A DNA stretch of 64,000 nt from Delphinus delphis (lineage: Eukaryota > Chordata > Mammalia > Artiodactyla > Delphinidae): the NCBI RefSeq assembly GCF_949987515.2, contig NW_027192659.1, positions 3,348,001 through 3,412,000 on the forward strand, given 5' to 3'. Position 1 is the first letter of the stretch. Every line of letters begins with the position of its first letter. Shown one piece after another: positions 1-64,000 of this stretch. The position numbers and the translations under genes are program-made. Below the pieces are notes generated by a model, which searched no databases, was not told the origin of the DNA, and saw only the letters and a program-made list of their open reading frames with translations.

Positions 1-3000
1 AGGGGGAGCGTACGTGTGAGGGCGTGGGTTAGTGTTAGCGTACGGGTTAGGATTAGGGGACGGGTGAGGGTCAGGCTTCGGGGAAGGGTTAGGGTTAGGG
101 TTCGTGCTAGGGTTATGGTTAGGGGACGGGGACGGTTTAGGGTCCAGGGTAGGGTACGACAACGCTTCAGGGGGAGCGTACGTGTGAGGGCGCGGGTTAG
201 TGATAGCGTACGGGTTAGGATTAGGGGACGGGTGAGGGTCAGGCTTCGGGGAAGGGTTAGGGTTAGGGTTCGGGCTAGGGTTAGGGTTAGGAGACGGGAC
301 CGGTTTAGGTTCCAGGGGAGGGTACGACAACGCTTTAGGGGGAGCGTAGGTGTGAGGGCGCGGGTTAGTGTTAGCGTACGGGTTAGGATTAGGGGACATG
401 TGGGGGTCAGGCTTCGGGGAAGGGTTAGGGTTAGGGTTCGGTCTAGGGTTAGGGTTAGGGGAAGGGGACGGTTTAGGGTCCAGGGGAGGGTACGACAACG
501 CTTTAGGGGGAGCGTATGTGTGAGGGCATGAGTTAGTGTTAGTGTACGGGTTAGGATTAGGGGACGGGTGAGGGTCAGGCTCTGGGGAAGTGTTAGGGTT
601 AGGGTTCGGGCTAGGGTTAGGGTTAGGGGACGGGGACGGTTTAGGGTCCAGGGGAGGGTACGACAACGCTTTAGGGGGAGCGTACGTGTGAGGGCGCGGG
701 TTAGTGTTAGCGTACGGGTTAGGATTAGGGGACGGGTGAGGGTCAGGTTTCGGGGAAGGGTTAGGGTTTGGGCTATGGTTAGGGATAGGGGACGGGGACG
801 GTTTAGGGTCCAGGGGAGGGTACGACAACGCTTTTGGGGGAGCGTACGTGTGAGGGTGCGGGTTAGTGTTAGCGTACGGTTTAGGATTGGCGAACGGGTG
901 AGGGTCAGGCTTAGGGGAAGGTTTAGGGTTAGGGTTCGGGCTAGGGTAAGGGTTAGGGGACGGGGACGGTTTAGGGTGCAGGGGAGGGTACGACAACGCT
1001 TTAGGTGGAGCGTAAGTGTGAGGGCGCGGGTTAGTGTTAGCGTACGGGTTAGGATTAGGGGACGGGTGAGGGTCAGGCTTCGGGGAAGGGTTAGGGTTAG
1101 GGTTCGGGCTAGGGTTAGGGTTAGGGGACGGGGACGGTTTAGGGTCCAGGGGAGGGTACGACAACGCTTTAGGGGGAGCGTACGTGTGAGGGCGCGGGAT
1201 AGTGTTTGCGTACGGGTTAGGATTAGGAGACGGCTGAGGGTCAGGCTTCGGGGAAGTGTTAGGGTTAGGGTTCGGGCTAGGGTTAGGGTTAGGGGAAGGG
1301 GACGGTTTAGGGTCCAGGGGAGGGTACGACAATGCTTTAGGGGGAGCGTATGTGTGAGGGCATGAGTTAGTGTTAGTGTGCGGGTTAGGATTAGGGGACG
1401 GGTGAGGGTCAGGCTCTGGGGAAGTGTTAGGCTTAGGGTTCGGGCTAGGGTTAGGGTTAGGGGACGGGGACGGTTTAGGGTCCAGGGGAGGGTACGACAA
1501 CGCTTTAGGGGGAGCATACGTGTGAGGGCGCGGGTTAGTGTTAGCGTACGGGTTAGGATTAGGGGACGGGTGAGGGTCAGGTTTCGGGGAAGGGTTAGGG
1601 TTTGGGCTATGGTTAGGGATAGGGGACGGGGACGGTTTAGGGTCCAGGGGAGGGTACGATGACGCTTTAGGGGGAGGGTACGTGTGAGGGCGCGGGTTAG
1701 TGTTAGCGTACGGGTTAGGATTAGGGGACGGGTGAGGGTCAGGCTTCGGGGAAGGGTTAGGGTTAGGGTTCGGTCTAGGGTTAGGGTTAGGGGACTGGGA
1801 CAGTTTAGGGTCCAGGGGAGGGTATGACAACGCTTTAGGGGGAGCGTACGTGTGAGGGCGCGGGTTAGTGTTAGCGTACGGGTTAGGATTAGGGGACGGG
1901 TGAGGGTCAGGCTTCGGGGAAGTGTTAGGGTTAGGGGACGGGGACGGTTTAGGGTCCAGGGGAGGGTACGACAACGCTTTAGGGGGAACGTACGTGTGAG
2001 GGCGTGGGTTAGTGTTAGCGTATGGGTTAGGATTAGGGGACGGGTGACGGTCAGGCGTCGGGGAAGGGTTAGGGTTAGGGTTCGTGCTAGGGTTAGGGTT
2101 AGGGGACGGAGATGGTTTAGGGTCCAGGGTAGGGTACGACAACGCTTTAGGGGGAGCGTACGTGTGAGGGCGCGGGTTAGAGTTAGCGTACGGGTTAGGA
2201 TTAGGGGACGGGTGAGGGTCAGGCTTCGGGGAACGGTTAGGGTTAGGGTTCGGGCTAGGGTTAGGGTTAGGGGACGGGGACGGTTTAGGGTCCAGGTGAG
2301 GGTACGACAACGCTTTAGGGGGAGCGTACGGGTGAGGGCGCGGGTTAGAGTTAGCGTACGGGTTAGGATTACGGGACGGGTGAGGGTCAGGCTTCGGGGA
2401 AGGTTTAGGGTTAGGGTTCGGGCTAGGGTAAGGGTTAGGGGACGGGGACGGTTTAGGGTGCAGGGGAGGGTACGACAACGCTTTAGGGGGAGCGTAAGGG
2501 TGAGGGCGCCGGTTAGTGTTAGCGTACGGGTTAGGATTAGGGGACGGGTGAGGGTCAGACTTCGGGGAAGGGTTAGGGTTAGTGTTCGGGCTAGGGTTAG
2601 GGTTAGGTGACGGGGACGGTTTAGGGTCCAGGCGAGGGTACGACAACGCTTTAGGGGGAGCGTACGTGTGAGGGCGCGGGTTAGTGTTAGCGTACGGGTT
2701 AGGATTAGGGGACGAGTGAGGGTCAGGCTTCGGGGAAGGGTCAGGGTTAGGGTTCGGGCTAGCGTTAGGGTTAGGGGACGGGGACGGTTTAGGGTCCAGG
2801 GGAGGGTACGACAATGCTTTAGGGGGAGCGTACCTGTGAGGGCGCGGGTTAGTGTTAGCGTACGGGTTAGGATTATGGGACGGGTGAGGGTCAGGCTTCG
2901 GGGAAGGCTTAGGGTTAGGGTTCGGGCTAGGGTTAGGGTTAGGGGACGGGGACGGTTTAGGGTCCAGGGGAGGGTACGACAACGCTTTTGGGCGAGCGTA

Positions 3001-5331
3001 CGTGTGAGGGTGTGGGTTAGTGTTAGCGTACGGGTTAGGATTAGGGGACGGGTGAGGGTCAGGCTTCGGGGTAGGATTAGGGTTAGGGTTTGGGCTAGGG
3101 ATAGGTTTAGGGGACGGGGACGGTTTAGGGTCCAGGGGAGGGTACGACAACGCTTTAGGGGGAGGGTACGTGTGAGGGCGCGGGTTAGTGTTAGCGTACG
3201 TGTTAGGATTAGGGGACGGGTGAGGGTCAGGCTTCGGGGAAGGCTTAGGGTTAGGGTTCGGGCTAGGGTTAGGGTTAGGGGACGGGGACGGTTTAGGGTT
3301 CAGGGGAGGGTACGACCATGCTTTAGGGGGAGCGTACGTGTGAGGGCGCGGGTTAGGGTTAGCGTACGGTTTAGGATTAGGGGACGGGTGAGGGTAAGGC
3401 TTCGGGGAAGGGTTAGGGTTAGGGTTCGGGCTAGGGTTCGGGTTAGGGGACGGGGACGGTTTAGGGTCCAGGGGAGGGTACGACAACGCCTAGGGGGAGG
3501 GTACGTGTTTGGGCGCGGGTTAGTGTTAGCGTACGGGTTAGGATTAGGGGACGGGTGAGGGTCAGGCTTCGGGGAAGCGTTAGGGTTAGGGTTCGTGCTA
3601 GGGTTAGGGTTAGATGACGGGGACGGTTTAGGGTCCAGGGGAGGGTACGACAATGCTTTAGGGGGAGCGTACGTGTGAGGGCGCGGGTTAGTGTTAGAGT
3701 ACGGGTTAGGATTAGGGGACGGGTGAGGGTCAGGCTTCGAGGAAGGGTTAGGGTTAGGGTTCGGGCTAGGGTTAGGGTTAGGGGACGGGGACGGTTTAGG
3801 GTCCAGGGGAGGGTACGACGACGCTTTAGGGGGAGGGTACGTGTTAGGGAGCGGGTTAGTGTTAGCGTACTGGTTAGGATTAGGGGACGGTTGAGGGTCA
3901 GGCTTCGGGGAAGGGTTAGGGTTAGGGTTCGGGCTAGGGTTAGGGTTAGGGGACTGGGACAGTTTAGGGTCCAGGGGAGGGTATGACAACGCTTTAGGGG
4001 GAGCGTACGTGTGAGGGCGCGGGTTGGTGTTAGCGCACGTGTTAGGATTAGGGGACGGGTGACGGTCAGGCTTCGGGGAATGGTTAGGGTTAGGGTTCGG
4101 GCTAGGGTTAGGGTTAGGGGACGGGGACGGTTTAGGGTCCAGGGGAGGGTACGACAACGCTTCAGGGGGAACGTACGTGTGAGGGCGTGGGTTAGTGTTA
4201 GCGTATGGGTTAGGATTAGGGGACGGGTGACGGTCAGGCGTCGGGGAAGCGTTAGGGTTAGGGTTCGTGCTAGGGTTAGGGTTAGGGGACGGAGATGGTT
4301 TAGGGTCCAGGGGAGGGTACGACAACGCTTTAGGGGGAGCGTACGTGAGAGGGCGCGGGTTAGAGTTAGCGTACGGGTTAGGATTACGGGACGGGTGAGG
4401 GTCAGGCTTCGGGGAAGGGTTAGGGTTAGGGTTCGGGCTAGGGTTAGGGTTAGGGGACGGGGAAGGTTTAGGGTCCAGGTGAGGGCACGACAACGCTTTA
4501 GGGGGAGCGTACGTGTGAGGGCGCGGGTTAGTGTTAGCGTACGGGTTAGGATTAGGGGACGGGTGAGGGTCAGGCTTCGGGGAAGTGTTAGGGTTACGGT
4601 TCGGTCTAGGGATAGGGTTAGGGGAAGGGGACGGTTTAGGGTCCAGGGGAGGGTACGACAACGCTTTAAGGGGAGCGTAGGTGTGAGGGCGCCGGTTAGT
4701 GTTAGCGTAAGGGTTAGGATTAGGGGACGGGTGAGGGTCATGCTTCGGGGAAGCGTTAGGGTTTGGGCTAGGTTTAGGGTTAGGGGACGGGGACGGTTTA
4801 GGTTCCAGGGGAGGGTACGACAACGCTTTAGGGGGAGTGTAGGTGTGAGGGATCGGGTTAGTGTTAGCGTACGGGTTAGGATTAGGGGACGGGTGAGGGT
4901 CAGGCTTCGGGGAAGAGCTAGGGTTAGGGTTCGGGCTAGGGTTAGGGTTAGGGGACGGGGACGGTTTAGGGTCCAGGGGAGGGTACGACAACGCTTTAGG
5001 GGAGCGTACGTGTGAGGGCGCGGGTTAGTGTTAGCGTACGTGTTAGGATTAGGGGACGGGTGAGAGTCAGGCTCTGGGGAAGTGTTACGGTTAGGGTTCG
5101 GCTAGGGTTAGGGTTAGGGGATGGGGACGGTTTAGGGTCCAGGTGTGGGTACGACAACGCTTTAGGGGGAGCATACGTTTGAGGGCGAGGGTTAGTGTTA
5201 GCGTACGGGTTAGGATTAGGGGACGGGTGAGGGTCAGGCTTCGGGGAAGGGTTAGGGTTAGGGTTCTGGCTAGGGTTAGGGTTAGGTGACGGGGACTGTT
5301 TAGGGTCCAGGGGAGGGTACGACAACGCTTT
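1..5331 (+). repeat. Higher-order block A of the 168-bp array
   Basis: Unit-specific variants in this block recur in the same order 5,331 bp downstream: the 16-531 stretch reappears at 5,347-5,862 and 568-1,365 at 5,899-6,696. Between about 1,683 and 1,851 it holds one extra 168-bp unit, and further on it lacks two units that block B has, so the offset changes from 5,331 to 5,163 and then 5,499. Point differences from B are few, for example GAGCATACG near 1,513 against GAGAATACG near 6,844, and CGGTTTAGG near 3,367 against CGGGTTAGG. The block start is arbitrary because the array begins before the window. Confidence 0.85.
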
Positions 5332-8300
5332 AGGGGGAGCGTACGTGTGAGGGCGTGGGTTAGTGTTAGCGTACGGGTTAGGATTAGGGGACGGGTGAGG
5401 GTCAGGCTTCGGGGAAGGGTTAGGGTTAGGGTTCGTGCTAGGGTTATGGTTAGGGGACGGGGACGGTTTAGGGTCCAGGGTAGGGTACGACAACGCTTCA
5501 GGGGGAGCGTACGTGTGAGGGCGCGGGTTAGTGATAGCGTACGGGTTAGGATTAGGGGACGGGTGAGGGTCAGGCTTCGGGGAAGGGTTAGGGTTAGGGT
5601 TCGGGCTAGGGTTAGGGTTAGGAGACGGGACCGGTTTAGGTTCCAGGGGAGGGTACGACAACGCTTTAGGGGGAGCGTAGGTGTGAGGGCGCGGGTTAGT
5701 GTTAGCGTACGGGTTAGGATTAGGGGACATGTGGGGGTCAGGCTTCGGGGAAGGGTTAGGGTTAGGGTTCGGTCTAGGGTTAGGGTTAGGGGAAGGGGAC
5801 GGTTTAGGGTCCAGGGGAGGGTACGACAACGCTTTAGGGGGAGCGTATGTGTGAGGGCATGAGTTAGTGTTAGTGTACGGGTTAGGATTAGGGGACGGGT
5901 GAGGGTCAGGCTCTGGGGAAGTGTTAGGGTTAGGGTTCGGGCTAGGGTTAGGGTTAGGGGACGGGGACGGTTTAGGGTCCAGGGGAGGGTACGACAACGC
6001 TTTAGGGGGAGCGTACGTGTGAGGGCGCGGGTTAGTGTTAGCGTACGGGTTAGGATTAGGGGACGGGTGAGGGTCAGGTTTCGGGGAAGGGTTAGGGTTT
6101 GGGCTATGGTTAGGGATAGGGGACGGGGACGGTTTAGGGTCCAGGGGAGGGTACGACAACGCTTTTGGGGGAGCGTACGTGTGAGGGTGCGGGTTAGTGT
6201 TAGCGTACGGTTTAGGATTGGCGAACGGGTGAGGGTCAGGCTTAGGGGAAGGTTTAGGGTTAGGGTTCGGGCTAGGGTAAGGGTTAGGGGACGGGGACGG
6301 TTTAGGGTGCAGGGGAGGGTACGACAACGCTTTAGGTGGAGCGTAAGTGTGAGGGCGCGGGTTAGTGTTAGCGTACGGGTTAGGATTAGGGGACGGGTGA
6401 GGGTCAGGCTTCGGGGAAGGGTTAGGGTTAGGGTTCGGGCTAGGGTTAGGGTTAGGGGACGGGGACGGTTTAGGGTCCAGGGGAGGGTACGACAACGCTT
6501 TAGGGGGAGCGTACGTGTGAGGGCGCGGGATAGTGTTTGCGTACGGGTTAGGATTAGGAGACGGCTGAGGGTCAGGCTTCGGGGAAGTGTTAGGGTTAGG
6601 GTTCGGGCTAGGGTTAGGGTTAGGGGAAGGGGACGGTTTAGGGTCCAGGGGAGGGTACGACAATGCTTTAGGGGGAGCGTATGTGTGAGGGCATGAGTTA
6701 GTGTTAGTGTGCGGGTTAGGATTAGGGGACGGGTGAGGGTCAGGCTCTGGGGAAGTGTTAGGCTTAGGGTTCGGGCTAGGGTTAGGGTTAGGGGACGGGG
6801 ACGGTTTAGGGTCCAGGGGAGGGTACGACAACGCTTTAGGGGGAGAATACGTGTGAGGGCGCGGGTTAGTGTTAGCGTACGGGTTAGGATTAGGGGACGG
6901 GTGAGGGTCAGGTTTCGGGGAAGGGTTAGGGTTTGGGCTATGGTTAGGGATAGGGGACGGGGACGGTTTAGGGTCCAGGGGAGGGTACGATGACGCTTTA
7001 GGGGGAGGGTACGTGTGAGGGCGCGGGTTAGTGTTAGCGTACGGGTTAGGATTAGGGGACGGGTGAGGGTCAGGCTTCGGGGAAGTGTTAGGGTTAGGGG
7101 ACGGGGACGGTTTAGGGTCCAGGGGAGGGTACGACAACGCTTTAGGGGGAACGTACGTGTGAGGGCGTGGGTTAGTGTTAGCGTATGGGTTAGGATTAGG
7201 GGACGGGTGACGGTCAGGCGTCGGGGAAGGGTTAGGGTTAGGGTTCGTGCTAGGGTTAGGGTTAGGGGACGGAGATGGTTTAGGGTCCAGGGTAGGGTAC
7301 GACAACGCTTTAGGGGGAGCGTACGTGTGAGGGCGCGGGTTAGAGTTAGCGTACGGGTTAGGATTAGGGGACGGGTGAGGGTCAGGCTTCGGGGAACGGT
7401 TAGGGTTAGGGTTCGGGCTAGGGTTAGGGTTAGGGGACGGGGACGGTTTAGGGTCCAGGTGAGGGTACGACAACGCTTTAGGGGGAGCGTACGTGTGAGG
7501 GCGCGGGTTAGAGTTAGCGTACGGGTTAGGATTACGGGACGGGTGAGGGTCAGGCTTCGGGGAAGGTTTAGGGTTAGGGTTCGGGCTAGGGTAAGGGTTA
7601 GGGGACGGGGACGGTTTAGGGTGCAGGGGAGGGTACGACAACGCTTTAGGGGGAGCGTAAGGGTGAGGGCGCCGGTTAGTGTTAGCGTACGGGTTAGGAT
7701 TAGGGGACGGGTGAGGGTCAGACTTCGGGGAAGGGTTAGGGTTAGTGTTCGGGCTAGGGTTAGGGTTAGGTGACGGGGACGGTTTAGGGTCCAGGCGAGG
7801 GTACGACAACGCTTTAGGGGGAGCGTACGTGTGAGGGCGTGGATTAGTGTTAGCGTACGGGTTAAGATTAGGGGACGGGTGAGGGTCAGGCTTTGGGGAA
7901 GTGTTTGGGTTAGGGTTCGGGCTAGGGATAGGATTAGGTGACGGGGACGGTTTAGGGTCCAGGGGAGGGTACGACAACGCTTTAGGGGGAGCATACGTGT
8001 GAGGGCACGGATTAGTGTTAGCGTACGGGTTAGGATTAGGGGACGGGTGAGGGTCAGGCTTCGGGGAAGATTTAGGGTTAGGGTTCGGGCTAGGGTTAGG
8101 GTTAGGGGACGGGGACGGTTTAGGGTACAGGGGAGGGTACGACAACGCTTTAGGGGGAGCGTACGTGTGAGGGCGCGGGTTAGTGTTAGCGTACGGGTTA
8201 GGATTAGGGGACGAGTGAGGGTCAGGCTTCGGGGAAGGGTCAGGGTTAGGGTTCGGGCTAGCGTTAGGGTTAGGGGACGGGGACGGTTTAGGGTCCAGGG

Positions 8301-10830
8301 GAGGGTACGACAATGCTTTAGGGGGAGCGTACCTGTGAGGGCGCGGGTTAGTGTTAGCGTACGGGTTAGGATTATGGGACGGGTGAGGGTCAGGCTTCGG
8401 GGAAGGCTTAGGGTTAGGGTTCGGGCTAGGGTTAGGGTTAGGGGACGGGGACGGTTTAGGGTCCAGGGGAGGGTACGACAACGCTTTTGGGCGAGCGTAC
8501 GTGTGAGGGTGTGGGTTAGTGTTAGCGTACGGGTTAGGATTAGGGGACGGGTGAGGGTCAGGCTTCGGGGTAGGATTAGGGTTAGGGTTTGGGCTAGGGA
8601 TAGGTTTAGGGGACGGGGACGGTTTAGGGTCCAGGGGAGGGTACGACAACGCTTTAGGGGGAGGGTACGTGTGAGGGCGCGGGTTAGTGTTAGCGTACGT
8701 GTTAGGATTAGGGGACGGGTGAGGGTCAGGCTTCGGGGAAGGCTTAGGGTTAGGGTTCGGGCTAGGGTTAGGGTTAGGGGACGGGGACGGTTTAGGGTTC
8801 AGGGGAGGGTACGACCATGCTTTAGGGGGAGCGTACGTGTGAGGGCGCGGGTTAGGGTTAGCGTACGGGTTAGGATTAGGGGACGGGTGAGGGTCAGGCT
8901 TCGGGGAAGGGTTAGGGTTAGGGTTCGGGCTAGGGTTAGGGTTAGGGGACGGGGACGGTTTAGGGTCCAGGGGAGGGTACGACAACGCCTAGGGGGAGGG
9001 TACGTGTTTGGGCGCGGGTTAGTGTTAGCGTACGGGTTAGGATTAGGGGACGGGTGAGGGTCAGGCTTCGGGGAAGCGTTAGGGTTAGGGTTCGTGCTAG
9101 GGTTAGGGTTAGATGACGGGGACGGTTTAGGGTCCAGGGGAGGGTACGACAATGCTTTAGGGGGAGCGTACGTGTGAGGGCGCGGGTTAGTGTTAGAGTA
9201 CGGGTTAGGATTAGGGGACGGGTGAGGGTCAGGCTTCGAGGAAGGGTTAGGGTTAGGGTTCGGGCTAGGGTTAGGGTTAGGTGACGGGGACGGTTTAGGG
9301 TCCAGGGGAGGGTACGACGACGCTTTAGGGGGAGGGTACGTGTTAGGGAGCGGGTTAGTGTTAGCGTACTGGTTAGGATTAGGGGACGGTTGAGGGTCAG
9401 GCTTCGGGGAAGGGTTAGGGTTAGGGTTCGGGCTAGGGTTAGGGTTAGGGGACTGGGACAGTTTAGGGTCCAGGGGAGGGTATGACAACGCTTTAGGGGG
9501 AGCGTACGTGTGAGGGCGCGGGTTGGTGTTAGCGCACGTGTTAGGATTAGGGGACGGGTGACGGTCAGGCTTCGGGGAATGGTTAGGGTTAGGGTTCGGG
9601 CTAGGGTTAGGGTTAGGGGACGGGGACGGTTTAGGGTCCAGGGGAGGGTACGACAACGCTTCAGGGGGAACGTACGTGTGAGGGCGTGGGTTAGTGTTAG
9701 CGTATGGGTTAGGATTAGGGGACGGGTGACGGTCAGGCGTCGGGGAAGCGTTAGGGTTAGGGTTCGTGCTAGGGTTAGGGTTAGGGGACGGAGATGGTTT
9801 AGGGTCCAGGGGAGGGTACGACAACGCTTTAGGGGGAGCGTACGTGAGAGGGCGCGGGTTAGAGTTAGCGTACGGGTTAGGATTACGGGACGGGTGAGGG
9901 TCAGGCTTCGGGGAAGGGTTAGGGTTAGGGTTCGGGCTAGGGTTAGGGTTAGGGGACGGGGAAGGTTTAGGGTCCAGGTGAGGGCACGACAACGCTTTAG
10001 GGGGAGCGTACGTGTGAGGGCGCGGGTTAGTGTTAGCGTACGGGTTAGGATTAGGGGACGGGTGAGGGTCAGGCTTCGGGGAAGTGTTAGGGTTACGGTT
10101 CGGTCTAGGGATAGGGTTAGGGGAAGGGGACGGTTTAGGGTCCAGGGGAGGGTACGACAACGCTTTAAGGGGAGCGTAGGTGTGAGGGCGCCGGTTAGTG
10201 TTAGCGTAAGGGTTAGGATTAGGGGACGGGTGAGGGTCATGCTTCGGGGAAGCGTTAGGGTTTGGGCTAGGTTTAGGGTTAGGGGACGGGGACGGTTTAG
10301 GTTCCAGGGGAGGGTACGACAACGCTTTAGGGGGAGTGTAGGTGTGAGGGATCGGGTTAGTGTTAGCGTACGGGTTAGGATTAGGGGACGGGTGAGGGTC
10401 AGGCTTCGGGGAAGAGCTAGGGTTAGGGTTCGGGCTAGGGTTAGGGTTAGGGGACGGGGACGGTTTACGGTCCAGGGGAGGGTACGACAACGCTTTAGGG
10501 GAGCGTACGTGTGAGGGCGCGGGTTAGTGTTAGCGTACGTGTTAGGATTAGGGGACGGGTGAGAGTCAGGCTCTGGGGAAGTGTTACGGTTAGGGTTCGG
10601 CTAGGGTTAGGGTTAGGGGATGGGGACGGTTTAGGGTCCAGGTGTGGGTACGACAACGCTTTAGGGGGAGCATACGTTTGAGGGCGAGGGTTAGTGTTAG
10701 CGTACGGGTTAGGATTAGGGGACGGGTGAGGGTCAGGCTTCGGGGAAGGGTTAGGGTTAGGGTTCTGGCTAGGGTTAGGGTTAGGTGACGGGGACTGTTT
10801 AGGGTTCAGGGGAGGGTACGACAACGCTTT
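5332..10830 (+). repeat. Higher-order block B of the 168-bp array
   Basis: This near-copy of block A differs by whole-unit losses and gains plus scattered point changes. Its next repetition starts at 10,831 (5,347 corresponds to 10,846), a period of 5,499 bp, which is 5,331 plus one unit. Stepwise differences of exactly 168 bp are what unequal exchange in register produces. The second half of B (8,799-10,514) matches 3,300-5,015 of A almost perfectly. Confidence 0.85.
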
Positions 10831-13800
10831 AGGGGGAGCGTACGTGTGAGGGCGTGGGTTAGTGTTAGCGTACGGGTTAGGATTAGGGGACGGGTGAGGG
10901 TCAGGCTTCGGGGAAGGGTTAGGGTTAGGGTTCGTGCTAGGGTTATGGTTAGGGGACGGGGACGGTTTAGGGTCCAGGGTAGGGTACGACAACGCTTTAG
11001 GGGGAGCGTACGTGTGAGGGCGCACGTTACTGTTAGCGTACGGGTTAGGATTAGGGGACGGGTGAGGGTCAGGCTTCGGGGAAGCGGTAGGGTTAGGGTT
11101 CGTGCTAGGGTTAGGGTTAGATGACGGGGACGGTTTAGGGTCCAGGGGTGGGTACGACAATGCTTTAGGGGGAGTGTACGTGTGAAGGCGCGGGTTAGTG
11201 TTAGAGTACGGGTTAGGATTAGGAGACGGGTGAGGGTCAGGTTTCGGGGAAGGGTTAGGGATCGGGCTAGGGTTATGGTTAGGGGACGGGGCCGGTTTAG
11301 GTTCCAGGGGAGGGTACGACAACGCTTTAGGGGGAGCGTAGGTGTGAGGGCGCGGGTTAGTGTTAGCGTACGCGTTAGGAATAGGGGACGCGTGGGGGTC
11401 AGGCTTCGGGGAAGGGTTAGGGTTAGGGTTCGGTCTAGGGTTAGGGTTAGGGGAAGGGGACGGTTTAGGGTCCAGGGGAGGGTACGACAACGCTTTAAGG
11501 GGAGCGTATGTGTGAGGGCATGAGTTAGTGTTAGTGTACGGGTTAGGATTAGGGGACGGGTGAGGGTCAGGCTCTGGGGAAGTGTTAGGGTTAGGGTTCG
11601 GGCTAGGGTTAGGGTTAGGGGACGGGGACGGTTTAGGGTCCAGGGGAGGGTACGACAACGCTTTAGGGGGAGCGTACGTGTGAGGGCGCGGGTTAGTGTT
11701 AGCGTACGGGTTAGGATTAGGGGACGGGTGAGGGTCAGGTTTCGGGGAAGGGTTAGGGTTTGGGCTAGGGTTAGGGTTAGGGGACGGGGACGGTTTAGGG
11801 TCCAGGGGAGGGTACGACAACGCTTTAGGGGGAGCGTACGTGTGAGGGCGCGTGTTAGTGTTAGCGTACGTGTTAGGATTAGGGGACGGGTGAGGGTCAG
11901 GCTTCGGGGAAGGCTTAGGGTTAGGGTTCGGGCTAGGGTTAGGGTTAGGGGACGGGGACGGTTTAGGGTTCACGGGAGGGTACGACCATGCTTTAGGGGG
12001 AGCGTACGTGTGAGGGCGCGGGTTAGTGTTAGCGTACGGGTTAGGATTAGGGGACGGGTGAGGGTCAGGCTTCGGGGAAGGGTTAGGGTTAGGGTTTGGG
12101 CTAGGGTTAGGGTTAGGTGACGGGGACGGTTTAGGGTCCAGGCGAGGGTACGACAACGCTTTAGGGGGAGCGTACGTGTGAGGGCGCGGATTAGTGTTAG
12201 CGTACGGGTTAAGATTAGGGGACGGGTGAGGGTCAGGCTTTGGGGAAGTGTTAGGGTTAGGGTTCGGGCTAGGTTTGGGTTAGGGGACGGGGACGGTTTA
12301 GGGTCCAGGGGAGGGTACGACAACGCTTTAGGGGGAGCGTACGTGTGAGGGCGCGGGTTAGTGTTAGCGTACGGGTTAGGATTAGGGGACGAGTGAGGGT
12401 CAGGCTTCGGGGAAGGGTCAGGGTTAGGGTTCGGGCTAGCGTTAGGGTTAGGGGATGGGGACGGTTTTGGGTCCAGGGGAGGGTACGACAATGCTTTAGG
12501 GGGAGCGTACCTGTGAGGGCGCGGGTTAGTGTTAGCGTACGGGTTAGGATTATGGGACGGGTGAGGGTCAGGCTTCGGGGAAGGCTTAGGGTTAGGGTTC
12601 GGTCTAGGGTTAGGGTTAGGGGACGGGGACGGTTTAGGGTCCAGGGGAGGGTACGACAACGCTTTAGGGCGAGCGTACGTGTGAGGGTGTGGGTTAGTGT
12701 TAGCGTACGGGTTAGGATTAGGGGACGGGTGAGGGTCAGGCTTCGGGGTAGGATTAGGGTTAGGGTTTTGGCTAGGGATAGGTTTAGGGGACGGGGACGG
12801 TTTAGGGTCCAGGGGAGGGTACGACAACGCTTTAGGGGGAGGGTACGTGTGAGGGCGCGGGTTAGTGTTAGCGTACGTGTTAGGATTAGGGGACGGGTGA
12901 GGGTCAGGCTTCGGGGAAGCTTTAGGGTTAGGGTTCGGGCTAGGGTTAGGGTTAGGGTACGGGGACGGTTTAAGGTTCAGGGGAGGGTACGACAACGCTT
13001 TAGGGGGAGCGTACGTGTGAGGGCGCGTGTTAGTGTTAGCGTTCGTGTTGGGATTAGGGGACGGGTGAGGGTCAGGCTTCGGGGAAGGCTTAGGGTTAGG
13101 GTTCGGGCTAGGGTTAGGGTTAGGGGACGGGGACGGTTTAGGGTTCAGGGGAGGGTACGACCATGCTTTAGGGGGAGCGTACGTGTGAGGGCGCGGGTTA
13201 GGGTTAGCGTACGGGTTAGGATTAGGGGACGGGTGAGGGTCAGGCTTCGGGGAAGGGTTAGGGTTAGGGTTCGGGCTAGGGTTAGGGTTAGGGGACGGGG
13301 ACGGTTTACGGTCCAGGGGAGGATACGACAACGCTTTAGGGGGAGGGTACGTGTTTGGGCGCGGGTTAGTGTTAGCGTACGGGTTAGGATTAGGGGACGG
13401 GTGAGGGTCAGGCTTCGGGGAAGCGTTAGGGTTAGGGTTCGTGCTAGGGTTAGGGTTAGATGACGGGGACGGTTTAGGGTCCAGGGGAGGGTACGACAAT
13501 GCTTTAGGGGGAGCGTACGTGTGAGGGCGCGGTTTAGTGTTAGAGTACGGGTTAGGATTAGGGGACGGGTGAGGGTCAGGCTTCGAGGAAGGGTTATGGT
13601 TAGGGTTCGGGCTAGGGTTAGGGTTAGGGGACGGGGACGGTTTAGGGTCCAGGGGAGGGTACGACGACGCTTTAGGGGGAGGGTACGTGTTAGGGAGCGG
13701 GTTAGTGTTAGCGTACTGGTTAGGATTAGGGGACGGGTGAGGGTCAGGCTTCGGGGAAGGGTTAGGGTTAGGGTTCGGGCTAGGGTTAGGGTTAGGGGAC

Positions 13801-15177
13801 TGGGACAGTTTAGGGTCCAGGGGAGGGTATGACAACGCTTTAGGGGGAGCGTACGTGTGAGGGCGCGGGTTGGTGTTAGCGCACGTGTTAGGATTAGGGG
13901 ACGGGTGAGGGTCAGGCTTCGGGGAATGGTTAGGGTTAGGGTTCGGGCTAGGGTTAGGGTTAGGGGACGGGGACGGTTTAGGGTCCAGGGGAGGGTACGA
14001 CAACGCTTCAGGGGGAACGTACGTGTGAGGGCGTGGGTTAGTGTTAGCGTATGGGTTAGGATTAGGAGACGGGTGACGGTCAGGCGTCGGGGAAGCGTTA
14101 GGGTTAGGGTTCGTGCTAGGGTTAGGGTTAGGGCACGGAGATGGTTTAGGGTCCAGGGGAGGGTACGACAACGCTTTAGGGGGAGCGTACGTGTGAGGGC
14201 GCGGGTTAGAGTTAGCGTACGGGTTAGGATTACGGGACGGGTGAGGGTCAGGCTTCGGGGAAGGGTTAGGGTTAGGGTTCGGGCTAGGGTTAGGGTTAGG
14301 GGACGGGGAAGGTTTAGGGTCCAGGTGAGGGCACGACAACGCTTTAGGGGGAGCGTACGTGTGAGGGCGCGGGTTAGTGTTAGCGTACGGGTTAGGATTA
14401 GGGGACGGGTGAGTGTCAGGCTTCGGGGAAGGGTTAGGGTTACGGTTCGGTCTACGGATAGGGTTAGGGGAAGGGGACGGTTTAGGGTCCAGGGGAGGGT
14501 ACGACAACGCTTTAAGGGGAGCGTAGGTGTGAGGGCGCCGGTTAGTGTTAGCGTAAGTGTTAGGATTAGGGGACGGGTGAGGGTCATGCTTCGGGGAAGC
14601 GTTAGGGTTTGGGCTAGGGTTAGGGTTAGGGGACGGGGACGGTTTAGGTTCCAGGGGAGGGTCCGACAACGCTTTAGGGGGAGTGTAGGTGTGAGGGATC
14701 GGGTTAGTGTTAGCGTACGGGTTAGGATTAGGGGACGGGTGAGGGTCAGGCTTCGGGGAAGAGCTAGGGTTAGGGTTCGGGCTAGGGTTAGGGTTAGGGG
14801 ACGGGGACGGTTTAGGGTCCAGGGGAGGGTACGACAACGCTTTAGGGGAGCGTACGTGTGAGGGCGCGGGTTAGTGTTAGCGTACGTGTTAGGATTAGGG
14901 GACGGGTGAGAGTCAGGCTCTGGGGAAGTGTTACGGTTAGGGTTCGGCTAGGGTTAGGGTTAGGGGATGGGGACGGTTTAGGGTCCAGGTGTGGGTACGA
15001 CAACGCTTTAGGGGGAGCATACGTTTTAGGGCGAGGGTTAGTGTTAGCGTACGGGTTAGGATTAGGGGACGGGTGAGGGTCAGGCTTCGGGGAAGGGTTA
15101 GGGTTAGGGTTCTGGCTAGGGTTAGGGTTAGGTGACGGGGACTGTTTAGGGTCCAGGGGAGGGTACGACAACGCTTT
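10831..15177 (+). repeat. Higher-order block C, shortened, of the 168-bp array
   Basis: Block C opens with the same units as B (10,846-11,014), then departs. It rejoins the A/B order from about 12,345, so that 14,861 corresponds to 10,514 in B and 5,015 in A. The period here is about 4,347 bp, so over a kilobase of units is missing relative to B. A one-base loss at the 5,015 / 10,514 / 14,861 position (GGGG for GGGGG before AGCG) breaks the hexamer frame in all three blocks and serves as a shared marker. Confidence 0.75.
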
Positions 15178-17056
15178 AGGGGGAGCGTACGTGTGAGGGC
15201 GCACGTTAGTGTTAGCGTACGGGTTAGGATTAGGGGACGGGTGAGGGTCAGGCTTCGGGGAAGCGTTAGGGTTAGTGTTCGTGCTAGGGTTAGGGTTAGA
15301 TGACGGGGACGGTTTAGGGTCCAGGGGTGGGTACGACAATGCTTTAGGGGGAGTGTACGTGTGAAGGCGTGGGTTAGTGTTAGAGTACGGGTTAGGATTA
15401 GGAGACGGGTGAGGGTCAGGTTTCGGGGAAGGGTTAGGGTTCGGGCTAGGGTTAGGGTTAGGGTACAGGGCCGGTTTAGGTTCCAGGGGAGGGTACGACA
15501 ACGCTTTAGGGGGAGCGTAGGTGTGAGGGCGCGGGTTAGTGTTAGCGTATGCGTTAGGATTAGGGGACGCGTGGGGGTCAGGCTTCGGGGAAGGGTTAGG
15601 GTTAGGGTTCGGTCTAGGGTTAGGGTTAGGGGAAGGGGACGGTTTAGGGTACAGGGGAGGGTACGACAACGCTTTAAGGGGAGCGTATGTGTGAGGGCAT
15701 GAGTTAGTGTTAGTGTACGGGTTAGGATTAGGGGACGGGTGAGGGTCAGGCTCTGGGGAAGTGTTAGGGTTAGGCTTCGGGCTAGGGTTAGGGTTAGGGG
15801 ACGGGGACGGTTTAGGGTCCAGGGGAGGGTACGACAACGCTTTAGGGGGAGCGTACGTGTGAGGGAGCGGGTTAGTGTTAGCGTACGGGTTAGGATTAGG
15901 GGACGGGTGAGGGTCAGGTTTCGGGGAAGGGTTAGGGTTTGGGCTAGGGTTAGGGTTAGGGGACGGGGACGGTTTAGGGTCCAGGGGAGGGTACGACAAC
16001 GCTTTAGGGGGAGCGTACGTGTGAGGGCGCGGGTTAGTGTTAGCGTACGGGTTAGGATTAGGGGACGGATGAGGGTCAGGTTTCGGGGAAGGGTTAGGGT
16101 TTGGGCTAGGGTTAGGGTTAGGGGACGGGGACGGTTTAGGGTCCAGGGGAGGGTACGACAACGCTTTTGGGGGAGCGTACGTGTGAGGGTGCGGGTTAGT
16201 GTTAGCGTACGGTTTAGGATTAGCGAACGGGTGAGGGTCAGGCTTCGGGGAAGGTTTAGGGTTTGGTTCGGGCTAGGGTTAGGGTTACGGGACGGGGACG
16301 GTTTAGGGTCCAGGGGAGGGTACGAGAACTCTTTAGGGGGAGCGTACGTGTGAGGGCGCGGGTTAGTGTTAGCGTACGGGTTAGGATTAGGGGACGGGTG
16401 AAGGTCAGGCTTCAGGGAAGGGTTAGGGTTAGGGTTCGGGCTAGGGTTAGGGTTAGGGGACGGGGACGGTTTAGGGTCCAGGGGAGGGTACGACAACACT
16501 TTAGGGGGGGCGTACGTGTGAGGGCGCGGGTTAGTGTTCGCGTACGGGTTAGGATTAGGGGATGGGTGAGGGTCAGGCTTCAGGGAAGTGTTAGGGTTAG
16601 GTTTCGGTCTAGGGTTAGTGTTAGGGGACGGGGCCGGTTTAGGGTCCAGTGGAGGGTACGACAACGCTTTAGGGGGAGCGTACGTGTGAGGGTGCGGGTT
16701 AGTCTTAGCGTACGGGTTAGGATTAGGGGACGGGTGAGGGTCAGGCTTCGGGGAAGGGTTAGGGTTAGGGTTCGGGCTAGGGTTAGGGTTAGGGGACGGG
16801 GATGGTATATGGTCCAGGGGAGGGTACGACAACGCTTTAGGGGGATTGCAGGTGTGAGGGTACCGGTTAGTGTTAGCGTACGGGTTAGGATTAGGGGACG
16901 GGTGAGGGTCAGGCTTCGGGGAAGGGTTAGGGTTAGGGTTCGGGCTAGGGTTAGGGTTAGGTGACGGGGACGGTTTAGTGTCTAGGCGAGGGTACGACAA
17001 CGATTTAGCGGGAGCGTACGTGTGAGGGCGCGGATTAGTGTTAGCGTACGGGTTAA
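15178..17056 (+). repeat. Partial block D and transition units
   Basis: The first part follows block C with an offset of 4,179 bp (15,361-15,702 pairs with 11,182-11,523; 15,739 with 11,560). It departs near 16,030. From about 16,260 the units instead resemble those in the following 6.2-kb blocks, including the variant GGGGATTGCAGGTGTGAGGG near 16,842. This is the switch between two higher-order families. Confidence 0.65.
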
Positions 17057-20000
17057 GATTAGGGGACGGGTGAGGGTCAGGCTTTGGGGAAGGGTTAGGG
17101 TTAGGGTTCGGGCTAGGGTTAGGATTAGGTGACGGGGACGGTTTAGGTTCCAGGGGAGGGTACGACAACGCTTTAGGGGGAGCGTACGTGTGAGGGCACG
17201 GGTTAGTGTTAGCGTACGGGTTAGGATTAGGGGACGGGTGAGGGTCATGCTTCGGGGAAGGGTTAGGGTTAGGGTTCGGGCTAGGGTTAGGGTTAGGGGA
17301 CGGGGACGGTTTAGGGTCCAGGGGAGGGTACGACAACGCTTTAGGGGGAGCGTACGTGTGAGGGCGCTATTAGTGTTAGTGTACGGGATAGGATTAGGGG
17401 ACGGGTGAGGGTCAGGCTTCGGGGAATTGTTAGGGTTAGGGTTCGGGCTAGGGTTAGAGTTAGGGGACGGGGACGGTTTAGGGTCCAGGGGAGGGTACGA
17501 CAACGCTTTAGGGGGAGCGTACGTGTGAGGGCGCGCGTTACTGTTCGCGTACGGGTTAGGATTAGGGGACGGGTGAGGGTCAGGCTTCGGGGAAGTGTTA
17601 GGGTTAGGGTTCAGGCTAGGATTAGGGTTAGGAGACGGGGCCGGTTTAGGTTCCAGGGGAGGGTACGACAACGCTTTAGGGGGAGCGTACGTGTGAGGGC
17701 GCGCGTTACTGTTCGCGTTCGGGTTAGGATTAGGGGACGGGTGAGGGTCAGGCTTCGGGGAAGGGTTAGGGTTAGGGTTCGGGCTAGGGTTAGGTTTAGG
17801 AGACGGGACCGGTTTAGGTTCCAGGGGAGGTTACGACAACGCTTTATGGGGAGCGTAGGTGTGAGGGCGCGGGTTAGTGTTAGCGTACGGGTTAGGAATA
17901 GGGGACGCGTGGGGGTCAGGCTTCGGGGAAGGGTTAGGGTTAGGGTTCGGTCTAGGGTTAGGGTTAGGGGAAGGGGACGGTTTAGGGTCCAGGGGAGGGT
18001 ACGACAACGCTTTAGGGGGAGCGTATGTGTGAGGGCATGAGTTAGTGTTAGTGTACGGGTTAGGATTAGGGGACGGGTGAGGTTCAGGCTCTGGGGAAGT
18101 GTTAGGGTTACGGTTCGGGCTAGGGTTAGGGTTACGGGACGGGGACGGTTTAGGGTCAAGGGGAGGGTACGACAATGCTTTAGGGGGAGCGTACGTGTGA
18201 GGGCGCGGGTTAGTGTTAGTGTACGGGTTAGGATTAGGGGACGGGTGAGGGTCAGGTTTCGGGGAAGGGTTAGGGTTTGGGCTAGGGTTAGGGTTAGGGG
18301 ACGGGGACGGTTTAGGGTCCAGGGGAGGGTACGACAACGCTTTTGGGGGAGCGTACGTGTGAGGGTGCGGGTTAGTGTTAGCCTACGGTTTAGGATTAGC
18401 GAACGGGTGAGGGACAGGCTTCGGGGAAGGTTTAGGGTTAGGGTTCGGGCTAGGGTTAGGGTTACGGGACGGGGAAGGTTTAGGGTCCAGGGGAGGGTAC
18501 GAGAACGCTTTAGGGGGAGCGTAGGTGTGAGGGCGCGGGTTAGTGTTAGCGTACGGGTTAGGATTAGGGGACGGGTGAGGGTCAGGCTTCGGGGAAGGCT
18601 TAGGGTTAGGGTTCGGGCTAGGGTTAGGGTTAGGGGACGGGGCCGGTTTAGGTTCCAGGGGAGGGTACGACAACGCTTTAAGGGGAGCGTAGGTGTGAGG
18701 GCGCGGGTTAGTGTTAGCGTACGGGTTAGGATTAGGGGACGCGTGGGGGTCAGGCTTCGGGGAAGGGTTAGGGTTAGGGTTCGGTCTAGGGTTAGGGTTA
18801 GGGGAAGGGGACGGTTTAGGGTCCAGGGGAGGGTACGACAACGCTTTAGGGGGTGCGTATGTGTGAGGGCATGAGTTAGTGTTATTGTACGGGTTAGGAT
18901 TAGGGGACGGGTGAGGGTCAGGCTCTGGGGAAGTTTTAGGGTTAGGGTTCGGGCTAGGGTTAGGGTTAGGGGACGGGGACGGTTTAGAGTCCAGGGGAGG
19001 GTACGACAACGCTTTAGGGGGAGCGTACGTGTGAGGGCGCGGGTTAGTGTTAGCGTACGGTTTAGGATTAGGGGACGGGTGAGGGTCAGGCTTCGGGGAA
19101 GGGTTAGGGTTAGGGTTCGGGCTAGGGTTAGGGTTAGGGGACGGGGACGGTTTAGGGTCCAGGGGAGGGTACGACAACACTTTAGGGGGAGCGTACGTGT
19201 GAGGGCGCGGGTTAGTGTTCGCGTACGGGTTAGGATTAGGGGACGGATGAGGGTCAGGCTTCAGGGAAGTGTTAGGGTTAGGTTTCGGTCTAGGGTTAGT
19301 GTAGGGGACGGGGCCGGTTTAGGGTCCAGGGGAGGGTACGACAACGCTTCAGGGGGAGCGTACGTGTGAGGGTGCGGGTTAGTCTTAGCGTACGGGTTAG
19401 GATTAGGGGACGGGTGAGGGTCAGCCTTCGGGGAAGTGTTAGGTTTAGGGTTCGGGCTAGGTTTAGGGTTAGGGGGTGGGGACGGTTTAGGGTCCAGGGG
19501 AGGGTACGACAACGCTTTAGGGGTAGCGTACGTGTGAGGGCGTGGGTTAGTGTTAGCGTACGGGTTAGGATTAGGGGACGGGTGAGGGTCAGGCTTCGGG
19601 GAAGGGTTAGGGTTAGGGTTCGGGCTAGGGTTAGGGTTAGGGGACGGTGACGGTTTAGGGTCCATGGGAGGTTACGACAACGCTTTAGGAGGAGCGTATG
19701 TGTGACAGCGCGGGTTAGTGTTAGCGTACGGGTTAGGATTAGGGGACGGGTGAGTGTCAGGCTTCGGGGAAGGCTTATGGTTAGGGTTCGGGCTAGGGTT
19801 AGGGTTAGGGGACGGGGATGGTTTAGGGTCCAGTGGAGGGTACGACAACGCTTTTCTGGGAGCGTAGGTGTGAGGGCGTGGGTTAGTGTTAGCTTACGGG
19901 TTAGGATTAGGGGACGGGTGAGGGTCAGGCTTCGGGGAAGTGTTAGGGTTAGGGTTCGGGCTAGGGTTAGGGTTAGGGGACGGGGACGGTTTAGGGTCCA

Positions 20001-23000
20001 GGTGAGGGTACGACAACGCTTTAGGGGGAGCGTACGTGTGAGGGCGCGGGTTAGTGTTAGCGTACAGGTTAGGATTAGGGGACGGGTGAGGGTCAGGCTT
20101 CGGGGAAGGGTTAGGGTTAGGGTTCGGGCTAGGGTTAGGGTTAGGGGACGGGGACGGTTTAGGGTCCAGGGAGGGTACGACAATGCTTTAGTGGGATTGC
20201 AGGTGTGAGGGCGCCGGTTAGTGTTAGCGTACGGGTTAGGATTAGGGGACGGCTGAGGGTCAGGCTTCGGGGAAGTGTTAGGGTTAGGGTTCGGGCTAGG
20301 GTTAGGGTTAGGGGACGGGGACGGTTTAGGGTCCAGGGGAGGGTACGACAACGCTTTAGGGGGAGCGTACGTGTGAGGGCGCGGGTTAGTGTTAGCGTAC
20401 GGGTTAGGATTAGGGGACGGGTGAGTGTCAGGCTTCGGGGAAGGGTTAGGGTTAGGGTTCGGGCTAGGGTTAGGGTTAGGGGACGGGGACGGTTTAGCGT
20501 CCAGGGGAGGGTACGACAACGCTTTAGGGGTGTGTACGTGTGAGGGCGCAGGATACTGTTAGCGTACGGGTTAGGATTAGGGGACGGGTGAGGGTCAGGC
20601 TTCGGGGAAGTGTTAGGGTTAGGTTTCGGTCTAGGGTTAGTGTTAGGGGACGGGGCCGGTTTAGGGTCCAGGGGATGGTACGACAACGCTTTAGGGGGAG
20701 CGTACGTGTGAGGGCGCGGGTTAGTCTAACGTATGGGTAAGGATTAGGGGACGGGTGAGGGTCAGGCTTCGGGGAAGGGTTAGGGTTAGGGTTCGGTCTA
20801 GGGTTAGGTTTACGGGACGGGGACGGTTTAGGGTCCATGGGAGGGTACGACAACGCTTTAGGGGGATTGCAGGTGTGAGGGCGCTGGTTAGTGTTAGCGT
20901 ACGGGTTAGGATTAGGGGACGGGTGAGGGTCAGGCTTCGGGGAAGGGTTAGTGTTAGGGTTCGGGCTAGGGTTAGGGTTAGGGGACGGGGACGGTTTAGG
21001 GTCCAGGAGAGTGTACGACAACGCTTTAGGGGGAGCGTACGTGTGAGGGCGCGGGTTAGTTTTAGCGTACGGGTTAGGATTAGGGGACGGGTGAGTGTCA
21101 GGCTTCGGGGAAGGGTTAGGGTTAGGGTTCGGGCTAGGGTTAGGGTTAAGAGACGGGGCCGGTTTAGGGTCCAGGGGAGGGTACGACAACGCTTTAGGGG
21201 GAGCGTATGTGTAAGGGCGCGGGTTAGTGTTAGCGTACGGGTTAGGATTAGAGGACGGGTGAGGGTCAGGCTTCGGGGAAGGGTTAGGGTTAGGGTTCGG
21301 TTTAGGGTTAGGCTTAGGGGACAGGGACGGTTTAGGGTCCAGGGGAGGGTATGACAACGCTTTAGGGGGAGCGTACGTGTGAGGGCGCGGTTTAGTGTTA
21401 GCATACGGGTTAGGATTATGGGACGGATGAGGGTCAGGCTCTGGGGAAGGGTTAGGGTTAGGGTTCGGGTAGGGTTAGGGTTAGGTGACGGGGACGGTTT
21501 AGGTTCCAGGGGAGGGTACGACAACGCTTTAGGGGGAGCGTACGTGTGAGGGCGCGGGTTAGTGTTAGCGTACGGGTTAGGATTAGGGGCCGGGTGAGGG
21601 TCTGGCTTCGGGGAAGGGTTAGGGTTAGGGTTCGGGCTAGGGTTAGGGTTAGGGGACGGGGACGGTTTAGGGTCCAGGTGAGGGTACGACAACGCTTTAG
21701 GGGGAACGTACGTGTGAGGGCGCGGGTTAGTGTTAGCGTACGGGTTAGGATTAGGAGACGGGTGAGGGTCAGGCTTCAGGGAAGTGTTAGGGTTAGGGTT
21801 CGGGCTAGGGTTAGGGTTAGGGGACGGGGACGGTTTAGGGTCCAGGGGAGGGTACGACAAGGCTTTACGGGGAGCGTACGTGTGAGGGCGCGGGTTAGTG
21901 TTAGCGTACGGGTTAGGATTAGGGGACCGGTGAGGGTCAAGCTTCGGGGAAGGGGTAGGGTTAGGGTTCGGGCTAGGGTTAGGGTTAGGGGACGGGGACG
22001 GTTTAGGGTCCAGGTGAGGGTACGACAATGCTTTAGGGGGAGCGTACGTGTGAGGGCGTGGGTTAGTGTTAGCGTACGGCTTAGGATTAGGGGACAGGTG
22101 AGGGTCAGGCTTCGGGGAAGGGTTAGGGTTAGGGTTCGGGCTAGGTGTAGGGTTTGGGGACGGGGACGGTTTAGGGTCCAGGGGAGGGTACGACAACGCT
22201 TTAGGGGGAGCGTATGTGTGAGGGCATGAGTTAGTGTTAGTGTACGGGTTAGGATTAGGGGATGGGTGAGGGTCAGGTTTCGGGGAAGGGTTAGGGTTTG
22301 GGCTAGGGTTAGGGTTAGGGGACGGGGACGGTTTAGGGTCCAGGGGAGGGTACGACAACGCTTTTGGGGGAGCGTACGTGTGAGGGTGCGGGTTAGTGTT
22401 AGCGTACGGTTTAGGTTTAGGGGACGGGTGAGGGTCAGGCTTCGGGGAAGGTTTAGGGTTAGGGTTCGGGCTAGGGTTAGGGTTACGGGATGGGGACGGT
22501 TTAGGGTCCAGGCGAGGGTACGAGAACGCTTTAGGGGGAGTGTAGGTGTGAGGGCACGGGTTAGTGTTAGCGTACGGGTTAGGATTAGGGGACGGGTGAG
22601 GGTCAGGCTTCGGGGAAGGCTTAGGGTTAGGGTTCGGGCTAGGGTTAGGGTTAGGGGACGGGGAAGGTTTAGGGTCCAGGTGAGGGTACGACAACGCTTT
22701 AGGGGGAGCGTACGTGTGAGGGCGCGGGTTAGTGTTAGCGTACGGGTTAGGATTAGGGGACGGGTGAGGGTCAGGCTTCGGGGAAGGTTTAGGGTTAGGG
22801 TTCGGGCTAGGGTTAGCGTTAGGGGACGGGGAAGGTTTAGCGTCCAGTGGAGGGTACGACAACGCTTTACGGGGAGCGTAGGTGTGAGGGCGCGGGTTAG
22901 TGTTAGCGTACGGGTTAGGATTAGGGGACGGGTGAGGGTCAGGCTTCGGGGAAGTGTTAGGGTTAGGGTTCGGGCTAGGGTTAGGGTTAGGGGACGGGGA

Positions 23001-23254
23001 CGGTTTAGGGTCCAGGGGAGGGTACGACAACGCTTTAGGGGGAGCGTACGTGTGAGGGCGCGGGTTAGTGTTAGCGTACGGGTTAGGATTAGGGGACGGG
23101 TAAGGGTCAGGCTTCGGGGAAGGGTTAGGGTTAGGGTTCGGGCTAGGGTTAGGGTTAGGGGACGGGGACGGTTTAGGGTCCAGGGGAGGGTACGACAATT
23201 CTTTAGGGGGATTGCAGGTGTGAGGGCGCCGGTTAGTGTTAGCGTACGGGTTAG
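17057..23254 (+). repeat. 6,198-bp higher-order block, first copy
   Basis: Everything from about 17,057 recurs 6,198 bp later. Markers include the short unit with GGGCGCTATTAGTG (17,364; again 23,562), the run GCATGAGTTAG (18,036; 24,234) and the truncated spacing near 19,300 (25,498). In all stretches I compared base by base, and across many long conceptual translations on both strands, I found no difference from the second copy. The block is about 37 units with a net loss of 18 bp. Identity first breaks near 17,055, where this copy has GGTTAAGATT and the second has GGTTAGGATT. Confidence 0.9.
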
Positions 23255-26200
23255 GATTAGGGGACGGGTGAGGGTCAGGCTTTGGGGAAGGGTTAGGGTT
23301 AGGGTTCGGGCTAGGGTTAGGATTAGGTGACGGGGACGGTTTAGGTTCCAGGGGAGGGTACGACAACGCTTTAGGGGGAGCGTACGTGTGAGGGCACGGG
23401 TTAGTGTTAGCGTACGGGTTAGGATTAGGGGACGGGTGAGGGTCATGCTTCGGGGAAGGGTTAGGGTTAGGGTTCGGGCTAGGGTTAGGGTTAGGGGACG
23501 GGGACGGTTTAGGGTCCAGGGGAGGGTACGACAACGCTTTAGGGGGAGCGTACGTGTGAGGGCGCTATTAGTGTTAGTGTACGGGATAGGATTAGGGGAC
23601 GGGTGAGGGTCAGGCTTCGGGGAATTGTTAGGGTTAGGGTTCGGGCTAGGGTTAGAGTTAGGGGACGGGGACGGTTTAGGGTCCAGGGGAGGGTACGACA
23701 ACGCTTTAGGGGGAGCGTACGTGTGAGGGCGCGCGTTACTGTTCGCGTACGGGTTAGGATTAGGGGACGGGTGAGGGTCAGGCTTCGGGGAAGTGTTAGG
23801 GTTAGGGTTCAGGCTAGGATTAGGGTTAGGAGACGGGGCCGGTTTAGGTTCCAGGGGAGGGTACGACAACGCTTTAGGGGGAGCGTACGTGTGAGGGCGC
23901 GCGTTACTGTTCGCGTTCGGGTTAGGATTAGGGGACGGGTGAGGGTCAGGCTTCGGGGAAGGGTTAGGGTTAGGGTTCGGGCTAGGGTTAGGTTTAGGAG
24001 ACGGGACCGGTTTAGGTTCCAGGGGAGGTTACGACAACGCTTTATGGGGAGCGTAGGTGTGAGGGCGCGGGTTAGTGTTAGCGTACGGGTTAGGAATAGG
24101 GGACGCGTGGGGGTCAGGCTTCGGGGAAGGGTTAGGGTTAGGGTTCGGTCTAGGGTTAGGGTTAGGGGAAGGGGACGGTTTAGGGTCCAGGGGAGGGTAC
24201 GACAACGCTTTAGGGGGAGCGTATGTGTGAGGGCATGAGTTAGTGTTAGTGTACGGGTTAGGATTAGGGGACGGGTGAGGTTCAGGCTCTGGGGAAGTGT
24301 TAGGGTTACGGTTCGGGCTAGGGTTAGGGTTACGGGACGGGGACGGTTTAGGGTCAAGGGGAGGGTACGACAATGCTTTAGGGGGAGCGTACGTGTGAGG
24401 GCGCGGGTTAGTGTTAGTGTACGGGTTAGGATTAGGGGACGGGTGAGGGTCAGGTTTCGGGGAAGGGTTAGGGTTTGGGCTAGGGTTAGGGTTAGGGGAC
24501 GGGGACGGTTTAGGGTCCAGGGGAGGGTACGACAACGCTTTTGGGGGAGCGTACGTGTGAGGGTGCGGGTTAGTGTTAGCCTACGGTTTAGGATTAGCGA
24601 ACGGGTGAGGGACAGGCTTCGGGGAAGGTTTAGGGTTAGGGTTCGGGCTAGGGTTAGGGTTACGGGACGGGGAAGGTTTAGGGTCCAGGGGAGGGTACGA
24701 GAACGCTTTAGGGGGAGCGTAGGTGTGAGGGCGCGGGTTAGTGTTAGCGTACGGGTTAGGATTAGGGGACGGGTGAGGGTCAGGCTTCGGGGAAGGCTTA
24801 GGGTTAGGGTTCGGGCTAGGGTTAGGGTTAGGGGACGGGGCCGGTTTAGGTTCCAGGGGAGGGTACGACAACGCTTTAAGGGGAGCGTAGGTGTGAGGGC
24901 GCGGGTTAGTGTTAGCGTACGGGTTAGGATTAGGGGACGCGTGGGGGTCAGGCTTCGGGGAAGGGTTAGGGTTAGGGTTCGGTCTAGGGTTAGGGTTAGG
25001 GGAAGGGGACGGTTTAGGGTCCAGGGGAGGGTACGACAACGCTTTAGGGGGTGCGTATGTGTGAGGGCATGAGTTAGTGTTATTGTACGGGTTAGGATTA
25101 GGGGACGGGTGAGGGTCAGGCTCTGGGGAAGTTTTAGGGTTAGGGTTCGGGCTAGGGTTAGGGTTAGGGGACGGGGACGGTTTAGAGTCCAGGGGAGGGT
25201 ACGACAACGCTTTAGGGGGAGCGTACGTGTGAGGGCGCGGGTTAGTGTTAGCGTACGGTTTAGGATTAGGGGACGGGTGAGGGTCAGGCTTCGGGGAAGG
25301 GTTAGGGTTAGGGTTCGGGCTAGGGTTAGGGTTAGGGGACGGGGACGGTTTAGGGTCCAGGGGAGGGTACGACAACACTTTAGGGGGAGCGTACGTGTGA
25401 GGGCGCGGGTTAGTGTTCGCGTACGGGTTAGGATTAGGGGACGGATGAGGGTCAGGCTTCAGGGAAGTGTTAGGGTTAGGTTTCGGTCTAGGGTTAGTGT
25501 AGGGGACGGGGCCGGTTTAGGGTCCAGGGGAGGGTACGACAACGCTTCAGGGGGAGCGTACGTGTGAGGGTGCGGGTTAGTCTTAGCGTACGGGTTAGGA
25601 TTAGGGGACGGGTGAGGGTCAGCCTTCGGGGAAGTGTTAGGTTTAGGGTTCGGGCTAGGTTTAGGGTTAGGGGGTGGGGACGGTTTAGGGTCCAGGGGAG
25701 GGTACGACAACGCTTTAGGGGTAGCGTACGTGTGAGGGCGTGGGTTAGTGTTAGCGTACGGGTTAGGATTAGGGGACGGGTGAGGGTCAGGCTTCGGGGA
25801 AGGGTTAGGGTTAGGGTTCGGGCTAGGGTTAGGGTTAGGGGACGGTGACGGTTTAGGGTCCATGGGAGGTTACGACAACGCTTTAGGAGGAGCGTATGTG
25901 TGACAGCGCGGGTTAGTGTTAGCGTACGGGTTAGGATTAGGGGACGGGTGAGTGTCAGGCTTCGGGGAAGGCTTATGGTTAGGGTTCGGGCTAGGGTTAG
26001 GGTTAGGGGACGGGGATGGTTTAGGGTCCAGTGGAGGGTACGACAACGCTTTTCTGGGAGCGTAGGTGTGAGGGCGTGGGTTAGTGTTAGCTTACGGGTT
26101 AGGATTAGGGGACGGGTGAGGGTCAGGCTTCGGGGAAGTGTTAGGGTTAGGGTTCGGGCTAGGGTTAGGGTTAGGGGACGGGGACGGTTTAGGGTCCAGG

Positions 26201-29200
26201 TGAGGGTACGACAACGCTTTAGGGGGAGCGTACGTGTGAGGGCGCGGGTTAGTGTTAGCGTACAGGTTAGGATTAGGGGACGGGTGAGGGTCAGGCTTCG
26301 GGGAAGGGTTAGGGTTAGGGTTCGGGCTAGGGTTAGGGTTAGGGGACGGGGACGGTTTAGGGTCCAGGGAGGGTACGACAATGCTTTAGTGGGATTGCAG
26401 GTGTGAGGGCGCCGGTTAGTGTTAGCGTACGGGTTAGGATTAGGGGACGGCTGAGGGTCAGGCTTCGGGGAAGTGTTAGGGTTAGGGTTCGGGCTAGGGT
26501 TAGGGTTAGGGGACGGGGACGGTTTAGGGTCCAGGGGAGGGTACGACAACGCTTTAGGGGGAGCGTACGTGTGAGGGCGCGGGTTAGTGTTAGCGTACGG
26601 GTTAGGATTAGGGGACGGGTGAGTGTCAGGCTTCGGGGAAGGGTTAGGGTTAGGGTTCGGGCTAGGGTTAGGGTTAGGGGACGGGGACGGTTTAGCGTCC
26701 AGGGGAGGGTACGACAACGCTTTAGGGGTGTGTACGTGTGAGGGCGCAGGATACTGTTAGCGTACGGGTTAGGATTAGGGGACGGGTGAGGGTCAGGCTT
26801 CGGGGAAGTGTTAGGGTTAGGTTTCGGTCTAGGGTTAGTGTTAGGGGACGGGGCCGGTTTAGGGTCCAGGGGATGGTACGACAACGCTTTAGGGGGAGCG
26901 TACGTGTGAGGGCGCGGGTTAGTCTAACGTATGGGTAAGGATTAGGGGACGGGTGAGGGTCAGGCTTCGGGGAAGGGTTAGGGTTAGGGTTCGGTCTAGG
27001 GTTAGGTTTACGGGACGGGGACGGTTTAGGGTCCATGGGAGGGTACGACAACGCTTTAGGGGGATTGCAGGTGTGAGGGCGCTGGTTAGTGTTAGCGTAC
27101 GGGTTAGGATTAGGGGACGGGTGAGGGTCAGGCTTCGGGGAAGGGTTAGTGTTAGGGTTCGGGCTAGGGTTAGGGTTAGGGGACGGGGACGGTTTAGGGT
27201 CCAGGAGAGTGTACGACAACGCTTTAGGGGGAGCGTACGTGTGAGGGCGCGGGTTAGTTTTAGCGTACGGGTTAGGATTAGGGGACGGGTGAGTGTCAGG
27301 CTTCGGGGAAGGGTTAGGGTTAGGGTTCGGGCTAGGGTTAGGGTTAAGAGACGGGGCCGGTTTAGGGTCCAGGGGAGGGTACGACAACGCTTTAGGGGGA
27401 GCGTATGTGTAAGGGCGCGGGTTAGTGTTAGCGTACGGGTTAGGATTAGAGGACGGGTGAGGGTCAGGCTTCGGGGAAGGGTTAGGGTTAGGGTTCGGTT
27501 TAGGGTTAGGCTTAGGGGACAGGGACGGTTTAGGGTCCAGGGGAGGGTATGACAACGCTTTAGGGGGAGCGTACGTGTGAGGGCGCGGTTTAGTGTTAGC
27601 ATACGGGTTAGGATTATGGGACGGATGAGGGTCAGGCTCTGGGGAAGGGTTAGGGTTAGGGTTCGGGTAGGGTTAGGGTTAGGTGACGGGGACGGTTTAG
27701 GTTCCAGGGGAGGGTACGACAACGCTTTAGGGGGAGCGTACGTGTGAGGGCGCGGGTTAGTGTTAGCGTACGGGTTAGGATTAGGGGCCGGGTGAGGGTC
27801 TGGCTTCGGGGAAGGGTTAGGGTTAGGGTTCGGGCTAGGGTTAGGGTTAGGGGACGGGGACGGTTTAGGGTCCAGGTGAGGGTACGACAACGCTTTAGGG
27901 GGAACGTACGTGTGAGGGCGCGGGTTAGTGTTAGCGTACGGGTTAGGATTAGGAGACGGGTGAGGGTCAGGCTTCAGGGAAGTGTTAGGGTTAGGGTTCG
28001 GGCTAGGGTTAGGGTTAGGGGACGGGGACGGTTTAGGGTCCAGGGGAGGGTACGACAAGGCTTTACGGGGAGCGTACGTGTGAGGGCGCGGGTTAGTGTT
28101 AGCGTACGGGTTAGGATTAGGGGACCGGTGAGGGTCAAGCTTCGGGGAAGGGGTAGGGTTAGGGTTCGGGCTAGGGTTAGGGTTAGGGGACGGGGACGGT
28201 TTAGGGTCCAGGTGAGGGTACGACAATGCTTTAGGGGGAGCGTACGTGTGAGGGCGTGGGTTAGTGTTAGCGTACGGCTTAGGATTAGGGGACAGGTGAG
28301 GGTCAGGCTTCGGGGAAGGGTTAGGGTTAGGGTTCGGGCTAGGTGTAGGGTTTGGGGACGGGGACGGTTTAGGGTCCAGGGGAGGGTACGACAACGCTTT
28401 AGGGGGAGCGTATGTGTGAGGGCATGAGTTAGTGTTAGTGTACGGGTTAGGATTAGGGGATGGGTGAGGGTCAGGTTTCGGGGAAGGGTTAGGGTTTGGG
28501 CTAGGGTTAGGGTTAGGGGACGGGGACGGTTTAGGGTCCAGGGGAGGGTACGACAACGCTTTTGGGGGAGCGTACGTGTGAGGGTGCGGGTTAGTGTTAG
28601 CGTACGGTTTAGGTTTAGGGGACGGGTGAGGGTCAGGCTTCGGGGAAGGTTTAGGGTTAGGGTTCGGGCTAGGGTTAGGGTTACGGGATGGGGACGGTTT
28701 AGGGTCCAGGCGAGGGTACGAGAACGCTTTAGGGGGAGTGTAGGTGTGAGGGCACGGGTTAGTGTTAGCGTACGGGTTAGGATTAGGGGACGGGTGAGGG
28801 TCAGGCTTCGGGGAAGGCTTAGGGTTAGGGTTCGGGCTAGGGTTAGGGTTAGGGGACGGGGAAGGTTTAGGGTCCAGGTGAGGGTACGACAACGCTTTAG
28901 GGGGAGCGTACGTGTGAGGGCGCGGGTTAGTGTTAGCGTACGGGTTAGGATTAGGGGACGGGTGAGGGTCAGGCTTCGGGGAAGGTTTAGGGTTAGGGTT
29001 CGGGCTAGGGTTAGCGTTAGGGGACGGGGAAGGTTTAGCGTCCAGTGGAGGGTACGACAACGCTTTACGGGGAGCGTAGGTGTGAGGGCGCGGGTTAGTG
29101 TTAGCGTACGGGTTAGGATTAGGGGACGGGTGAGGGTCAGGCTTCGGGGAAGTGTTAGGGTTAGGGTTCGGGCTAGGGTTAGGGTTAGGGGACGGGGACG

Positions 29201-29452
29201 GTTTAGGGTCCAGGGGAGGGTACGACAACGCTTTAGGGGGAGCGTACGTGTGAGGGCGCGGGTTAGTGTTAGCGTACGGGTTAGGATTAGGGGACGGGTA
29301 AGGGTCAGGCTTCGGGGAAGGGTTAGGGTTAGGGTTCGGGCTAGGGTTAGGGTTAGGGGACGGGGACGGTTTAGGGTCCAGGGGAGGGTACGACAATTCT
29401 TTAGGGGGATTGCAGGTGTGAGGGCGCCGGTTAGTGTTAGCGTACGGGTTAG
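23255..29452 (+). repeat. 6,198-bp higher-order block, second copy
   Basis: Direct tandem copy of 17,057-23,254. Identity ends near 29,453: the first copy runs on into a unit with GGCTTTGGGGAAGG (23,279), whereas here the unit reads GGATCAGGCTTCGGGG. Such perfect agreement next to blocks A-C, which differ by point changes and unit losses, implies either a very recent unequal exchange or an assembly duplication. Confidence 0.9.
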
Positions 29453-31087
29453 GATTAGGGGACGGGTGAGGATCAGGCTTCGGGGAAGTGTTATGGTTAG
29501 GGTTCGGGCTAGGGTTAGGGTTAGGGTACGGGGACGGTTCAGGGTCCAGGGGAGGGTACGACAACGCTTTAGAGGGAGCGTACGTGTGAGGGCGCGGGTT
29601 AGTGTTAGCGTACGGGTTAGGATTAGGGGACGGGTGAGTGTCAGGCTTCGGGGAAGGGTTAGGGTTAGGGTTCGGGCTAGGGTTAGGGTTAGGGGATGGG
29701 GACGGTTTAGGGTCCAGGGGAGGGTACGACAACGCTTTAGGGGAACCGTACGTGTGAGGGCGCAGGTTACTGTTAGCGTACGGGTTAGGAATAGGGGACG
29801 GGTGAGGGTCAGGCTTCGGGGAAGGGTTAGGGTTAGGGTTCGGGCTAGGGTTAGGATTAGGTGACGGGGACGGTTTAGGGTCCAGGAGAGGGTACGACAA
29901 CGCTTTAGGGGGAGCGTACGTGTGAGGGCGCGGGTTAGTGTTAGCGTACGGGTTAGGATTAGGGGACGGGTGAGGGTCAGGCTTCGGGGAAGGGTTAGGG
30001 TTAGGGTTCGGGCTAGGGTTAGGGTTAGGTGACGGGGACGGTTTAGGGTCCAGGGGAGGGTACGACAACGCTTTTGGTGGAGCGTACGTGTGAGGGCGCG
30101 GGTTAGTGTTAGCGTACGGGTTAGGATTAGGGGACGGGTGAGGGTCAGGCTTCGGGGAAGGGTTAGGGTTAGGGTTCGGGCTACGGTTAGGGTTAGGGGA
30201 CGGGGACGGTTTAGGGTCCAGGGGCGGGTACGACAACGCTTTAGGGGGAGATTACGTGTGAGGGCGCGGGTTAGTGTTAGCGTACGGGTAAGGATTAGGG
30301 GACGGGTGAGGGTCAGGCTTCGGGGAATGGTTAGGGTTAGGGTTCCGGCTAGGGTTAGGGTTAGGGGACGGGGACGGTTTAGGGTCCAGGGGAGGGTACG
30401 ACAACGCTTTAGGGGGAGCGTACATCTGAGGGCGTGGGTTAGTGTTAGCGTACGGGTTAGGACTAGGGGACGGGTGAGGGTCAGGTTTCGTGGAAGGGTT
30501 AGGGTTAGGGTTCGGGCTAGGGTTAGGGTTAGGGGACGGGGACGGTTTAGGGTCCAGGAGAGGGTACGACAACGCTTTAGGGGGAGCGTACGTGTGAGGG
30601 CGTGGGTTAGTGTTAGCGTACGGGTTTGGATTAGGGGACGCGTGAGGGTCAGGCTTCGGGGAAGGGTTAGAGTTAGGGTTCGGGTTAGGGTTAGCGTTAG
30701 GGGACGGGGACGGTTTAGGGTCCATGTGAGGGTACGACAACGCTTTAGTGGGAGCGTACGTGTGAGGGCGCGGGTTAGTGTTAGCGTACGGGTTAGGATT
30801 AGGGGACGGGTGAGGGTCAGGCTTCGGGGAAGGGTTAGGGTTAGGGTTCGGGCTAGGGTAAGGGTTGGGGGACAGGGACGGTTTAGGGTCCAGGTGAGGG
30901 TATGACAACGCTTTAGGGGGAACGTACGTGTGAGGGCGTGGGTTAGTGTTTGCCTACGGGTTAGGATTAGGGGACGGGTGAGGGTCAGACTTCGGGGAAG
31001 GGTTAGGGTTAGGGTTCAGGCTAGGGTTAGTGTTAGGGGACGGGGACGGTTTAGGGTCCAGGGGCGGGTACGACAACGCTTTAGGGG
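29453..31087 (+). repeat. Ordinary 168-bp units outside the duplicated blocks
   Basis: About ten units close to the general consensus, each with private changes, for example GAGATTACGTGTG at 30,248 and GTACATCTGAGGG at 30,420. They do not repeat as a block in this window and grade into the divergent edge subfamily to the right. Confidence 0.75.
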
Positions 31088-32685
31088 GAGCGTACGTGTG
31101 AGGGCGCCGGTTAGTGTTAGCGTACGGGTTAGGATTAGGGGACGTGTGAGGGGAAGGCTTCGGGGAAGGGTTAGGGTTAGGGTTCCGGCTCGGCTTAGTG
31201 TTAGGGGACGGGGATGGTTTAGGGTCCAGGTGAGGGTACGACAACGGTTTAGGGGGAGCATACGTGTGAGGGCACGGGTTAGTGTTACCATATGGGTTAG
31301 GATTAGGGGACGGGTGAGGGGAAGGCTTCGGCGAAGGGTTAGGGTTAGGGATCGGGCTGGAATTAGGGTTAGGGGAAGGGGACGGTTTAGGGTCCAGATG
31401 AGGGTACGACAATGGTTTAGGGGGAACGTACGTGTGCGGGCACAGGTTAGTGTTAGTGTACGGGTTAGGATTAGGGGATGTGTGAGGGGAAGGCTTCGGG
31501 GAAGCTTTAGGGTTAGGGTTCGGGCTAGAGTTAAGGGTAGGGGACGGGGACGGTTTAGGGTCCTCGTAAGGGTATGACAACGTTTCAGGGGGAGCGTACG
31601 TGTGAGGGCACGGGTTAGTGTTAGCGTACGGGTTAGGATTAGGGGACGTGTGAGGGGAAGGCTTAGGGAAGGGTTAGGGTTAGGTTTCGGTCTAGGGTTA
31701 GGGGTAGGGGACGGGGACGGTTTAGGGTCCAGGTGAGGGTTCGAGAACGGTTCACAGGGAGCGTACGTGTGAGGGCACGGGTTAGTGTTAGTGTACGGGT
31801 TCGGATTAGGGGACGTGTGAGGGGAAGGTTTCGGGGAAGGGTTAGGGGTAGGGTTCGGTCTAGGGTTAGGTGTAGGGGAAGGGGACGGTTTAGGGTCCAG
31901 GTGAGGGTACGACAACTGTTTAGGGGGAGCGTACGTGTGAGGGCATAGTTTATTTTAGCGTACGGGTTAGGATTAGGGTACGGGTGAGTGGAAGGCTCCT
32001 GGGAAGGTTTAGGGTTAGGTTTCCAGCTAGGGTTAGGGTTAGGGGATGGGGACGGTTTAGGGTCCAGGTTGGGTATGACAACGGTTTAGGGGGAGCGTAC
32101 GTGTGAGGGCACGGGTTAGTGTTAGCGTACGGCTTAGGAGTAGGGGACGGGTGAGGGGAAGGCTTCGGGGAAGGTTTAGTGTTAGGGTTCGGGCTAGGGT
32201 TAGAGTTAGGGGATGGGGACGGTTTAGGGTCCAGGTGAGGGTACGACAACGGTTCACGGGGAGCGTACGTGTGAGCGCACGGGTTAGTGTTAGCGTACGG
32301 GTTAGGATTATGGGACAGGTGAGGGGATGGATTCGGGGAAGGTTTATGTTTAGGGTTCGGGCTAGGGTTAGGGTTAGGGGACGGGGACGGTTTTGGGTCC
32401 AGGTGAGGGTACGACAACAGTTCACGGGGAGCGTACGTGTGAGGGCACGGTTTAGTTTTAGCGTACGGGTTAGGATTAGGTGACGGGTGAGGGGAAGGCT
32501 CCGGGGAGGTGTTAGGGTTAGGGTTCGGGCTAGGGTTAGGGTTAGGGTTTGAGTACGGTTTAGGGTCCAGGTGCGGGTACGAAAACGGTTTAGGGTGAGC
32601 GTACGTGTGAGGGCATGGGTTAGTGTTACCGTACGGTTTAGGACTTGGGAATGGGTTAGGGTAAGGCTTCGGGGAAGGGTTACGG
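31088..32685 (+). repeat. Divergent edge subfamily of the 168-bp satellite
   Basis: From the unit containing 31,150 onward, the common TGAGGGTCAGGC segment is replaced by TGAGGGGAAGGC in nearly every unit (31,150; 31,319; 31,487; 31,652; 31,820; 32,151; 32,320; 32,489). AGGGCACGGGTTAG also becomes usual in place of AGGGCGCGGGTTAG. Spacing stays near 168 bp, but random changes are more frequent. This is the usual picture of an array edge that no longer takes part in homogenisation. It stops at the junction with the 1.58-kb satellite. Confidence 0.8.
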
Positions 32686-32944
32686 TGGATCATACTCTGG
32701 GTTCCACATGCATGTTTTAGCTGAAGGAAGAATCCCTTAAACCTGGAGAGTTGAGACCCGTGTAATGGGGACCATGCAATATGACTTCAAAGGGTCTTCA
32801 TTTGCTCACCGAACCTCTCCAATCCTATCACTGCTGCGTTTATGCCCCTGTACACATGCTTGATTCTCTTTTGGAGACATAGCAATCCATAGGGTTTAAG
32901 ATCCTTACTAGTCAGGTACATTCTTAGGCGTTTAATATGCGGTG

Positions 32945-33640
32945 TTGAGTCCATTTCGTTGAGCAAGGAGTAGCTCTTGTCTATTCCATATTTGGCTTAA
33001 GGAACTTTATCTGTGCTCATTTCAATCTCTGGTTTTATGCAGCACCCCAACTCACCTTTACCCTTAAGCAAGCATAAGTTTGTTTTCTAACTTTGAGACC
33101 CTGTTCTGTTTTGGAATTCAGTTCCTGTGTAGCCAAGTTGACATTCCGTGTATTAGTGATATCTTATGATGTTTCTTTTTCTGTGTGACTTATTTCAGTT
33201 AGAATCATCGTACCTGAATCCACTCATTATGCTGCTACGGGCCGGATGACATAGATTTCATTGCTGAGTGATACTGCATTGTACGTAAGTACCACAAGTT
33301 TTTTATCCATTTTTCACTTTCTGTGATATTGAACTTGTACGGTAAACGAGGTTCTTGTAAACAGAGGCGTCCCAAACTTTGGGGTGGCTGTGTCTTTTTG
33401 ATTTTAATTTCCCTAAGCTATAGGACCTTAAGTGGAAGTGCCCTAGGCTCTCTTGCTTTGTTTTTTAGATGTTTCAGGAAACACCATACACTTTTCCCGA
33501 GTGTCTGTTGGCAATTTACATCCCGCCCATCAGCATAACAAGGCTCCCAGTTCTCCATGGCCTGTCCTGCCTTTCTGGATTTTACACTTTTTTCAGATGG
33601 TCCTTTTGACCGGGGGGAAGTGAGACTTCATTGTAGAGCA
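32945..33640 (-). pseudogene. LINE-1 ORF2 3' end and 3' UTR remnant inside the satellite unit
   Basis: Read on the minus strand, this portion of unit 1 runs from a decayed end of L1 ORF2 into the L1 3' UTR; the same portion exists in every unit at equal offset. It can be followed against the independent, less decayed antisense L1 at 53,291-54,024. Both share the order: a TCTTTTTCTGT...GACTTA segment, then CATTGTAC.TAAGTACCAC, CTTTATCCATT, a GG.GTG...TGTCTTTTTGATTT segment, ACACTTTTTTCAGATGG and GACCGG...GTGAGACTTCATTG. The frame is broken repeatedly, so it is a fossil that was amplified as satellite, not a working element. Confidence 0.75.
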
Positions 33641-33665
33641 GATTTCCTTTGCAAGCTTGCTTGGG

Positions 33666-33735
33666 TGGCCAAAAAGGGCGTATGCGTTTTTTCCTGAATA
33701 TATTCAGGAAAAAACGCATACGCCCTTTTTGGCCA
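33666..33735. repeat. Spacer-free palindrome, one per satellite unit (mariner-like terminal sequence)
   Basis: Centred between 33,700 and 33,701 on GAATATATTC, the two 35-base arms are perfect reverse complements. The outer ends read TTGGCCAAAAAGGGCG or its complement, resembling the TTGGTTGGCCAAAAAG ends of mariner-type elements in cetartiodactyls, so a short non-autonomous mariner copy is the likely source. No TA duplication is clear at the edges. Equivalent palindromes: 35,245-35,316; 36,825-36,896; 38,405-38,476; 39,983-40,054; 41,562-41,633; 43,142-43,213; 62,324-62,395 (one mismatch pair); and a degenerate copy around 63,939. Weaker versions are centred at 44,757, 46,507, 48,246 and 54,780. 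Confidence 0.9.
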
Positions 33736-34267
33736 AGTGCATCATTGTGGACGTTCTGCCTCTTTTCCTATGCTTTCAATGCAATTCCAGTCTACCTCCT
33801 GAAATCGGTTTCCTACAATTCTGCCCCACTTTCAAGTCCTCTTGGCAGCCTTACTTCAGTATATTTTTGGATGAAAGCTGTCATTTACAACTCTGCAGGT
33901 TTGTGAATTACAGTGCCCCTGAGCTCCTTTCTTCAACTCGCTTTCTTGTGACCTGGCCGCAACACCGCAGGATGGCTTCAGGCCCTAATCTGGTTCCGGC
34001 ACGGCACGCTGAGCCTTTGGTTAATTCCTCTTCCTGGTGGGAAATGAGAGTTAAATTTCCCCGTCCAGATACCTCCAGCTAGTCTCTCATTGGTTCTCCC
34101 TATTCCTGTTCATCTTCTGCAGAAATTGCAAACTGGGCCAAACAGGAGGTTAAAGGCATAGATTCTCCAAGTCGGGAGAGTGTTAGTAAAGCATCTGGAA
34201 TGTTGCACCCGAGTACCAGGGGACGAAAACTGAGACATATTTGAACACGTCTCCCGATCACACACTT

Positions 34268-35847
34268 GATCATACTCTGGGTTCCACATGCATGTTTTAG
34301 CTGAAGGAAGAATACCTTAAATCTGGAGAGTTGAGACCGGTGGAATGGGTACCATGCAATATGACTTCAAAGGGTCTTCATTTGCTCACCGAACCTCTCC
34401 AATCCTATCACTGCTGCGTTTATGCCCCTCTACACATGCTTGATTCTCTTTTGGAGACATAGCAATCCATAGGTTTTAAGATACTTTCTAGTCAGGTACA
34501 TTCTTAGGCGTTTAATATGGGGTGTTGAGTCCATTTCGTTGAGCAAGGAGTAGCTCTTGTCTATTCCATATTTGGCTTAAGGAACTTTATCTGTGCTCAT
34601 TTCAATCTCTGGTTTTATGCAGCACCCCAACTCACTTTTCCCCTTAAGCAAGCATAAGTTGGTTTTCTAAATTTGAGACCCTGTTCTGTTTTGGAATTCA
34701 GTTCCTGTGTAGCCAAGTTTACATTCCGTGTATTAGTGATATCTTATGATGTTTCTTCTTCTGTGTGACTTATTTCAGTTAGAATCATCGTACCTGAATC
34801 CACTCATTGTGCTGCTACGGGCCTGATGACATAGATTTCATTGCTGAGTGATACTGCATTGTACATAAGTACCACAAGTTCTTTATCCATTTTTCACTTT
34901 CTGTGATATTGAACTTGTACGGTAAATGAGGTTCTTGTAAACAGAGGCGTCCCAAACTTTGGGGTGGCTGTGTCTTTTTGATTTTAATTTCCCTAAGCTA
35001 TAGGACCATAAGTGGAAGTGCCCTAGGCTCTGTTGCTTTGTTTTTTAGATGTTTCAGGAAACACCATATACTTCTTCCGAGTGTCTGTTGGCAATTTACA
35101 TCCTGCCCCTCAGCATAACAAGGCTCCCAGTTCTCCATGGCCTGTCCTGTCTTTCTGGATTTTACACTTTTTTCAGATGGCCCTTTTGACCGGGGGGAAG
35201 TGAGACTTCATTGTAGTGCAGATTTCCTTTGCAAGTTTGCTTGGTTGGCCAAAAAGGGCGTATGCGTTTTTTCCTGAATATATTCAGGAAAAAACGCATA
35301 CGCCCTTTTTGGCCAAGTGCATCATTGTGGACGTTCTGCCTCTTTTCCTATGCTTTCAATGCAATTCCAGTCTACCTCCTGAAATCGGTTTCCTGCAATT
35401 CTGCCCCACTTTCAAGTCCTCTTGGCAGCCTTACTTCAGTCTATTTTTGGACGATAGCTGTCATTTATAACTCTGCAGGTTTGTGAATTACAGTGCCCCT
35501 GAGCTCCTTTCTTCAACTCGCTTTCTTTTGACGTGGCCACAACACCGCAGGATGGCTTCAGGCCCTAATCTGGTTCGGGCACGGCATGCTGAGGCTTTGG
35601 TTAATTCCTCTTCCTGGTGGGAAATGAGAGTTAAATTTGCCCGTCCAGATACCTCCAGCTAGTCTCTCATTGGTTCTCGCTATTCCTGTTCATCTTCCGC
35701 AGAAATTGCAAACTGGGCCAAACAGGAGGTTAAAGGGACTGACTCTCCAAGTCGGGAGAGTGTTAGTAAAGCGTCTGGAATGTTGCACCCGAGTACCAGG
35801 GTACGAAAACTCAGACATATTTGAATACGTCTCCCGATCACATGGTT
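34268..35847. repeat. Cetacean satellite unit 2
   Basis: Full 1,580-bp unit of the 'ACGG' haplotype, with perfect palindrome at 35,245-35,316. It differs from unit 1 by scattered single changes only. Confidence 0.9.
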
Positions 35848-37427
35848 GATCATACTCTAGGTTCCACATGCATGTTTTAGCTGAAGGAAGAATACCTTAA
35901 ACCTGCAGAGTTGAGACCCATGGAATGGGTACCATGCAATATGACTTCAAAGGGTCTTCATTTGCTCACCGAACCTCTCCAATCCTATCACTGCTGCGTT
36001 TATGCCCCTCTACACATGCTTGATTCTCTTTCGGAGACATAGCAATTCATAGGTTTTACGATAATTACTAGTCAGGTACATTCTTAGGCGTTTAATATGC
36101 GGTGTTGAGTCCATTTCGTTGAGCAAGGAGTAGCTCTTGCCTATTCCATATTTGGCTTAAGGAACTTTATCTGTTCTCATTTCAATCTCTGGTTTTATGC
36201 AGCACCCCAACTCACCTTTACCCTTAAGCAAGCATAAGTTGGTTTTCTAAATTTGAGACCCTGTTCTGTTTTGGAATTCAGTTCCTGTGTAGCCAAGTTT
36301 ACATTCCGTGTATTACTGATATCTTATGATGTTTCTTTTTCTGTGTGACTTATTTCAGTTAGAATCATCATACCTGAATCCACTCATTATGCTGCTAAGG
36401 GCCTGATGACATAGATTTCATTGCTGAGTGATATTGCTTTGTAAGTAAATACCACAAATTCTTTATCCATTTTTCACTCTCTGCGATGTTGAACTTGTAC
36501 TGTAAACGAGGTTCTTGTAAACAGAGGCGTCCCAAACTTTGGGGTGGCTGTGTCTTTTTGATTTTAATTTCCCTAAGCTATAGGACCATAAGTGGAAGTG
36601 CCCTAGGCTCTGTTGCTTTGTTTTTTAGATGTTTCAGGAAACACCATACACTTCTCCCGAGTGCCTGTTGGCAATTTCCATCCCTCCCATCAGCATAACA
36701 AGGCTCCCGTTTCTCCATGGCCTGTCATGCCTTTCTGGATTTTACACTTTTTTCAGATGGCCCTTTTGACCGGGGGGAAGTGAGACTTCATTGTAGTGCA
36801 GATTTCCTTTGCAAGCTTGCTTGGTTGGCCAAAAAGTGCATATGCGTTTTTTCCTGAATATATTCAGGAAAAAACGCATATGCCCTTTTTGTCCAAGTGC
36901 ATCATTGTGGACGTTCTGCCTCTTTTCCTATGCTTTCAATGCAATTCCAGTCTACCTCCTGAAATCGGTTCCCTGCAATTCTGCCCCACTTTCAAGTCCT
37001 CTTGGCAGCCTTACTTCAGTATATTTTTGGACGATAGCTGTCATTTATAACTCTGCAGGTTTGTGAATTACAGTGCCCCTGAGCTCCTTTCTTCAACTCG
37101 CTTTCTTTTGAGCTGGCCGCAACACCGCAGGATGGCTTCAGGCCCTAATCTGGTTCCGGCACGGCACGCTGAGCCTTTGGTTATTTCCTCTTCCTGGTGG
37201 GAAATGAGAGTTAAATTTGCCCGTCCAGACACCTCCAGCTAGTCTCTCATTGGTTCTCCCTATTCCTGTTCATCTTCCGCAGAAATTGCAAACTGGGCCA
37301 AACAGGAGGTTAAAGGCGCTGACTCTCCAAGTGGGGATAGTGTTAGTAAAGCTTCTGGAATGTTGCACCCGAGTACCAGGGGAGGAAAACTGAGACATAT
37401 TTGAACACATCTCCCGTTCACATGGTT
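35848..37427. repeat. Cetacean satellite unit 3
   Basis: Full 1,580-bp unit. It carries 'AAGG' markers (GCTGCTAAGGGCC, GATATTGCTTTG) but keeps TTTTGGAATTCAG of the other haplotype upstream, so it is a mosaic. Its palindrome (36,825-36,896) has matching changes in both arms at 36,840 and 36,881, plus two one-sided mismatches. Confidence 0.9.
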
Positions 37428-39005
37428 GATCATACTCTGGGTTCCACATGCATGTTTTAGCTGAAGGAAGAATCCCTTAAACCTGGGTAGTTGAAACCCG
37501 TGGAATGGTTCCCATGCAATATGACTTCAAAGGGTCTTCATTTGCTCACCGAACCTCTCCAATCCTATCACTGCTGCATTTATGCCCCTGTACACAGGCT
37601 TGATTCTCTTTCGGAGACATAGCAATCCATAGGTTTTAAGATCCTTACTAGTCAGGTACATTCTTAAGTGTTTAATATGCGGTGTTGAGTCCATTTCGTT
37701 GAGCAAGGAGTAGCTCTTGTCTATTCCATATTTGGCTTAAGGAACTTTATCTGTGCTCATTTCAATCTCTGGTTTTATGCAGCACCCCAGCTCACCTTTC
37801 CCCTTAAGCAAGCATAAGTTGGTTTTCTAAATTTGAGACCCTGTTCTGTTCTGTAATTCAGTTCCTGTGTAGCCAAGTTTACATTCTGTGTATTACTGAT
37901 ATCTTATGATGTTTCTTTTTCTGTGTGACTTATTTCAGTTAGAATCATCATACCTGAATCCACTCATTGTGCTGCTAAGGGCCTGATGACATAGATTTCA
38001 TTGCTGAGTGATATTGCTTTGTTAGTAAATACCACAACTTCTTTATCCATTTTTCACTTTCTGTGATGTTGAACTTGTACTGTAAACGAGGTTCTTGTAA
38101 ACAGAGGCGTCCCAAATTTTGGGGTGGCTGTGTCTTTTTGATTTTAATTTCCCTAAGCTATAGGACCATAAGTGGAAGTGCCCTAGGCTCTGTTGCTTTG
38201 TTTTTTAGATGTTTCAGGAAACACCATACACTTTTCCCCAGTGTCTGTTGGCAATTTACATCCCGCCCATCAGCATAACAAGGTTCCCAGTTCTCCATGG
38301 CCTGTCCTGTCTTTCTGGATTTTACACTTTTTTCAGATGGCCCTTTTGACCGGGGGGAAGTGAGACTTCATTGTAGTGCAGATTTCCTTTGCAAGCTTGC
38401 TTGGTTGGCCAAAAAGGGCGTATGCGTTTTTTCCTGAATATATTCAGGAAAAAACGCATACGCCCTTTTTGGCCAAGTGCATCATTGTGGACGTTCTGCC
38501 TCTTTTCCTATGCTTTCAATGCAATTCCAGTCTACCTCCTGAAATCGGTTTCCTGCAATTCTGCCCCGCTTTCAAGTCCTCTTGGCAGCCTTACTTCAGT
38601 ATATTTTTGGACGATAGCTGTCATTTATAACTCTGCAGGTTTGTGAATTACAGTGCCCCTGAGATCCTTATTCAACTCGCTTTCTTGTGAGCTGGCCCAA
38701 AACCGCAGGATGGCTTCAGGCCCTAATCTGGTTCTGGCACGGCACGCTGAGCCTTTGGTTAATTCCTCTTCCTGGTGGAAAATGAGAGTTAAATTTGCCC
38801 GTCCAGACACCTCCAGCTAGTCTCTCATTGGTTTTCGCTATTCCTGTTCATCTTCCGCAGAAATTGCAAACTGGACCAAACAGGAGGTTAAAGGCGCTGA
38901 CTCTCCAAGTCGGGAGAGTGTTAGTAAAGCGTCTGGAATGTTGCACCCGAGTACCTGGGTATGAAAACTGAGACATATTTGAACACGTCTCCCGATCACA
39001 TGGTT
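37428..39005. repeat. Cetacean satellite unit 4
   Basis: A 1,578-bp unit of the 'AAGG' haplotype (TTCTGTTCTGTAATTC, GTGTATTACTG, GCTGCTAAGGGCC). Perfect palindrome at 38,405-38,476. It shares with unit 5 the shortened CCTTATTCAACT and the GGTGGAAAATGAGAG variant downstream of the palindrome. Confidence 0.9.
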
Positions 39006-40584
39006 GATCATACTCTAGCTTCCACATGCATGTTTTAGCTGAAGGAAGAATACCTTAAACCTGGCTAGTTGAAACCCGTGGAATGGGTACCATGCAATAT
39101 GACTTCAAAGGGTCTTCATTTGCTCACCGAACCTCTCCAATCCTATCACTGCTGCGTTTATGCCCCTGTACACATGCTTGATTCTCTTTCGGAGACATAG
39201 CAATCCATAGGTTTTAAGATACTTACTACTCAGGTACATTCTTAGGTGTTTAATATGCGGTGTTGAGTCCATTTCGTTGAGCAAGGAGTAGCTCTTGTCT
39301 ATTCCATATTTGGCTTAAGGAACTTTATCTGTGCTCATTTCAATCTCTGGTTTTATGCAGCACCCCAACTCACCTTTCCCCTTAAGTAAGCATAAGGTGG
39401 TTTTCTAAATTTGAGACCCTGTTCTGTTTTGGAATTCAGTTCCTGTGTAGCCAAGTTTACATTCCGTGTATTAGTGATATCTTATGATGTTTCTTTTTCT
39501 GTGTGACTTATTTCAGTTAGAATCATCGTACCTGAATCCACTCATTATGCTGCTACGGGCCTGATGACATAGATTTCATTGCTGAGTGATACTGCATTGT
39601 ACGTAAGTACCACAAGTTGTTTATCCATTTTTCACTTTCTGCGATATTGAACTTGTACGGTAAACGAGGTTCTTGTAAACAGAGGCGTCCCAAACTTTGG
39701 GGTGGCTGTGTCTTTTTGATTTTAATTTCCCTAAGCTATAGGACCATAAGTGGAAGTGCCCTAGGCTCTGTTGCTTTGTTTTTTAGATGTTTCAGGAAAC
39801 ACCATACACTTCTCCCGAGTGTCTGTTGGCAATTTACATCCCGCCCATCAGCATAACAAGGCTCCCAGTTCTCCATGGCCTGTCCTGCCTTTCTGGATTT
39901 TACACTTTTTTCAGATGGCCCTTTTGACCGGGGGGAAGTGAGACTTCATTGTAGTGCAGATTTCCTTTGCAAGCTTGCTTGGTTGGCCAAAAAGGGCGTA
40001 TGCGTTTTTTCCTGAATATATTCAGGAAAAAACGCATACGCCCTTTTTGGCCAAGTGCATCATTGTGGACGTTCTGCCTCTTTTCCTATGCTTTCAATGC
40101 AATTCCAGTCTACCTCCTGAAATCGGTTTCCTGCAATTCTGCCCCGCTTTCAAGTCCTCTTGGCAGCCTTACTTCAGTATATTTTTGGACGATAGCTGTC
40201 ATTTATAACTCTGCAGGTTTGTGAATTACAGTGCCCCTGAGCTCCTTATTCAACTTGCTTTCTTGTGAGCTGGCCCCAACACCACAGGATGGCTTCAGGC
40301 CCTAATCTGGTTCCGGCACGGCACGCTGAGCCTTTGGTTAATTCCTCTTCCTGGTGGAAAATGAGAGTTAAATTTGCCCGTCCAGACAACTCCAGCTAGT
40401 CTCTCATTGGTTCTCGCTATTCCTGTTCATCTTCCGCAGAAATTGCAAACTGGGCCAAACAGGAGGTTAAAGGCGCTGACTCTCCAAGTCGGGAGAGTGT
40501 TAGTAAAGCGTCTGGAATGTTGCACCCGAGTACCTGGGTACGAAAACTGAGACATATTTGAACACGTCTCCCGATCACATGGTT
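39006..40584. repeat. Cetacean satellite unit 5
   Basis: A 1,579-bp unit of the 'ACGG' haplotype with perfect palindrome at 39,983-40,054. Its opening CATACTCTAGCTTCC is shared only with unit 6. Confidence 0.9.
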
Positions 40585-42164
40585 GATCATACTCTAGCTT
40601 CCACATGCATGTTTTAGCTGAAGGAAGAATACCTTAAACCTGGGTAGTTGAAACCCGTGGAATGGGTACCATGCAATATGACTTCAAAGGGTCTTCATTT
40701 GCTCACCGAACCTCTCCAATCTTATCACTGCTGCGTTTATGCCCCTGTACACATGCTTGATTCTCTTTCGGAGACATAGCAATCCATAGGTTTTAAGATA
40801 CTTACTACTCAGGTACATTCTTAGGTGTTTAATATGCGGTGTTGAGTCCATTTCGTTGAGCAAGGAGTAGCTCTTGTCTATTCCATATTTGGCTTAAGGA
40901 ACTTTATCTGTGCTCATTTCAATCTCTGGTTTTATGCAGCACCCCAGCTCACCTTTCCCCTTAAGCAAGCATAAGTTGGTTTTCTAAATTTGAGACCCTG
41001 TTCTGTTCTGTAATTCAGTTCCTGTGTAGCCAAGTTTACATTCTGTGTATTACTGATATCTTATGATGTTTCTTTTTCTGTGTGACTTATTTCAGTTAGA
41101 ATCATCATACCTGAATCCACTCATTGTGCTGCTAAGGGCCTGATGACATAGATTTCATTGCTGAGTGATATTGCTTTATAAGTAAATACCACAACTTCTT
41201 TATCCATTTTTCACTTTCTGCGATGTTGAACTTGTACGGTAAACGAGGTTCTTGTAAACAGAGGCGTCCCAAACTTTGGGGTGGCTGTGTCTTTTTGATT
41301 TTAATTTCCCTAAGCTATAGGACCATAAGTGGAAGTGCCCTAGGCTCTGTTGCTTTGTTTTTTAGATGTTTCAGGAAACACCATACACTTCTCCCGAGTG
41401 TCTGTTGGCAATTTACATCCCGCCCATCAGCATAACAAGGCTCCCAGTTCTCCATGGCCTGTCCTGCCTTTCTGGATTTTACACTTTTTTCAGATGGCCC
41501 TTTTGACCGGGGGGAAGTGAGACTTCATTGTAGTGCAGATTTCCTTTGCAAGCTTGCTTGGTTGGCCAAAAAGGGCGTATGCGTTTTTTCCTGAATATAT
41601 TCAGGAAAAAACGCATACGCCCTTTTTGGCCAAGTGCATCATTGTGGACGTTCTGCCTCTTTTCCTATGCTTTCAATGCAATTCCAGTCTACCTCCTGAA
41701 ATCGGTTTCCTGCAATTCTGCCCCGCTTTCAAGTCCTCTTGGCAGCCTTACTTCAGTATATTTTTGGACGATAGCTGTCATTTATAACTCTGCAGGTTTG
41801 TGAATTACAGTGCCCCTGAGCTCCTTTCTTCAACTCGCTTTCTTTTGAGCTGGCCGCAACACCGCAGGATGGCTTCAGGCCCTAATCTGGTTCCGGCAAG
41901 GCACGCTGAGCCTTTGGTTAACTCCTCTTCCTGGTGGGAAATGAGAGTTAAATTTGTCCGTCCAGATTCCTCCAGCCAGTCTCTCATTGGTTCTCGCTAT
42001 TCCTGTTCATCTTCCGCAGAAATTGCAAACTGGGCCAAACAGGAGGTTAAAGGCGCTGACTCTCCAAGTGGGGAGAGTATTAGTAAAGCATCTGGAATGT
42101 TGCACCCGAGTACCAGGGGAGGAAAACTGAGACATATTTGAACACGTCTCCCGTTCACACGGTT
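40585..42164. repeat. Cetacean satellite unit 6
   Basis: A 1,580-bp unit of the 'AAGG' haplotype with perfect palindrome at 41,562-41,633. Confidence 0.9.
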
Positions 42165-43744
42165 GATCATACTCTGGGTTCCACATGCATGTTTTAGCTG
42201 AAGGAAGAATACCTTAAACCTGGAGAGTTGAGACCCATGTAATGGGTACCATGCAATATGACTTCAAAGGGTCTTCATTTCCTCACCGAACCTCTCCAAT
42301 CCTATCACTGCTGCGTTTATGCCCCTGTACACACGCTTGATTCTATTTTGGAGACATAGCAATCCATAGGTTTTATGATACTTACTAGTCAGGTACATTC
42401 TTAGGCATTTAATATGGGGTGTTTAGTCCATTTCGTTGAGCAAGGAGTAGCTCTTGTCTATTCCATATTTGGCTTAAGGAACTTTATCTGTGCTCATTTC
42501 AATCTCTGGTTTTATGCAGCACCCCAACTCACCTTTCCCCTTAAGCAAGCATAAGTTGGTTTTCTAAATTTGAGACCCTGTTCTGTTTTGGAATTCAGTT
42601 CCTGTGTAGCCAAGTTTACATTCCGTGTATTAGTGATATCTTATGATGTTTCTTTTTCTGTGTGACTTATTTCAGTTAGAATCATCGTACCTGAATCCAC
42701 TCATTATGCTGCTACGGGCCTGATGACATAGATTTCATTGCTGAGTGATACTGCATTGTAAGTAAGTACCACAAGTTCTTTATCCATTTTTCACTTTCTG
42801 TGATATTGAACTTGTACGGTAAACGAGGTTCTTGTAAACAGAGGCGTCCCAAACTTTGGGGTGGCTGTGTCTTTTTGATTTTAATTTCCCTAAGCTATAG
42901 GACCATAAGTGGAAGTGCCCTAGGCTCTGTTGCTTTGTTTTTTAGATGTTTCAGGAAACACCATACACTTCTCCCGAGTGTCTGTTGGCAATTTACATCC
43001 CGCCCATCAGCATAACAAGGCTCCCAGTTCTCCATGGCCTGTCCTGCCTTTCTGGATTTTACACTTTTTTCAGATGGCCCTTTTGACCGGGGGGAAGTGA
43101 GACTTCATTGTAGTGCAGATTTCCTTTGCAAGCTTGCTTGGTTGGCCAAAAAGGGCGTATGCGTTTTTTCCTGAATATATTCAGGAAAAAACGCATACGC
43201 CCTTTTTGGCCAAGTGCATCATTGTGGACGTTCTGCCTCTTTTCCTATGCTTTCAATGCAATTCCAGTCTACCTCCTGAAATCGGTTTCCTGCAATTCTG
43301 CCCCGCTTTCAAGTCCTCTTGGCAGCCTTACTTCAGTATATTTTTGAACGATAGCTGTCATTTATAACTCTGCAGTTTTGTAATTTACAGTGCCCCTGAT
43401 CTCCTTTCTTCAACTCGCTTTTTTGTGACCTGACCGCAACACCGAAGGATGGCTTCAGGCCCTAATCTGGTTCCGGCACGGCACGCTGAGCCTTTGGTTA
43501 TTTCCTCTTCCTGGTGGGAAATGAGAGTTAAATTTGCCCGTCCAGACACCTCCAGCTAGTCTCTCATTGGTTCTCCCTATTCCTGTTCATCTTCCGCAGA
43601 AATTGCAAACTGGGCCAAACAGGAGGTTAAAGGCGCTGACTCTCCAAGTGGGGAGATTTTTAGTAAAGCATCTGGAATGTTGCACCCGAGTACCAGGGGA
43701 GGAAAACTGAGACATATTTGAACACGTCTCCCGTTCACAAGGTT
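42165..43744. repeat. Cetacean satellite unit 7
   Basis: A 1,580-bp unit of the 'ACGG' haplotype with perfect palindrome at 43,142-43,213. It is the last unit that matches the homogenised consensus along its whole length. Confidence 0.9.
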
Positions 43745-45323
43745 GATCATACTCTGGGTTCCACATGCATGTTTTAGCTGAAGGAAGAATCCCTTAAACC
43801 TGGAGAGTTGAGACCCGTGGAATGGGTACCATGCAATATGACTTCAAAGGGTCTTCGTTTGCTCACCGAACCTCTCCAATCCTATCACTGCTGCGTTTAT
43901 GCCCCTGTACACACGCTTGATTCTCTTTCAGAGACATAGCAATCCATAGGTTTTAAGATACTTACTAGTCAGGTACATTCTTAGGCGTTTAATATGGGGT
44001 GTTGAGTCCATTTCGTTGAGCAAGGAGTAGCTCTTGTCTATTCCATATTTGGCTGAAGGAACTTTATCTGTGCTCATTTCAATCTCTGGTTTTATGCAGC
44101 ACCCCAACTCACCTATCCCCTTAAGAAAGCATAAGTTGGTTTTCTAAATTTGAGACCCTGTTCTGTTTTGTAATTCAGTTCCTGTGTAGCCAAGTTTACA
44201 TTCCATGTATTAGTGATATCTTATGATGTTTCTTTTTCTGTGTGACTTATTTCACTTAGAAACATCATACCTGAATCCACTCATTATGCTGCTAAAGGCC
44301 TGTTGACATAGATTTCATTGCTGAGTGATATTGCATTTTACGTAAGTACCACAACTTCTTTATCCATTTTTTGCTTTCTGTGATATTGAACTTGTACCGT
44401 AAACGAGGTTCTTGTAAACAGAGCTGTCCCAAACTTTGGGGTGGCTGTGTCGTTTTGATTTTCATTTCCCTAAGCTATAGGACCATAAGTGGAAGTGCCC
44501 TAGGCTCTGTTGCTTTGTTTTTTAGATGTTTCAGGAAACACCATACACTTGTCCCGAGTGTCTGTTGGCAATTTACATCCCGCCCATCAGCATAACAAGG
44601 CTCCCAGTTCTCCATGGCCTGTCCTGCCTTTCTGGATTTTACACTTTTTTCAGATGGCCCTTTTGACTGGGGGGCAGTGAGACTTCATTGTAGTGCAGAT
44701 TTCCTTTGCAAGCTTGCTTGGTCGGCCAGAAATTGTGTATGCGTTTCTTCCTGAATATATTCAGGAAAAAACGCATACGCCCTTTTTGTCCTAGTGCATG
44801 ATTGTTGATGTTCTGAGTCTTTTCATATGTTTTCGATGCAATTCCAGTCTACCTCCTGAAATCGGTTTCCTGCAATTCTGCCTTGCTGTCAGTGCCTCTT
44901 CATAGCCTTACCTCAATATACTTTTGGAAAATAGTTGTCGTTTATAACTGTGCAGGTTTTTGAATTGCAGTTGCCCTTAGTTCCATGTTTCAGGTCTTAT
45001 TTTTGTGATCTTGCCTCATATCCACAGGATTTCTTCAGGCCCTATTCTTCTTCTGGGGCACCTTGCTGTGCCTTTGGTTAATTCTTCTTCCTATGTGAAA
45101 TTAGAGTGACATGTGGCCATTGAAACCGCTACAGCTATTTTCTCACTGGTTCCCCCTATTCCCATTCATCCTCCACACTAACTGCAGACTGTGCGATACC
45201 GGAACTTAAAGGCATTCACTCTCCATGTGGGGATGTTGTTAGTAAAGTGGCTGGAATGTTGATCCGGAGCCCCAGGAGAGGAAAATGAGGTGCGTTTTAG
45301 AAACCTTTCCCGATCATATGGTA
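43745..45323. repeat. Cetacean satellite unit 8, half homogenised
   Basis: The first kilobase is close to units 1-7 and shares their 170-bp deletion. From about 44,720 divergence rises sharply: the left palindrome arm reads GGTCGGCCAGAAATTGTGTATG and the downstream part approaches unit 9. The unit is a chimera of derived and old sequence, marking where homogenisation stopped. Confidence 0.85.
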
Positions 45324-47075
45324 TACCATCTGCTGGATTTCCCATGCAAGGTTTAGCTGTAGGAAGATTCCCTTCAACCTGGAGTGTTGGGACCCTTGGA
45401 ATGAGTAGCATGAAGTATTGCATTAAACTTTCGGCAGTTGCTCACCAAAGCTCACCAATCCTCTCAACCCCAAGTGTCCAGTCTTATGTCTTATCCAGCT
45501 GTGGGTTTATATGTGGTCATTCCAGGTTGCATCACAGCCCCTGAGCGAATTTTGTAAGAATTTTTCTCTCTTTCATTGTTTCTGCGTTTTGGTTTTAAAA
45601 TTTATTTCTATAATGGGGTTTAGCTCATTTTCACTGCTGTGTTTGTGCCGTTTTGCACACACTTGATTCCCTTATGGAGATATATCAATACATGGGTTTT
45701 AAGATTCTTATTACTCAGATATATTTCTCTGCGGTGTATAGGGTGTGTTGAGGCCAGTTCATTGAGCAAGGTGTAGATCTTGTCTAATACCTATTTGGTT
45801 TATTGAACGGTATCTGTGCTAATTTCAAACTCTGGTTTTATGCATCACCCCACCTCTCCTTTCCCCTTAAGGTGACATAAGTGTGTTTTCTAAATGTGAG
45901 ACACTGTTCTGTTTTGTAATTCATTTTTAGTGCAGCCATATTTATCCTCCCTCTATAAGTGTTATCTTATGATATGTTTCTTTTTCTGTTTGACTTATTT
46001 CAAGTAGTATTATCGGACCTAAATCCACTCTTTATCCTTCTACTAGCCTTATTACATTGATTTCATGGTGAAGAGATATTCCATTGTACATAAGTACCAC
46101 ATCTTCTTTATCCATTGTTCTCTTTCCTGGGATATTTAAGGTGTACTGAAGTTGAGGTTCTTGTAAACAGAGTAGCCCTAAACTGTGGTGTGCTTGTGTC
46201 TTGTTGATTTTTAGACTTCCCTAGATATACTCCCGTGATTGGAAGTGCCCTATGCTCTGTAGCTCTGTTTTTTAGATGATTTAGGGACCACCATACACTT
46301 CTCCAGAGTGGCTCCCGGCAGTTCACACACTGTCCATCAGCGTATAAAGGCTCCCTGTTCTCCATGGCCTGTCCTGCATTTCTGGTTTTTACAATTTTTT
46401 CGGGTGGCCCTTTTGACCGGTGGGAAATGAGACTTCTTTGTTGTGCACATTTGCATTGCTTCCTTGCTTGGTTGCCCATAAAGTGCGTATGCGTTTTTTC
46501 CTGGATATATTCAGGAAAAAACGCATACTCCCTTTTGGGCCAACTGCATCATTGTCGAAATTCTGCCGCTTTTCATGTGCTTTAAAGACGAGTCCAATCT
46601 ATCTCTTGAAATCTGTTTCTTGCAATTCTGTCTTGCATTCAGATCCTCTTCTTTGCCTTACCTCAACATATTTTTGGATGTTAATTTTCATTTATAACTC
46701 TGCAGGTTTGTGAATTGCAGTGACCCTGAGCTCCATTTTTTAAGTTGCTCTTTTGTGAGCTGGCCTCAAAGCCGCAGGATTGCTTCAGGCCCTATTTTGG
46801 CTCCGGTGAGGCAGGCTGAGCCTTTTTTTAATTCTTATTCTTAATGGGATATTAGAGTGACATGTGCCCGTCCAAACCCCTACAACTATTCTCTCATTGG
46901 TTCCCCCTCTTCCCGTTCATCCTCCTCACAATTTGCAAAATGTGTGAAACAGAAGTTTAAATGTGCTGATTCTCTAAGTGGGGAGATTCTAAGTAACGTG
47001 GCTGGAATGATGAACAGGAGCACCAGGAGAGGATAAATGAGCTGCATTTTAGACACATCTCCCGATCACATGGTG
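45324..47075. repeat. Ancestral-length cetacean satellite unit 9 (1,752 bp)
   Basis: This unit aligns with the 1.58-kb units throughout but has an extra segment at about 45,465-45,631, between the CTCACCAATCCT and CACTGCTGTG landmarks. Its length matches the roughly 1.75-kb form known from most whales. Substitutions relative to units 1-7 are frequent. The palindrome remnant is centred at 46,507, with CCTGGATATATTCAGG at its middle. Confidence 0.85.
46108..46440 (-). pseudogene. LINE-1 ORF2 C-terminal fragment in unit 9
   Basis: On the minus strand an open stretch reads residues such as REPLWRSVWWSLNHLK followed by ALPITGVYLGK. This resembles the L1 ORF2 C-terminal region, which has a W-K-x-V-W...L-x-x-L-K stretch before a P-L-L-G-I-Y-P-K type motif. 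It confirms that the satellite unit contains antisense ORF2. The frame is short and has no conserved catalytic region. Confidence 0.65.
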
Positions 47076-48810
47076 TACAGTCCTCTGGGTTTTCCATGCA
47101 TGTTTTAGCTGTAGGAAGATTCCTTGAACCTGCAGATTTGGGACCCATTGAATGGGTACCAGGTAGTATTACTTTAAAGGGTGTGCATTTCCTCACCCAA
47201 CCTCACATTTCTCTTAGCGTGAACAGTTTCCAGCCTTATGTCTCATCCTGCTGTGGGTCTAGATGTGTTCAATCCATGTTGCATCACCGTCCCTGAGGAA
47301 AAGTTGTAAGAGGTTTTCTCTGTCTCTCTGTCGTTTATTTTTTTCAATTTATTACTATATTGGTTACAGCTGATTTTCAAAGCTCTGTTTCTTGCTGCTG
47401 TACATCCACTTGATTCACGTACAGAGAGACATCAATAAATTCTTTTTCAGATTCTTACCAGTCATAGATATTCTTTTCCGGTGACTTGAGTGTGCTGAGT
47501 GCAGTTCTTTTAGCTACCGTGTAGGCCTTGTTGATTATCAGTTTGGTATTTGGAATGGTATCTTTGCTAATTTCAACCTCTTGGATGATGCCTCACCCCT
47601 CCCCACCTTTCCGTTTAGCAGCCTTATGTGTGTTTTCTACATATTTGACTATGTTTTTGTTTTGTAATTTATTTCATGTGTAGCCATTTTGGATTCCACC
47701 TTTAAGTGATATCTTATGATATGTGTCTTTTTCTTTTTGAATTATGTCACTTAGAAAGATCATACGTAACTCCTCTGGAGTTGTTACAACTGGCCATATT
47801 TCATTGATTTCCAGGCTGAATAATATTCCACTCTACATAAGTACCACATCTCTATCCATTTTTTCCCTCCAGAGACATTTAAGTTACATCCTAGTTGAGG
47901 ATCTTTTAAACAGAGAGGCAGTAAACATTGGGGTGCCTGTGTCCTCTCGATTTTTGTTTTTCCCAAGATATACGCCCATGAGTGCAAGTGCCCTATGCTC
48001 TGTAGCTCATTTTTTAGATGCTTTAGTAAACACAATACACTTCTCCAGAATGGCCGTTGGCAATATACATTTCCACTATAAGCCTCACAGGGCTCCCTCT
48101 TCTCCTTGCCCTGTCCTGCATTTCTGGTGTTTACACTTTATGAGGATGGCTCTTCTGACTGATGCAAAGTGATATCTTTTGTAGTATTGACTTCCAGTGC
48201 CCACCTGTTTGGTTGGCTAAAAAAGTGTATGCCCTTTTCTTGAATATATACAGAAAAAAACGCATACAGCCTTTTTGGCCAACTGCAATGTTGGCAATGT
48301 TCAGCCCCTTTTCTTGTGCTTAATGGCGAGTCCTTTCTACCTCCTCAAATCCCTTTCCTGCCATTCTCCCTTGCTTACAAGTCCTTTTCTCTGACTTTCC
48401 TCAAGACATTTTTCAGTGATAGATATTTTCAACTCTGCAGTTTCATGAATTTTACTGCCCCTGAGTTCCATTGTTCAACTTGTGTTTATGGGAACTGGCC
48501 ACAAAGCAGTGGGATTTCCTCAAGCCCCATACTGTTTCCATGGGCAACCATAGCCTTTGGTCAATTCATCTGCCTGATTGGAAATTAGAGTGACATGTGC
48601 CTGTCTGAACACCTAGGACTTGTCTCTCATTGTTCCTCATCCTTCCGCTTCATCCTCTGGACAAATTCCAAACTGTACGCAACAGGATGTTGACAGTGCT
48701 GACATCTCCAAGTGGGGAGACTGTTAGTAAAGACGCTGGAGGGGTGAACCCGAGCACCAGGAGATGAGGAGATGAGATGCCTTTTCCAAACTCTTCCCGA
48801 TCAGACGGTA
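47076..48810. repeat. Ancestral-length cetacean satellite unit 10 (1,735 bp)
   Basis: Second long unit, also with the extra segment (about 47,214-47,380), which is itself diverged from that in unit 9. The left palindrome arm is damaged (GGTTGGCTAAAAAAGTGTATG), while the right arm keeps CTTTTTGGCCAACTG, close to a mariner terminus. Confidence 0.85.
47784..48035 (-). pseudogene. LINE-1 ORF2 C-terminal fragment in unit 10
   Basis: An 84-codon open stretch on the minus strand ends with residues KKWIEMWYLCRVEYYSAWKS, like the W-I-K-K-M-W-Y-I-Y-x-x-E-Y-Y-S-A-I-K end of mammalian L1 ORF2. An upstream stretch, H-S-W-A-Y-I-L-G-K, fits the preceding G-I-Y-P-K motif. This is the clearest coding-level proof of L1 ancestry in the satellite. 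Confidence 0.75.
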
Positions 48811-48870
48811 TACCATCCTCTGGGTGTGACAGACATGTTTTAGCAGTAGGAAGAGTCCCATTCATGTAAG
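48811..48870. repeat. Stub of cetacean satellite unit 11
   Basis: The next unit begins (ACCATCCTCTGGGTG, ACATGTTTTAGC.GTAGGAAGA.TCCC) and breaks off near 48,870, where sequence without satellite similarity takes over. This is the array's right edge. Confidence 0.7.
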
Positions 48871-49085
48871 GAGAACACCAGGGCTTTTTCAAAATCAGTG
48901 TCTCCCCGAAACCCAAACTGGGGAAGTTTTTAAGCTACGGCTACACATATGTTCATTAAGGGCCTTGGGAAGTAGGCAGAGTCCAAACTTTAGATGATTG
49001 AAGTCTTCAGGGTCAGAAGCACTCACCACCGGCTTCCCTTAGGTTACACTTTAACTGTCATTGATAGATGATGTCAATAAAAATA
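48871..49085. other. Unassigned sequence between satellite and L1 fragment
   Basis: About 215 bp with no coding potential or repeat that I recognise. A weakly LTR-like look (GATGTCAATAAAAATATC near 49,070) is not enough for a call. Confidence 0.4.
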
Positions 49086-49262
49086 TCTATTCTTTTTCCG
49101 ATTATTTCCCCTTATAGGTTATTGCAAAATATTGAGTGTAGTTCCCTGTGCTATACAGTAGTTCCTTGTTGATGATCTATTTTATACATAGCAGTGTGTA
49201 TGTGTTAATTCCAAACTGTTAATTTATCCCTCCTCCCACCTTTCCCCTTTGGTAATAATAAA
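49086..49262 (-). mobile_element. LINE-1 3' UTR fragment, antisense
   Basis: The stretch TTCCCTGTGCTATACAGTAG, then CTTGTTGATGATCTATTTTA, the GTGTGTATGTGTTAATTCC stretch and CACCTTTCCCCTTTGGTAA is the familiar antisense 3' UTR of cetartiodactyl L1. It is only about 177 bp long and stops at 49,262. It is much closer to L1 text than the satellite units are. Confidence 0.8.
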
Positions 49263-49601
49263 TTATAAGATTTTATACTTCTCAGAAATGGGGGAGCTGA
49301 AAGAGAGGTATCATTTTCAATGGAAAAGCATTTAAAACAAGATTGAAGGTTTAACCAAGATTATTAGATGTACATCCTTGGAAAGAAATCACTTCATTTC
49401 TCTAATATTGACCTGACAAATAAGACAAACCTTTTCACTGAACTTGCTTATAATAAAGTGATGGAAATATCAAATGGAAGTGTTAGAAACATCTTATTTT
49501 ACCCGAGCCTTATACACTGTTCTATGTTAACTACAGTTTGGCTCACACATCTGTTCATTGAAGTTACAATAGTCTCAATTTCTGTTACTGATCCTCCAGA
49601 G
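49263..49601. other. AT-rich unassigned sequence
   Basis: I see no known repeat or credible gene here. An open frame beginning at 49,368 runs into the adjacent LTR and has no recognisable protein features, so I do not call it. Confidence 0.4.
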
Positions 49602-50343
49602 TGGACCCCAACAAGTGTCCCCCTGCCCAGTGTCATTGGGGCCAACAGATCGAGACTGAGTTTGGTTCACAAGCAAAGGAAACTTTATATTTTGATCAGA
49701 GAATGGAGAGGTGAGAGCATGCACTACCCCGTGGGCTGTGGGCTGGGCTGCTGTGTAGAGATCCTGTGAGAGTCAGTGGGAGGGAGGGGGCGGAGCTCTC
49801 GAGGGCCGGGTTGGCTGCAGCTCAGGCTCTATATCTCGGAGTCTGCACTGGGCCCCAGGAGCTGAGGTGTCGACCCAGCCATTCTGCACTAGGAAATCTG
49901 GTCTGAAGTGCCGGGTGTGGAACCTCTGCATGCGGGACCCTAGGAGCACGTGAAATTAGACAAAGCACAAAGGATAAAAAAGGTCAGACTTGACTTTATT
50001 GCCCAGATTCTATTTTTATCTCCCAGGGATTTTTAATGGGCTTTGCTGGGGACAAACCCCTCCTCTGCCTTTTGTCCCGTTCCTCATTCTTGGAGTGCTG
50101 AGGGTGCAGACCCTTCTTCTGTAACTGCTGAGTGCTGAATTGGCAGCCCTCATACCAGGGGACGAGGGTCAGAACTTCTCCCCAGCAGCCTCCAGGTGAC
50201 GTTGATTGGCCCCAGGACCCCTGCCTCCCTGCTCGTCCGCCTGAGCACCAGCATTGGAAGTGTTATAGATTCTAATGACCTTTAAGGGTCCAGGAAAGAG
50301 ATGTGCAGAGACACTGTGGGGGCCGATTTCACCCCGCCCCACA
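49602..50343 (-). mobile_element. Probable LTR of a class I endogenous retrovirus, antisense
   Basis: A TG...CA-bounded stretch of about 742 bp lies directly downstream, in element orientation, of the retroviral remnant at 50,405-51,840. On the minus strand it has an AATAAA signal (49,995-50,000 on the + strand as TTTATT) and a GATAAAAAT box just upstream, as expected for the U3/R part. A GC-rich U5-like tail ends in TTGGGGTCCA. A clear polypurine tract next to the presumed U3 start is missing, so the inner edge is uncertain. No partner LTR is present in the window. Confidence 0.55.
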
Positions 50344-50404
50344 TTTGTTCGGCCACCTTAGGCTGACCGTTTCTGCCAGCCTAGATGCTCTGACCAGTAG
50401 TCTG

Positions 50405-50480
50405 CACTTTCTTCAATTAGGCCCCTGAATTAACGTACAAACAGCACCAGGTGTCAGAGCCCTGCCTGCTCAACTCCCAG
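50405..50480 (-). pseudogene. Possible env transmembrane-subunit remnant of the same retrovirus
   Basis: On the minus strand a short in-frame stretch reads SDTWCCLYVNSG, followed two codons later by a stop. The C-C-[FL]-Y-V-N pattern is typical of the immunodominant region of gammaretroviral transmembrane subunits. Position between pol and LTR fits the expected gene order. Flanking frames are broken, and nearly all of env is gone. Confidence 0.45.
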
Positions 50481-50879
50481 ACAGTCCAGGGTCAGTGGTG
50501 ATCAAGGACCATGATGGCCACTGAGTCAACAGCCTTTTGAAGTAAACAGGAGTCCAGCCGGTCTTATTGGCCACCATCATCACGGTGTCTGTAGGCTTTT
50601 CTATGGTGACAGTGTGATATACGGTTCCCCCGCCAAGATTATTAGCTCCCCTCCGGGTGCAGTAAGTCCTGCAAGCAGTAGTCTACTCCTTCGGGACACA
50701 CTATTGTTGTTTTATGAGAGAAACTCCAGGTCAAGTGATGTTCACACGAGTCGTCATGGTGCCCTGTTGCCCCCGGTTATCTCTCTGGATGTTGGAGTTG
50801 GAGGGCCTCCGCACTCGAGGTCAGTGTGCCCACGGAGCAAACCCTGAAACTTCAGGGCATGGTTGGTGATTAGGATCAC
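50481..50879. other. Unresolved internal sequence of the retroviral remnant
   Basis: About 400 bp between the env-like trace and the pol region. It probably belongs to the same element given position and orientation, but no motif is readable. Much of pol and env must have been deleted here. Confidence 0.35.
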
Positions 50880-51840
50880 CACGTGGGGTCCTTTTCCCTT
50901 AGGAGGGAGGTGGCCTTTTGGGCTGCTGATTTCCAGGTTTTTAGATACCGCCAGTATCTTGGCCAGATGTGGCAGTGGGCCAAGCCCCTTGGTGACTCTA
51001 GTTTATCCTACCTGGATGGCATTCTTGCGTTGTTCCATTTCAAGTGGTCCCAGTTTTTGCACTAATTCTCCAATGGCGATTCACCTTTCACCGGGAATGT
51101 AAAGGTCAAAGGGTTTAGCTCAATTAGGGAGTTCCAGGGCAAGGGTCTGAATTGACTGCTCTTTCCATTCTTGAAAGGCCACTTCTGGATTCTGTTCAAA
51201 AGGATCATCATCTTTTCCTTTCAGTGTTTCATATAGAGGCCCAGCTAGTAGACTGTAGTTAGGGATCCAGAAGCAGCAAACCCTGGCCTCCCCAGGAACC
51301 CCTAAGCTGTCTTCTAGTTTTAGAAAGGGGTAAGGCTGAAAATGGTTTCTTCCCTTTCCTGGGATGGGCTTCTCTGACCTTGGGTGAGAATGAAGCCCAG
51401 GCAGGTCACCGCAGTCTGTGATATTTGAGCTTTTTCTTGGACAACTTCTATCCTTTATTGGCTTGGTAGTTCAGAGGTCTCCTTAGTAGGGCTGGTGATC
51501 AGAATGTCGTCTGCATATTGAAGGAGGGTTTCCTTTTCCAGAGGTAGAACTTTTCGGTCTTTAGCTAAGCTTTCCCCAAAGATGGTGTGGGAATTTTTGC
51601 ACCCTTGGGGCCAGACGGCCCGGAAGTATTGTTTTAGTTGTATGTTGAGTCCTGCCACTCACAAGCCAAAATTTCTTGTGACTCTGGGACTAATGGAATA
51701 CAAAAGAAGGCATCATTGAAGACTAATACAGAATACCATGTCCTGGTGGTTGGTAGAATGACCAGCAGGGTGTAGGAATCAGGAGCAACTGGAGGTATAT
51801 CCTCGGTGGCTTCACTGACTGTCCTGACATCCTTTACCAG
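50880..51840 (-). pseudogene. Endogenous retrovirus pol fragment (reverse transcriptase to connection), broken
   Basis: Minus-strand frames read as class I (gammaretrovirus-like) reverse transcriptase. The finger/palm part lies at about 51,640-51,840, with a Y-S-V-L-V-F-N-D-A-F-F-C stretch around the first catalytic aspartate. Next comes WPQGCKNSHTIFGESLAKD, and then the YADD active-site box at 51,506-51,517. Thumb and connection sequence follows to about 50,880, with an H-V-V-I-L-I-T-N-H-A-L-K stretch. Stops and frame changes separate the pieces, for example between 51,634-51,658 and after 51,455. Integrase, protease and gag are not seen. No function is possible. Confidence 0.85.
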
Positions 51841-51848
51841 GTCCCCAG

Positions 51849-51998
51849 CAGCCCATGGGGCTCTCGTGGTCAGGCCAATCCCAGGATATGGAGCTCTCCT
51901 GGGCAGGTACCCCACCCCCAACCCAGCCCACGGGGCTCTCATGGTCAGGCCCCTCCCAGGATACAGAGCTACCCTTGCAGGTACCGTGGCAGGGCTGG
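51849..51998. repeat. Two-copy tandem duplication of about 74 bp
   Basis: CAGCCCATGGGGCTCTCGTG at 51,849 recurs as CAGCCCACGGGGCTCTCATG at 51,923, each followed by a GGTCAGGCC..TCCCAGGATA stretch. The duplication lies at the 5' edge of the pol remnant, next to its last readable codons. Confidence 0.8.
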
Positions 51999-52430
51999 GC
52001 ACACAGGAACCGTGCACATAGCCCTCATTGAAGAGCACCCCCAGCTCACCTGTCGCTCAGAGCTGACACAGAGCACCTCAGAGCAGGACTTGAACTAACA
52101 AACAGCAGCTCCGACAGGTCTGTGACCCTGGGCATCACTCTGTGTGGCCTCCCTCCACCTGGTCTTCCAGAGACTTCCACTAAACCCAGGGCACCAGGCC
52201 TCTGTCTCCAACCACCACCCACCCCTCCTCTCCGTGACTCCTGGGTTCCTCTCATTAGGAGAGGGTTTTCTTGAAGTTGTCTCCCACTCATGGGCCAGAT
52301 AAAATGATTAGAAAACAAGCCAAAGCTGCAGCCCCTTGTCTATCCTGACTCTCAGGAGCCCACACCTGTTCCTTGGACCTGGCCGGTTCAGCAAGTTCCA
52401 TTTTCTGCAACTGTGAGCCCCTGAGGGGTG
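51999..52430. other. Unassigned single-copy-like sequence
   Basis: Base composition is balanced to GC-rich. There is no credible coding region and no repeat family I can name. A possible SINE relation near 52,110 (GTGACCCTGGGC) is too short to call. Confidence 0.4.
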
Positions 52431-52530
52431 ATGATTGGCTGACCTGGGCAGCCTTACCATGCCAGCCAGCCCTCCCCAGGTGTGCCTGGGTTGAGATCAA
52501 TATAAATACCACTCCAGGCAGCAAGAGCCC
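52431..52530 (+). promoter_or_regulatory. Promoter-like stretch: CCAAT-type and TATA boxes
   Basis: An inverted CCAAT box (GATTGGCT, 52,433-52,440) lies about 65 bp upstream of a good TATA box, TATAAATA at 52,501-52,508. A start site near 52,530 would place an 80-nt leader before the ATG at 52,609. This spacing is that of a vertebrate RNA polymerase II promoter. It may be a surviving promoter of a gene whose body lies elsewhere or was lost, or it may be chance. Confidence 0.4.
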
Positions 52531-52608
52531 CTGCAGCCGTGCCTGACGCCATTTTCTCTGCCCTGTCAGCAGTCTCGGGGCTGGGCTGGTGGGAGGGAGT
52601 GAGAGGCC

Positions 52609-52737
52609 ATGGCTTTGTGGGTGGCCCAGTGTGAGTGGGGCTCTGCTGGACTTTCTGCAGCAGTTGCCAGGCTGCCACCTGCTAAAGAAGAGGATGTGTC
52701 ACCCATACCTGCTGCTGGAATTTCTCCCTGGGCAGAG
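52609..52737 (+). CDS. Candidate orphan first coding exon (43 codons) with splice donor
   Basis: The ATG at 52,609 is in an ideal Kozak setting (GGCCATGG). The frame runs 43 codons to an AGAG|GTGAGG donor (intron would start at 52,738) in phase 0. The peptide begins MALWVAQCEW and is Ala/Pro-rich later; I recognise no family, and it is not a convincing signal peptide. No downstream exon is visible before the L1 at 53,291. Without splicing the frame would stay open to 53,091. The combination with the TATA box at 52,501 is the only gene-like arrangement in the window. It could be a gene fragment carried in by a segmental duplication. Confidence 0.3.
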
Positions 52738-53290
52738 GTGAGGAAGGAAAAAAGCAGTGGGGGCAGGGACAGGACGGGTATCTCAGGCAGGGAAATGGAA
52801 ATCTTCCAGAAGAGCACCCAGGGCCAGGACCATCCTGGCTGGCCTGCAGGCACCAAGTCAGCTGGCATCCTGTCACTCGTGTGGCTCCATGGCCCTTCCT
52901 CTAGGCTTTCAAGTCCTTGTATATATTCAGGTGTTTTACCTGGGAAGGGTGGGAACAGTTCAGCAGCAACTGGCCTGGGGCTCAGCTCACGTTTACTCAC
53001 AGATGCCTCGGCACGGTGCCCCAGCTTTGCAATGAGGACGCTTGTTGTGTGGGGGCTGCTGGCTGAATGGGAGACGATTCCCCACCACTGACCAACTTCA
53101 GAATTGTTTACAACTGGAGCAAGTGCCCTGATACGGTTTTCCTCTGAGTAACTTGTGGGTTCTGTTTTTTTTTTTTTCTCTTTTTCGTTTTTGGTTCAAG
53201 GTAGATTTTATTCCTCTTTTTTGTATTTACAGATATAAGCATGGAAATAATTTATTCATATAAATACATGTATGTGAAGGGAATAATTGT
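52738..53290. other. Non-coding stretch with T-rich tract
   Basis: No gene is supported. Overlapping short frames on both strands between 52,740 and 53,090 look random. From 53,166 the sequence is T-rich and AT-rich, leading into the antisense L1 tail. Confidence 0.4.
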
Positions 53291-54024
53291 TTTTTCTGTT
53301 TTATTTTTTAAATTTTATTTCTTTTTAATTTTGAATTTTATTTTATATTTTTATACAGCAGGTTCTTATTGGTTATCTATTTTATACATATAAATGTTTA
53401 CATGCCAATCCCAATCTCTCAAATCCTCCCACCACCACCCTCCCAAGAGCTTTCCCCCCTTTTTGTCCATACGATTGTTGTCTACATCTGTTGCTCTATT
53501 TATGCCTTGCAAAATGGTTAATCTGTACAGTTTTTCTAGGTTCCACATATATGCATGAATATACAAGATTTGTTTTTCTCTTTCTGACTTACTTCACTCT
53601 GTATGACAGTCTCTAGATCCATCGACGTCTCTACAAATGACCCAATTTCATTCCTTTCATGGCTTAGTAATATTCCATTTTATATATGTACCACAGCTTT
53701 ATGCATTCGTCTGTCTGTGGGCATTTAGGTTGCTTCCATTACCTCGATATTGTAAATAGTGATGCAATGAACATTGCGGTGAATGTCTCTTTTTGATTTC
53801 TGGTTTTGTCTGGGTATATGTCCAGTACTGGGATTGCTGTATCATATGGTAATTCTATTATTAGTTTCTTAAGAAACTCCATATTGTTCTCCATAGTGAC
53901 TGTATCAATTTATATTCCCAACAATAGTGGAAGAGGCTTCCTTTTCTCCACACCCTTTCCAGCATTTGTTGTTTGTAGATTTTCAGATGATGCCCATTCT
54001 AACAGGTGTGAGGTGATACCTCAT
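53291..54024 (-). mobile_element. LINE-1 3' end, antisense, 5'-truncated
   Basis: Reading rightward there is first a T-rich tail, then the L1 3' UTR (TTATTGGTTATCTATTTTAT), then antisense ORF2 end sequence: TCTTTCTGACTTACTTCACT, the GGCATTTAGGTTGCTTCCAT stretch, ATTGTTCTCCATAGTGACTG and GTGTGAGGTGATACCTCATT. It is less diverged than the L1 part of the satellite units and so is a later, independent insertion. It is cut off at 54,024, where satellite sequence begins. Confidence 0.88.
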
Positions 54025-55155
54025 TGTTGAGTCCATTTCGTTGAGCAAGGGGTAGGTCTTGTCTATTACATATTTGGCTTATGGAACAGTATCTGTGCTA
54101 ATTTCAAACTCTGGTTTTATGCAGCACCCCAACTCACCTTTCCCCTTAAGCAAGCATAAGTTGGTTTTCTAAACTTGAGACCCTGTTCTGTTTTGTAATT
54201 CAGTCCATGTGTAGCCAAGTTTACATTCCGTGCATTAGTGATACCTTATGATGTTTCTTTTTCTGTGTGACTTATTTCACTTAGAATCATCGTGCCTCAA
54301 TCCACTCATTATGCTGGTACAGGCATGGTGACACAGATTTCATTGCTGAGTGGTATTCTGTTGTACGTAAGTACCGCAACTTCTTTATCAATTATTTGTT
54401 CTCTGGGATATTTAACGTGTATTGTAGAAGAGGTTCCTGTAAACAGATCCGTCCCAAATTTTGGGGTGGCTGTGTTTTTGATTTTAATTTCCCTAAGCTA
54501 TAGGACCATAAGTGGAAATACCCTAGACTCTGTTGCTTTGTTTTTCAGATGTATCAGGAAACACCATACACTTCTCCAGAGTGGCTGTTGGCAATTTACA
54601 TCCTGCCCATCAGCATAACAAGGCTCCTTTTCCCCCATGGCCTGTCTTGCCTTTCTGGATTTTACACTTTTTTCAGATGGCCCTTTAGACCGGGGGGAAG
54701 TGACACTTCATAGTAGTTCGGATTTCCATTGCAAGCTTGCTTGGTTTGCCAAAACGGGCGTATGCGTTTTTTCCTGAATATATTCAGGAACAAACTCGTA
54801 CGTCCTTTTTTGCCAAGTGCATCATTGTCGATGTTCTGCCTCTTTTCCTATGCTTTAAATGCAAATCCAGTCTACCTCCTGAAATTGGTTTCCTGAAATT
54901 CTGCCCCGCTTTGAAGTCCTCTTCGCAGCCTTACTTCAATATATTTTTGGACGTTATCTGTCATTTATAACTCTGCAGGTTTGTGAATTACAGGGCCCCT
55001 GAGCTCCTTTCTTCAACTCGCTTTCTTGTGAGCTGGCCGCAAACCCGCAAGACTGCTTCAGGCCCTAATCTGCTTCTGGCAGGGCATGCTGAGCCTTTGG
55101 TTAATTCCTCTTCCTGGTGGGAAATGAGTGTTAAAAATGCCCGTCCAGACACCTA
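54025..55155. repeat. Partial, diverged cetacean satellite unit left of the GC-rich array
   Basis: Satellite sequence enters at unit offset about 256 (TGAGTCCATTTCGTTGAGCAAGG) and continues to offset about 1,385 (CCGTCCAGACACCT). It has more private changes than units 1-7. The palindrome centred at 54,780 is imperfect (AGGAACAAACTCGTACGTCC on the right). The left junction shares TTGTTGAGT-like microhomology with the L1, and the right junction shares CCT with the GC-rich repeat. Confidence 0.88.
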
Positions 55156-58100
55156 CCTCACTCTCAACCCCTTGGTGATGTGGGTCCTCTGGTTTGTGGC
55201 CACCTTTGCTGGGTTCCTCACCTTTCGATGATGTGGCCCCACTAGTGTGAGGACACTCCTGCCTGGTTCCTATCCACGTGGTTATGTGGACCCCCTGGTG
55301 AGCGTCTGTTCCTGGCTGTGTTCCTCACCCTTCTGTGAGGGAGACCCTTTGCTGATAGGTCACTCCTGCATGGCTGGCACACATTGCCTTGGTGAAATCA
55401 GCCGTGTGGTGGCAGTTGGAGCGTGCTGGGAATCTCCTCCCCCCGGTGATGAGGGCCCTCTTGCGTCAGGCCCTAACTGCTGGGCTCACCAACTTTTCTT
55501 AGTGAGCCCAGTGATGCTTTGGCACTCCTCTTAGGATCCCATCTCCATGGGGATGTGGGCCTTCTGCTCTGAGGTCCCAACGGCCGGGTTGTTCACATTT
55601 TCATGATGTGGGCTCTCTGGTGTTAGTTCACAGAGGCCTGGATCCCATAGCCTCTGTGCTCTTGGCCGCCTGCTGGGAGGTTCCAACTGCTGGATTCCTC
55701 ACTTTTTTAATTTTTGGGGCCTTCTGTTGTGAGGATCCTCCTGTCTGCCTCACTCCCAGCCCCTTCGTGATGTGTGTTGTCTGGTTTGAGGCCATATGTG
55801 CTGGGTTCCTCACCTTTCGATGATGTGGGACCAATGGTCTTAGGAGACTCCTGCCTGGTTCACATCCCCTTGGTGATGTGGGCCCTCTGTTGAGAGTCTG
55901 ATCCTGGCTGGGTTCCTCACCCATCTGTGAGGTGGGCCGTCTGCTGTGAGGTCACTCCTGCCTGGCTTGCTCACCTCGCCTTGTGGACATGAGCCCTCTG
56001 GTGGCACTTGGAGCCTGCTGGGAGCCTCCTTCCCTCGGTGATGAGGGCCCTCTGGCGTCAGGCCCTAACTGCTGGGCTCCCCACATTTTGTGATGTGTGC
56101 CCAGTGGTGCGAGGACACTCCAGCCAGGTTCACATCCCCATTGGGATGTGGGCCTTCTGCTCTGAGGTCCCAACGCCTGGGTTGCTCACAGTTTCATGAT
56201 GTGGGTTCTCTGCTGTTAGTTCACTCCTGCCTGCATCCCATAGCTTCTGTGCTCTCGGCCGCCTGCTGGGAGGTTCCAACTGCTGGATTCCTCCCCTTTC
56301 TTATTCTTTGGGCCCTCTGTTTTTAGGCTACTCCTGCCTGCCTCACTCCCATTCCCTTTGTGATATGTGTCCTCTGATTTGAGGCCACATGTGCTGGGTT
56401 CCGCACCTTTCGATGATGTGGCCCCACTGGAGGGAAGACAGTCCTGACTGGTTCCCATCCCCTTGCTGATGTGGGCCCTCAGGTGAGAGTCTGATCCTGG
56501 CTGGGTTCCTCACCCTTCTGTGAGGTGGGCCCTCTGCTGTGAGGTCAATCATGCCTGTCTGGCACACGTCACCTTGGCGACGTGGGCCCTCTGGTGGCAG
56601 TTGGAGTGTGCTGGGATCCTCCTCCCCTCGGTGATGAGGGCCCTCTTGCCTTAGGCCATAACTGCTGGGCTCCCCACATTTTCTGATGTGCGCCAAGTGA
56701 GTGAGGACACTCTTGCCAGGTTCCCATCCCCATGGGGATATGGGCCTTCTGCTCTGAAGTCAAAACGGCTGGCTTGCTCACAGTACCATGATGTGGGCCC
56801 TCTGCTGTGAGTTCACTCCGGCAAGGATCCCTTATCATCGGTGCTCTGAGCTGCCTGCTGGGAGGTTCCAACTGCTGGATTCCTCAACTTCTTTATTCTA
56901 TGTGCCCTCTGTTGTGAGGCTCCTCCTGCCTGCCTCACTGCCAGCCCCTTGGTGATGGCTGTCCTATGGCTTGAGACCACATGTGCTGCATTCCTCACCT
57001 TTCGATGATGTGGCCCCACTCGTGTGAGGACACTCCTGCCTGGTTCCCATCCCCTTGGTGAGGTGGGCCCTCTGGCGAGAGTCTAATCCTGGCTGGGTTC
57101 CTCAACGTTCTGTGAGGTGGGCCCTCTGCTGTGAGGTCACTCCTGCCTGGCTGGCACACATCACCTTGGAGACGTGAGCTCTCTGGTGGCAGTTGGAGCG
57201 TGCAGGGTGCCTCCTCCTCTCGGTGATGACGGCCCTCTGGCGTCAGGCCCTAAATGGTGGGCTCCCCACATTTTCTGATGTGCGCCCAGTGGTGCGAGGA
57301 CACTCCAGCCAGGTTCCCATTCCCATGGGGATGTGGGCCTTCTGTGCTGAGGTCCCAACGCCTGGGTTGCTCACAGTTTTACGATGTGGGCCCTCTGCTG
57401 TGAGTTCACTGTGGCCTGGATCCCATAGCCTTGGTGTTCTGGGCCGCCTGCTGGAAGGTCTAAATGCTGGAATCCTCATGTTTTTTATATTATGTGCCCT
57501 GTGTTGTGAGGCTACTCCTGCCTGCCTCACTCCAAGGCCCTTGGTGATGTGGGTCCTCTGGTTTGAGGACACATGTGCTGGGTTCCTCACCTTAAGATGA
57601 TGAGGCCCCACTTGTGTGAGGATAATCCTGACTGGTTCCCATCCCCTTTGTGATGTGGGCCCTCTGGTAAGAGTCTGATCCTGGCTGGGTTCCTCACCCA
57701 TCTGTGAGGTGCGCCCTCTACTATCAGGTAACTCTTGCCTGGCTTGCTCACCTCGCCTTGTTGACATGAGTCCTCTGGTGGCACTTGGACCCTGCTGGGA
57801 GCCTCCTCACCTCTGTGATGAGGGCCCTCTGACGTCAGGCCCTAACTGCTGGGCTCCCCAACTTTTCTTAGTGAGCCCAGTGATGCTCGGGCACTCCTCT
57901 TAGGTTCCCATCTCCATGGGGATGTGGGCCTTCTGCTCTGAGGTTCCAACGGCTGGGTTGATCACAATTTCATGATGTGGGCTCTCTGGTCTTAGTTCAC
58001 TGTGGCCTGGATCCCATAGCCTCTGTGCTCTTGGCTGCCTGCTGGGAGGTTCTAACTGCTCGATTCCTCAACTTTTGTATTCTATGGGTCCTGTGTTGTG

Positions 58101-60788
58101 ATGCTCCTCCTGCCTGCCTTACTCGCAACCCCTTCGTGATGTGGGTCTTCTGGTTTGAGGCCACATGTGCTGGGTTCTGCAACTTTCAATGATGTGGCCC
58201 CACTGGTGTGAGGACACTCCTGCCTGGTTCCCATCCCCTTGGTGATGTGGGCCTTCTGGTGACAGTCTTATCCTGGCTGGGTTCCTCACTCTTCTGTGAG
58301 GTAGACCCTCTGCTGTGAGGTCAATCCTGCCTGACTTGCACACATCACCTTGGCAACGTGGGCCCTCTGTTGGCACATGGAACCTGCTGGGAGCCTCCTC
58401 CCCTCGGTGATGACGGCCCTCTAGCATCAGGCCCTAACTGCTGGGCTCCCCACGTTTTCTGATGTGAGCCCAGTGTTGCCAGGACACTCCTGTCAGGTTC
58501 CCATCCCCATGGGGATGTGGGCTTTCTGCTCTGAGGTCCCAACGCCTGGGTTGCTCACAGTTTCATGATGTGGGCTCTCTGGTGTTAGTTCACTCCTGCC
58601 TGCATCCCATAGCTTCTGTGCTCTCGGCCGCCTGCTGGGAGGTTCCAAATGCTGGATTCCTCACCTTTTTTATTCTTTGGGCCCTCTGTTTTTAGGCTAC
58701 TCCTACCTGCCTCACTCCCATCCCCTTTGTGATGTATGTCCTCTGATATGAGGCCACATGTGCTGGGTTCCTCACCTTTCGATGATGTGGCCCCACTGGT
58801 GGGAGGACAGTCCTGACTGGTTCTCATCCCCTTGGTGTTGTGGGCCCTCTGGTGAGAGTCTCATCCTGCCTCGGTTCCTCACCCTTCTGTGAGATAGGCC
58901 CTCTGCTGTGAGGTCACTACTGCCTGGCTGGCGCATGCCACCTTGTAGACGTGGGCCCTCTGTTGGCAGTTGAAACCTGCTGGGAGTCTCCTCCCCTCAG
59001 TTATGAGGGCCCCCTGGCGTCAGGCCCTAACTGCCGGGCTCCTAACATTTTCTGATATGTGCTAAGTGGTGCGAAGCCACTCCTGCCAGGTTCCCATCCC
59101 AATGGGGATGTGGGCCTTCTGTTCTGAGGTCCCAACGGCTGGGTTGATCACAGGTTCATGATGTGGGCCCTCTGCTGTGAGTTCACTGTGGCCTGGATCC
59201 CATAGCCTCGGTGCTCTGGGCCACTTGCTGGGAGGTTCCAACTGCTGGATTCCTCAACTTTTATATTCTATGGACCCTGTGTTGTGAGGCCGGTCCTGCC
59301 AGCCTCATTCCGAACCCCTTGGTGATGTGGTTCCTCTGGTTTGAGGCTACATGTGCTGGGATCCTCACCTTTCGATGATGTTGTCCCACTGGTGTGGGGA
59401 CACTCCTGCCTGGTTCCCATCCCCTTGGTGATGTGGGCCCTCTGGTGAGAGTCTGATCCTGGCTGTGTTCCTCACCCTTCTGTGAGGTGGGCCCTCTGCT
59501 GTGAGGTCACTCCTGCCGGGCTGGCACACATCGCCTTGGCGACGTTGGCCCTCTGTTGGCAGCTGGAGCCTGCTGGGAGCCTCCTCCTCTCAGTGATGAG
59601 TGCCCTCTAGCGTCAGGCCCTAACTTCTGAGCACCCCACGTTTTCTGATGTGAGCCCAGTGATGCCAGGACACTCCTGTCATGTTCCCATCACCATGGGG
59701 ATGTGGGCCTTCTGCTCTGAGGTCCCAATGTCTGGGTTGCTCACAGTTTCATGATGTGGGCTGTCTGGTGTTAGTTCACTCCGGCCTGGATCCCATAGCC
59801 TCTGAGCTCTGGGCCGCCTGCTGGGAGGTTCCAAATGCTGGATTCCTCACCTTTCTTATTTTTGGGCCCTCTGTTATGAGGCTCCTCCTGCCTGCCTCAC
59901 TCCCAGCCCCTTGGTGATGGGTGTCCTATGGTTTGAAGCCACATGTTCTGGGTTCCTCACCTTTAGATGATGTGGCCCTACTCATGTGAGGACACTCCTG
60001 CCTGGTTCCAATCCATTTGGTGATGTGGGCCCTCTGGTGCGAGTCTGATCCTGACTGGGTTCGTCACACTTCTCTGCGGTGGGCCCTCTGCTGTGAGGTC
60101 ATTCGTGCCTGGTTGGCACACATCACCTTGGCGACGTCAGCCCTCTGGTGGCAGTTGGAGCCTGCTGGGAGCCTCCTTCCCTTGGTGATGAGGGTCCTCT
60201 GGCATCAGGCCCTAACTGCTGGTCTCCCAAAATTTTCTGATACGTTCTCAGTGGTGCGAGGACACTCCTACCAGATTTCCATCCCCATGGGGATGTGGGC
60301 CTCCTGCCCTGAGGTCCCAATGGCTGGGTTGCTCAGTTTCATGACATGGGCCCTCTTCTGTGAGTTCACTGTGGCCTGGATCCCATAGCCTCGGTGCTCT
60401 GGGCCGCCTGCTGGGAGGTTCCAACTGCTGGATTCCTCACTTTTTTATTCTATGGGCCCAGTGTTGTGAGGCTACTCCTGCCTGCCTCACTCCGAGGCCC
60501 TTGGTGATGTGGGTCCTCTGGTTTGAGGACACATGTGCTGAGTACCTCACCTTTAGATGATGTGGCCCCACTGGCGTGAAGACACTCCTGCCTGGTTACC
60601 ATCCCCTTGGTGATGTGGGCCCTCTGGTGAGAGTCTGATGTTGGCTGGGTTTCTCACCCTTCTGTAAGGTGGGACCTCTGCTGTGAGGTAACTCCTGCCT
60701 GGCTTGCTCACGTTGCCTTGGCAATGTGAGCCCTCAGGTGGCAGTTAAACCTGCTGGGAATCTCCTCCCCTCAGTTATGAGAGCTCTG
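55156..60788 (+). repeat. GC-rich array: 592-bp higher-order unit of about eleven 54-bp sub-units
   Basis: The TGAGAGTCTGATCCTGGCTG marker recurs at 55,891, 56,484, 57,076, 57,668, 58,260, 58,853, 59,446, 60,038 and 60,628: steps of 593, 592, 592, 592, 593, 593, 592 and 590 bp. Within each unit a sub-unit starting near GATGTGGGCCCTCTG recurs about every 54 bp, and I count about eleven per higher-order unit; sub-units differ among themselves far more than higher-order units do. The first copy, left of 55,891, is more divergent (GTGAGCGTCTGTTCCTGGCTG at 55,290). Numerous short frames here have no protein character. I do not recognise the family. Confidence 0.92.
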
Positions 60789-61347
60789 GATAAAACACAT
60801 ATGCCCTTTTTTGCCAAGTCCATTATTTTCCAAGTTCTGTCTCTTTCCTATGCTTTAAGAGTGACTCCCGTGTACCTTCTGAAATCAGTTTCCAGCAATT
60901 CTGCCCCGCATTCAAGTCCTCTTCGCAGCCTTACTTCAGTATAATTTTGGATGATAGCTGTCATTTATAACTCCGCAGGTTTGTGAATTACAGTGTCCCT
61001 GAGCTCCTTTCTTCAACGCGATTTCTTGTGAGCTGGCCGCAAAACTGCAGGATCTCTTCAGGCCCTAATCTAGTTCCAGCACGGCATGCGGAGCCTTTGG
61101 TTCATTCGTCGTCCTGGTGGGAAATGAGAGTTAAATTTGCCCGTCCAGACACCTCCAGCTAGTCTCTCATTGGTTCTCCCTATTCCTGTTCAATTTCCGC
61201 AGAAATTGTACACTGGGCCAAACAGGAGGTTAAAGGCACTGACTCTCCAAGTGGGAAGAGTGTTAGTAAAGCGTCTGGAATGTTGCACCCGAGTACCAGG
61301 GGACAAAAACTGAGACGCATTTGAACACGTTTCCCGATCACATGGTG
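60789..61347. repeat. Partial cetacean satellite unit right of the GC-rich array
   Basis: Sequence resumes at unit offset about 1,023, inside the palindrome. Only its right arm is present (GATAAAACACATATGCCC followed by TTTTTTGCCAAG), and the rest continues to the unit end. It overlaps offsets 1,023-1,385 that are also present left of the GC-rich array. Confidence 0.88.
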
Positions 61348-62926
61348 GATCATACTCTGGGTTACACATGCATGGTTTAGCTGAAGGAAGAATATCTTAA
61401 ACCTGGAGAGTTGAGACCCATGGAATGGGTACCATGCAATATGACTTCAAAGAGTCTGCATTTGCTCACCGAACCTCACCAATCCTATCACTGCTGCATT
61501 TATGCCACTGTACACACGCTTGATTCTCTTTTGGAGACATATAAATCGATAGGTTTTAAGATTCTTACTAGTCAGGTATATTCTTAGGTGTTTAATATGG
61601 GGTGTTGAGTCCACTTAGTTGAACAAGGATGAGCTCTTGTTATTACATATTTGGCTTATGGAACGGTGTCTGTGCTAATTTCAATCTCTGGTTTTATACA
61701 GCACCCCAACTCACCTTTCCCCTTAAGCAAGCATAAGTTGGTTTTCTAAATTTGAGACCCTGTTCTGTTCTGTAATTCAGTTCCTGTGTAGCCAAGTTTA
61801 CATTCCGTGTATTACTGATATCTTATGATGTTTCTTTTTCTGTGTGACTTATTTCAGTTAGAATCATCATACCTGAATCCACTCATTGTGCTGCTAAGGG
61901 CCTGATGACATAGATTTCATTGCTGAGTGATATTGCTTTGTAAGTAAATACCACAACTTCTTTATCCATTTTTCACTTTCTGCGATGTTGAACTTGTACT
62001 GTAAACGAGGTTCTTGTAAACAGAGGCGTCCCAAACTTTGGGGTGGCTGTGTCTTTTTGATTTTCATTTCCCTAAGCTATAGGACCATAAGTGGAAGTTC
62101 CCTAGGCTCTGTTGCTTTGTTTTTTAGATGTTTCAGGAAACACCATACACTTCTCCCGAGTGTCTGTTGGCAATTTACATCCCGCCCATCAGCATAACAA
62201 GGCTCCCAGTTCTCCATGGCCTGTCCTGCCTTTCTGGATTTTACACTTTTTTCAGATGGCCCTTTTGACCGGGGGGAAGTGAGACTTCATTGTAGTGCAG
62301 ATTTCCTTTGCAAGTTTGCTTGGTTGGCCAAAAAGGGCGTATGCGTTTTTTCCTGAATATATTCAGGAAAAAACGCATACGCCCGTTTTGGCCAAGTGCA
62401 TCATTGTGGACGTTCTGCCTCTTTTCCTATGCTTTCAGTGCAATTCCAGTCTACCTCCTGAAATCGGTTTCCTGCAATTCTGTCCCGCTTTCAAGTCCTC
62501 TTGGCAGCCTTACTTCAGTATATTTTTGGACGATAGCTGTCATTTATAACTCTGCAGGTTTGTGAATTACAGTGCCCCTGAGCTCCTTTCTTCAACTCGC
62601 TTTCTTGTGAGGTGGCCGCAACACCGCAGGATGGCTTCAGGCCCTAATCTGGTTCTGGCACGGCACGCTGAGGCTTTGGTTAATTCCTCTTCCTGGTGGG
62701 AAATGAGAGTTAAATTTGCCCGTCCAGACACCTCCAGCTAGTCTCTCATTGGTTCTCACTATTCCTGTTCATCTTCAGCAGAAATTGCAAACTGGGCCAA
62801 ACAGGAGGTTAAAGGGACTGACTCTCCAAGTCGGGAGAGTGTTAGTAAAGCGTCTGGAATGTTGCACCCGAGTACCAGGGGAGGAAAACTGAGACATATT
62901 TGAACACCTCTCCCGGTCACACGGTT
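61348..62926. repeat. Cetacean satellite unit 12
   Basis: A 1,579-bp unit of the 'AAGG' haplotype (TTCTGTTCTGTAATTC, GCTGCTAAGGGCC). Its first 350 bp are more diverged, fading to consensus after about 61,700, which mirrors the array-edge pattern of unit 8. Palindrome at 62,324-62,395 with a single mismatch pair (GCCCGTTTTGG). Confidence 0.9.
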
Positions 62927-64000
62927 GATCATACTCTAGGATCCACATGCATGTTTTAGCTGAACGAAGAATACGTTAAACCTGGGTAGTTGAAATCCGG
63001 GGAATGGGTACCATGCAATATGACCTCAAAGGGTCTTCATTTGCTCACCGAACCTCTCCAATCCTATCACTGCTGCGTTTATGCCCCTGTACACATGCTT
63101 GATTCTCTTTCGGAGACATAGCAATCCATAGGTTTTAAGATACTTACTACTCAGGTACATTCTTAGGTGTTTAATATGGGGTGTTGAGTCCATTTCATTG
63201 AGCAAGGAGTAGCTCTTGTCTATTTCATATTTGGCTTAAGGAACTTTATCTGTGCTCATTTCAATCTCTGGTTTTATGCAGCACGCCAACTCACCTTTCC
63301 CCTTAAGAAAGCAGAAGTTGGTTTTCTAAATTTGAGACCCTGTTCTATTTTGGAATTCAGTTCCTGTGTACCCAAGTTTACATTCCGTGTATTACTGATA
63401 TCTTATGATGTTTCTTTTTCTGTGTGACTTATTTCAGTTAGAATTATCGTACCTGAATCCACTCATTATGCTGCTACGGGTCTGATGACATAGATTTCAT
63501 TGCTGAGTGATACTGCATTGTACGTAAGTACCACAAGTTCTTTATCCATTTTTCACTTTCTGTTATATTGAACTTGTACGGTAAACGAGGTTCTTGTAAA
63601 CAGAGGCGTCCCAAACTTTGGGGTGGCTGTGTCTTTTTGATTTTCATTTCCCTAAGCTATAGGACCATAAGTGGAAGTGCCCTAGGCTCTGTTGCTGTGT
63701 TTTTTAGATGTTTCAGGAAACACCATACACTTCTCCCGAGTGTCTGTTGGCAGTTTACATCCTGCCCATCAGCATAACAAGGCTCCCAGTTCTCCATGGC
63801 CTGTCCTGCGTTTCTGGATTTTACACTTTTTTCAGATGGCCCTTGTGACCGGAGGGAAGTGAGACTTCATTGTAGTGCAGATTTCCTTTGTAAGCTTGCT
63901 TGGTTGTCCAAAAAGGCGTATGCGTTTTTTCCTGAATATATTCAGGAGAAAACGCATACGCCCTTTTTGGCCAAGTGCATCATTGTGGACGTTCTGCCTC
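62927..64000. repeat. Cetacean satellite unit 13, cut by window end
   Basis: Of the 'ACGG' haplotype (GCTGCTACGGGTC near 63,470). Palindrome centred at 63,938/63,939 with a one-base loss on the left (AAAAAGGCG) and a change on the right (AGGAGAAAACGC). The unit runs off the end of the window about 1,074 bp in, so the array continues to the right. Confidence 0.9.

What the first reader, a model, noticed from the sequence alone, without database searches (positions are those of the whole stretch)
1..32685. A satellite whose 168-bp unit is exactly 28 mutated TTAGGG hexamers
Phasing the unit in sixes from any TTAGGG leaves every hexamer recognisable as a variant of it, and most length variants change by whole hexamers. 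This implies the satellite arose by amplifying one frozen, degenerate stretch of telomere, then homogenised as a 168-mer. Telomere-related satellites exist at whale chromosome ends, but I do not know this unit as a described family.
Basis: partly seen in the sequence, partly recalled or inferred. Interest (0 to 1): 0.8.

Follow-up and report, generated by a model that had tools for sequence, protein, structure and literature searches.

The report
Telomere-derived 168-base satellite DNA array
A long stretch of what is probably whale DNA is built from copies of a 168-letter unit that is itself 28 altered telomere repeats, a known kind of repeat DNA that seems to have grown out of old chromosome-end sequence by copying first small and then large blocks.

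Summary
The array is real. Window 1..~32,686 holds 195 full tandem copies of a 168-bp unit. Its consensus lies in one hexamer phase against (TTAGGG)28: 121 of 168 bases match, against 67 +/- 4 in shuffles. Two parts of the reading fail. Most length variants are not whole hexamers: of 43, 25 are single-base deletions, 18 are multiples of six, none is an insertion. The unit is also not 28 independently mutated hexamers: 40 of 47 changes are transversions, all 11 A changes are to C, and 26 hexamer pairs share two or more derived bases (5.4 expected, 0 of 5,000 simulations). So variant hexamers were probably copied before the 168-mer was fixed. Neighbouring units are no more alike than distant ones; recent growth was by in-register blocks of 5-37 units, one exact over 6.2 kb. 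The right flank is a ~1,580-bp tandem repeat, the length in the title of a killer-whale satellite paper, so a toothed whale is likely. A terminal, telomere-related satellite is reported for baleen whales. Probably a new member of a known kind; no whale or satellite sequence database could be searched.

The parts
1..32686 (+). 168-bp satellite array, G-rich strand on +, 195 full units; left end lies outside the window
2678..2845 (+). one example unit, in GGGTTA phase (28 hexamers)
30772..32686 (+). edge of the array: units on average 8.6-9.9% from consensus (3-6% elsewhere, bins of 8 units); the consensus of the last 11 units differs in 4 of 28 hexamers
17057..23273 (+). block of about 37 units; its copy starts 6,198 bases further on and is identical over 6,217 bases
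23255..29471 (+). second, identical copy of the 6.2-kb block
1..1514 (+). stretch repeated exactly at offset 5,331; part of a set of blocks in the left half with offsets from 4,179 to 9,846
32688..45322 (.). eight tandem units of ~1,580 bp (common cetacean satellite type), beginning at the array edge
60785..64000 (.). the same ~1,580-bp satellite again, same orientation: a partial unit, a full one and one cut by the window end

Best explanation
This is a satellite DNA, probably of cetacean heterochromatin (inferred: a toothed whale), that descends from a telomeric tract. Steps shown: the unit is 28 in-phase telomere-like hexamers; variant hexamers are correlated, not independent; units form a loose star around one consensus; large in-register blocks have been duplicated; the array abuts a ~1,580-bp satellite array. 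Steps inferred: (1) a stretch of telomere, probably a zone of variant repeats next to a telomere or an interstitial block, had its variant hexamers copied by slippage or short conversion; (2) one 28-hexamer piece, of about nucleosome length, was amplified; (3) units then gathered mutations one by one; (4) unequal exchange or break-induced copying in register duplicates blocks of 5-37 units. It most likely has no sequence-specific job beyond bulk heterochromatin.
For: Phase and match to (GGGTTA)28. Correlated derived bases: 26 hexamer pairs share two or more, against 5.4 +/- 2.7 simulated with the array's own mutation spectrum (0 of 5,000) and 10.9 +/- 3.9 in column shuffles (1 of 3,000). All 11 changes of A are to C (2.6 expected, 0 of 5,000). 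Mean unit identity at lags 1-59 is 0.913-0.918, apart from lags 25, 26, 32, 33, 37 and 59, which match block offsets (0.919-0.934). Seven block copies of 5-37 units at 98.5-99.95% identity, one exact over 6,217 bp; 64% of the array lies in exact duplicates of 350 bp or more. Diverged edge units at the junction. Flank units spaced 1,578-1,580 bp.
Against: No second species or second array was available, so the order of events rests on one array. Linkage between variants (32 site pairs with r2 > 0.3 among 79 variable sites, 4 in shuffles) shows subfamilies, so the star is not clean. Hexamer offsets inside the unit gave no significant inner period, so the copying cannot be traced step by step. 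The spectrum used in the simulation rests on few A and T changes (25 and 27 types). The exact 6.2-kb copy could be an assembly error.
Confidence: 0.68

Rival explanations
1. One reading: one degenerate stretch of telomere that decayed by ordinary point mutation was amplified as it stood.
For: No phase shift in 28 hexamers at gap penalties 4-6 and a simple one-step story.
Against: 7 transitions to 40 transversions, against 15.5 +/- 3.2 transitions expected from the array's own spectrum (P 0.006); A to C in 11 of 11; shared multi-base variants.
Confidence: 0.15
2. The array is a working telomere-like domain: its intact nonamers hold TRF1/TRF2 and selection keeps them.
For: Three YTAGGGTTR sites (motif recalled) per consensus unit, 459 on the + strand of the array and none on the + strand of the right half; 218 non-overlapping quadruplex motifs on + against 1 (the - strand was not scanned).
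Against: The three sites match the consensus exactly in 76%, 75% and 71% of 72 units, against 68 +/- 11% for the 66 CpG-free 9-column windows, so no clear extra conservation; no run of more than two perfect TTAGGG.
Confidence: 0.12
3. A G-rich minisatellite that resembles telomere by chance.
For: Seven hexamers keep only 3 of 6 bases and one only 1.
Against: 121 of 168 in one phase against a maximum of 84 in 10,000 shuffles.
Confidence: 0.02
4. The large block duplications are assembly errors, and the true array has no such structure.
For: A 6,217-bp copy without one difference in an array whose units differ by ~8% from each other.
Against: The other six block copies are at 98.5-99.94% identity and lie at several different offsets, as a series of real events would leave.
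Confidence: 0.15

Closest known systems
Terminal DNA satellite of whalebone whales (Adegoke, Arnason and Widegren 1993; not held, title and citing passages only)
   Same: A cetacean satellite with terminal chromosome position (title); one citing paper uses it for telomere-related sequences in satellite DNA, another for TTAGGG as a satellite component (passages).
   Different: From recall its unit is about 422 bp, not a multiple of six; it is described for baleen whales. Its sequence could not be compared here.
Heterochromatic and subtelomeric interstitial telomeric blocks (het-ITS, degenerate subtelomeric TTAGGG-like blocks), e.g. Chinese hamster
   Same: Large telomere-like blocks that form satellite DNA, often flanked by satellites or mobile elements (review passages).
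   Different: Here the higher unit is a fixed, diverged 168-mer without any run of three perfect TTAGGG.
Common cetacean satellite (1,579-bp component of the killer whale)
   Same: Its length matches the immediate right neighbour of the array.
   Different: Different unit and composition from the array (43.5% against 59.0% G+C); reviews derive it from L1 (passages).
Telomere-similar tandem arrays of potato centromeres (Tek and Jiang 2004; title in a reference list only)
   Same: Large tandem arrays of telomere-similar sequence.
   Different: Plant, centromeric; not compared.

Membership tests
Satellite DNA (tandem array of a higher unit) | Many head-to-tail copies of one unit, one orientation | tested here: met
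   195 full units aligned on the + strand; no CCCTAA in the array
Telomere-derived satellite / het-ITS | Unit built of TTAGGG-related hexamers beyond chance | tested here: met
   121 of 168 against at most 84 in 10,000 shuffles
Telomere-derived satellite / het-ITS | Heterochromatic position | not testable with these tools
   Only inferred from the neighbouring satellite
Functional telomere | Long runs of perfect TTAGGG at a chromosome end | tested here: not met
   612 single and 250 double TTAGGG, no longer runs in the array; end position unknown
Terminal satellite of whalebone whales | Published unit sequence and length | not testable with these tools
   Paper not held; ~422 bp is recalled
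Terminal satellite of whalebone whales | Terminal chromosome localisation | not testable with these tools
   Chromosome position of the window unknown; the genome search did not complete
Common cetacean satellite (flank 32,688-45,322) | Unit of about 1,579 bp, tandem | tested here: met
   Units spaced 1,578-1,580 bp; six of the other seven units in the main block are 95.6-96.9% identical to the query unit, the last 88.6%; published length from a title
Common cetacean satellite (flank 32,688-45,322) | Sequence identity to the published satellite; similarity to the 3' part of L1 | not tested
   No published sequence was at hand; L1 similarity is reported in reviews (passages)

The most novel reading that the evidence does not exclude
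The unit is a fossil of a telomere variant-repeat zone: a record, frozen at about nucleosome length, of how variant hexamers (an -AC family: GGGGAC, GGGTAC, GCGTAC, GACAAC) spread by copying inside a cetacean telomere or by misreading of the telomerase template, later lifted out and amplified beside the common cetacean satellite.
Probability: 0.2. Interest if true: 0.55.

Novelty: new member of a known kind. Interest (0 to 1): 0.38.

Why it matters
Telomere-related satellites are known, but their path from TTAGGG to a long fixed unit is seldom readable. Here the phase is kept, so most bases have a known ancestor, and the pattern of changes can be used to tell decay from copying. It also warns that hexamer counts in whale assemblies can mislead: this array carries 34 TTAGGG per kb and the flanking satellite 1.2 CCCTAA per kb, and neither looks like a working telomere.

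Tried and rejected
Inner period of the unit: the best hexamer offset from 1 to 13 scored 12 (offset 8), below the mean permuted maximum of 12.9 (95th percentile 15); offset 14 (84 bp) scored 14, but it counts each pair twice and was not in the permuted maximum. Oxidative-damage signature (G to T excess in the array): counts over 72 units look strong (136 G>T against 66 G>A outside CpG; higher at GGG and GGT than at AGG), and random sets of 8 units give 11.1 transitions: 29.8 transversions, but singleton changes do not differ much from the flanking repeats used as control (array 37:65; ~1,580-bp satellite 45:67; 593-bp repeat 89:125; shared changes 22:55, 10:18 and 17:30). I dropped it as array-specific; the difference in weighted counts stays open. 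Selection on TRF nonamers: no clear extra conservation. Edge units as the ancestral state: the edge consensus matches telomere at 122 of 168 against 121, no support. Relatives in public collections: no exact hit of a 32-base pattern in viral contigs or of a 21-base pattern in genome contigs; none of the 7,989 candidates scored matched one 224-aa reading of the array. The two contig collections are viral and prokaryotic, so this says nothing about whales. Pfam on five of the 21 flank reading frames listed: no family at E 0.01. Rfam at gathering thresholds: none. tRNA: none.

Literature: 10 answered searches in an open-access library that lacks most subscription journals; several listings were cut (for example 25 of 612). 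In the listings and passages that I saw, none describes a 168-bp telomere-like cetacean satellite. Passages in further papers were read without a relevant finding. The killer whale was in the set of one satellite-finder paper (passages), and a vertebrate-wide survey with 28 cetaceans reports a satellite catalogue (passages); their unit lists were not seen, so the unit may already be listed there.

Full report
What is there. Window 1..32,686 is one tandem array with a 168-bp period (195.6 copies, 91% matches between copies). The G-rich strand is the + strand throughout, with about 59% G+C and a G skew of about 0.6 that ends between 32 and 34 kb. The array runs off the left end of the window. 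An alignment to a cyclic consensus gave 197 rows, of which 195 cover at least 140 of 168 columns; the 2 partial rows were dropped. Bases agree with the consensus at 95.8%.

Is the unit 28 hexamers? Yes. Read from GGGTTA the consensus is GGGTTA GTGTTA GCGTAC GGGTTA GGATTA GGGGAC GGGTGA GGGTCA GGCTTC GGGGAA GGGTTA GGGTTA GGGTTC GGGCTA GGGTTA GGGTTA GGGGAC GGGGAC GGTTTA GGGTCC AGGGGA GGGTAC GACAAC GCTTTA GGGGGA GCGTAC GTGTGA GGGCGC. In this phase 121 of 168 bases match (GGGTTA)28; the other phases match 14 to 78. The best phase of 5,000 mononucleotide shuffles averages 65.6 (highest 81), of 5,000 dinucleotide shuffles 66.9 (highest 84). A gapped alignment to an endless telomere wants no gap at penalties of 4, 5 and 6; at 3 it places four gaps around bases 118-137 that cancel out. 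Twenty of 28 hexamers keep at least 4 bases, seven keep 3, one keeps 1; AGGGGA and GACAAC fit another phase slightly better.

Length variants. An affine-gap alignment found 44 gap events, one of them at the junction. Of the other 43, 25 are single-base deletions, 16 remove six bases and 2 remove 24 (these 18 all placed at the same column); there is no insertion. Many are copies of each other at the offsets of the block duplications (4,179; 5,163; 5,331; 5,499; 6,198; 9,846). Merged by hand, that leaves 14 single-base deletions and at most 9 of whole hexamers.

How did the unit arise? From TTAGGG to the consensus there are 47 changes: 7 transitions and 40 transversions; A changed 11 times, always to C, and T mostly to G (11) or A (9). 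I simulated 28 hexamers with the same number of changes per ancestral base, placed at random, with targets drawn from the mutation spectrum seen among the array's own units outside CpG (25 A, 27 T and 115 G change types). Transitions: 15.5 +/- 3.2 expected, 7 seen (P 0.006). A to C: 2.6 expected, 11 seen (0 of 5,000). Hexamer pairs sharing two or more derived bases: 5.4 +/- 2.7 expected, 26 seen (0 of 5,000). A uniform spectrum gives the same answer. Shuffling each hexamer column gives 10.9 +/- 3.9 (1 of 3,000 reaches 26). So the hexamers did not decay independently. The simplest reading is that variant hexamers were copied as hexamers inside the tract before a 28-hexamer piece became the unit. 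No single inner period is significant, so this copying is inferred, not traced.

How has the array grown? Mean identity between units is flat: 0.913-0.918 at lags from 1 to 59, except lags 25, 26, 32, 33, 37 and 59 (0.919-0.934), which match block offsets. For variant counts I merged units at least 98% alike (single linkage): 83 of 195 remain, 72 core and 11 edge, and 112 near-copies were dropped. Variants per core unit average 8.0 with variance 13.4, and 32 pairs of 79 variable sites have r2 above 0.3 where shuffles give 4, so there are subfamilies. On top of this lie seven block copies of at least 5 units: one of 37 units at offset 6,198 and six of 5-17 units at offsets from 4,179 to 9,846, at 98.5-99.95% identity. 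The largest is exact over 6,217 bp, and 64% of the array lies in exact duplicates of at least 350 bp. An assembly error cannot be excluded for the exact one. Near the right edge units average 8.6-9.9% from the consensus, against 3-6% elsewhere, as at the edges of other satellite arrays (general knowledge).

Surroundings. The array stops at about 32,686; the exact join is ambiguous by a few bases. A second satellite begins at once: eight units spaced 1,578-1,580 bp up to 45,322, then worn copies to 48,761 (71-81% identical) and at 54,025-55,154 (90%), and fresh units again at 60,785-64,000. [quoted passage not shown] reviews say that the common cetacean satellite resembles L1 (passages). On period alone I take the window to be cetacean, probably a toothed whale; sequence identity to the published satellite was not tested.

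Function. The consensus holds three YTAGGGTTR sites (recalled TRF motif); there are 459 on the + strand of the array and none on the + strand of the right half (the - strand was not scanned). Their exact conservation in 72 core units (76, 75 and 71%) is within the range of the 66 CpG-free 9-column windows (68 +/- 11%). No run of three perfect TTAGGG exists in the array. So there is no clear sign of selection for shelterin binding. CpG observed/expected is 1.26, against 0.20-0.44 in three neighbouring stretches. In the consensus 10 of 13 CpGs come from the A-to-C change before the next hexamer's G (my count). CpG columns vary about twice as much as others (7.9% against 3.6%).

Known or new? A terminal satellite of whalebone whales was published in 1993. 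I saw only its title and passages in two papers that cite it, one for telomere-related sequences as a component of satellite DNA and one for TTAGGG. Its unit of about 422 bp is recalled. The kind is therefore known. This unit was not found in ten searches of open-access papers, whose listings were partly cut and which do not cover Dfam, Repbase, most subscription journals or supplementary unit lists. A vertebrate-wide survey reports that satellite units cluster near 171 bp and its multiples (passage), which a 28-hexamer unit fits.

A side result. A hourglass-dolphin assembly paper reports 254 highly repetitive contigs, 235 of them more than 4-fold enriched in TTAGGG, with low-diversity contigs of narrow G+C near 44%, and suggests that some are collapsed telomeric or subtelomeric regions (section read). 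The flanking satellite here has 43.5% G+C and 1.2 CCCTAA per kb, while this 168-bp array has 59% G+C. By G+C those contigs fit the common satellite better than this array or a telomere. Against it, the one control stretch here has 0.59 per kb of the two hexamers together, so the enrichment I can show is only about 2-fold. It remains a guess to be tested.

Noticed in passing
55152-60784: A 593-bp tandem repeat (about 9.5 copies, ~53-bp sub-repeats, CpG O/E 0.20) sits inside the ~1,580-bp satellite: unit position 1392 on its left side, 1022 on its right.
   Followed up: partly
33666-33736 and the same place in other ~1,580-bp units: Units of the flanking satellite contain an inverted repeat of about 72 bp (84-100% identical to its own reverse complement across copies), like a small mariner-type element (label recalled).
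   Followed up: no
32688-43746 with 61349-62928, 55152-60488, and 1-32686: All three repeats show few transitions outside CpG (singletons 45:67, 89:125, 37:65), lower than I expect for mammals. Cause unknown: mutation, my filtering of CpG and old CpG sites, or sequencing error.
   Followed up: partly
1-32686: All 43 internal length variants in the array are deletions against the consensus, none an insertion.
   Followed up: no
1-32686: Because 168 is 3 x 56, the array holds open frames of over 1,000 codons by arithmetic alone; a gene caller could be misled.
   Followed up: yes
PMC12060246 (hourglass dolphin), compared with window 32688-45322: Contigs taken there as possibly telomeric from TTAGGG counts match the flanking satellite in G+C (about 44% against 43.5%); the hexamer enrichment seen here is only about 2-fold over one control stretch.
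   Followed up: partly
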